Made by a program: the position numbers and the translations under genes. Of a DNA stretch of 64,000 bases, positions 1 through 64,000 are shown one piece after another. Origin of the DNA: Timema cristinae (lineage: Eukaryota > Arthropoda > Insecta > Phasmatodea > Timematidae); the NCBI GenBank assembly GCA_039000515.1, contig JBCFYV010000012.1:126300132-126364131 (forward strand). Reading direction: 5' to 3'. Position 1 is the first letter of the stretch. Each line of letters starts with the position of its first letter. The notes beneath the pieces were generated by a model. The model searched no databases, was not told the origin of the DNA, and was given only the letters and a program-made list of their open reading frames with translations.

Positions 1-119
1 AAATGTCTTACTTGGGCTAGTAGCTAATTGTGGTGATAAATCCAAACATTCCCAATTCAGGATGGAATGTTGCTACTGACTCGCCACAAAGTGGAGGGCC
101 CAGCTCGAATAAGTAGCAG
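1..119. other. Intron 3' of exon 55, unique sequence
   Basis: Short unique stretch between the window edge and the 49-bp array. The next DYNC2H1 exon is beyond the window. Nothing recognised. Confidence 0.6.
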
Positions 120-3100
120 GACACAGTGTTACCGTCAGTACGATGATAGCCTTGTGGACATATAGCAAGACACTAGGTTACCTTCAGTACGATGATAGCA
201 TTGTGGACACATAGCAAGACGCTAGAAACCTTCAGTACAATGATAGCATTGTGGACAATAGCAAGACAGGACGATTACCTTCATACGATGATAGCATTGT
301 GGACATATAGCAAGACACACGTTACCTTCAGTACATGATAGCATTGTGGACACATAGCAAGACACGACGTTACCTTCAGTACGATGATAGCATTGTGGAC
401 ATATACAAGACACGACATTACCTTCAGTACGATGATAGCATTGTGGACATATAACAAGACACTAGGTTACCTTCAGTACGATGATAGCATTGTGGACACA
501 TAGCAAGACACTAGGTTACCTTCAGTACGATGATAGCATTGTGGACATATAGCAAGACACTAGGTTACCTTCAGTACGATGATAGCATTGTGGACACATA
601 GCAAGACCTTCAGTATGATGAAGCGTTGTGGACATATAGCAAGACACGACGTTACCTTCAGTACGATGATAGCATTATGGACATATAGCAAGACACGACT
701 TACCTTCAGTACGATGATAGCATTGTGGACATATAGCAAGACACGACATTACCTTAAGTATGATGATAGCATTGTGGACATATAGCAAGACACTAGTTAC
801 CTTCAGTACGATGATAGCATTGTGGACATATAGCAAGACACTAGGTTACCTTCAGTATGATGATAGCATTGTGGACATATAGCAAGACACTAGGTTACCT
901 TCAGTACGATGATAGCATTGTGGACACATAGCAAGACCTAGAAAACCTTCAGTACAATGATAGCATTGTGGACAATAGCAAGACACGACGTTACCTTCAT
1001 TCCGATGATAGCATTGTGGACATATAGCAAGACACAACGTTACCTTCAGTACAATGATAGCATTGTGGACACATAGCAAGACACGACGTTACCTTCAGTA
1101 CGATGATAGCATTGTGGACACATAGCAAGACGCAGGTTACCTTCAGTATGATGATAGCATTGTGGACATATAGCAAGACACTAGGTTACCTTCAGTACGA
1201 TGATAGCATTTGGACACATAACAAGACACGACGTTACCTTCAGTATGATGATAGCATTGTGGACATATAGCAAGACACGCCATTACCTTCAGTACGATGA
1301 TAGTATTGTGGACATATAGCAAGACACGACGTTACCTTCAGTATGATGAAAGCATTGTGGACATATAGCAAGACACTAGGTTACCTTCAGTATGATATAG
1401 CATTGTGGACATATAGCAAGACACGACATTACCTTAAGTACGATGATAGCATTGTGGACATATAGCAAGACACGCATTACCTTAAGTACGATGATAGCAT
1501 TGTGGACATATAGCAAGACATGACATTACCTTCAGTACGATGATAGCATTGTCGACAGATAACAAGACACAAGTTACCTTCAGTACGATGATAGCAATGT
1601 GGACATATAGCAAGACACGACATTACCTTAAGTATGATGATAGCATTGTGGACACTATAGCAAGACACGACGTTACCTTCAGTATGATGATAGCATTGTG
1701 GACATATAGCAAGACACAGGCTACCTTCAGTACGATGATAGCATTGTGGACAATAGCAAGACACGATGTTACCTTCAGTACGATGATAGCATTTGTGGAC
1801 ATATACAAGACACGACATTACCTTCAGTACATGATAGATTGTGGACATATAGCAAGACACGACATTACCTTCAGTATGATGATAGCATTGTGGACATATA
1901 GCAAGACACGAACGTTACCTTCAGTACGATGATAGCATTGTGGACTATAACAAGACACGACGCTACCGTTTAGTACGATATAGCTTGTGGACAATAGCAA
2001 GACACGACGTTACCTTCAGTACGATGATAGCATTGTGGACATATAGCAAGACACGACATTACCTTCAGTACGATGATAGCATTGTGGACACATAACAAGA
2101 CACGATGCTACCGTCAGTACGATGATAGCATTGTGGACACATAGCAAGACACGAGGTTACCTCAGTACAATGATAGCATTGTGGACACATAGCAAGACAC
2201 GAGTTACCTTCAGTACATGATAGCATTGTGGACACATAGCAAGACACGAGTTACCTTCAGTACATGATAGCATTGTGGACACATAGCAAGACACAGGTTA
2301 CCTCAGTATGATGATAGCATTGTGGACAATAGCAAGACACAGTTACCTTCAGTACGATGATAGCATTGTGGACACATAACAAGACACGACGTTACCTTCA
2401 GTATGATGATAGCATTGTGGACATATACAAGACACGACGTTACCTTCAGTACAATGATAGCATTGTGGACACATAGCAAGACACGACGTTACCTTCAGTA
2501 CATGATAGCATTGTGGACACATAGCAAGACATAAGGTTACCTTCATACATGATAGCATTGTGGACACATAGCAAGACACGATGTTACCGTCAGTACAATG
2601 ATAGCATTGTGGACACATAGCAAGACACGAGGTTACCTTCAGTATGATGAGAGCGTTGTGGACACATAGCAAGACACGAGGTTACCTTCAGTATGATGAG
2701 CGTTGTGGACACATAGCAAGACACGAGGTTACCTTCAGTATTATGAGAGCGTTGTGGACACATAGCAAGACACGAGGTTACCTTCAGTATGATGAGAGCG
2801 TTGTGGACACATAGCAAGACACGAGGTTACCTTCAGTATGATGAGAGCGTTGTGGACACATAGCAAGACACGAGGTTACCTTCAGTATGATGAGAACGTT
2901 GTGGACACATAGCAAGACACGACGTTACCTTCAGTACGATGATAGCATTGTGGACATATAGCAAGACACGATGCTACCTTCAGTATGATGAGAGCGTTGT
3001 GGACACATAGCAAAACACGAGGTTACCTTCAGTATGATGAGAGCATTGTGGACATATAACAAGACACTAGGTTACCTTCAGTATGATGAGAGCGTTGTGA

Positions 3101-3789
3101 ACACATAGCAAGACACGACATTACCTTCAGTACAATGATAGCATTGTGGACACATAGCAAGACACGACGTTACCTTCAGTATGATGATAGCATTGTGGAC
3201 ATATAGCAAGACACGACATTACCTTCAGTTCAATGATAGCATTGTGGACACATAGCAAGACACGACATTACCTTCAGTATGATGATAGCATTGTGGACAT
3301 ATAGCAAGACACGAGGTTACCTTCAGTATGATGATAGCATTGTGGACATATAGCAAGACACTAGGTTACCTTCAGTATGATGATAGCATTGTGGACACAT
3401 AGCAAGACACGAGGTTACCTTCAGTATGATGAGAGCGTTGTGGACACATAGCAAGACACGAGGTTACCTTCAGTATGATGAGAGCGTTGTGGACACATAG
3501 CAAGACACGAGGTTACCTTCAGTATGATGAGAGCGTTGTGGACACATAGCAAGACATGAGGTTACCTTCAGTATGATGAGAGCGTTGTAGACACATAGCA
3601 AGACACGAGGTTACCTTCAGTATGATGAGAACGTTGTGGACACATAGCAAGACACGACGTTACCTTCAGTACGATGATAGCATTGTGGACATATAGCAAG
3701 ACACGATGCTACCTTCAGTATGATGAGAGCGTTGTGGACACATAGCAAGACACGACGTTACCTTCAGTATGATGAGAGCGTTGTGGACA
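120..3789. repeat. 49-bp minisatellite carrying exon 55 tail plus donor (~75 copies)
   Basis: On the minus strand each unit reads the exon end (VHNALIILK, 28 bases), the donor GTAAC and 16 further intron bases. Units differ by substitutions and single-base gaps. Subtypes are visible: GAGAGCGTTG (plus strand) near the exon and ATAGCATTG further away. Confidence 0.95.
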
Positions 3790-4013
3790 GAGAGTTCATC
3801 TGAGGGCAGTCCTTCAGACAACCATTGCAACTGTTCCTTCTCAGACCCAAGAAACGAAGTGAGGGAGAATTGGTGTACTCCGAGGACCTCTTGCCATCGC
3901 CCCAGCAAGGACCTCCGTGAATCTTCTGGAGCAGAGGACAGGTAAGTGATGCATGCGGCTCCCAGTAAGGAGTGCAGGGGAAGAGCTGTCAGATCCTTGG
4001 AGAGTTCTCCCAG
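3762..4013 (-). CDS. DYNC2H1: DYNC2H1 exon 55 (stalk end / AAA5 start), last in window
   Basis: 84 codons: [37 protein letters not shown] and [16 protein letters not shown], matching AAFITYLSAAPESLRKTCL and LPSDDLSIENALVIL. Acceptor TTGCAG, donor GTAACG, phase 0. The last 28 bases plus donor seed the 0.1-3.8 kb array. Confidence 0.95.
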
Positions 4014-7000
4014 CTGCAATATAGAAGCATAGAAACATAGCACTGTTACAACCACGCACTGCTTCCGACCTCCAGCTGTGAAATAAACACCAATATCAAA
4101 AGTATTATTTATGAATGCCACATGTCATAGTGCCTTAGTTTGTACTTAGTATGCTGCACTTACTCAAGTATCACTATAATATGCATGATATATAATGCAT
4201 TGACTCTATTAGCGCAAGCCTATACTGGATTCTGGTGCAAAAAATGCCACAGCTATTTCAGAATTTTTGCAAGGTTGTACATGAAAAATCGTCAAACTGT
4301 AACTTATGAGGGGACTTATCAGTGTGTTTTGGAACAGAAAGGACTTATCATTCTGGTATCATAATACAGTCTTACACTACCGGTATCTATCAGTAACGCC
4401 AGAACTATGCCACTTGAAAGCAAATCAAATTTGCTCATGACACTTTAATGGTAGAAATGAACCTGTCAGATGCTCAGGGCCTAGGTATAAATCGATTAAT
4501 CAAATGTAATGAAAACACACAGGCACAAGCATTCTTTCGATACACATGTCATCTCTCCGCTGAGAGAGCAAAGTGAAGCCACGTGTCTGTTGGCTACACC
4601 TGTACTATAGATTTTCCAGTCCACATGAGCCATGTGAGAGGATCTGTTAGCTACCATGTTTCCGTCAAATAATGAGAGAGTAGATCTTAGTCACTGTGTC
4701 TCAGCCAAAAACCACTGAAGTAGACTGTTAGCTCACTGGTCTCCAGCCCAACTGAGCTCACGTAATTTATCTGTTAGCTCACCTGTGTCTTCCTCCAACA
4801 TGAGGCCAGTGAGAGTACTGTAGCCACTGTGTCTCAGCCAACATGAGGCCGTGAGTGATCTGTTAGTCACTGGCTCCAGTCAACAGGGACTGACTAGAGT
4901 AGATCTGTTAGCTCACAGTGTCTTCCAGTCACTGAGACTGACGTGAGAGTAGATCTGTTAGTTCACCTGTGTCTTCCAGTCCAACATGAGACTGACGTGA
5001 GAGTAGATCTGTTAGCTCACCTGTGTCTTCCAGCGGTTGTACTCGTCATTAAGCTTCTCGACCAGTCCTTCTGCAGCATTGATGGTTTCCTGAGCCCGAT
5101 TCAGATGTATCTCTATCTCCGCAGCCTCTCGAGTGTACGTGTTGAGCTGATCTTTGAGCTTTGCGACTGTTCGGTCCACATCACTCAGTCCTGAGCTGAG
5201 CTGCCCGATCTGATTCTTTGCCATCATCAGGTTGTGTTGTAGCTTAGCCTGTTCCTGCTCCAGAGGTGAGATCTTCTCAAGGACATGCGAGTACTGAACA
5301 TTGGCCATCACCCACGCTGCCAATGGCGCTGCCGCTGTGGATGCACGCCGGGCCGTCTTTGGGTCAAACGACTCGCCCTTTTCCTGCAATAGCTTCTCCA
5401 CTGCCAGACGACTTTCTCGACTGATTTGTCGGGCGTCAAACGATCTGCAAGTTGTAGAAATTGTTCATAGCCTTGGTTACAATCTGATTAACTTTTACAT
5501 GTCGAGTCATTTTCAAGGGCATAGAAAGGGAGGGGTTTTCAGGTCTCTTCCCCCTGGAATATGGTGGAGCCCCCTTAGGTGACCCACCTGATGTCCTCCT
5601 TCACACCCCTCTTGGCCAAGAAGATCTTCATACTGTTCCAGGATGTGTCTAGTATCCCCATGAGCCTCAGCACACCTTCCAAGATGTCTCTGATCACCTC
5701 GGGAGGAGCGCGCATGGACCGAATCTCGGACAACGACTCTGACTTGATGTTTCCCACCGCAGCGGTCGCCTCACGGATCAGAGGTTCAATCTCCGCTAGC
5801 TCCTCATCAATAGCTCGCTTCCTACAGGACAAAATGAGTGATATCTCACTAAAAAAAACATTAAAAATGTAAAAGGGTTAGACAAGTACACTCGCAAATA
5901 TCTATTGTTAGCGCCCAGTCTCCTGATCTGACCTCATCAGGAGGGAGTGTGAAATGCGCAACAATGTTTCTATATAAATGTTCTGTTCCTCTTTCCTGTC
6001 AATAACAATTCAAAGAGTGAGCCCCACTGACCTCACCACCAGCTGTTGGTTCTCCTTCTCAGTCTGTTCCTTGAGGCATTCCATCTCCGTCTTGTGACTA
6101 TTTGCGCTGCGCATCGTCTCCGTTATCATTTGCAGGGCAGAGTTGGCTTTGGCTTGTTTCTCTGCGAGCCTCTGCTCCTGATTGGCTGCTTCAGACTTGA
6201 GGGAGTCCACTACCTGGCGGGCCTCTGTCAACTTGGACACCCCTGCCTGTAAAGGATGTGTCTTGAGTAGTGTTTACACTTGTGACAGGAGCCTTGCCGA
6301 GATACTAGCGGGTGTAGCACTGACCTGGAGCTGAGCGCATCTCTGCTGTATCCCTGACTTCTTGCTGGTAAAGATGTGAATGTACGTGTGAATGAACGCC
6401 ATATAGCGGCGAGGCGTTCTTAGCGTGTTGGACACCTGAGAGTGAATGGTGAAGAAACCATCATTGAGGACGGTGTCCACAAGGTCACCCCCCTCTTCAA
6501 CGCAACCAGATCTGCAGCACAAATTAGATACGGTTCATGTTAAACTGAAAACACAAGAGCACTGTGGGAATGTTTAGATCCGATACCAACATAGCCTCGT
6601 GTATGTGTGACGGTAGCACCCTCTCTAGGACCAAGTTGAGCATCAGAGGTGTTACCTCAAGGACCTGTCTTATGTCTGCAATGTGTATTAACAGAATATA
6701 CTTCACCTTGTACTGAGTTGGACTGACAATGCTATCAGTACGAGATGTTCACTTCAGTCAACGTCTATAATAAGAAGAACCTTGTTTCACTTCCAAATAC
6801 AATACAAACAAAAGACTATCGAATAGTGAATCCAAATCTTGGAATAATCATGAACATGAGAGCAAACATGATAATATAAAATACAAATAATAACTAAAGC
6901 CTAACATTATTTCTTCTAATCTGTTCATTATAACATTCATAATTCAGTTAAGTGTTAAATTACTGGTCTGGGGTCTGGTTGTTAAATTAATCCTACAATT

Positions 7001-10000
7001 ATAATTGGTTCTGAACCCCCAAAAACCAATATTAGAGCTCTAAAACAAAATGCAATCTTTTTTTAAGGATTCAAGTCTTGAAAGTGAGATTTTTTCAAAT
7101 ACCCAAATCTCGACTATCTTTAAGGATTTGAGGATTCCATCCCCCGTCTAATGTCTCCACTAGTTTAACAATGGAGAGTTTATAGCTTTCTACGGGCCAG
7201 ATGATTCTTCAATCAGCTTTATCATACACCAAGAAATGTCCAATAAAACTCTGAACAACTGTCTGTTGTAACATCCCCTAGTTTGGCTTTGTGAATATTT
7301 GTCTTTACTTTGTTTGTTTAGTTATTCCATGTTGCTGTACTTAGCGGAAGAAATTATCAATTTTGTGATTTACGTTAAAACACTTATTTCTTTTATTAAT
7401 TTTGTATATATTTGAAGAAATAAAAGTGTAATCAAACTTATCTTTAATTTTGACCTCAACATTTCTTTGTATATTTTAAGCTTTGTTTTCACTTCACTTT
7501 TCCAGTTTAAAAGTGACTGGAAGATGACAATGCTTGCTGACCTTAGTAAAAGAAGGTTAGGGACACTCTTCATGCTGGTGGAACTCCATCCTGGCAACCA
7601 GAGCACACAGCACTCCTTGTAGAGTGCAGGGTTACTCTCGCAAGTTGGTGTGAACTGAGTGTTAGTGAAGTCCATCACCAGGATAACATGCAAGTTCCTC
7701 TGTACACCTGTCAACATTATCTTGGACTGTATTCGCTATTCAAGGGATGTTTTGTGTCAATAACCCAAGATTGAGATATTTTAATTTTGCAAACAATTCC
7801 AGTGCCTTTGAAAACCAAGCAAGAAGTGTTCTAAGTTCACATTTTAATTAGGTAATTAGTCAATGTTTTAATTGAGAGGGATTCCCTGAGTGAGATCCTG
7901 GAGTGGAAATTGTTTAGATAAACTGATATAAAACACAAAACAAGCTTTCACTGTCACAGGAAGGTCTTCAGGTTAACAGAGTAAACTCTTCACTTTGTCT
8001 TACTACCTGTTCGGGCCACACGCATATGCACTAATTAGGCTAATGTGTTAGGAATGAGGAAGGTTGGATATAGAGGAAGTGTACCTCAACTTTAGTGGAG
8101 GGAGAGTGTAAAACCATTTAGGAGAACTCCCTCTCAGTAGACCCGGTCAGGATTTGAACTCTAATCTCCCCAGTCCAATCTATTGCAAGAGTGACACCCT
8201 ATCCCAGGGACTCCCAACTTGAGGGAAGGAGGGGGTGGGGAGGAACAATTCAGAAATAACTCTAAAAATCATACAAAAATTAAAGATATATTTATTTATA
8301 TAACTTTTACAAAGTAATTAATATAGTTATTTCTTGTAATGTTGGTCACACCACATACTAGTAAAAAATTAATTCGGTGACCAGTCAAAAGTGTGCATGC
8401 AAACAGGCCTCGGATTCGCCCTCAATTTTCCTCTATACCCCCCTCCCCCCTCAGCCAGGGGTCCCCGAACTTTTTAGACCAAAAGAGCCCTTACATCAGA
8501 TAAACTGCTCACTGACACTAATATTACGGACATTACTCAGTGACAGTTAACTCTCACAGGTATAAAACAATCAGAAAATCTGACATGTTCTGACTGCACC
8601 TTTGGCGAGTGTCCTTTATTCAGACTTGAAAGAATTGTCGGTCCTAATTACTGATACTATCTTATATTGTGATAAACAAATAATGAATACTATAAAACTG
8701 CCTCAAGGAGTGACAGAGCACAGTTTGATAAACACACCATTGCTACCAACTTTGACTCAACATAAAACCCAATATTCAACAAGGGATGGTAATAAACCAA
8801 TGACAACCATCGTTACAATCTTCAGTCATTTCTTTCCACCACTACCCTATCGGTGTGACGTTGATTGTTGTTTAAATTAAACAAGTGACTTGAAAGCATT
8901 ACACATTTTTTATTTATAAATATCCCAAGAAATCGGGTATGTGGAGTGGGAATTTAATTATCTACCAAGGGGGCATCAGCTGAAAAAGGTTGGAAACTGC
9001 TGCCTTAGACCATTTGACCAGCGAAGTGAACGTCACTCCCTCCTAAACACCAATAATTAAGATTGTTTTGGGGGTATTAAGTATCAACTTTCCCGACACA
9101 ATGATTATACCAGCTTTTAAAAAACAAACATATTTCTAAAGCAGACACAGCGGCCAGTCCTCTGACCAACAATTAACCAATAAAACATTACTGAGTCTGC
9201 CAGCAATGCTAAGTATTAATCGTACTGACGTTCAGCAAAGAATGATGCAGGGTTGCCAATATAGCCCTCCTGTGCTGCCAAGTCTCTCAGCGAGGACACA
9301 ATGGGCTCCAACTCCTCAAGGTTGTAAAGACCAGGTACCTGACACAAAACACAAAACACGAGTTGTACTTTCAAATACAGCTATACATACACTTTAAACA
9401 GGTTTCAAATACAGCCACATTTACAAACTTCAGCACTTACTTTGCTATTTTGTTGAAATTTGTCATCACTGTGTCTGTCTCATCTTGTTGTTCTGTCTTC
9501 ATTGTTTTGTCCTTGTGAATATAAGTTGTTCAGTGTGTACTATTCTTTGAATATAATCTGTACTATTCTTTGAATTTCTGACCAAATCTCTTATATTTGT
9601 GATCAATACAATTATTACTAATTTTTGTTATTAAAATTATCAAAATCTATGGTTTTAGTTTTGTTGATTCTTGTTTTGGTCCGTGCTCCGGTCCCTAACC
9701 TGACTAAAGAGCGAGGTATTGATGTATCACTATTGGTGGGTACCATTTTAAATACATATAGTTTTAAAAAGCTCTAAATTAGGGTTAGAATTAATAATAA
9801 TTTTTAACTTAGATGGGAACAAAACAAGATATTAAGTAAAAAATAAAATGTGGACACAACAGGATATTGATTATATTGGGACACTTGGAGTGTTAGAACA
9901 ATGAATTATTTAGCATTTCAGTTTTTGTTGTTGTTTTGACCAACACAATGTTTCCTGAGTTAATGATAGGTGTAGTAATGTTGTTAATGTTGTCACCTCT

Positions 10001-13000
10001 CCTGACAGCAGTAGACTGTTGATCATGTCCAGAAAAGAAATATGAACAAGCTGGTGGTCCTCTATCATAAGATAAACCTGCTCCCCATCCACTGCTGCCA
10101 ACTGTATCATCTGAATACACACAAACACTGGCGTTAATAGCACAACCAACACACTATCATCCATAACACAAGACAAATCATTTTAAAATAAACTTTTAAC
10201 AACACTTCAAGAATTAAAACATGTTTTTGATCATTTTTATGAATACTTGGATCCTTAAGGATATTTAAAAAGAAGATTAAAATATTTTTTTAACATAAAA
10301 CACGATGAAATTGACCTTCTAACAAGAGCCACCATGCTGTTTCCTGTAGAGTCCAGTTCCAAATGTCAGTCCTCCGAGACATAAGGAACAATGGGAAAGA
10401 ACCATCCTGTCCAATCAGAAGCAAGAAGACTTCTCATTGGATAAGAAAAGGTGGTAATTCAAAACAAAACTAAACAATCCTATCAGAGGCAAAAATATCC
10501 AGTTATAATAATCCAAGCAAACGTTGATACATGGTCAGCGAGGCTTGGGAGACCACAGACTCTGCCTTAGAACCATGAATGAAGAATGACCTTGAGCACA
10601 GGACACATCTCCGATAGCTCAGTGGTAGAGCATTATTGGAGTGTTAAGCCAAGAGTCCCAGGTTTGATTGCCCGTGTCGACGTTCTGCCATTGTCTCTAG
10701 TTTAAACAACTCAGGATGAGAGCTCACAGCTTTGAGGTCATTCTTGAAGTTTTTGACGGTGTACCCCCGTCCCAGTTTGAGAGAGTGCAGCTTGGCCTCA
10801 TGGAGCGCTGACACAATCCTCACTGCAGACTTGCGACCCACGCCGGCACGGCCTGCCAGCAGCAGGCAGCCCCGGGGAACAGAGAGGGCACGGTCCACAC
10901 GAGCCACCAGGTCCAGAACTTCTTGGAACACCAGCAGGTCCAGGGTTTGACCCTCACGACCTGCGTATAGTAACACACCAAGATGGATTGAAACAGTCGT
11001 CACTGACAGATGACATCTACAGCATGAGGATGTTCTATTTCTCGTGTCGTGTGGACATTCCCTATCCCCACTTCTTTCTGCGAGTTGCGCTGCTGCCTGG
11101 TGGTGGGTCGGGGAATCACATATCGAGAGACCACCGAGATAGATGTTAGGTTGTTTAACTGCATTAGCTCTAGTGTTTATAATAAATCAGGAAAACCAGT
11201 TTGAAGTTATTATAAGACCACGCCACTGGCTACTGATCTAAAGGTGCCAGGTTCAATTCCCAGCGGTAACACTTGATTTTAAAGTCTCAGTGAAGAGTGG
11301 TAGAGCCAAGCCCAGAAGCCCGGTTTGGTATCAACTCTTAGTTTACTCGACACCAAGAACAAATGAAGGGGAGTAAGCAGCTCCTGTGTTCCCACACTCT
11401 GTTAGTCTGGATTGCTGGTGACGAGGTCAGGGTTCCAATCCCGGTCAGTTTTACTAAGGAGGGATTAGCCCTCCTTCCATAAAGAGTTGTGCGTACATGC
11501 GGTCCTTCAGATGGTTAGTGTCACCCGCCTGCTCTATCTGGGAGAACACCCATGTAAGTGTGGTGGTTTCCCGTTTCCTTCCACAGTGAATATCTATGAG
11601 AGAGCAAGAAAGTATCTCATATCCTGTCTTTGAGGGATCTTTTGTGTACTGACATTGACAAGGGACAGATTGTACTCGCGAACCTGGAGTCGTGAGGTCA
11701 TATGAGACAATCAGTGTTTGAACCGAGACCAAGAGGAGAGGAGGGTAACAGTACTCACCAAACTGCAGGATGCCTTGGTTGACAGTCGCTAGCCAGTCCT
11801 TTCCCTCCAGTTTACCCAGGGGCTTGCCATATGTCGGCAGTGGGGCTCCGGGAGTGACTGGGGACTCTGCCCCCACTGTTACAAAGTAGGAGTCTGGAGA
11901 AAAACAATATCACTAGACTCCACAAAGTTGATTCAATAAACATTGTTTAAATTGTTGAGTTGAAAGGCATATTGACACTAATGTTGTTTGTTAAAAGGCT
12001 CAGCTATCAGCAAGTAGAGTGCCAAGCTTTGAAACTTCTACTTGGATTAGTTGGAAAAAATATTAGCTTCGACTTCTCTTTGAAGTTTATGAAGCTTCAC
12101 CAATAAAAATAATGACAGCTAAAATATTAAGTTTATGTTTATTTAATATGCTTTTAGGTGTTATATATTCTTAGCTCAGTCGATAGCATGGCCAAGGTTC
12201 GATCCCAGTATGGCTGAAAAATTTATCATTGGTGAAATGTGTGTTTACCCTTTCATAGTGATGAATTAACGGCAGGGGACTGGATGTTGTTCCTGTCCTA
12301 GTCTTAAGATAGATTATGAGGACATATGAAGCTACGACAGGCGTGTAGCAAGCCGGTGGTGGGAAATATATGACTTGGATAAAAAACTGACGCAGGCTGG
12401 AAACAGTAGTGGATGTAGAGTAAGGTGTTAAACACATCACAAATTAATATTCCTAGGAGTGACCTGGCGGTCTAGAGGTAAGGTGTGACACTAACTTCTC
12501 TGATCGGGGTCCAGGGTTCAATCCTCGGTCCCAGCAAACCCTTCCTTCACCTCTGACAAGACATCTTGTGAATGTGGGGAACGCCAGGCCTCCACCGTGG
12601 TTCGGATCCCACGTTAAACTGTAGGTCCTCCATTTCATCTCACAATCACCCTACCATTACACATTAGTGTAAGTGCGTATAACACTAACGGGTAGTAAGA
12701 TGCGGTATTAATTAATATTAATAATAAATAATAATAATTCCCATGAAATAATCTAGAGTAATAGCATTTCATGTTATTAAGTAACTGGATTTATCAAATT
12801 AAAATTATATATGACAAACAATTTTGTGATTTAAAAAACTGTGATTTTATTAAATAAATTTATATAAATAAACACAATATAATATCTTTTCAAAGAATAA
12901 AACAATTGATTAAAAATATTTGAATGTTAATTCAGTTTTGAAATTAAAATGTGGAGCTGATATGGAGACAGAAGGTTGTGACTGACCTGAGAGTGTGTAA

Positions 13001-16000
13001 GTGCTGGTACCCCTGCCCCAGTTGGACTCTAGGGTCTTGTTGAGGATGTTGTCAAACTTGGACTTGTCCTCCTCGGAAACCAACTTGTCCTGGAACAGTC
13101 TCATGCCCTCGTACACGAACACCTGGAACAATTTGCATCATCACATACAGAGAGATGTTCAAAGGGATGTGCACTTCATCCACATACTAAAATAATATAT
13201 AATAGACAACTTAAAACAACAAAACTTTCGCCATTTAGCAACGCAGTATTCATTGAACCTGCTTCGGTGGTCGAATGGTCAAAAGTGCAACTCTCTTGAA
13301 ATAAACTGGAATATTGTTGATGGGGAGATCCAGGTTTGAATTCTGGTCAGGTGTAATAGGGTACATTTCCTCTAAATTCAACCTTCCTCACCCCTAACTC
13401 AAAGTGTAACTAGTACAAAAGGGTGGTAAAATAAGACAAAAGTATCCATAGCACAAGAGAGAGTGGGGTTATTTTTGAAAGCCACTCACTGTGTGTGCTT
13501 GAGTGTTTGCTTACTGTAAGAGGATTAAAGAAAGAGTAGAAATAATTAGATGGAGAAAAGATTGAGCAATGAGTCACCCACAAACAAAGATAGGTAGCAG
13601 TATACAACAAGCTCGAAATCACCGACCATGTAGCTTTGTTAAAATAGTCACAGTATCTATTAAAAGATCGACCCAAGCTTGAAAATATTTTTAATATTGG
13701 TATTGTGTCTTACCTCCAGCACAGAGTTGACTGATTGTATCGTAACATGGCCAGTCTTACCTCCAGCACAGAGTTGACTGAGTGTATCGTAACATGGCCA
13801 GTCTTACCTCCAGCACAGAGTTGACTGATTGTATCGTAACATGGCCAGTCTTACCTCCAGCACAGAGTTGACTGATTGTATCGTAACATGGCCAGTCTTA
13901 CCTCCAGCACAGAGTTGATTGAGTGTATCGTAACATGGCCAGTCTTACCTCCAGCACAGAGTTGACTGATTGTATCGTAACATGGCCAGTCTTACCTCCA
14001 GCACAGAGTTGACTGATTGTATCGTAACATGGCCAGTCTTACCTCCAGCACAGAGTTGACTGATTGTATCGTAACATGGCCAGTCTTACCTCCAGCACAG
14101 AGTTGACTGATTGTATCGTAACATGGCCAGTCTTACCTCCAGCACAGAGTTGACTGAGTGTATCGTAACATGGCCAGTCTTACCTCCAGCACAGAGTTGA
14201 CTGATTGTATCGTAACATGGCCAGTCTTACCTCCAGCACAGAGTTGACTGATTGTATCATAACATGGCCAGTCTTACCTCCAGCACAGAGTTGACTGATT
14301 GTATCGTAACATGGCCAGTCTTACCTCCAGCACAGAGTTGACTGATTGTATCGTAACATGGCCAGTCTTACCTCCAGCACAGAGTTGACTGAAGGATCCT
14401 CTTGTTTAAGATTGTATCGTAACATGGCCAGTCTTACCTCCAGCACAGAGTTGACTGAAGGATCCTCTTGTTTAAGATTGTATCGTAACATGGCCAGACA
14501 CCAGCGAGTAAGGTCTTTAGGGGTGAACAGATAGTGGTTCTGTTGCATTGGAGTGAGCGACACCTTCACCTGGTGGGAAATACAGCACTTGTTAGAGCAG
14601 ATATAGTCACATGGTAGTTCCTGCAGGGATGTATGATGGTTGTGAAAGGAAGTCTCAAGTTCAAGTGAGAAAACTTGACCATAACCAATAAAAACAATGA
14701 GTAGAATTGACACGAATATCTGGGTGATAAAAAGTCATGTCATGTAATTAAATGACTATATTTGCAAAAATTAAATAAAAAAATAAGTTTTTGAATAAAA
14801 AGGTTTATTAATAACAAAAACTGTACTTAACCTTCAAAAAGGTTTACAAAAAAATATATTAAGTTTACATTTTTTTTATTTAATATAGCTATGAATGAAT
14901 TTATTAAATTTGTTTTTTGTTGTTCAATATTCTCTTTTGAAGGTTTCTTTTCTATTAATTTACTTCATTTAGTGCTTGGAAAATATCTCGCAACTAAAAT
15001 TTAAACAAACGTTATACTGGTATTTGATGATTACCTCCTCGTAGACAGTGATCATGGTGGTAGCCAGGGAGGCTATCTTGGTTGCGTTGCCCCAGTTTGA
15101 GTGATTGGGCAAACACTGGGCCATTATATGACTCAGGTACAAGTTGTACATAGACTTTAACTGGTCCCTCTCTGGATAGCTGACAAACAAACAACTCAGT
15201 TACAGTAACTTAGCAACAATGCACTCTATCTGGAAACGTAACAGGAACAAAGTAAATAGTTACTCTACATAACAACAGAATCAACGAGGTTTGAAAATAA
15301 CACCTGCCAGGTTATACAACTAATGGGTTAGGGATGAGGAAGGTTGAATTTTAGAGAAAGTGTTCCCATATTTGCGTGGCGGGGGAGTGAAACCTCCAGT
15401 ACATCTGACCAGGAGTTTAATCGGCAGTCTAGTCTATTGCGAGAGTAGCGCCCTAGACCATACGACCGCTGAAGTTGACCATGACAACTATCCTAACTGT
15501 GTGTTCACCTGACAGAATATATCCTGGTAATTGAAGTGAAGCGTGGATTCAGCTTGTGTCGGCCCATAGCACCTTCGCTGGTCATACTGCCGACAATCTG
15601 GACATGTTCCAGACCCACCCATTCCAAGTTACTGCTGTCGTAGAAACCTCGGTACGTTATCACCTGCAACAATCTGTCAACTATCCGAGCCTGCTCCAAC
15701 ACATTCTGCTGTCATCACCTGCCATACAACCAGTAGAGTACCAGTACCTGTTGGAGGAATGCTATAAGCATGGAAGTCCCCCACTTGTCTGGTCTTGCGA
15801 GGTTTAGGTCCTTGAAGTACAAGATGAGATGTCCACTGTTCTTGGGTCTGTACACCCGCCCTGTGTTACTGGATATCACCATACACACCTGGGACAAACA
15901 ATACATCATTGCACGTTCTTACTTATAACTATATACACTGTGGATATTTACTACACATAGCTATAGTTGTACCTGGCTCAGTTTCTGCAACACGTGTTGT

Positions 16001-19000
16001 GGTGTGATCTGAGCACTGCAGTGGATTGTTGATACTTCTGTTGCACGCAGTTTGTTGAAGCAGTGACTCAGGATAAGACTGAAACAAAGCAACATGTCAC
16101 TCCAGTGGTAAGTCTGTGGGGTTCGTTTGGTTTCTTAGTTAATAAGTCTCACCATATTTTAGTTTATTTTAGTTTCTTAATTGGACTGTAACTGGTCAAG
16201 TGGTTAGAGTTTCTGGCTACAGATCTAGAGGTCCTGGGTTCAATCCTTGGCACTTCCGGAATTTATCTGTGAAGCAGTGGGTTTGGAACGGAGTCAAACC
16301 TATCCACGTGAGGAGTTACTTGTGTAAAGTAGTAGCAGTTCCAGTCTAGAAACGTGAGATTAACAGCCGTTGTGTTGACCACAATTGTTGGCACTATCAT
16401 AGCTCACTTGCATGCTGACAAATTAGAGTTTTATTCAAACTATCAATTATACCGTGTGTAAATCAAATATATGTACACAAAAAGCATTGTAACACAGAAG
16501 ATTGAAACAAAATAAGAAAAATTAACGTTTTTCACTATACATCATATTTAAATTTAGGGTTGTACAAAGTTTAGAAACTTCAACTTGGCTTTGAAACAAA
16601 TATCAGCATCAATTTTGATTTGGATAAAAATTGCTGTTTCACCAATAAAAATATTGGCAGCTAAAATACACTATTTATAGTAAATTACTAACCATATGAA
16701 AGAATCGGAGGTAATTGTGGTAATAACTTGATTAGGTCACATTAGAATGAAATAGTACAAACAATTATATATACAACCTTTTCTAAATGATTTTAGTGCA
16801 TGGAGTTATAGAAATAGCAATTTTTTTTTTCAAGCATTAGCCATAAATATTTAAACTTCAATTCAACTCAGAAAATATTTAATATATTTTATTCGGGTAT
16901 GCTTAAAATTGAAAAAATTGGACATTGCACATTTAGAGTAAATACTTGTAGAATAATGTACAGGGACAAGTTTCTCTTTTGATCGTCCCTCGAGATGTCA
17001 CTGCAAGCACCCTGCCTAGGGCCCTCGATACCTACAGTATTGTCGTGAGGGGATCACACGACTTGCCGTGAGGACTATGGCCCTGTCACTGTAAGAAACA
17101 GACCCCCCTAGGGCCCTCGATACCTACAGTATTGTCATGAGGGGATCACGTGGCCTGCAGAGAGATATCGTGAGGACTATGGCCCTGTCACTGTATGAAA
17201 CAGACCCCCTAGGGCCCTCGATACCTACAGTATTGTCGTGAGGGGATCCTATGGTTTGCAGAGAGATATCGTGAGGACTATGGCCCTGTCACTGTAAGAA
17301 ACAGACCCCCTAGGGCCCTCGATACCTACAGTATTGTCATGAGGGGATCACGTGGCTTGCAGAGAGATATCGTGAGGACTATGGCCCTGTCACTGTAAGA
17401 AACAGACCTCCCTAGGGCCCTCGATACCTACAGTATTGTCATGAGGGGATCACGTGGTTTGCAGAGAGATATCGTGAGGACTATGGCCCTGTCACTGTAA
17501 GAAACAGACCTCCCTAGGGCCCTCGATACCTACAGTATTGTCGTGAGGGATCCTATGGTTTGCAGAGAGATATCGTGAGGACTATGGCCCTGTCACTGTA
17601 AGAAACAGACCCCCCTAGGGCCTCGATACCTACAGTATTGTCGTGAGGGATCCTACGGCTTGCAGAGAGATATCGTGAGGACTATGGCCCTGTCACTGTA
17701 AGAAACAGACCCCCTAGGCCCTCGATACCTACAGTATTGTCGTGAGGGATCCTACGGCTTGCAGAGAGATATCGTGAGGACTATGGCCCTGTCACTGTAA
17801 GAAACAGACCCCCCTAGGGCCCTCGATACCTACAGTATTGTCGTGAGGGATCCTACGGCTTGCAGAGAGATATCATGAGGATATGGCCCTGTCACTGTAA
17901 GAAACAGACCCCCCTAGGGCCCTCGATACCTACAGTATTGTCATGAGGGGATCCTACGGCTTGCAGAGAGATATCATGAGGACTATGGCCCTGTCACTGT
18001 AAGAAACAGACCCCCTAGGGCCCTCGATACCTACAGTATTGTCATGAGGGGATCACGTGGCCTGCAGAGAGATATCGTGAGGACTATGGCCCTGTCACTG
18101 TATGAAACAGACCCCCCTAGGGCCCTCGATACCTACAGTATTGTCATGAGGGATCACGTGGCTTGCAGAGAGATATCGTGAGGACTATGGCCCTGTCACT
18201 GTAAGAAACAGACCCCCTAGGGCCTCGATACCTACAGTATTGTCATGAGGGGATCACGTGGCTTGCAGAGAGATATCGTGAGGACTATGGCCCTGTCACT
18301 GTAAGAAACAGACCTCCCTAGGGCCCTCGATACCTACAGTATTGTCATGAGGGGATCACGTGGCTTGCAGAGAGATATCGTGAGGACTATGGCCCTGTCA
18401 CTGTAAGAAACAGACCCCCCTAGGGCCCTCGATACCTACAGTATTGTCATGAGGGGATCACGTGGCTTGCAGAGAGATATCGTGAGGACTATGGCCCTGT
18501 CACTGTAAGAAACAGACCCCCCTAGGGCCCTCGATACCTACAGTATTGTCATGAGGGATCACGTGGCTTGCAGAGAGATATCGTGAGGACTATGGCCCTG
18601 TCACTGTAAGAAACAGACCCCCTAGGGCCCTCGATACCTACAGTATTGTCATGAGGGGATCACGTGGCTTGCAGAGAGATATCGTGAGGACTATGGGCCT
18701 GTCACTGTCTTCTTTATAACATTTCATGTGACTCTACAAAGTTGTACCTCTTTCCGCAGCCCTGGGGACCGACCAATAAGAAGGGCTGCCTGGTATCTGG
18801 CTCCAGCCACATCCCCAACACGTCAACAGTCCTCTTGACATCGGCCGTCATGACCAGTGGGAGACTACTCCTGTAAGTGTCAAGATGTAGATGTTCGTCT
18901 TCAGGAGACATGGAGTAGCTGTCTACACAGTCTCGGGAGTGGTTGTAGCAGGCATACAGCAGGCGGATATTGTCCGGGACAAACTCACTTGTCCATTGGA

Positions 19001-22000
19001 ACACCTGAACAGTGACAGTGAAACACGTTTCATTTTATCACCTCTCAATACTCGTTCAGAATATAGGAATATGTATTAAATTAATTACTCTAATGTGTTA
19101 AGAATGTGGTAGGTTGAACTTGGAGGAAGTGTACGTACATGTGCATGTAGGAAGAATGGAAAACCATGGATTCAAACCTCGATCTCCTCATCACCAGCAG
19201 TCTTCAGTCGATTGCGAGAGCAATGCCTTGGCCATTTGACCAGTGAAGCGAGTCAGGGATCGTTACAAGCCAACTATCATTTTATTATCTGTGTGTGTAT
19301 TGCGCGCGTTATTACCGACCTGCTTGGCAAAGACTTCCCGACTGGCCAGTGATAGATTCCCTCCTAGCCCCTGGACTAGGGCCACGGTGAAGTGGGCCCT
19401 TGTGGACACACCATGAAGCTGAGACAAGCCATTCATCACTATACCTACTAGTGAGGTTGTCACTACCAGCTCTCCTTGTTGAGCGATCCAGTGAACAGCT
19501 GAAACACACACACACGCACACTGGACAGTGATCACATTTTACTGCCATTAAGTTATCCACAAGGAAGAAGGTACAAGATAGAAACAAACACAGTTCACAC
19601 TCTGCACTGCTACCACTGGACTCCCCTAGACACAGATGCTCACCCTTGTAGAAATGGTCTTCTATGAGTTGAGCCAAGAACCTGGTGGTATTCTCAGGCT
19701 GAGTGTTCAACCAGGCGAACACTAGTCCTTCTACGTTGATATCCTCGTCACTGTAACAGGAACAACAACTCCAGTGATCTTGTGACCATCACACACATGA
19801 CAACGTCTCGAAGCACGTGTGTTGCTGACCTGAGGAAGATGATGCCCATGCGTGAGACTGTGGCGGGAGATGCGTAGCTCAGATCATGAGTCTCGAAGAT
19901 GAAGTTGACGTTGGGTCCGAACTGTATCCTCCATCCAGAGGGCAGAGTCAGTAGTCTGTTATCATCCAGGACTGAGTTAAGGGACTCTATCCACTCGGGG
20001 TCCACATCTCCGTCGCAAACCACCCACGAGTGTACTTCTACACACACCAGTAACTTTAGGTTAGTGCTCTGTTAGTCAGCGTACACTCCTGTTCTCTTAT
20101 AATTAGTACTTCATAGGAATGTGCCAAGTACATTTTTTTAATTAGAGGCAAAATCAAATAAATTTAATAATCTTATGGACAAATAAATGTTAAATTGTTT
20201 TGCTAAATGTTTTATGGTGGAAAAGGAAGTAAACCTCGAGTGTAGGTCTAAAGTGAGAGTTAGCACCTGGTGGCTCGGAGTAAACCTGCTGAGCGCTGAG
20301 CGTGAGTACTCCATCTGTCCACTGGCGAGTGTCTAAATCAATGTGACCCAGTAACTGTGATCTTGGCATGGCCTTAGGGTTGATGATGTGTTGCTTCACT
20401 TGTCCTCCGAGCCGCAACATGGCCTGCGGTAACAAACAACACTCTCTCAGTTTGGCGGTGAAGGTTGATAGGCCAGATCTCAAATTGGAGCTGTGTAGCA
20501 CTGAGTTAGGGGGTCAGATCAAGTTCACGTGTTGCTAAGCTTACACTCTTGAGCAGATTACAGAGCGTGGTTTTTCCTGAGCCGGAGGGCCCCACGATCA
20601 CCACCCCCATCCTCTGTTGAAGCTGCTCGTACAGTTCCACACACTTCCGCAACTACGCAACACACACAAGCAGGCAGGATTTAGACATGGCTGTCCCAAA
20701 ATAAAAAGAATGTGAGAAACCACTAATACAGTTAACTCTCGATTCTACGACCCCGCGAATCGCGTCCCTCTCAAAGTAAAGACCCTTTTTTGGGGAACCG
20801 TGAAAAATGTCGGAATAAAAGGTTGAAAAGTTTAAGGAAATCGGCTGTAAAATGTGTTTGTTGCAATTATCTTTGTGAGCGCTGTATTACTAGTAACTGG
20901 GTGGGTCAGGTATAAAAATAGACACACCTCATCAATGCCAGCCAATAGCACTTGACTTTGTCCACCCCCTCCCACAAGCAAGACAATGTTTCCCCGCGCG
21001 CGACTGCCGCTACATCACGCGCCAGGCTTGCTTTTGCCATTGTTATTTCGATTCTCGATTTGGTTACTATTTTGGTTTGATTTTGTGAATAATTTTTGAC
21101 GACCCATGATATTGTTTAACATTGTTATTTTGATTTGGTTACGTTTTTGGTTGGATTTTGTGAACGATTTTTGATGACCCACGCTATTTGTTGTCTAAAA
21201 AATGCAATTTTTTCGTATGAAAGTCAGGGGTGGAACAAAATCTGTTAAAATTCCAATAACGGCCCTTTTCCAGGGAACCGTGAAAGGTCGTAGAATCGAG
21301 AGTTGACTGTAGTTTACACCGGAGAATATATATGAACATCCCTGTGACTTCAAAGTAATACATTTGTCTGTGTTGAAACAATGTTGAATGTGGATCATGT
21401 TTTATTGGTTATATATACGTATATCTCGTTTGATGAAGGTACAGGGGAGGGAGATGGAAACAAATAGAACAAAAAGGAGAACTAGTTATGGTGTTAACCA
21501 ATATATATCGTAGAATGGGAACATTCGTCCCTATTAGAGCAGTATACACAAATAAAAATGGTGAAAGAGGCCTAGCACAAATCAGGTATAATTGTGCCAC
21601 TAAAAGGGTGTTAGTTTCTCACTTCCTTGGGATGAGTTCCAATAGAATGTAACCTGGGTGGTTACGACAGATATTCTTCAAGATGCAGCCATTACATCTT
21701 TGTCCAGTGGGAGCAGTGTAAAGTGAGGACTGACCTGGCTCTCATTGTAGAGCAGACCGAACTCGGCATAGCTCTCCTTGAGTGCAGCTGTGAGTGTCTC
21801 GTAGCCAGAGCTGGTGAACGGGATGCCCGGGAACATGTCTCGGACGATGCCATCAAAGCCAGCGCAGTCTGTGAAGGTCAGCTTGGATAAAGTATTTAAG
21901 CGCAGAGCCTGTAAATAATACATTATTAGGGAGGATTCAAACAAGAGTGTGATAAGTGCTCTGGTTGTTTGAAACTTGCCTGAACCACTAGCTCCATCTC

Positions 22001-25000
22001 TGCCTCCTTATCAAGTTGAGCAACAGATATCCCGCTCTTCCTGGCCGCCTTCAGGACACTTCCACAACCTCCCAAGACCGTCTTTAGAGCACGCAGGCCC
22101 CAATCGTAGTGCTGCTGGACCGATAGCAGTTTCCTGCAAACACACACAGCACAAGGAGAGGGTGGAGATGACCGCAGTTTCTATCCAATGTTACACCAGT
22201 CAGTGACTATACCTGGCCATGTCGAACACCTCCACCAGTTTCTATCCAATGTTACACCAGTCAGTGACTATACCTGGCCATGTCAAACACCTCCACCAGT
22301 TTTCTTGCCAATGGTCTTGGCGTGTTTGAAACCCTCACAGTACAAGATAACCTCCGCTATGAGCTCATTATCTGGCCGAGACATCACCACCGGTCGGAAC
22401 AGTTGTTTCAAGTTGTCGGGTAGCTTCTGTCTACCCCCGTAGCCTTTCCCCACGGGATTTAGGGTCACAAAGATACCAGAGTTGATGTCCAATGGAATCT
22501 ACGCATACACATCACATAACATATTACATTATCAAAATAGGTAGGTATCTTTAGTTGAGGTTCATTTGGTTTAGTCACATTGCTTTCGCTTGAAAATATT
22601 GAGTAAAGAGAAACTTTGTTTGTATATTCACTTAAATGACACATAGCCTGGACAAGAGACTCGAACAGGGGACCTTTGCACGCCAATTGTCTACCCCTGA
22701 GTCATCCTTGTTCGTCCTGTACCCAGGGCCTTCTCCCACCAGTTGTTGTATTGTGGGAGTGACTCCTTAGAGAGTGAGTCAGTTTGACAGTCGATACTAA
22801 GTACTAACCTCTTGGTCCATCAATCTGACTGTCGTGTGATGGTTCTTGAGGGCTGTTTGTATAGGCTGGATCTGCATGGACACGGCTGAGAGTGTCGTCT
22901 CTTCGAGACGGTTGAACTCGTCAAAACACCCCCATGCTCCACACTTCACCAGTCCCACAAAGATACGAGCCATCGACTTCACGTCGATACCCTGACACGA
23001 CACATCACACACATTCACATGAATAGTGAGATTAAACAAACATTTTTAATATAATTTAATTAGCTCTTCAAGCAAATGAAAATAAGTTTAAAACAATTAT
23101 TTATTCATTAATTAAACATTGTAGGAAGGATAGCCGGGCAGGCTTACACACTTACCAGAAAACTGTGGGCCCCAAAGTCACGACTAAAACAACATTACCA
23201 GTACATCAATCAGAAGAGAGTAAAACAAAGGTTGTCCCTATCCACCTGTCCTGTACCTTCGGCCAAATATAACGTAACGTGTACCTAGTGATAGAGACTA
23301 GCCTCACCTTGAGACAGTTGTAGAACAGGACTAGCCTCACCTTGAGACAGTTGTAGAACAGGACTAGCCTCACCTTGAGACAGTTGTAGAACAGGACTAG
23401 CCTCACCTTGAGACAGTTGTAGAACAGGACTAACCTCACCTTGCCAACAGTTGTAGAACAGGACTAGCCTCACCTTGTTACAGTTGTAGAACAGGACTAG
23501 CCTCACCTTGTTACAGTTGTAGAACAGGACTAGCCTCACCTTGTTACAGTTGTAGAACAGGACTAGCCTCACCTTGTTACAGTTGAAGACTAGGACTAGC
23601 CTCACCTCGTCACAGTTGTAGAACAGGACTAGCCTCACCTCGTCACAGTTGTATAACAGGACTAGCCTCACCTTGAGACAGTTGTAGAACAGGACTAGCC
23701 TCACCTTGCCAACAGTTGTAGAACAGGACTAGCCTCACCTCATCACAGTTGTAGAACAGGACTAGCCTCACCTCATCACAGTTGTAGAACAGGACTAGCC
23801 TCACCTTGTCACAGTTGTAGAACAGGACTAGCCTCACCTCGTCACAGTTGTAGAACAGGACTAGCCTCACCTTGATACAGTTGTAGAACAGGACAAGCCT
23901 CACCTCGTCACAGTTGTAGAACAGGACTAGCCTCACCTTGTTACAGTTGAAGACTAGAACTAGCCTCACCACGTCACAGTTGAAGACTAGGACTAGCCTC
24001 ACCTTGTCACAGTTGTAGAACAGGACTAGCCTCACATTGTCAACAGTTGTAGAACACGACTAGCCTCACCTCGTCACAGTTGTAGAACAGGACTAGCCTC
24101 GCCTTGTCACAGTTGTAGAACAGGACTAGCCTCACCTCATCACAGTTGTAGAACAGGACTAGCCTCACCTTGATACAGTTGTAGAACAGGACTAGCCTCA
24201 CCTTGTTACAGTTGTAGAACAGGACTAGCCTCACCTCGTCACAGTTGTAGAACAGGACTAGCCTCACCTTGATACAGTTGTAGAACAGGACAAGCCTTAC
24301 CTCGTCACAGTTGTAAAACAGGACTAGCCTTACCTTGTTACAGTTGAAGACTAGAACTAGCCTCACCTCGTCACAGTTGAAGACTAGGACTAGCCTCACC
24401 TTGTCACAGTTGTAGAACAGGACTAGCCACACATTGTCAACAGTTGTAGAACAGGACTAGCCTCACCTCGTCACAGTTGTAGAACAGGACTAGCCTCGCC
24501 TTGTCACAGTTGTAGAACAGGACTAGCCTCACCTTGATCACAGTTGTAGAACAGGACTAGCCTCACCTTGATCACAGTTGTAGAACAGGACTAGCCTCAC
24601 CTCGTCACAGTTGAAGACGAGCACTTGTCGACCCAGCAGACCTCCCAAGCCTTGACCGACTCGGTCTTCCCGTGCCAGCAGGACCGTACGGGTTCAGCCT
24701 CCCAAGCCCTGACTCGACCAGGTCTTCCTGGAACATACACACCTATGGTACCATGTCCTGGAACATCACACCTATGTACTCATGTCCTGGAACATCACAC
24801 ACTATGGTACCATGTCCTGGAACATCACACACTATGGTACTCATGTCCTGGAACATCACACCTCTATGTACATGTCCTGGAACATCACACACTATGGTAC
24901 ACATGTCCTGGAACATCACACACTATGGTACACATGTCCTGGAACATCACACACTATGGTACACATGTCTGGAACATCACAATGCCTCCTAGTACATGTC

Positions 25001-28000
25001 CTGGAACATCACACACTATGGTACTCATGTCCTGGAACATCACACATGTATGTAACATGTCCATCTGGAACATCACACACACTATGGACTAACTTCATGT
25101 CCTGGAACATCACACACTATCTCATGTGAATACTACAATGTCCTGGAACATCACACACTATGGTACTCATGTCCTGGAACATCACACATCTCTAGTACAT
25201 GTCCTGGTAACATCACACACTATGGTAACATGTCCTGGAACATCACACACTATGGTACTCATGTCCTGGAACATCACACACTATAGGTACACATGTCCTG
25301 GAACATCACACACTATGGTACACATGTCCTGGAACATCACACACTATGGTACACATGTCCTGGAACATCACACACTATGGTACCATTCCTGGAACATCAC
25401 ACCTATACATGTCCTGGAACATCACACACTATGGTACACATGTCTGAACATCACACACTATGGTACACATGTCTGGAAACACTCAACACCACATATGGTA
25501 CTCATGTCCTGGAACATCACACTCTCTAGTACATGTCCTGGAACATCACACAATATGGTACACATGTCCTGGAACATCACACACTATGGTACACATGTCC
25601 TGGAACATCACACATATGGTACACATGTCCTGGAACACATATCACATGTCCTGAATCACATAGGGTACACATGTCCTGGAACATCACACAATATGGTACA
25701 CATGTCCTGGAACATCACACACTATGGTACTCATGTCCTGGAACATCACACACTATGGTACACATGTCCTGGAACATCACACACTATGTACTCATGTCCT
25801 GGAACATCACACACTATGGTACAATGTCCTGGAACATCACACACTAGGTACATGTCCTGGAACATCCACACACATATATGTACACAATGTCCTGGAACAT
25901 CACACACTATGGTACACATGTCCTGGAAATCACACACTATGGTACCATGTCCTGGAACATCACACACTATGGTACACATGTCCTGGAACATCACACACTA
26001 TGGTACACATGTCCTGGAACATCACACTCTCTAAGTAGACATGACCTTGGAACCAACCTCACTCATTGCATAATCTAAATGACATACATAAATTAAGCCC
26101 TTGTGCTTTATTAATATTTAATAAAATCCAAACAGGTTCTAGAGGTATTCAATATCCAAGGCTCTATCCCCTCAGGACTAGGAGAGTTAAGGATTGTCCT
26201 GTGATATGTTATGGAGGAGTAACTCGACAAAGACACTGGTTACCTGAGTGAGAGTGAGGTAGCACTTGTCAGTAAGGGGGGTGTGCACCAGTTTGGTGGC
26301 ATTCCCCTGGTACTCGTACGTGTACTCAAACTGTGCGTCAACCATCCTGACCACCGCAACACCGTCCTTGCGCAAGTAGAACCTGGAAACACAGCAGGTC
26401 TGTACGATACTCTACAATATCAAGATGAAAGATGGGAGGGGGACCCCGTGTACAAATAAGGTCCTGACACTAATCAACATGTTTGTACATACACGACTGA
26501 GCCCAATTTGAACAAATTTTGTCTTATCGCAGACAAAATTCTAATCAGTTGAAAATCTTACAATTTTAATTAAAAACCTTTCCGTTTGTATTTAATGAAT
26601 GTATTTCGTTACCTGAGCTGCCTCTGCCAGTGCCAGCTGTTGACCTGTTTCACAGATGCAGCCAGCAGATGCTCCACAACGCTCATGTGATGAATAGTGT
26701 CGAGCAACATAGCCTTCAGTTTCAACTCGAGGTCTCTTGAGTCCCCCTCCGTGTCCCCGGGAGTGTCTGTCCACTCCACCTCGAGACTAGTGTATGCTTC
26801 AAGTTGTTGCTACAACAAATGTACATTGATTGGTCGGCTACCTGAGCAGGTTGTAATGGAGTGGTGATGAGGAAGGAAGCATTTTAGAGGTAATCTACCT
26901 GTATTTGTGTGGAAGGAGAGTGGGAAAACATTTAGGAAAATACACCCTCAGTAGACCCAACCGGGAAACATTCCCAATCTCGTCTTCAGCAGGCCAGTCT
27001 AACATGAGAGTGACACCTTAGACCATGCAACCGTTGAAGTGGGTTCTTGTATAGTTAATTATACATGAATAGCGAAGCTTGCAAGATGAAAATGATCTTT
27101 AAGTTGCGAATATAGCTACATCAATTATCATATTTGTGAATTGACAAACGACACTTAGACACGGGAATCAAACCTGGGACCCTTGACTTAGAGTGGCAAT
27201 GTTTTACCACTAAGTATTCAGAATTCATCTCATGTCCAAGGTCATTCTTGACTGATCATTAAAAGCTGGGTCTGTGATGGACTTTACAAGTTTCCCAGAT
27301 TTATTTCCTGTGACCAGCAGGTGTTGTTAGGATACAGTACCTTGAGAGTGACCAGCAGGTGTTGTTAGGATACAGTACCTTGAGAGTGACCAGCAGGTGT
27401 TGTTAGGATACAGTACCTTTAGAGTGACTAGCAGGTGTTGTTAGGATACAGTACCTTGAGAGTGCTCAGCAGGTGTTGTTAGGATACAGTACCTTGAGAG
27501 TGACCAGCAGGTGTTGTTAGGATACAGTACCTTGAGAGTGACCAGCAGGTGTTGTTAGGATACAGTACCTTGAGAGTGACCAGCAGGTGTTGTTAGGATA
27601 CAGTACCTTTAGAGTGACTAGCAGGTGTTGTTAGGATACAGTACCTTGAGAGTGCTCAGCAGGTGTTGTAGAGAGTTGTTAGTGATGGCCTCCTCACATC
27701 TTCTAGTGAACAAGACACTCTCACACAAACAGAGAACCTGAGACGGGAACTTGAGGGGTCTGGTTCAGACTTGGTCTGCTCGACATCGCTCACACACTCT
27801 ACCAGGAGCTGTCGAAGGGTGGACTTCATCTCTTTCTCAAGAGCACACAGCCATTCCTTAAACACACAATATATAGCTACATAGATACATCATCATCAAC
27901 TGTCACTTTAGTAAAATGGCTCCATCTTCCTCTATCTCGTGTACTCCCTGTACTCCTACTCTTTCTAGAATAACTTCACTCCTAATCCTGTTTCTCCTCG

Positions 28001-31000
28001 TGACAGCTAACATTCTTCTCACAAACTTCATTCAGTCCCATGTCCTCCACTTTCCTTGTCTCTCTTACATTCCCTGTACAACACTTCCTTACACTTCAAG
28101 GACACTTCTCTTCTCCATAGCAGGTCTGTTACACAACTATAGAACAACTCTCTCTGAAGTACTCTTATCATTACATCTGGGAGTGAGAGGGTTGATAGAC
28201 TGGTCAACAGGGTCTGGGAGTGAGAGGGTTGATAGACTGGTCAACAAGGTCTGGGAGTGAGAGAGTTGATAGACTGGTCAACAAGGTCTGGGAGTGATAG
28301 ACTTGATAGACTTGTCAACAAGGTCTGGGAGTGAGAGGGTTGATAGACTGGTCAACAAGGTCTGGGAGTGAGAGGGTTGATAGACTGGTCAACAAGGTCT
28401 GGGAGTGAGAGAGTTGATAGACTGGTCAACAAGGTCTGGGAGTGATAGACTTGATAGACTTGTCAACAAGGTCTGGGAGTGAGAGGGTTGATAGACTGGT
28501 CAACAAGGTCTGGGAGTGAGAGGGTTGATAGACTGGTCAACAAGGTCTGGGAGTGAGAGGGTTGATAGACTGGTCAACAAGGTCTGGGAGTGAGAGGGTT
28601 GAAAGACTGGTCAACAAGCTGTGGGAGTGAGAGAGTTGATAGACTGGTCAACAAGATGTGGGAGTGAGAGGGTTGATAGACTGGTCAACAAGCTCTGCGA
28701 GTGAGAGGGTTGATAGACTGGTCAACAAGCTCTGGGAGTGAGAGGGTTGATAGACTGGTCAACAAGTTCTGGGAGTGAGAGGGTTGATAGACTGGTCAAC
28801 AAGGTCTGGGAGTGAGAGGGTTGATAGACTGGTCAACAAGTTTTGGGAGTGAGAGGGTTGATAGACTGGTCAACAGGGTCTGGGAGTGAGAGGGTTGATA
28901 GACTGGTCAACAAGGTCTGGGAGTGAGAGGGTTGATAGACTGGTCAACAGGGTCTGGGAGTGAGAGGGTTGATAGACAGGTCAACAAGTTCTGGGAGTGA
29001 GAGGGTTGATAGACTGGTCAACAAGCTCTGGGAGTGAGAGGGTTGATAGACTGGTCAACAAGGTCTGGGAGTGAGAGGGTTGATAGACTGGTCAACAAGG
29101 TCTGGGAGTGAGAGGGTTGATAGACTGGTCAACAAGGTCTGGGAGTGAGAGGGTTGATAGACTGGTCAACAAGGTCTGGGAGTGAGAGGGTTGATAGACT
29201 GGTCAACAAGGTCTGGGAGTGAGAGGGTTGGTTATGATGAGCTAAGTCATCATCAGCTCCCATAGCCTCAGTTAGGGAAGGTTACCCCAGCCCTGCTACT
29301 CGGGTGTAGGCTGCGACAGGTCACGAGAACTCACCTCAACCTTGGCTGTGAGCTCCACGTGTTGTTTAAGAGGTACTGTCTCCCGCTCCAGGGACCTGAT
29401 TGCGGTGACGTGTTGTTCCGAGGGGTCAAACGTCACGCTGTGGATGCCTACAAACAGTTTCTTGAGGTGCGCCTGAATCACGCGTGGCTTGGTCGATTGA
29501 CCCAGGATCTCCAGCAAGTCCTCGTCGCCCAGGAAATAGAAGCGAGGAAACGCAGAGCGCTTTTCCTGCGTAGCATGACAAGGGTTTGTGATGGTTAGAG
29601 ATTGGTCAAATACACTCTTTCTCCAAAATCAATATTCTCTTGATCAACAAATTCTGAATCTGTTTACCACAATTCAATATAAACTATTTATATTATTTAT
29701 ATATAATAACCACAACCAAAGCTTTGAGAAATTTATTTTTACCATTTCAATAGTTAGCACAATGTTTTTAACAATTTATTTTTTAATTCAAAATGTATTT
29801 TAGTGTTTGTATAAAGTGTATCCCCTCTCCTCTTGTGTTTGATAAAAGCAACAATGCTGGTGTATTACTCTATTAGTGTTAAAATGTGTGTGTGACTACT
29901 TCTACTAGAGAAGAACAAGAAAGGAAGAAGTTGTCACCTTTGTGTATGTGATTATTACCACAGTTTATCTCTTTCCCTGGGCGGGCTTTCTTCACTAAAT
30001 TGACACTTATTAGTTTATATTTTATTTTCCGTTATTTTTATCAACTTCCGTTAATATACATTTATTTATCTATTGGGCTCCTCTTTGTTAATCTTCAAAA
30101 ATTCCAAATATGTAATTTTGAAAAAAGAAAAAACCCTCACTTTTCTGAATTTTATATTTTTTCTTCACTTCTAATTCTATTCACATTGGTTTGTTTAATT
30201 GTTATAGAAAATACAAATAATGACTAAAATGTTAAATCTTTATGTTATGATTAGGGAATGGACCCCCAAATCCTTAAGGATATTCAAGGATTCAAGAAAA
30301 TATTGGATTTGAGAGTCAAACTAAATATATAAAAACAATTACTATCAAAATATTGATTTGGAATTTGTTTTAGAGCTCTATAATTGTGTATAGGGAAATC
30401 TAACAACCAAACCCCAGACCAGTAATTTAACACTTAACTGAATTAATAAATGTTATAACATAAGGAATATAACAAAAAATAATTAGTTGCTATTTCCAAG
30501 ATTCGAGATGTGTATTCGTAGTTATGATTTGATTTCATAATCAAGTACATGATAAACTAATGATACCTCCAAGAAGTCGTTGAGGCTCTTCTGACAGCGC
30601 GACAGCTGGTCCAATAGCGTATCGAGAATCTGGTGCAGGTTGCTGATACGACACAGTGATACCACCTTGCTGTCACGAGACACATCGGCCATGATGTACC
30701 TGAAGTCGTGGTCCACCCTCTGGAACCGAGCCTGGTCCTGTGACATGGTCCCCGCGCCAAATATCGGCTCCAGATAAACCCACCTGTAGCGAGTGTGCGA
30801 ATGAAAAGAGGAGGAATAAAGTGACCTGGCCACATGCTGGAAACTAGAAACAGTTGTTTAAAACAATCAAACCCTCTGCTTCGGTGGCAGCATGGTCTGA
30901 TGTTAGACTAGACCGCTGAGGACAGGGATATTGAGGTTCGAACCTGGTCGGGTGTACTGAGGGTGATTTTTTACACAACTGTTTTCCACTCTCCAAACAC

Positions 31001-34000
31001 ACAAATGCAGGTACACTTCCTCTAAATTAAACCTTCCTGTCCCTAGCTCATTCAGCATGATTAGTAAATATGCATATAATGTGAATAGGTATTAAAACGT
31101 GATGCTAAAAATAAAAAATAAATCAAAACAGTGAGTCGAACTGAAAAGTTTGGTTTAAAGAAAAGATTTTCAGGGATTTCCCCACTCATGAATCCATCAA
31201 TATTAAATGCATAAATTAGTATTGTCAGGTAAATAATGATGTCCTAGGTCATGTTAAAATCATAGATAAGTAAAGAGTGGAAACATGACTTAATGTTTTG
31301 ACTGTTTTTTATAATCAATTAATTTGTTCATTGGATGTGACTAAATAAAATATTCTAACCTAATATACAATTCATATTTGATTAGAAGTATTGTCATAAT
31401 AAAATGTTCGATTTGGTTGTCAATATAAAATTTTGTAAAGTATGATATTTGAATTGGAATCAATTAAGAGTTAGTAAGCTAAGATTCGGATTTGATTTGA
31501 AATTGAAAAATCTTGGATTGGTACAGCCTTAGTCGGCGAGTGTCGTAGAAGGCTATATTAAAAGGGTGACTGACTTGCGCTGTATGAGGTTAAGGTTATG
31601 AAGGTGCTGATCCAGGTCAGCCAACCTCGTCTCCCAGATACTGGCCCTGTCGATAAAACTGTTGTAGTTGGCCGAGTTCTTGATGGACTGCAGCAGGCAT
31701 TGATTATCTCCGACCTGCGCAGAAAGACGACAACACAGAACTACGTGTGTGTTTTACTGTGGACATTCTTCAACTATAAGAGCAGTCTTACCTTGCTATA
31801 GCTCCATAGTTTAACCTATCAAGGTAACACAGCTATTCTTCAGCATAATTGGCGTGTACCTCTAGGACAGGTAACATTTATTATTATATCATATTTAAAT
31901 AAATATGTGCTGATATATTTTTATCTTACTAAAAAGTAAAACAATTTTTTTTTGTTACCACGTCTTATTACCTGTTTAGTTTATACACATATGTTCTAAT
32001 TACGTTAATGATTTAGAGATGAGTAAGGTTGAATTTGAAGGAAATGTGGAAAATTATTTTGGAAAAACCACCCAGAGTACACCTGACCAGATTAAACCCC
32101 AATATCCCTGTCATCGGCAGTCTAGTGTAACATGAGAATGACACCTTAGACCATAGGGCCACTGAAGCAGGTAAGAGTATGTTTTAAATGTTACCTTGGC
32201 CATTACATACAACATTTTAACTAAAGTACACAGCACCACATATAACTGTTTAGGTGCAGTGGTGGGGAAATAATGATGATAATTACTATTATTAGCACCG
32301 CGTCTTACTACCCGTTCGGGTTATACGCACTTACGCTAATGTGTAATGGTAGGGTGATTGTGAGATGAAATGGAGGACCTACAGTTTAACGTGGATCCGA
32401 ACCACGGTGGAGGACTGGCATTCCACACATTCACAAGTTGTGATTAATACAAGTCTTGTCAGAGGTGAAGGAAGGGTTTGGTAATCAGATAAATCTGTGC
32501 CGGGACCGAGGATTGAACCCCAGACCCCAGCATAGAAGTCTGACATCTTACGGGGAGATAATTAATTTACCCTTGCACCCCCCTCCTACCCTGCCCCCCT
32601 ATTTTTAATTTAATTCCCTCAAATACAAGTGTGAAAGATGACATTGCATAAAACTCCAACTAGCTTCTCAAGGATTCCAATTTTCAAATATTTACTAAGA
32701 TAATTGGACCACTCAAATAACTTGTAGAGGAATCTAATTATGTTCAAACATTTCCTGAGAGGAATCCCCTAAGAATCATCTAATTTTGCTAATCGATCCT
32801 CTTACACAAGTAAGGTTCGGCAAAGTGGAATGTTGAAATAAACCTAACCCCTTTGGCAATTGAAAAATCACACCTTGACTTGTCACTAAGCCCTTGTCCC
32901 GGTGTGACTTTCATTTTACCAACGAACATGATACTTGATGCGGGTGTACCCCTAACCAGAACATCATTCCCATCTCTCAAGCTTCGCCACTCATATACAA
33001 CTAATTGTAACCTTGTTAAGGATGTCCTTGAAGTCCTTGATGAGCATGACAGACTGTCCCCGGGAGTCCTTGTGTTCTGTGAGGCTGAACTTGGCCTCCA
33101 CCTCCCAAATATCCAGTTCCCTGAGGGCTTGTCTTATAGCGATCTCGCTGACCGCGCGACCGTTCAACTCCTTCAACAGAGAGTTGGGTCGAATCTGAAT
33201 CCTGAATACTGGACAAGGTAATGGCTGCCTCTTGAAGAGAATCTATCGTTACCGCCCAATCCCCCGACCTAGGTTTCATTCTACCGAAACTCATCAGGAG
33301 CAGTTGTGGAACGTACAAGTACAAAACAACTTCCTAAAAGATGAAACCCTCCTGATGAACCTAGGTCAAGAAATTGGGCAGTAACGCTAGATCTTCTTTC
33401 TTTGTCCAGTAGCAGCAGTGTAGTGTTTTCTTCACCTTCTTTCAATATTAATAAAATAAAGAGTTTGTTTCTGTCTATTTAATACGAAGCAAAGCATTAT
33501 TCCGAGCAATGTTAGGTATGTCTACCAGTGTAACATAAAATGAAACAGAAATATGAACAAAAATTAACATTTTTTCTATAGTGCATTCATTATAAGAGTC
33601 ATTAGCTCAGTTATGTATTAAATTACTGGTCTGGGGTCTGGTTGTTAAGTGTGTCCTATAATCATGCTGTGGCTTAACCACTTATGATCAGATTTATAGC
33701 TCTGAAACCATATCTTGGACGGGATTACCTGCAGATCGTTGGCCCTGGCTATAATGTTGTCCTTGGTAGCCAGGAAGTCCCCGAATGTGAGACACTCGAC
33801 AGGTTTACTGGGCAACCCGATGAGCGCAAACATCTCCATCCAGTGTTTGTCACAGAACATGTCTCCATGAACAAACTTGAGCCACGGCAGCATTTCCTGC
33901 ACAGTCATACCAACATCACACTCGTGTCATAACTGATTGTAATATCGAGCTCGTTGGAAATGGTTATTCCTCTCGTTTGGACGTGGTTTGTGAAATGAGA

Positions 34001-37000
34001 GGGTATTGTACAGCTTGCTAATTAACTTTTTAAACTGTCCTTGATAGGATTTAAATATTTAACAATTAATGCTATAATGTACTAATTAATTGTCATTGTG
34101 GTTTGATATTTTTAATGACTTAAAACTGTTTATTTTATATTTTAAAACATAACTTATCTTTAAAATATCTGATTCAATTTTTTTAATAACTTTAATAGTG
34201 GTACTTATTAAGCTCAAGCTTGACTCAACTCAATATTCGGGAACGTCATTAAAATACGGAGCTCACATACCCCTATCACACGAAACAGTGACACTCTGTG
34301 AATTATTACCTTGTATCTGTCCAAGTCCTGAAGCAGTCGGACTGTCAGCAAAGTGGTCTCCCTACTGTTGTGAATTATTACCTTGTATCTGTCCAAGTCC
34401 TGAAGCAGTCGGACTGTCAGCAAAGTGGTCTCCCTACTGTTGTGAATTATTACCTTGTATCTGTCCAAGTCCTGAAGCAGTCGGACTGTCAGCAAAGTGG
34501 TCTCCCTACTGTTGTGAATTATTACCTTGTATCTGTCCAAGTCCTGAAGCAGTCGGACTGTCAGCAAAGTGGTCTCCCTACTGTTGTGAATTATTACCTT
34601 GTATCTGTCCAAGTCCTGAAGCAGTCGGACTGTCAGCAAAGTGGTCTCCCTACTGTTGTGAATTATTACCTTGTATCTGTCCAAGTCCTGAAGCAGTCGG
34701 ACTGTCAGCAAAGTGGTCTCCCTACTGTTGTGAATTATTACCTTGTATCTGTCCAAGTCCTGAAGCAGTCGGACTGTCAGCAAAGTGGTCTCCCTACTGT
34801 TGTGAATTATTACCTTGTATCTGTCCAAGTCCTGAAGCAGTCGGACTGTCAGCAAAGTGGTCTCCCTACTGTTGTGAATTATTACCTTGTATCTGTCCAA
34901 GTCCTGAAGCAGTCGGACTGTCAGCAAAGTGGTCTCCCTACTGTTGTGAATTATTACCTTGTATCTGTCCAAGTCCTGAAGCAGTCGGACTGTCAGCAAA
35001 GTGGTCTCCCTACTGTTGTGAATTATTACCTTGTATCTGTCCAAGTCCTGAAGCAGTCGGACTGTCAGCAAAGTGGTCTCCCTACTGTTGTGAATTATTA
35101 CCTTGTATCTGTCCAAGTCCTGAAGCAGTCGGACTGTCAGCAAAGTGGTCTCCCTACTGTTGTGAATTATTACCTTGTATCTGTCCAAGTCCTGAAGCAG
35201 TCGGACTGTCAGCAAAGTGGTCTCCCTACTGTTGTGAATTATTACCTTGTATCTGTCCAAGTCCTGAAGCAGTCGGACTGTCAGCAAAGTGGTCTCCCTA
35301 CTGTTCTTAAGGCGCTCCTGCCATTCACAGAGAAACTCTTCAAACTTGTACGTCTTGCTCCGAAAGATGATCCATTCTTCTTGCGACATGCTTTGCAATC
35401 CTACAAATATATATAGCACCGCATCTTACTACCCATTGGGGTTTTACGCATGTGTGCTAATTACGCTAGTGGGTTAAGGAGGAGGGTCATATTTAAAGGA
35501 AATATACCTGCATTTGCATGGGGAGAAGGATACCATTTAGGAAAAACCACTCCAAGTAAATCCGACCGAGATTCGAACTACAATCTCCTTGTCCTCGGCA
35601 GTCTAGCCTATTGCAAGAGTAGCGCCTCAGACTGTGCGGCCACACACATCAAGTGTTCGGTGTGATAACAAGCGATAAGAAGACTTTTATTATAGGGGTG
35701 AACAAAAGTCAAATATGATATCAACAGTTCCTGAATATCTGTCGAGGGTTGTCCTGGAATTTAATGACAACTTTTTATCTTCATTTGAAAAGTTTGTCAT
35801 CTAATGTCGGTATGCTCATGACAGATATTAAACAACTGTTGATACCACTGTGAGAAGAACATTAAACTTTTTGTTTCTAATGGAGCAGTATTTGATTTAT
35901 TTTGAACAAAAAGAAAGGTTTGCAATAAAACCTGCAAAAACACTGTCCTTTCCTCGCATCCCCAGATAAGTGTGCAACTTAGAGTGACTAGCTGATATCT
36001 ATTTATCATGAGAGCTCACCTTTATTGAACTCATCGAACAATGACCACATGTCCTCGTGTTTCTTCAAATCACTTTCAATCTCTTCGAATAAAGTGAGTT
36101 CTGGAGGCTCCATCACAAAATGGAGACAATCTTTGCTGGAATAAGAACAATTCTCCAGGCATGATATCTTACATGTTGTCACATATTGAAGGCGGCTCAA
36201 GGTAAATTTTGTAACAGGCCGTGATTGCTTTTTGGTGCCCCCTTACAAAACGGATAATATGAAGATAGTCCCCAAAACTAACAACTCTAAACTTAACATA
36301 GCCTGGGCATAATAGAGAGAAAAAAACAGCCAAGGACCATTCCAAAGAGCTTCTAAGGCATTCAGAATTTAAAAAAAAAAATTGGTGAGCACCAATTAAA
36401 ATAGATTTTAGGGAATCTAATTTATAAAAAAATATCTGGTGCACACTTCTTAAAATAGCTTTTAGAGGCGTCCCAAAAATTTGCCAAAGGAGGACTTCTC
36501 CAAACATGGCTTCCACATCCTGAAGTGGGCCCCCTACCTATCGCTAAGGTTAAGGGCAGAATGATGATCTACAAGATTTAAGATAAGATAAGTAGGTTTA
36601 AATTATGACACAAAAGTAATATTTATATTTATTTAAAAAATTATATGGCTTTACATAATAAAAACTTACAATAGTATAAAAAAATTATTTCAAAGTATAG
36701 TTTCTAGCTTTAGTTGATGCAAATTTTTCAATAACTTCAGTAAAATAAACTTGCTTAAATCATTTTCAATGCACATAATTGCTAGATGATGATTAAGTCT
36801 CTCTTGACCATGTTTTCAGTTAATTTTCCAGTTTGCTGAACAATCTTTCAACTGAAGAAACAGTTGGCTGGCACTGAACCAAACCGTTTAGTGGTGAGGA
36901 AGATGTTGGCAAATATAGCTTGAGTTTTTTTGTTGTGAATGAAGTTCAGAAGTCTAATAGGGCTTCTTTCAATGCCGAAAATTGTCTTGTGAATACTTTT

Positions 37001-40000
37001 AAGGTATTAGAGAGAAGTTACCTGAGTGTCTCTCTTTGTTCCAGTAGTTCTTGCCACTCTTGTCTCTTGTCTCGCAGTATAGTCAGACTGTGTATTAGAG
37101 AGAAGTTACCTGAGTGTCTCTCTTTGTTCTAGTAGCTCTTGCCACTCCTGTCTCTTGTCTCGCAGTGTAGTCAGGCTGTGTATTAGAGAGAAGTTACCTG
37201 AGTGTCTCTCTTTGTTCCAGTAGTTCTTGCCACTCTTGTCTCTTGTCTCGCAGTATAGTCAGACTGTTTATTAGAAAGAAGTTACCTGAGTGTCTCTCTT
37301 TGTTCCAGTAGCTCTTGCCACTCTTGTCTCTTGTCTCGCAGTGTAGTCAGGCTGTGTATTAGAGAGAAGTTACCTGAGTGTCTCTCTTTGTTCCAGTAGT
37401 TCTTGCCACTCCTGTCTCTTGTCTCGCAGTGTAGTCAGGCTGTGTATTAGAGAGAAGTTACCTGAGTGTCTCTCTTTGTTCCAGTAGTTCTTGCCACTCC
37501 TGTCTCTTGTCTCGCAGTGTAGTCAGGCTGTGTATTAGAGAGAAGTTACCTGAGTGTCTCTCTTTGTTCCAGTAGTTCTTGCCACTCTTATCTCGCAGTA
37601 TAGTCAGACTGTTTATTAGAGAGAAGTTACCTGAGTGTCTCTCTTTGTTCTAGTAGCTCCTGTCTCTTGTCTCGCAGTGTAGTCAGGCTGTGTATTAGAG
37701 AGAAGTTACCTGAGTGTCTCTCTTTGTTCCAGTAGCTCCTGTCTCTTGTCTCGCAGTGTAGTCAGGCTGTGTATTAGAGAGAAGTTACCTGAGTGTCTCT
37801 CTTTGTTCCAGTAGCTCCTGTCTCTTGTCTCGCAGTGTAGTCAGGCTGTGTATTAGAGAGAAGTTACCTGAGTGTCTCTCTTTGTTCCAGTAGTTCTTGC
37901 CACTCCTGTCTCTTGTCTCGCAGTGTAGTCAGGCTGTGTATTAGAGAGAAGTTACCTGAGTGTCTCTCTTTGTTCTAGTAGCTCCTGTCTCGTAGTGTAG
38001 TCAGGCTGTGTATTAGAGAGAAGTTACCTGAGTGTCTCTCTTTGTTCCAGTAGTTCTTGCCACTCCTGTCTCTTGTCTCGCAGTGTAGTCAGGCTGTGTA
38101 TTAGAGAGAAGTTACCTGAGTGTCTCTCTTTGTTCCAGTAGCTCCTGTCTCTTGTCTCGCAGTGTAGTCAGGCTGTGTATTAGAGAGAAGTTACCTGAGT
38201 GTCTCTCTTTGTTCCAGTAGTTCTTGCCACTCCTGTCTCTTGTCTCGCAGTGTAGTCAGGCTGTGTATTAGAGAGAAGTTACCTGAGTGTCTCTCTTTGT
38301 TCCAGTAGCTCTTACCACTCCTGTCTCCTGTCTCGCAGTGTAGTCAGGCTGTGTATTAGAGAGAAGTTACCTGAGTGTCTCTCTTTGTTCCAGTAGCTCC
38401 TGTCTCTTGTCTCGCAGTGTAGTCAGGCTGTGTATTAGAGAGAAGTTACCTGAGTGTCTCTCTTTGTTCCAGTAGCTCCTGTCTCTTGTCTCGCAGTGTA
38501 GTCAGGCTGTGTATTAGAGAGAAGTTACCTGAGTGTCTCTCTTTGTTCCAGTAGCTCCTGTCTCTTGTCTCGCAGTGTAGTCAGGCTGTGTATTAGAGAG
38601 AAGTTACCTGAGTGTCTCTCTTTGTTCCAGTAGCTCCTGTCTCTTGTCTCGCAGTGTAGTCAGGCTGTGTATTAGAGAGAAGTTACCTGAGTGTCTCTCT
38701 TTGTTCCAGTAGCTCCTGTCTCTTGTCTCGCAGTGTAGTCAGGCTGTGTATTAGAGAGAAGTTACCTGAGTGTCTCTCTTTGTTCCAGTAGTTCTTGCCA
38801 CTCCTGTCTCTTGTCTCGCAGTGTAGTCAGGCTGTGTATTAGAGAGAAGTTACCTGAGTGTCTTTCTTTGTTCCAGTAGCTCCTGTCTCTTGTCTCGCAG
38901 TGTAGTCAGGCTGTGTATTAGAGAGAAGTTACCTGAGTGTCTCTCTTTGTTCCAGTAGTTCTTGCCACTCCTGTCTCTTGTCTCACAGTGTAGTCAGGCT
39001 GTGTATTAGAGAGAAGTTACCTGAGTGTCTCTCTTTGTTCCAGTAGTTCTTGCCACTCCTGTCTCTTGTCTCGCAGTGTAGTCAGGCTGTGTATTAGAGA
39101 GAAGTTACCTGAGTGTCTTTCTTTGTTCCAGTAGCTCCTGTCTCTTGTCTCGCAGTGTAGTCAGGCTGTGTATTAGAGAGAAGTTACCTGAGTGTCTCTC
39201 TTTGTTCCAGTAGTTCTTGCCACTCCTGTCTCTTGTCTCGCAGTGTAGTCAGACTCTGTAGTAATGTATCCTCACCACCATCTTGTAGACTGGTTTCCCG
39301 GGGCTTAAGTTGCTCCCAGCGCAGCTGAAATTTCTCAGCCTCAGCTCTCAAGTTATCAACTTGTGTGCTCAGACTATTCTTGATACTTTCTACCTGTATC
39401 AGACATCAAAAGACATCATGTAAGACACAAAACAAACTATACTATATTCAATAGTGCATTATATTCAATTATATAACCATTTTCCATGCAGTTTAAGAAG
39501 TAAATCTCACAAATATACGTGAAATTAACGAAAATACTCCCAAATAGTTTGATAAATTGCTTAGAATGATTAATTCAATTCGCTTCAGATGAGCTTTGAA
39601 ATTAATCACTTTTTGAAATAGCTAACCAGATCGCAAAACCATAGGCTTATGTCGTTCAGACTGGATTCAGAGAATATCGCCGCCAGATATCACTAGAGTC
39701 GGTAATCACATTTGTTAGTTATCGCAGATGAAACAGAAAAACATAAGAAGTACCAAACGGTCGCTCTGCTGTGTATATAGTGACAAGGTTTGATACCTGC
39801 TTGGATATAGTGACAAGGTTTGATACCTGCTTGGATAAAGTGACAAGGTTTGATACCTGCTTGGATATAGTGACAAGGTTTGATACCTGCTTGGATATAG
39901 TGACAAGGTTTGATACCTGCTGTGGATATAGTGACAAGGTTTGATACCTGCTTGGATATAGTGACAAGGTTTGATACCTGCTTGGATATAGTGACAAGGT

Positions 40001-43000
40001 TTGATACCTGCTGTGGATATAGTGACAAGGTTTGATACCTGCTTGGATATGAGGTATTGGTAGTTGTCCACCATAGTTTGGAAGTTGTCCCACAATGAAG
40101 TCACGTGACTCAACTGCTCTACTCTCTCCTTGGTCCAACTGGCTAGGGTCTTGTTTTTACGCTCGGCTTCCTCGTAAACTTGCAACATCTGAAAACAATA
40201 TTAGCTTTGACTTTGCTTCGAAACAAATTCCGGCTTTGACAATACAAACATTGACTAGTAAAATACTCAATTTATGTTCAATTATTGTAATTTTTATGTT
40301 AGCCACATTACAAATTAATATTCAAGTGAATGAATCTGAAGTAATTGAATTGTAAGTTGTGAATGTGAATGAAATATTACAAAAAAAATATTGTTTAATA
40401 AAACCAATTATAAGTGAGTTTAATGTGTAAATTTGTACAAATAAACACAAGATATTTCACATATTTGATTTGCATTCATTTCAAACTAAAAAAAGTGGAC
40501 TTTGAACCTCCCCCCATCGTGCTCCCCAGTTACCCTACTAGCTGTAGTGACGAGCAAGTATCAGAGCAGACTTGATACTAGGACAGAGATCGGCAGGGAA
40601 GCTTCATTCGACACCACAAACATAGTGTCCGTTCCAAGTTTCATTGTCATGTGAATTAATTAATGGGTGAACCGGGAATGTCACTCTATTCATATATAGG
40701 AATAAAAAATATGTAAAGATATATATGTAAGAGAGCAATGACCAGAGGCTATAAAGCCAATTTATTATAATATCAAAAATAAACAACACAGACTAAATGC
40801 CACAATTATCATAATAATGAACAATAGTCTGTTTGTGGGCTTCATATTATATCCAAGCACAGATAATACCAAAACCGGACGAGTTCTCTAATCCCCAATT
40901 ATGTAAATAAAAAAAAAAAACAATTTGGCCTGAAACATGATTTTTAGTTAAGAACTAATCAATGTATAAATCCTAATCAATTTATTAAAAAAATTAGCCG
41001 ATATATAACACCAAGTGACATTGTTAGTAAGTTCCAAGCTAAAATAGTACATAATACACTTATATGCAGGGGGGAGGTAGGGGATCACAGTTCACATCCC
41101 GTTGACCACTTGGTTGTACCGCGTGGTTTGTTGTTGCGCTTGAATAAGGCAAGTGAAGCATCAGACTTAGGTGCGGGGAGGTGTAGTAAACATGCTGTAT
41201 CGTTGCAATAACAACATGACGTCATGTTTGGGGATTCCTAGCGTTCCAGAACGTGTCTCAGAATGGTTGTGAACACACCTTGGTAAGTCTCCAATAGGAC
41301 TAGATATACCGAGTATCAATAGCTACTTCCGAGAGCTTGCGAGTGTGTGCTCTTATCCAGGAGGTTGGCCCCAACGCCCTGTTCAGCTAAGTGAGCTCCT
41401 TGTAGAGTAGTGTGACAGCAGCAAAACCTAGATTTATCATCCCCTCAAACACAACACGTGATCATGACCTGTGGTGTAACTGTGTCATATAACATAGTTA
41501 CATATTGAACTAAACAGTGCGAGGAGGGTAGAAGGGCGAGGCCTACACAATAGAAAACTGTACGCCTCTAAAGTTAAGGTTAAAAAAACAAAACAACAGA
41601 TAATTATGAAATTTTCAGGGTACAAGATCTTCACAGCCCGAGGATGTCCTAAACACACAGTCAACAGTCTAATAAAGAGTCGAGAGACAACCTTCCACCA
41701 CCCAGTATTATGAGGACCAGACAAACTCAGACTTATATCCTAACCTCATCACTTCTCACACAATATCTTCTCAACAGAGGTTCCTCCCCTTGCGACAGTC
41801 TGAGATGTTGTACCTCCAGAATTCACCAACCTTCCACCTCATTCAACAGCAGACCCACACAAATGGATCACCCCAGGAACACTCGGACAATAGAAGAATG
41901 GCCAGTAGTGAGCTCCATGATCTCTATGACCCACCTGAGGAGTGAGCGCATGATCTCTATGACCCACCTGAGGAGTGAGCGCCATTATCTCGCCATGTCG
42001 AACGTTGGCCTGTCCAATCTCCTCCACGCTGTGCGGCTGCCTGCTCAGAGTTTGTGTGGACTCGCTGATGAACTTGTCGATGGCGCCCACATCTCGCACG
42101 ATTGATATTTGCAGGGAACTGACCAGTGTATCCCAGTACCGGCGGTTGTGGAGCTCTACCTCGGCCCGTACCGGCAAGAAGCTCACTGAGAAACATTCCA
42201 CCTTCTCCTCAGTGCTGACAACAAAACAACAAACACAACATAGACTCTTGAAATAGCTACAACAGTTCGGGAGTCAATGGCAAACCAATAATTTGGCTTT
42301 AAGCAACATTCTTAATGTCCTAAGCGCTCACGCTCAAACTCTGGTCGAGTGTACTAATGCACTCGCGTGGATAGTACTTGAGTAGTAAGGTGCAGTGCTA
42401 GAAAAATACACGGTTTAAATTGAGCGAGACTGGAGTAGAATGTTTTAGATAAAACGCTAAAAAAAACTAAACATATATTTTGTGACGAACTTTCACTGTC
42501 ACCGACAGCTTCTTTAGGTTAATAGTATGTTGTTGTTCTTGGATGGAGAGCAAGGTCAACTGGCAATAGCTGCTTGTTTGTACAGTATAGATGGCAGCAC
42601 TTGCCCTACATGGATAGAGAATATTTAGTATACAGTGCAATCCCAACTGTAAAACAATCAGCTGTTACTACCAGAGTAGGCCGAGACGTTGACGGGAGGA
42701 TCATGGGAGCATATATTAGAAGGAGGTTGTGTCAAGTTAGGGTTGAATGGAGAGCTTACGTTCTGGTGACCTTGAACTCTCCAGGTCCTTAAGACCAGAG
42801 AGATAGTTAGCTGTGTACCTAGGTAGTTTTGCAATCTCCTGGCTGCAGGTCTTGGAGGCCCTAAAGTTCCTGTCCCAGTCCTCGGCCGTATGAAGATGTT
42901 GCTCGGCAAGTTGGTCCAGGTCCAAGGACCCCAGAGCCACCCAATGACGCCAACGCTCCTTCACCCTCTCCAGCCGAACAAAGAGATGCTCGGCCCGAGA

Positions 43001-46000
43001 GAACAAGTGGCTGAACCTTCCACCATTTCTATGCACAACACAGCACCGCACAGCTAATGTTACAATGTTCAACAGCACAGCCTCCAGAATACAAACATAG
43101 CTGTGATAAAAATATGTTGTTTATTTATTTACCACAGTGTGAACTGTGTAACTATAGTAGAAAAATACCAAAACAATATGGCCGTGTTTTGTCTGTGAAA
43201 AACCAGTTCCTTTTGGGTAAATTTAAAATTTGTTGGCTGTCAATGAAAATGTCCAATGGTGAAATAGTGAAGCCCCCACGTGGTCAAATGTTCTAAGGCG
43301 TCTTTCTCACAAAATATTGAACTGCCAAAATCCTGGTTGGATGCACTAAGAGTGGTTTCTCAAAAATAATCCCCCCCCCCCTCTATCTCCCTCTCTCCAC
43401 ACACAAATGTGGGTACACTTCCTCTCCTCATGACTTTACTCGTATCTGAGAATGTCGAAGAGAGAGGTATTCCCACAATCGACTGGGACTTCCCCTCAGA
43501 AGGAAGTTGTGCTACGAGAATCTATTTGTTGACCTTGGCCGGGTTTGAACCCACGAGCATCGGGTCCTGAGGAGAGCACTTGATCCCGGGAGCACCGAGG
43601 TGGACCACTGATTAGTAAATGTGTGTGCAACCCATATGGGTAGTGAGACGCGGCGACATAAATAATATAAAATACAAATAGTAACTAAAGGGTAACATTC
43701 ATACATTCAGCAGCTACGTGTTAAATTACTGGTCTGGGGTCTGGTTGTCAAGTTCATCCTATAATTATAATTGGTTCTGAATCACAAAATAAGGAGCATT
43801 AGAACTATCGAACAAATTTAACTTGAAAAATAAAACTAGTCTTGAATTAGAAATTTTCTCGAGTCTCGATGTACCCACATTTGAAAGGAAAGTGGAATAC
43901 CATTTTGGAAAACCCCCTCAGTACACCCGGCCAAGATTTGAACCTTGATCTCCCCATAATTGGCAGTCTAGTCAACTCCAAGAGAAGCAGGTTAGACAAC
44001 ATGGCCACCAAAGCGGGTTTGAATGTTATAAAATTGTAAATAACATAACCCCAAATTAGTTAAATATAGTTGTTAACATGAATATTAGTCAAAATATTAT
44101 ATAAACAATGATCGGTTGAAACCTGGCGTAGTATTTTAACTTTTGATATGAAGATACAAAAGTACAGGGAGCGGCAAAAAGATCTGACGGTGTTAAAGTA
44201 CAAATAACACAAATGTTAAGAGTGATAAAAAATGTTTTATTGGTTATTACAGAATGGTTTTATTGGAAATTAAAGAAAATAACATTGGAACAACCGATTT
44301 CATCAGTTTAAGATTTGAAGCTGACGTCCTTCAAATGGTGCCCTTCTGTGATGAAGCACTCTTGCAGTCTCGCACCAAAACTGTCGAACACCTTCCCTAA
44401 CATTGCAGGAGACAGGTTGGCGATTTCCTGAGTTATGGCCACCTTAAGTTCGCCCAATGTGCGGGGCTTGTTTGTGTACTCTTGATTTCAAGAAACCCCA
44501 CAAGAAAAAAATCACAAACGCTTAGTTCAGGGGAGCGTGTTGGCCATGCAATATCCCTGAAACACTTTTCAAAAAGTCCATCACCTCATTGGTTGTATGG
44601 GCAGTTGCCCCATCCTGCTGGAACCACATTCTACTGCGCACTAAGCGTTTTCTCCCAAGTTCAGGGATCAGGAGGTTTTGTAACATCAACAGATAACGTT
44701 GCGAATTGACCGTAACAGTTCGACCGCCCTCTTCAAAGAAGTATGGCCCAATGACACAAGTTTTTGTTACACCACACCACACAGTGACCTTAGGACTATG
44801 CAGAGGACGTTCATGCAGTTCTTCAGGATTTGTAGCTGACCAATAACGAAAGTTCTGTTTATTTACATAACCGTCCAGATGAAAATGTGCCTCGTCGCTC
44901 AACATGAACATTTTTTTTCATCTGTCATCAAATCAATCATTTGCTGTGAAAATGCATTTCGCTTTTGCATAGTTATTGGGCTTTAACTGCTGAACAATAG
45001 CCATTTTGTATGGATGGAAATGCTGATCGAACCGCAAAATTCGTCTTACCGAGCGGTCAGACATATGCAAAGCAGCAGCTTGTTTACGTGTCGGCCGCTG
45101 AGGACTGGCTTCCACAGCTTCTCTTACTCTATCGATATTCTTTGGCGTCCGGGATGACCTTGGACGGCCTGTCGACTTCCGTTTCAACGCTGAACCGGTA
45201 GCTCTGAAGTTACTCACACACAGCATAATTGTGTTGCGTGTCGGAACTTTTCCTCGTGGACCTAAATTAAAACTCCTACGGAACTGCCGCTGCTCAGCAA
45301 CACAGGAATCGCCACTTTTAAAAAACGCCTCGACAACAAACGCGCGATGCTCAACTGACAACTGCCCCATGGCTACATGCTCTGAAACGCGCCTATCCCC
45401 ACCACCTACTCGCTCAACCGCGCGGCGGCGAAAACCGTCAGATCATTTTACCACTCCCTGTCTCTCAAATTATTTAATAACGTGAGCGATACATTATATT
45501 TTAATATATTTTACCCTTATATTAATTAGATATTTTTTAATTCAAATCTACATAACATATGAACATACTCTTGGGAATATTTGAGAATGTTGGCAGTCAC
45601 CCACCTGTCAATGATTGTTGGGAATATTTGAGAATGTTGGCAGTCACCCACCTGTCAATGATTGTTGGGAATATTTGGGAATGTTGGCAGTCACCCACCT
45701 GTCAATGATTGTTGGGAATATTTGGGAATGTTGGCAGTCACCCACCTGTCAATGATTGTTGGGAATATTTGAGAATGTTGGCAGTCACTCACCTGTCAAT
45801 GATTGTTGGGAATATTTGAGAATGTTGGCAGTCACCCACCTGTCGATGATTGTTGGGAATATTTGAGAATGTTGGCAGTCACCCACCTGTCAATGATTGT
45901 TGGGAATATTTGGGAATGTTGGCAGTCACCCACCTGTCAATGATTGTTGGGAATATTTGAGAATGTTGGCAGTCACTCACCTGTCAATGATTGTTGGGAA

Positions 46001-49000
46001 TATTTGAGAATGTTGGCAGTCACCCACCTGTCAATGATTGTTGGGAATATTTGAGAATGTTGGCAGTCACCCACCTGTCAATGATTGTTGGGAATATTTG
46101 GAATGTTGGCAGTCACCCACCTGTCAATGATTGTTGGGAATATTTGAGAATGTTGGCAGTCACTCACCTGTCAATGATTGTTGGAATATTTGGGAATGTT
46201 GGGAGTCACTCACCTGTCAATGATTGTTGGAGAATATTTGAGAATGTTGGCAGTCACCCACCTGTCAATGATTGTTGGGAATATTTGAGAATGTTGGCAG
46301 TCACCCACCTGTCAATGATTGTTGGGAATATTTGAGAATGTTGGCAGTCACCCACCTGTCAATGATTGTTGGGAATATTTGAGAATGTTGGCAGTCACCC
46401 ACCTGTCAATGATTGTTGGGAATATTTGAGAATGTTGGCAGTCACCCACCTGTCAATGATTGTTGGGAATATTTGAGAATGTTGGCAGTCACCCACCTGT
46501 CAATGATTGTTGGGAATATTTGAGAATGTTGGGAGTCACTCACCTGTCAATGATTGTTGAGAATATTTGAGAATGTTGGCAGTCACCCACCTGTCAATGA
46601 TTGTTGGGAATATTTGGGAATGTTGGCAGTCACCCACCTGTCAATGATTGTTGGGAATATTTGGGAATGTTGGCAGTCACCCACCTGTCAATGATTGTTG
46701 GGAATATTTGGGAATGTTGGCAGTCACCCACCTGTCAATGATTGTTGGAATATTTGAGAATGTTGGCAGTCACCCACCTGTCAATGATTGTTGGGAATAT
46801 TTGGGAATGTTGGCAGTCACCCACCTGTCAATGATTGTTGGGAATATTTGGGAATGTTGGCAGTCACCCACCTGTCAATGATTGTTGGGAATATTTGAGA
46901 ATGTTGGCAGTCACTCACCTGTCAATGATTGTTGGGAATATTTGGGAATGTTGGGAGTCACTCACCTGTCAATGATTGTTGAGAATATTTGAGAATGTTG
47001 GCAGTCACCCACCTGTCAATGATTGTTGGGAATATTTGAGAATGTTGGCAGTCACCCACCTGTCAATGATTGTTGGGAATATTTGAGAATGTTGGCAGTC
47101 ACCCACCTGTCAATGATTGTTGGGAATATTTGAGAATGTTGGCAGTCACCCACCTGTCAATGATTGTTGGGAATATTTGAGAATGTTGGCAGTCACCCAC
47201 CTGTCAATGATTGTTGGGAATATTTGGGAATCTTGGGAGTCGCTCACACCTCGAAAGTTGTTAGGTATTGACAGAAATCTCTTGAGTTGTCCGTAGTATT
47301 TCATCCGTATCTCCTCCATGGGGGGTCGGAACTGGAGATTTTGCTGCCTGCAATAATGTTAATATGGTTTAGATCGGGAGGGGTAGCCAGTGATGCTGGG
47401 AAATAAAGCCAATTGTTTACATAAAACAAGTAATAATGTTAATATGGTTTAGATCGGGAGGGGTAGCCAGTGATGCTGTGAAATAAAGCCAATTGTTTAC
47501 ATAAAACAAGTAATAATGTTAATATGGTTTAGATCGGGAGGGGTAGCCAGTGATGCTGGGAAATAAAGCCAATTGTTTACATAAAACAAGTAATAATGTT
47601 AATATGGTTTAGATCGGGAGGGGTAGCCAGTGATGCTGGGAAATAAAGCCAATTGTTTACATAAAACAAGTAATAATGTTAATATGGTTTAGATCGGGAG
47701 GGGTAGCCAGTGATGCTGTGAAATAAAGCCAATTGTTTACATAAAACAAGTAATAATGTTAATATGGTTTAGATCGGGAGGGGTAGCCAGTGATGCTGGA
47801 AATAAAGCCAATTGTTTACATAAAACAAGTAATAATGTTAATATGGTTTAGATCGGGAGGGGTACTAGCTGGTAAGAATGCTCGTGAAATAAAGCCAATT
47901 GTTTACATAAAACATGCAAATGCATTTTTAAAGACAATCTTACACTATCACAGACAACTTCTTCAGGTCGAGAGAGTAGACTGACGCTTTGGTTGGATGT
48001 CAACAACTGATTGTTTTAAAGTTATAATTTCACTGTAAAGATGGCAGCAGTTTGTTTTTTAAATCCATTCCTTATTCCAGCCTGGGGTCAGTTTTTTATC
48101 CAAGCCATATATTTATCACTACCGACTGGCTAGGCCTGTCATAGCTTCATATGTATCATAATCTAACTTAAGACTAGGACAGGCACAACATCCAGTCCCC
48201 GCCTGTTGATTTATAAATGTGAAAGGGTAAGTCCACATTTCATCAATGATATATTTTTCGGCTATGCCGGGAATCGAACCTGGACCTTTAGCATGACATG
48301 GTACTGACTGAGCTAAGGTGTCGGGTTTTTGTTACATACAAATGGTTAATATATATTAGTAGGTGCGCTGTTAGGAAGGTGGTTAGAGGTCTGATGTATT
48401 GATTGGCGTTGCAGAGCAGAGGGATGTGTAACACTGATTAAAGTCCATACTATAGGTTTTGGCCTGTGATGCTACACATTATTATAAACAAGTTATACGT
48501 GTAAAGAGTGGTTCATTAGAAGAAACAAATGTTTTCTAAAATAACCATGTAAATGTGATTGCTATTACTTATAATTTAAAGGAGTGTTCACCTGTACACC
48601 AACTCTATCTTTATCTCGGGCAGGTGTTGGTCGAGGGCTGCTAGCCCCACCTGGTACTGGTGCTCTAGAGCCTTGTACAGCTGTCGGTCCCAGTGGGACC
48701 GCCAAGACTTCATGTTGGAGAACTTCTGAAAACAAAATATTATACTCTTGTACTCAACAAGTTAAAGGGAAGTTTAATAAACTCAGGCGAGTAGAAATGA
48801 ACTCCATTTATGGAATTAGAAGGGTAAAATTTAACATATCATGTTGTCATATTCTTCTTCCTTTCTACTTTTTTTGTCAACGCGTCTCCCAACCCGATCG
48901 GGTTGTACACATATGTACAGTACTACATTACGCTAATCTATTAAGCATGATAAATGTTGAACTTAGAGGAAATGTATCCACATTTGTATGGAGGTGGGTA

Positions 49001-52000
49001 TAAACAATTTTGGGGAAAACCCCTCTAAGTAAACGTGGCCGGTATTTGAACCCTGATCTCCCGTAGCTAATTTTAGCACAGGAATGGTCTATGGCACATG
49101 CTCTCTGATCTTTGAGCCCTCCAAACTTGCAAATATATCAAGTACTTTCAAATAATGTTTAAGTGTAGACAAAATAAGCTAAGATGTTCATAATTGGTCA
49201 TGTTATAAGAAACGTTAATAGTTTAATGCAAATATTTATATTTTATTTATTATATATTATTTTATAAAGGTAAGGTAATAATTATGGTATTTGAGGAAAT
49301 ATTTCATTCAAGGAATAAATATAAGATGTATAAATAACAAAAAGATAGCTAAAGTAGAGTGGAGCGGGATTTCCAATGAGTTTAGAAGGAGAGGTTTTCT
49401 GACCTCTGGTGTAAAGGACTAACCTGACTCTCCACTAGTCCCTCTACCTCTGGTGTAAGGGACTAACCTGACTCTCCACTAGTCCCTCTACCTCTGGTGT
49501 AAAGGACTAACCTGACTCTCCACTAGTCCCTCTACCTCTGGTGTAAGGGACTAACCTGACTCTCCACTAGTCCCTCTACCTCTGGTGTAAGGGACTAACC
49601 TGACTCTCCACTAGTCCCTCTACCTCTGGTGTAAGGGACTAACCTGACTCTCCACTAGTCCCTCTACCTCTGGTGTAAGGGACTAACCTGACTCTCCACT
49701 AGTCCCTCTACCTCTGGTGTAAGGGACTAACCTGACTCTCCACTAGTCCCTCTACCTCTGGTGTAAGGGACTAACCTGACTCTCCACTAGTCCCTCTACC
49801 TCTGATTTAAAGGACTAACCTGACTCTCCACTAGTCCCTCTACCTCTGGTGTAAAGGACTAACCTGACTCTCCACTAGTCCCTCTACCTCTGGTGTAAGG
49901 GACTAACCTGACTCTCCACTAGTCCCTCTACCTCTGATTTAAAGGACTAACCTGACTCTCCACTAGTCCCTCTACCTCTGGTGTAAAGGACTAACCTGAC
50001 TCTCCACTAGTCCCTCTACCTCTGGTGTAAGGGACTAACCTGACTCTCCACTAGTCCCTCTACCTCTGGTGTAAGGGACTAACCTGACTCTCCACTAGTC
50101 CCTCTACCTCTGGTGTAAAGGACTAACCTGACTCTCCACTAGTCCCTCTACCTCTGATTTAAAGGACTAACCTGACTCTCCACTAGTCCCTCTACCTCTG
50201 GTGTAAAGGACTAACCTGACTCTCCACTAGTCCCTCTACCTCTGATTTAAAGGACTAACCTGACTCTCCACTAGTCCCTCTACCTCTGGTGTAAAGGACT
50301 AACCTGACTCTCCACTAGTCCCTCTACCTCTGATTTAAAGGACTAACCTGACTCTCCACTAGTCCCTCTACCTCTGGTGTAAGGGACTAACCTGACTCTC
50401 CACTAGTCCCTCTACCTCTGGTGTAAAGGACTAACCTGACTCTCCACTAGTCCCTCTACCTCTGGTGTAAGGGACTAACCTGACTCTCCACTAGTCCCTC
50501 TACCTCTGGTGTAAGGGACTAACCTGACTCTCCACTAGTCCCTCTACCTCTGGTGTAAGGGACTAACCTGACTCTCCACTAGTCCCTCTACCTCTGGTGT
50601 AAGGGACTAACCTGACTCTCCACTAGTCCCTCTACCTCTGGTGTAAGGGACTAACCTGACTCTCCACTAGTCCCTCTACCTCTGGTGTAAGGGACTAACC
50701 TGACTCTCCACTAGTCCCTCTACCTCTGGTGTAAGGGACTAACCTGACTCTCCACTAGTCCCTCTACCTCTGATTTAAAGGACTAACCTGACTCTCCACT
50801 AGTCCCTCTACCTCTGGTGTAAAGGACTAACCTGACTCTCCACTAGTCCCTCTACCTCTGGTGTAAGGGACTAACCTGACTCTCCACTAGTCCCTCTACC
50901 TCTGATTTAAAGGACTAACCTGACTCTCCACTAGTCCCTCTACCTCTGGTGTAAAGGACTAACCTGACTCTCCACTAGTCCCTCTACCTCTGATTTAAGG
51001 GACTAACCTGACTCTCCACTAGTCCCTCTACCTCTGGTGTAAGGGACTAACCTGACTCTCCACTAGTCCCTCTACCTCTGGTGTAAGGGACTAACCTGAC
51101 TCTCCACTAGTCCTCTACCTCTGGTTGTAAGGGACTAACCTGACTCTCCACTAGTCCCTCTACCTCTGGTGTAAAGGACTAACCTGACTCTCCACTAGTC
51201 CCTCTACCTCTGATTTAAAGGACTAACCTGACTCTCCACTAGTCCCTCTACCTCTGGTGTAAAGGACTAACCTGACTCTCCACTAGTCCCTCTACCTCTG
51301 ATTTAAAGGACTAACCTGACTCTCCACTAGTCCCTCTACCTCTGGTGTAAGGACTAACCTGACTCTCCACTAGTCCCTCTACCTCTGATTTAAAGGACTA
51401 ACCTGACTCTCCACTAGTCCCTCTACCTCTGGTGTAAGGACTAACCTGACTCTCCACTAGTCCCTCTACCTCTGTTTAAAGGACTAACCTGACTCTCCAC
51501 TAGTCCCTCTACCTCTGGTGTAAAGGACTAACCTGACTCTCCACTAGTCCCTCTACCTCTGGTGTAAAGGACTAACCTGACTCTCCACTAGTCCCTCTAC
51601 CTCTGGTGTAAAGGACTAACCTGACTCTCCACTAGTCCCTCTACCTCTGGTGTAAAGGACTAACCTGACTCTCCACTAGTCCCTCTACCTCTGGTGTAAA
51701 GGACTAACCTGACTCTCCACTAGTCCCTCTACCTCTGGTGTAAAGGACTAACCTGACTCTCCACTAGTCCCTCTACCTCTGGTGTAAAGGACTAACCTGA
51801 CTCTCCACTAGTCCCTCTACCTCTGGTGTAAAGGACTAACCTGACTCTCCACTAGTCCCTCTACCTCTGGTGTAAAGGACCAACCTGACTCTCCACTAGT
51901 CCCTCTACCTCTGGTGTAAAGGACTAACCTGACTCTCCACTAGTCCCTCTACCTCTGGTGTAAAGGACCAACCTGACTCTCCACTAGTCCCTCTACCTCT

Positions 52001-55000
52001 GATTTAAAGGACTAACCTGACTCTCCACTAGTCCCTCTACCTCTGGTGTAAAGGACTAACCTGACTCTCCACTAGTCCCTCTACCTCTGGTGTAAGGGAC
52101 TAACCTGACTCTCCACTAGTCCCACAACTCCGCGGATGTCCTTGAGACCATCTTTCCACTGTTGTTGGTGTCTCAACAAATCAGTATTCATCAGTGCTAT
52201 CACCTGCAACAATAACTATGTGCTAAACCAAGCTACATGTTGGAATACATCAACAACAATGTGCTAAACCAAGCTACATGTTGGAATACATCAACAATGT
52301 GCTAAACCAAGCTACATGTTGGAATACATCAACAACTATTATATTTGTTGAGTATGGCCATAGCCCAATCTAAATATTATTTCTTTTAGTTGAAAAACGA
52401 CGCCTAGACAAGGGTATCGAACCCGTGACCTTTGACTTAATATGCTCATCCATTACAGACTCTGCCATAAAATACAAGGGAAGAATGATCCCTGGAAACA
52501 GTGTTAGGAGCATTGGAATACTAAGTCAAAGGTCCCAAGTTCAATTCCCATTTACAATTTAAAGAATACAAGCTACATGTTGACAAATAGCCCATTCGAT
52601 AAAATAAAGCGATGGGCTCTGGAAACATCAAGGATATTAGAGATTTGAGAAAATATTGAATAAGAGAGGAATATTTTAAATTGTAATTTGTTTAAGAGCG
52701 GACGCACTTTGTCACTGATCTGGGCATGGTAGGAGGCCAGCTTGTTGTTCTCTCGAGACAGCCTCTCCACGACAGATTGTAGCCGCGCGATATAAGTGTC
52801 CACGGCCGCTGTATCCCCCCAGGTGACACCGGTCTGCTCCTTCACCAACCGGCCATCTCTAGGGCCGCCTCCAGCATCATGGGTCGCTGGGACGGGATCA
52901 TACGGTCTCCGATTGTGTTGTGGAAGTTGGCCACCTGCGCACAAACCAACACACTAGTAGACACTTGTCGCATTATTTATCAACCTACCTTGTCAATTTA
53001 TTACAAATGTTTGCTTTTATTTAGTTCATCCCTTAAAAATAAATAGACTAAGTTGTTGGTTACATTTAATGTAAAGTTGGAAATCCTAATGAGAGAACTT
53101 TGGGCCCAGGAATAACTCTGTTATGGTTGTGCTTTGTTTTTTCAATAGTAATAATAATAACTAAATAATAATAATAAGCTAAATTATTGGCATCAGCCTG
53201 ATAACTAGTAGAGCTTAATATTAATTTTATAATAATATAATATATAAAGTCTGAATCTTTATAAAGTGAAATAATACACTCGTACCCTATCTTTCTGATC
53301 AGATCGGGTAGTGGCACTAGTATCACCTGCTCAAGAGCCTTGGCCTGTCGCATGAACCTCTTGGCTAGGTCTGCAGCCTCTTGTATCTTAAGAGGAATCT
53401 TGTAGCCAAGGACTGCCAACTGCCTCACCTCTCGCACCAGGCCAACCAACCTTGGGTTATAGTTGACATGCATCAGTTGTCCCCTCTCAAACTGGACCAC
53501 TGGCTCGTCTGTGTTTAGACTGCCAACAGGGAAATAGACATCTAGTATGGTTTTATCACTAGATTGCAGTATCACAAATATCTCCGGCCATCGATGTTTA
53601 TATATTTATAGTCGCAAAGTGTGATTATAACTCTCCTCCACAAACATCTACTAGCCTTAAATAAGATTATCTGATGGTTTGTTCCTTTTACTGATGGATA
53701 GTTTTAATGTAGGAAAATAAAAGGTTTGGTGAAAAGATTTTATTTAATGTTTCAAGAGAAATAATTTGCAAGCAGTTTTTTTATAAGTTTGACAAACGTG
53801 CGAAAATATTTACTGAGGTGATATTTTTGTTGTTGGTGCATTTTTGATTTTTTTTCAAACTATAAAATCATTTTATGGGGAAAAAATGTATTTGAAAATA
53901 CTTTAAACATAATAGTATTTATTTTTTGTGTTTATTGACCAGAATGTAAGGTGTCTAGTCATGATATTAATCACCTCAAGCTCTTGTTGTGTATAGCCAT
54001 GCCAACCTCCCTGGTCCAACCGTCAAACTGGTCCGTATGGAACTCCTTCAGGTCCCTGAGTAAGGCCCCAGCAGACCCCTGCAGTTCCTTGAAGCCTCTG
54101 AGGTCACTCAGGATCTTCACACCCGTTCTTTCCATGTCCCCCACCTCAAGAACAGTAACAGGGCGGACATTATAACACAGTTTTACGGACCTTGAAAACT
54201 CCCACTATTAAGACTGTTAGAAGTTTAAGTTTACAACGTTTTTGTTTGGCTATGAATATTTGTCAGCTTCCACTTTGCTTCGAAAGGAAAATTCTGGCTT
54301 CACCAAACACAAAGCTGCGTCAATAAGAAATTTAAAAACAGACAAATAAACATTTATGGTAAATTTGTTGTTATTTTCTTTATTTAAAGTATATCACGCA
54401 TTAATGTTCACTTTACAAAAATCTGTAATAGGCTTATTTAATTGCAGGCTGTAATAGTAACCTTTTTTTTTTGTCAATTTAGGCCAAAATATTTTAAACA
54501 TTTTGGAAATGAAACAATGTGTAATTGATATTTAGTAGGGTTGGGTCGAATCAACTATTTTAAAAAGCTGAATTCAAAACTTGGAAAAAATAATGAACAT
54601 GAAAGACCATATAATCTAATAATATAAAATACAAATCGTAACTAAATGTGAACATTCATTATATTAATTATAACATTCACATATTCAGTTGAGTGTTAAA
54701 ATTACTGGTCTGGGCTCTGGTTGTTAAGTTCATCTTACAATTATAATTGGTTTTAAACCCCCAATAAGCAGTATTAGAGCTCGAATCTCAAATATCCTTT
54801 AGGATGTGAGGTATTCGAGTGTCTAAGGTTATATAAAGTGCTTCTATACGCTCCATGCAGTGTCTGTCTGTCCTTTCAGGGATCCTTGTCCACTCCCCGA
54901 TAGTCTGGAGAGATGTCGTCTTTATGAACTCCAGATATTCTGTGAGAGGTGTGGACACACAACATACTACCTCCTGTTAGCCACGTACCTTGCATTCAAG

Positions 55001-58000
55001 CTGCCGCACCCAGTAGATGTTGGAGATCACCTCGGGCATATCCACCAACCGCACCGCCCCTCCTGTCCTGCCTGCGTTGAAGTCTGTACTGACCGAGTGC
55101 AAGTATTCTCGCAGTGCTGCCAACAAGCTTTCCCTCTCCGCCACCAGTGCGTTGCGCACTATAGGGCGCTCAATCAGTTCCTGGTACCTCTTGAACTCGT
55201 ACAACAGCTGTAAGGGGGAGCATAGTTTGTTGAAACATGATGTTCGGACAGACCTCGGGATTCTGCGCAACATGTCAACATTGTGAAGTGCCTTTTGTCA
55301 AAGACTGTACAGGAGGGTTTTCTTTAACAGAGTAGATGCATTCCAGGAAATATCGAGTTATAGAAAACACTAGTCAAATAGGAAAATATAAGTTAGGGGG
55401 TACCAGATAGTGACCGGACTTAAGAAAAATCATATTTCATTCATATTTTGTTATATTTTATAGTTCCTTTTGTTACATTTATTATCTTCATAGTAATGTC
55501 AAAAAAATAATGTAAACAAATTAAATAGTAATCTTTAGAATAATGAAATAATGTATTGATTAAATAAACTAAATTAAGTGTAAAGATTGAGACAATTATG
55601 TTGCTGCAATTAGCTGGAAACAGCCGCAGGAAGACCAGCGCAGGCGGAGAGACACGGCACTAGCGCAGGCGGAGAGACACGGCACTAGCGCAGGCGGAGA
55701 TACACGCCACCAGCGCAGGGGAGAGACACGGCACCAGCGCAGGCGGAGAGACACGGCACCAGCGCAGGCGGAGAGACACGCCACCAGCGCAGGCGGAGAG
55801 ACACGGCACTAGCGCAGGCGGAGAGACACGGCACTAGCGCAGGCGGAGAGACACGGCACTAGCGCAGGCGGAGAGACACGCCACTAGCGCAGGCGGAGAG
55901 ACACGGCACTAGCGCAGGCGGAGAGACACGCCACTAGCGCAGGTGGAGAGACACGCCACTAGCGCAGGCGGAGAGACACGCCACTAGCGCAGGCGGAGAG
56001 ACACGACACTAGCGCAGGCGGAGAGACACGCCACTAGCGCAGGCGGAGAGACACGGCACCAGCGCAGGCGGAGAGACACGCCACCAGCGCAGGCGGAGAG
56101 ACACGGCACCAGCGCAGGCGGAGAGACACGGCACTAGCGCAGGCGGAGAGACACGCCACTAGCGCAGGCGGAGAGACACGCCACTAGCGCAGGCGGAGAG
56201 ACACGGCACCAGCGCAGGCGGAGAGATACGGCACCAGCGCAGGCGGAGAGACACGCCACCAGCGCAGGCGGAGAGACACGGCACCAGCGCAGGCGGAGAG
56301 ACACGGCACTAGCGCAGGCGGAGAGACACGCCACTAGCGCAGGCGGAGAGACACGCCACTAGCGTAGGTGGAGAGACACGCCACTAGCGCAGGTGGAGAG
56401 ACACGGCACTAGCGCAGGCGGAGAGACACGCCACTAGCGCAGGTGGAGAGACACGGCACTAGCGCAGGTGGAGAGACACGCCACTAGCGCAGGTGGAGAG
56501 ACACGCCACTAGCGCAGGTGGAGAGACACGCACTGCGCAGGTGGAGAGACACGCCACTGGCGCAGGGGAGAGACACGGCACTAGCGCAGGTGGAGAGACA
56601 CGCCACTAGCGCAGGTGGAGAGACACGCCACTAGCGCAGGTGGAGAGACACGACACTAGCGCAGGTGGAGAGACACGACACTAGCGCAGGTGGAGAGACA
56701 CGCCACTAGCGCAGGCGGAGAGATACGACACTAGCGCAGGTGGAGAGACACGCCACTAGTGCAGGTGAAGAAACACGGCACTAGCGCAGGTGGAGAGACA
56801 CGACACTAGCGCAGGTGGAGAAACACGGCACTAGCGCAGGTGGAGAGACACGCCACTAGTGCAGGCCGAGAAACACAGCACTAGAGCAGGCGGAGAGACA
56901 CGGCACTAGCGCAGGTGGAGAGACACGACACTAGTGCAGGGGATCATAACGGTCCACTATTGGAAATAAAGTGAGAGCCGTCTCGAGATCGGATTGTTGA
57001 AAAAACTATCTTTATTCCAATGATGTGTTATATTACATCTAGTCTGTAAAGAACGTCGTTATATCGAGGTGTTGAGAGTTAGAGTGTGATCTGACCTGTA
57101 AGGTGTTGGCGTTGATATGTTTGAGCTGAGCCCTCAGTTTTCCGGCCACTCGCTCCTCCATGGGGACCAGGGAGTGCTCGAATTGAGCGATGGCGGCCCG
57201 CCACAGTTTCTCTGTGTATGGATTGTACAGGACAGGGCAGAGTCCCGAGAAGGCTCTGAAGGTGTCTGCTGTGTGTAGTTCCTCCTGCTCTCGAGACGTC
57301 AGGAGCCGAGTCAGCTGGCGGTGGATTGTACGCAGCTGCAGGATCTGTCACAGTTCAATAAGAGGCCGGTGTTGCACTAATCATTGTCATTACATCTCTT
57401 TAAGGAAAACCTCTAGAGGCACCTTGTGATATTTGGAAGGGGGTTAGAAACATATAAAAGGGAACAAACACAATATGAACACACTCTACACTGCTGTCAC
57501 TGGACAAAGCGGTAATGGCTGCTTATGAAGAGAATCTATCGTTACCAGCCAATCCCCCGACCTAGGTTTCATTCTATCGAAACTCATCAGTAGAAATTTT
57601 GAAACATGCAACACAACTGCATATTGTGGAATTAACTTGATTTATCAAATTAAAATTAAATATTACAAATAATTATAATTGATTTTATTGAAAAAATGTA
57701 TGCAAATAAGCACAATATACTATTTATTTGACAAAAACTATTCTAACTTCAATTTCGCTTTGAGAACATTTAATATATTTTACTCGGGTGTTCTCTGAGT
57801 TAAAATAGTGGTCTTGTCTTGTGTCCCAAACTGATACGTGATGACTGTCCATAAGAGCAGTCCTCAGAGGAATCGAGCCTGGGACCTATGAATGTGTGTG
57901 TCTCGCCTCCGAGGACATGTTTCACCAGTTGTTGTATCGTGAGACGAGACAGGATGGATCAGTGGTACAACATTAATGCACGTTGTTCACTCAGGCGCTC

Positions 58001-61000
58001 TCGGAGGCTCCACATGGCGTATAGCACATGAGTAGGACTCACCTCCCCGAGTCTGTTGACGAAGTTCTTGGTGTGCGAAGGAACGAAGGGTGCTCCGTCC
58101 CACATGTGAGGGGTGTAATTAGACCATATAAATCCTGTGAGACGCTCACATGTTGTCACCCATTTGTCACAGATGGCTGAGCCCTGAACACAAGGTTGTT
58201 AATTGTTAGCAACTGTAACACTCCTTCATTAATGGAAACATATTTACCCACCTCGCTGGTCCAATAGTCTAAGGTGTCACTCTCACAATAGAGTGGACTG
58301 CCATGATGGGAATATAGGGGTTTGAATCCCAGTAAGGTGTAATGAGAGTGATTTTCCTTAAAATGGTTTTCCACTCTTCCTCCAAGCAAATGCCTCTTAA
58401 TTCAACCTTCCTCAACATTAAAACATGAGTGTAATTATTATGAACGAGAATAAGGATGCAATTCTAAAGAAACTATGAATTTGATTCAAATGTCTGAAAA
58501 AGAAAACTTTATTAGATTTGTATTTAAGTAAATAATAAAGTCAGGCAGACTCCTCGGCCCACTCCCCTGGTTGACAAGCTCCTCCATGCTGCTATAAGAC
58601 TCCTCAGCCCACTCCCCTGGTTGACAAGCTCCTCCATGCTGCTATAAGACTCCTCAGCCCACTCCCCTGGTTGAGAAGCTCCTCCATGCTGCTATAGGAC
58701 TCCTCGGCCCACTCCCTGGTTGAGAAGCTCCTCCATGCTGCTATAGGACTCCTCGGCCCACTCCCCTGGTTGACAAGCTCCTCCATGCTGCTATAAGACT
58801 CCTCGGCCCACTCCCCTGGTTGACAAGCTCCTCCATGCTGCTATAGGACTCCTCGGCCCACTCCCCTGGTTGACAAGCTCCTCCATGCTGCTATAAGACT
58901 CCTCGACCCACTCACCTGGTTGACAAGCTCCTCCATGCTGCTATAAGACTCCTCGGCCCACTCCCCTGGTTGACAAGCTCCTCCATGCTGCTATAAGACT
59001 CCTCAGCCCACTCACCTGGTTGACAAGCTCCTCCATGCTGCTATAAGACTCCTCAGCCCACTCCCCTGGTTGACAAGCTCCTCCATGCTGCTATAAGACT
59101 CCTCGGCCCACTCCCCTGGTTGACAAGCTCCTCCATGCTGCTATAAGACTCCTCGGCCCACTCCCCTGGTTGACAAGCTCCTCCATGCTGCTATAAGACT
59201 CCTCGGCCCACTCCCCTGGTTGACAAGCTCCTCCATGCTGCTATAAGACTCCTCAGCCCACTCCCCTGGTTGACAAGCTCCTCCATGCTGCTATAAGACT
59301 CCTCGGCCCACTCCCCTGGTTGACAAGCTCCTCCATGCTGCTATAAGACTCCTCGGCCCACTCCCCTGGTTGACAAGCTCCTCCATGCTGCTATGACTCC
59401 TCGACCCACTCCCCTGGTTGACAAGCTCCTCCATGCTGCTATAAGACTCCTCGACCCACTCACCTGGTTGACAAGCTCCTCCATGCTGCTATAGGACTCC
59501 TCGACCCACTCCCCTGGTTGACAAGCTCCTCCATGCTGCTATAAGACTCCTCAGCCCACTCACCTGGTTGACAAGCTCCTCCATGCTGCTATAAGACTCC
59601 TCGGCCCACTCCCCTGGTTGACAAGCTCCTCCATGCTGCTATGACTCCTCGACCCACTCCCCTGGTTGACAAGCTCCTCCATGCTGCTATAAGACTCCTC
59701 GACCCACTCACCTGGTTGACAAGCTCCTCCATGCTGCTATAAGTCTCCTCGGCCCACTCCCCTGGTTGACAAGCTCCTCCATGCTGCTATAAGACTCCTC
59801 AGCCCACTCACCTGGTTGACAAGCTCCTCCATGCTGCTATAAGACTCCTCGACCCACTCCCCTGGTTGACAAGCTCCTCCATGCTGCTATAAGACTCCTC
59901 GACCCACTCACCTGGTTGAGAAGCTCCTCCATGCTGCTATAAGACTCCTCAGCCCACTCCCCTGGTTGACAAGCTCCTCCATGCTGCTATAAGACTCCTC
60001 GACCCACTCACCTGGTTGAAAGCTCCTCCATGCTGCTATAAGACTCCTCGACCCACTCACCTGGTTGACAAGCTCCTCCATGCTGCTATAAGACTCCTCG
60101 ACCCACTCACCTGGTTGACAAGCTCCTCCATGCTGCTATAGGACTCCTCAGCCCACTCACCTGGTTGAGAAGCTCCTCCATGCTGCTATAAGACTCCTCA
60201 GCCCACTCCCTGGTTGACAAGTTCCTCCCTGCTGCTATAAGACTCCTCGACCCACTCACCTGGTTGAAAGCTCCTCCATGCTGCTATAAGACTCCTCGAC
60301 CCACTCCCTGGTTGACAAGCTCCTCCATGCTGCTATAAGACTCCTCGACCCACTCACCTGGTTGACAAGCTCCTCCATGCTGCTATAAGACTCCTCGACC
60401 CACTCACCTGGTTGACAAGCTCCTCCATGCTGCTATAAGACTCCTCGACCCACTCACCTGGTTGAGAAGCACCTCCATGCTGCTATAGGACTCCTCGACC
60501 CACTCACCTGGTTGAGAAGCTCCTACATGCTGCTATAAGACTCCTCGACCCACTCACCTGGTTGAGAAGCTCCTCCATGCTGCTATAAGACTCCTCGACC
60601 CACTCACCTGGTTGAGAAGCTCCTCCATGCTGCTATAAGACTCCTCGACTCACTCACCTGGTTGAGAAGCTCCTCCATGCTGCTATAAGGCTCCTCCCAT
60701 ACATTCAGTGGCTTCAGTCTCCTCTGGATCATCCCCACCACACCGTTTCCTGACACACAAACATTTCAATAACATACTGGCTACTAATCTAGAGGTTCTG
60801 TGTTCGATTTCCGGCGGTACGATAGCAGGGTCTGTCCCTAGGGTCACCATGGTATGGTTAATTAGGTTCAATACTTCTACTGGCACGATCATCATCATCA
60901 TCATCACATCGGGGCATGGTGTCCCAACCTCGGCATTAGATTACATATCTGCCACTACCAGGAATGTCAACCCGACAAACCAAGGTGGCAATGGGGAAAA

Positions 61001-64000: not shown

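What the first reader, a model, noticed from the sequence alone, without database searches (positions are those of the whole stretch)
120..60707. Thirteen introns hold minisatellites whose unit is an exon end plus its own 5' splice site
Introns after exons 5, 12, 14, 16, 17, 18, 20, 26, 29, 31, 44, 54 and 55 carry tandem arrays (2 to ~75 copies). Their unit is the last 11-66 exon bases, the donor, and 6-41 intron bases. Unit lengths (30, 33, 33, 38, 44, 47, 47/66, 49, 50, 54, 61, 72, 79/88) and sequences are unrelated, so the same event type happened independently many times in one gene. The copy touching the exon body keeps the mRNA intact; the others are decoy donors. Of about 20 arrays in the window, 13 straddle a donor, far above what random placement in ~54 kb of intron would give. 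I know AGGT-containing tandem duplication as a proposed route to new introns; I do not know of a description of serial donor-seeded minisatellite growth. A neutral reading is that such duplications are tolerated because the upstream donor stays usable; a mechanistic one is that the junction itself promotes slippage or re-replication.
Basis: partly seen in the sequence, partly recalled or inferred. Interest (0 to 1): 0.92.

Follow-up and report, generated by a model that had tools for sequence, protein, structure and literature searches.

The report
Splice-site minisatellites in stick insect genes
In a stick insect gene, and apparently in others of its genome, many introns begin with long tandem repeats copied from the exon's own end and splice signal; such repeats were known from a few lancelet genes, but here they favour the exon's end site strongly enough to suggest that this site itself is a hotspot for DNA duplication.

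Summary
The window is the minus-strand DYNC2H1 gene of a Timema stick insect (99% protein identity to T. cristinae). Over the whole 74-exon gene it is 15 of 25 arrays (1.9 expected), while acceptors stand at background (2 against 1.9). Units are unrelated, so the arrays arose separately. Predicted proteins of T. genevievae and T. tahoe contain the exon-29 repeat, which argues against an assembly artefact. Genome-wide, a repeated CAGGTRAGT pattern gives 1469 hits against 278 for its reversed control; of the first 10 arrays listed, two abut exons certain by homology (CTR9, TRAPPC10) and four more look exonic. The kind is known: amphioxus 'mirages'. New, as far as my searches show, are the insect host, the scale and the donor-specific excess. 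Uniform duplication plus tolerance does not explain that excess. A duplication bias at used donors, then ordinary minisatellite turnover, fits best; its molecular cause is unknown. No RNA or raw reads were available, and the distinct-array control and acceptor searches did not complete.

The parts
114..3789 (-). 49-bp array, ~76 copies, straddling donor of exon 55 (last exon base 3762; 28 exonic + 21 intronic nt per unit)
4687..5033 (-). 54-bp array straddling donor of exon 54 (last exon base 5021; 13 exonic nt)
13707..14497 (-). 47/66-bp array straddling donor of exon 44 (last exon base 14438)
22175..22302 (-). 61-bp array, 2 copies, straddling donor of exon 31 (last exon base 22274)
23296..24617 (-). 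33-bp array, ~40 copies, straddling donor of exon 29 (last exon base 24601); same unit read through in T. genevievae and T. tahoe predicted proteins
27310..27669 (-). 38-bp array straddling donor of exon 26 (last exon base 27645)
34297..35305 (-). 72-bp array, 14 copies without a mismatch, straddling donor of exon 20 (last exon base 35246)
37004..39260 (-). 79/88-bp array, ~27 copies, straddling donor of exon 18 (last exon base 39188)
39766..40050 (-). 30-bp array straddling donor of exon 17 (last exon base 40039)
41907..41991 (-). 33-bp array, ~2.5 copies, straddling donor of exon 16 (last exon base 41968)
45571..47241 (-). 47-bp array, ~35 copies, straddling donor of exon 14 (last exon base 47201)
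49402..52123 (-). 44-bp array, ~62 copies, straddling donor of exon 12 (last exon base 52105)
58547..60696 (-). 50-bp array, ~43 copies, straddling donor of exon 5 (last exon base 60658); 24 of 42 intronic copies carry GG in place of GT
24726..26053 (-). 31-bp array ending 2 nt inside exon 29; unit contains the acceptor TTCCAG|GA (mirror case at a 3' splice site)
47352..47914 (-). 80-bp array ending 4 nt before the acceptor of exon 14 (intronic only)
52210..52336 (-). 41-bp array ending 6 nt before the acceptor of exon 12 (intronic only)

Best explanation
These are mirage-type minisatellites. Each began as a local tandem duplication of about 30-90 bp that spanned a 5' splice site, and then grew and shrank by ordinary minisatellite turnover. 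The copy touching the exon keeps the exon end and a working donor, so a duplication is tolerated when that donor goes on being used. What uniform mutation plus tolerance does not explain is the excess: in this gene duplications sit on donors about eight times more often than random placement gives, while acceptors are at expectation. The most likely reason is a duplication bias at active 5' splice sites in this lineage, probably linked to transcription or splicing (for example RNA polymerase pausing, or RNA-DNA hybrids at the exon-to-intron switch). Shown: arrays, donor excess, independence, turnover pattern, one array unit also in predicted proteins of two other Timema species, genome-wide excess of the repeated donor motif. 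Inferred: which donor is used, neutrality, and the cause of the bias.
For: Whole gene: 15 of 25 arrays straddle donors (one of them, at gene exon 71, with only 2 exonic nt), 1.87 expected, not reached in 5000 draws; acceptors 2 against 1.90. Window: 13 of 22. Junction self-match bimodal. Sequence-matched pseudo-donors in introns lie in arrays less often than real donors: 24/253 against 15/60 at PWM>=6 (P=0.004), 7/79 against 11/41 at PWM>=8 (P=0.014). Genome: 1469 motif hits against 278 control; CTR9 has arrays at two donors, TRAPPC10 at one. Adjacent copies are slightly more alike than distant ones in six of seven arrays and equal in one. Exon-29 unit also in T. genevievae and T. tahoe proteins.
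Against: No direct evidence for a mechanism: no hairpin tendency at the 13 junctions; array-bearing donors not significantly stronger than others (P=0.08). At PWM>=10 the pseudo-donor contrast disappears (4/16 against 1/6), and the comparison left out sense pseudo-donors lying inside donor-seeded arrays while keeping antisense ones. Eight of 25 arrays lie inside introns (two abutting an acceptor), so a donor is not required. Four of 10 genome-wide motif arrays had no recognisable exon at their start, and frames of 36-65 codons open to the donor occur in three of those four too. Selection for extra donors is not excluded.
Confidence: 0.6

Rival explanations
1. Sequence hotspot: the motif AG|GTRAG itself, as DNA, promotes duplication wherever it occurs, without regard to splicing.
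For: All 15 array donors have AG|GT, and 14 of 15 a purine at +3 against 36 of 58 others. Four of 10 genome-wide motif arrays show no recognisable exon.
Against: Motif-matched intronic pseudo-donors on both strands lie in arrays less often than real donors at two of three thresholds; the third has too few sites to tell.
Confidence: 0.2
2. Selection for extra donors: many decoy 5' splice sites recruit U1 snRNP and protect the transcript or aid exon recognition, so donor duplications are favoured.
For: Outside exon 5 only 2 of 577 GT cells in decoys are changed. U1 protection of introns is established knowledge (recalled).
Against: The exon-5 array has lost GT in 24 of 42 intronic copies; GT columns are not significantly more conserved than random column pairs (P=0.59, or 0.11 without exon 5); 42 of 55 donors do without.
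Confidence: 0.12
3. Pure tolerance: duplications strike uniformly and only those over donors or in introns survive.
For: Explains why coding frames are kept and why the first copy is intact.
Against: Predicts far more arrays in deep intron than at donors; observed 15 donor arrays against 1.87 expected. Acceptors are at expectation, so a loss of acceptor arrays does not account for the asymmetry.
Confidence: 0.06
4. Assembly artefact or pseudogene: the arrays are false or the gene is dead.
For: Five single-site frameshifts in the window's coding exons and one more downstream.
Against: The exon-29 unit appears in predicted proteins of two other Timema species; no other in-frame stop in 3143 codons and 99% identity to a T. 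cristinae protein.
Confidence: 0.03
5. Intron birth by tandem duplication of an exonic AGGT segment.
For: Known route to new introns (PMC3443670 and PMC2891723, passages).
Against: Units include true intron sequence and do not resemble the acceptor side of the same intron (12 of 13 within the shuffled null; exon 31's match lies in a 140-bp intron and is the array itself).
Confidence: 0.02

Closest known systems
Amphioxus 'mirages' (Adh3, globins BflGb6 and BflGb9, TnC, PGBD5)
   Same: Minisatellite-like tandem repeats that span an exon-intron boundary, unit lengths differing between loci, cryptic splice signals in many copies, reported copy-number instability (passages of PMC3087553 and PMC3902484).
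   Different: Stick insect, not lancelet; many arrays in one gene; statistical excess at donors with acceptors at background, whereas the amphioxus papers report both boundaries; splicing not tested here.
Intron gain by tandem genomic duplication (AGGT)
   Same: A tandem duplication around an AG|GT creates extra splice-site copies (passages of PMC3443670 and PMC2891723).
   Different: There the unit is exonic and becomes a new intron; here the donor of an existing intron is repeated and the acceptor side is unrelated.
Ordinary intronic minisatellites / VNTRs (e.g. TERT intron 6, 38-bp repeats; start of abstract seen in listing)
   Same: Tandem repeats in introns with variable copy number.
   Different: [quoted passage not shown] here the unit is the junction.

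Membership tests
Amphioxus-type mirages | Minisatellite-like tandem repeat whose unit spans an exon-intron boundary | tested here: met
   13 arrays in the window, 15 at donors in the gene
Amphioxus-type mirages | Units of differing length per locus (10-72 bp in Adh3, 150-160 in globins) | tested here: met
   30-88 bp, unrelated sequences
Amphioxus-type mirages | Copies carry cryptic splice signals | tested here: met
   GT kept in 575 of 577 cells outside exon 5; lost in 24 of 42 copies at exon 5
Amphioxus-type mirages | Occur at both 5' and 3' boundaries | tested here: met
   15 donor, 2 acceptor arrays; acceptors only at background
Amphioxus-type mirages | Regular splicing is not disturbed (RT-PCR in the papers) | not testable with these tools
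   No RNA data held; an open frame exists through the exon-proximal donors
Amphioxus-type mirages | Length instability between alleles or in the soma | tested here: inconclusive
   Exon-29 repeat: ~40 copies in the window against about seven in predicted proteins of two other species; proteins may show only part of the array
Intron gain by tandem genomic duplication | Acceptor side derives from the same duplicated AGGT segment | tested here: not met
   Unit against acceptor side within shuffled null for 12 of 13

The most novel reading that the evidence does not exclude
Used 5' splice sites are a germline hotspot for tandem duplication in Timema: transcription or splicing at the exon-to-intron switch makes the DNA there prone to short tandem duplication, so that about a fifth to a quarter of the donors in a gene like this one seed a minisatellite, and introns grow from their 5' ends genome-wide.
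Probability: 0.4. Interest if true: 0.88.

Novelty: new variant of a known kind. Interest (0 to 1): 0.73.

Why it matters
If donors are really a mutational hotspot, it links RNA splicing or transcription to the origin of minisatellites, gives a route for intron growth and a supply of decoy splice sites, and makes the cause of the amphioxus mirages, called unclear in 2010 (PMC3087553, passage), testable in an insect genus with several sequenced species. It also warns annotators: gene predictions of two Timema species already contain the repeat as protein.

Tried and rejected
Intron gain by AGGT duplication (no acceptor-side match). A shared repeat family seeding all arrays (units unrelated). 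Hairpins at the junctions (z -1.4 to +1.6). Selection on decoy GT (not significant; my first count, 2 of 577 cells against a background near 3%, looked strong, but column permutation removed it). The first gene model without frameshifts had 60 exons with spurious tiny ones inside arrays and was replaced. A protein search with a wrong-frame ORF found nothing. Loci L001-L008, brought by a first test pattern, showed no donor-type array by TRF. CTR9's third array (67 bp) looked donor-straddling, but homology puts the donor about 30 nt upstream, so it is counted as intronic. The reversed-pattern and acceptor-pattern searches that would have given distinct-array controls did not complete.
Full report
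WHAT THE WINDOW IS. A minus-strand exon matches human cytoplasmic dynein 2 heavy chain (DYNC2H1) in PDB (5.7e-38). A search with draft exons found DYNC2H1 from many animals, with Timema proteins highest in local identity among the 120 listed. The modelled window protein is 99.0% identical to a T. cristinae predicted protein (1656 of 1672 aligned residues), 95.8% and 96.9% to two T. genevievae proteins and 95.4% to one of T. tahoe, so the window is a Timema stick insect, T. cristinae or a close sister. The genome held as G000 has 1.29 Gb in 7605 contigs; the window is C12:126300132-126364131.

GENE MODEL. I aligned a profile of 21 DYNC2H1 proteins to the DNA with a splice- and frameshift-aware program. 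The window holds 55 exons (9485 coding bases before a hand correction of the last exon end) and 54.5 kb of intron. With 40 kb of flank on the low side and 20 kb on the high side, the whole gene is 74 modelled exons over 82.8 kb. No RNA evidence was available.

THE OBSERVATION. Collapsed-gene placement gives 1.4-1.7 expected, and none of 4000 draws reached 13 under each of three rules. For the whole gene 15 of 25 arrays straddle donors (1.87 expected, 0 of 5000 draws) and 2 straddle acceptors (1.90 expected); donors against acceptors, binomial P=0.002. One of the 15, at gene exon 71, has only 2 exonic bases by TRF. The two acceptor cases are a 58-bp array with 47 exonic bases just outside the window (L013:56-557) and the 31-bp array with 2 exonic bases before window exon 29. 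The other 8 arrays lie inside introns, two of them ending 4 and 6 nt before an acceptor. Testing each junction against its own intron, 13 of 55 donors score 61 or more and the other 42 stay at or below the 99% null of 28. Array density is 29 per 100 kb in the gene (arrays of 100 bp or more) against 8 such arrays in 140 kb of 14 arbitrarily chosen stretches; none of those 8 abutted a convincing exon by eye, no database search was made.

ANATOMY. Each of the 13 window units has at least 12 exonic and 6 intronic bases. The donor's place within the unit does not differ significantly from uniform (P=0.10). Outside exon 5, decoys keep GT in 575 of 577 cells; in the exon-5 array 24 of 42 intronic copies carry GG. 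Column permutation finds no significant GT conservation (P=0.59 with seven large arrays, 0.11 without exon 5). The 11 CpG columns mismatch in 20% of cells against 2.5% in other non-CpG columns, as expected if the gene body is methylated; the title and start of the abstract of PMC2747282 (listing) report strong methylation within genes in another stick insect. Adjacent copies are slightly more alike than distant ones in six of seven arrays (equal at exon 12), and the exon-touching copy is more distant from the rest than the others are from each other in four of seven (exons 5, 14, 18, 44): ordinary minisatellite turnover. Units resemble neither each other nor, with one trivial exception, the acceptor side of their intron.

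INDEPENDENT SUPPORT. A predicted T. genevievae protein carries six extra copies of the 11-residue translation of the 33-bp exon-29 unit exactly at the end of exon 29, then continues with exon 30. A T. tahoe protein carries about seven such copies in the same region. The T. cristinae prediction has none there. So this unit is tandemly repeated in the window and in gene predictions of two other Timema species. The tail of another T. genevievae protein looks like read-through of the intron-25 repeat (unit translated by eye).

GENOME-WIDE. CAGGTRAGT repeated at 30-60 bp spacing occurs 750+719 times, against 82+196 for the pattern read backwards. These are hits, not arrays: the 100 listed places form 10 arrays on C1:1.2-13.6 Mb, so some 150 arrays of this exact motif is an inference, and the number of distinct control arrays is unknown. 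I fetched the upstream flank of all 10 (four extended). Five abut a frame that is open to the first donor and looks coding: CTR9 (L029; 1.9e-35), TRAPPC10 (L037; Pfam 2.4e-26), the same exon twice (L033, L034; Pumilio-like by recall only; no Pfam match, not tried against PDB), and one unnamed frame (L032; no Pfam or PDB match). A sixth (L035) has an E2F-like tail (by recall, not searched) whose stop codon comes just before the donor. Four (L030, L031, L036, L038) show no recognisable exon, although frames of 36-65 codons are open to the donor in three of them, so an open frame alone proves little; only CTR9 and TRAPPC10 are certain. In 20 kb of CTR9, 4 arrays of 60 bp or more were found; 2 straddle donors fixed by homology, 2 are intronic, one of them starting about 30 nt after a donor. 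These loci were chosen for the motif, so the CTR9 rate is not unbiased.

MECHANISM. Uniform duplication with tolerance predicts arrays in proportion to length; the donor excess contradicts it, and acceptors sit at expectation, so a loss of acceptor arrays is not what makes donors stand out. A motif acting as plain DNA is less likely, since matched pseudo-donors lie in arrays at 24 of 253 against 15 of 60 real donors (P=0.004) and 7 of 79 against 11 of 41 (P=0.014); at the strictest threshold (1 of 6 against 4 of 16) no difference can be seen. In that comparison antisense motifs inside donor-seeded arrays were counted, but sense pseudo-donors inside such arrays and all exonic ones were left out, so it is only indicative. 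Array-bearing donors are not significantly stronger (P=0.08) and no hairpin tendency was seen. I therefore favour a duplication bias tied to use as a splice donor, cause unknown; selection for extra donors stays possible.

WHAT IS KNOWN. PMC3087553 (passages read) describes 'mirages' in amphioxus globin genes and cites earlier reports for Adh3 and other loci; PMC3902484 (passage) adds TnC and PGBD5. The 2002 Adh paper is not held and is known to me only through those citations. Ten literature searches listed no description in stick insects or other insects that I could recognise from titles and abstract starts; the library lacks most subscription papers. A Timema centromere paper (PMC11691646, passages) treats tandem repeats but, in the passages seen, not exon junctions.

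LIMITS. One gene with full statistics; own gene model; TRF-based arrays; no reads, RNA or annotation; the genome search answered only twice.

Noticed in passing
window 61411, 52852, 27753, 24655, 22303 (and one downstream of the window, in L010): Single-site frameshifts in otherwise open coding exons; other Timema predicted proteins run on at the four of the five that they cover. Probably base errors of the assembly; a real broken allele is not excluded.
   Followed up: partly
window 44525-45442 (-): Two adjacent open frames inside intron 14 that look like a broken mariner-type transposase (recalled); the upstream frame matches Pfam DUF4817 helix-turn-helix (7.8e-13) and, below its cut-off, HTH_32; the other has no Pfam match.
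   Followed up: partly
window 27925-28152 and 62401-62628: A 228-bp stretch 96% alike lies beside two 37-bp arrays in introns 25 and 1, and its first 41 bp also match units of the intron-1 array: probably a mobile element whose edge was amplified, so these arrays likely have another origin than the donor arrays.
   Followed up: partly
window 34297-35305: The 72-bp array is in frame and open on both strands over its 14 copies, so use of a downstream donor would add 24 residues per copy without a stop; 0 of 911 'other' cells mismatch, i.e. very recent growth.
   Followed up: no
L033 and L034 (C1 7.27 and 7.30 Mb): The same exon and the same 42-bp donor array occur twice 22 kb apart: a duplication after the array formed, or haplotypes left in the assembly.
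   Followed up: no
all donors of the gene: 18 of 58 donors without arrays have C at +3 (GTC), none of 15 with arrays do.
   Followed up: no
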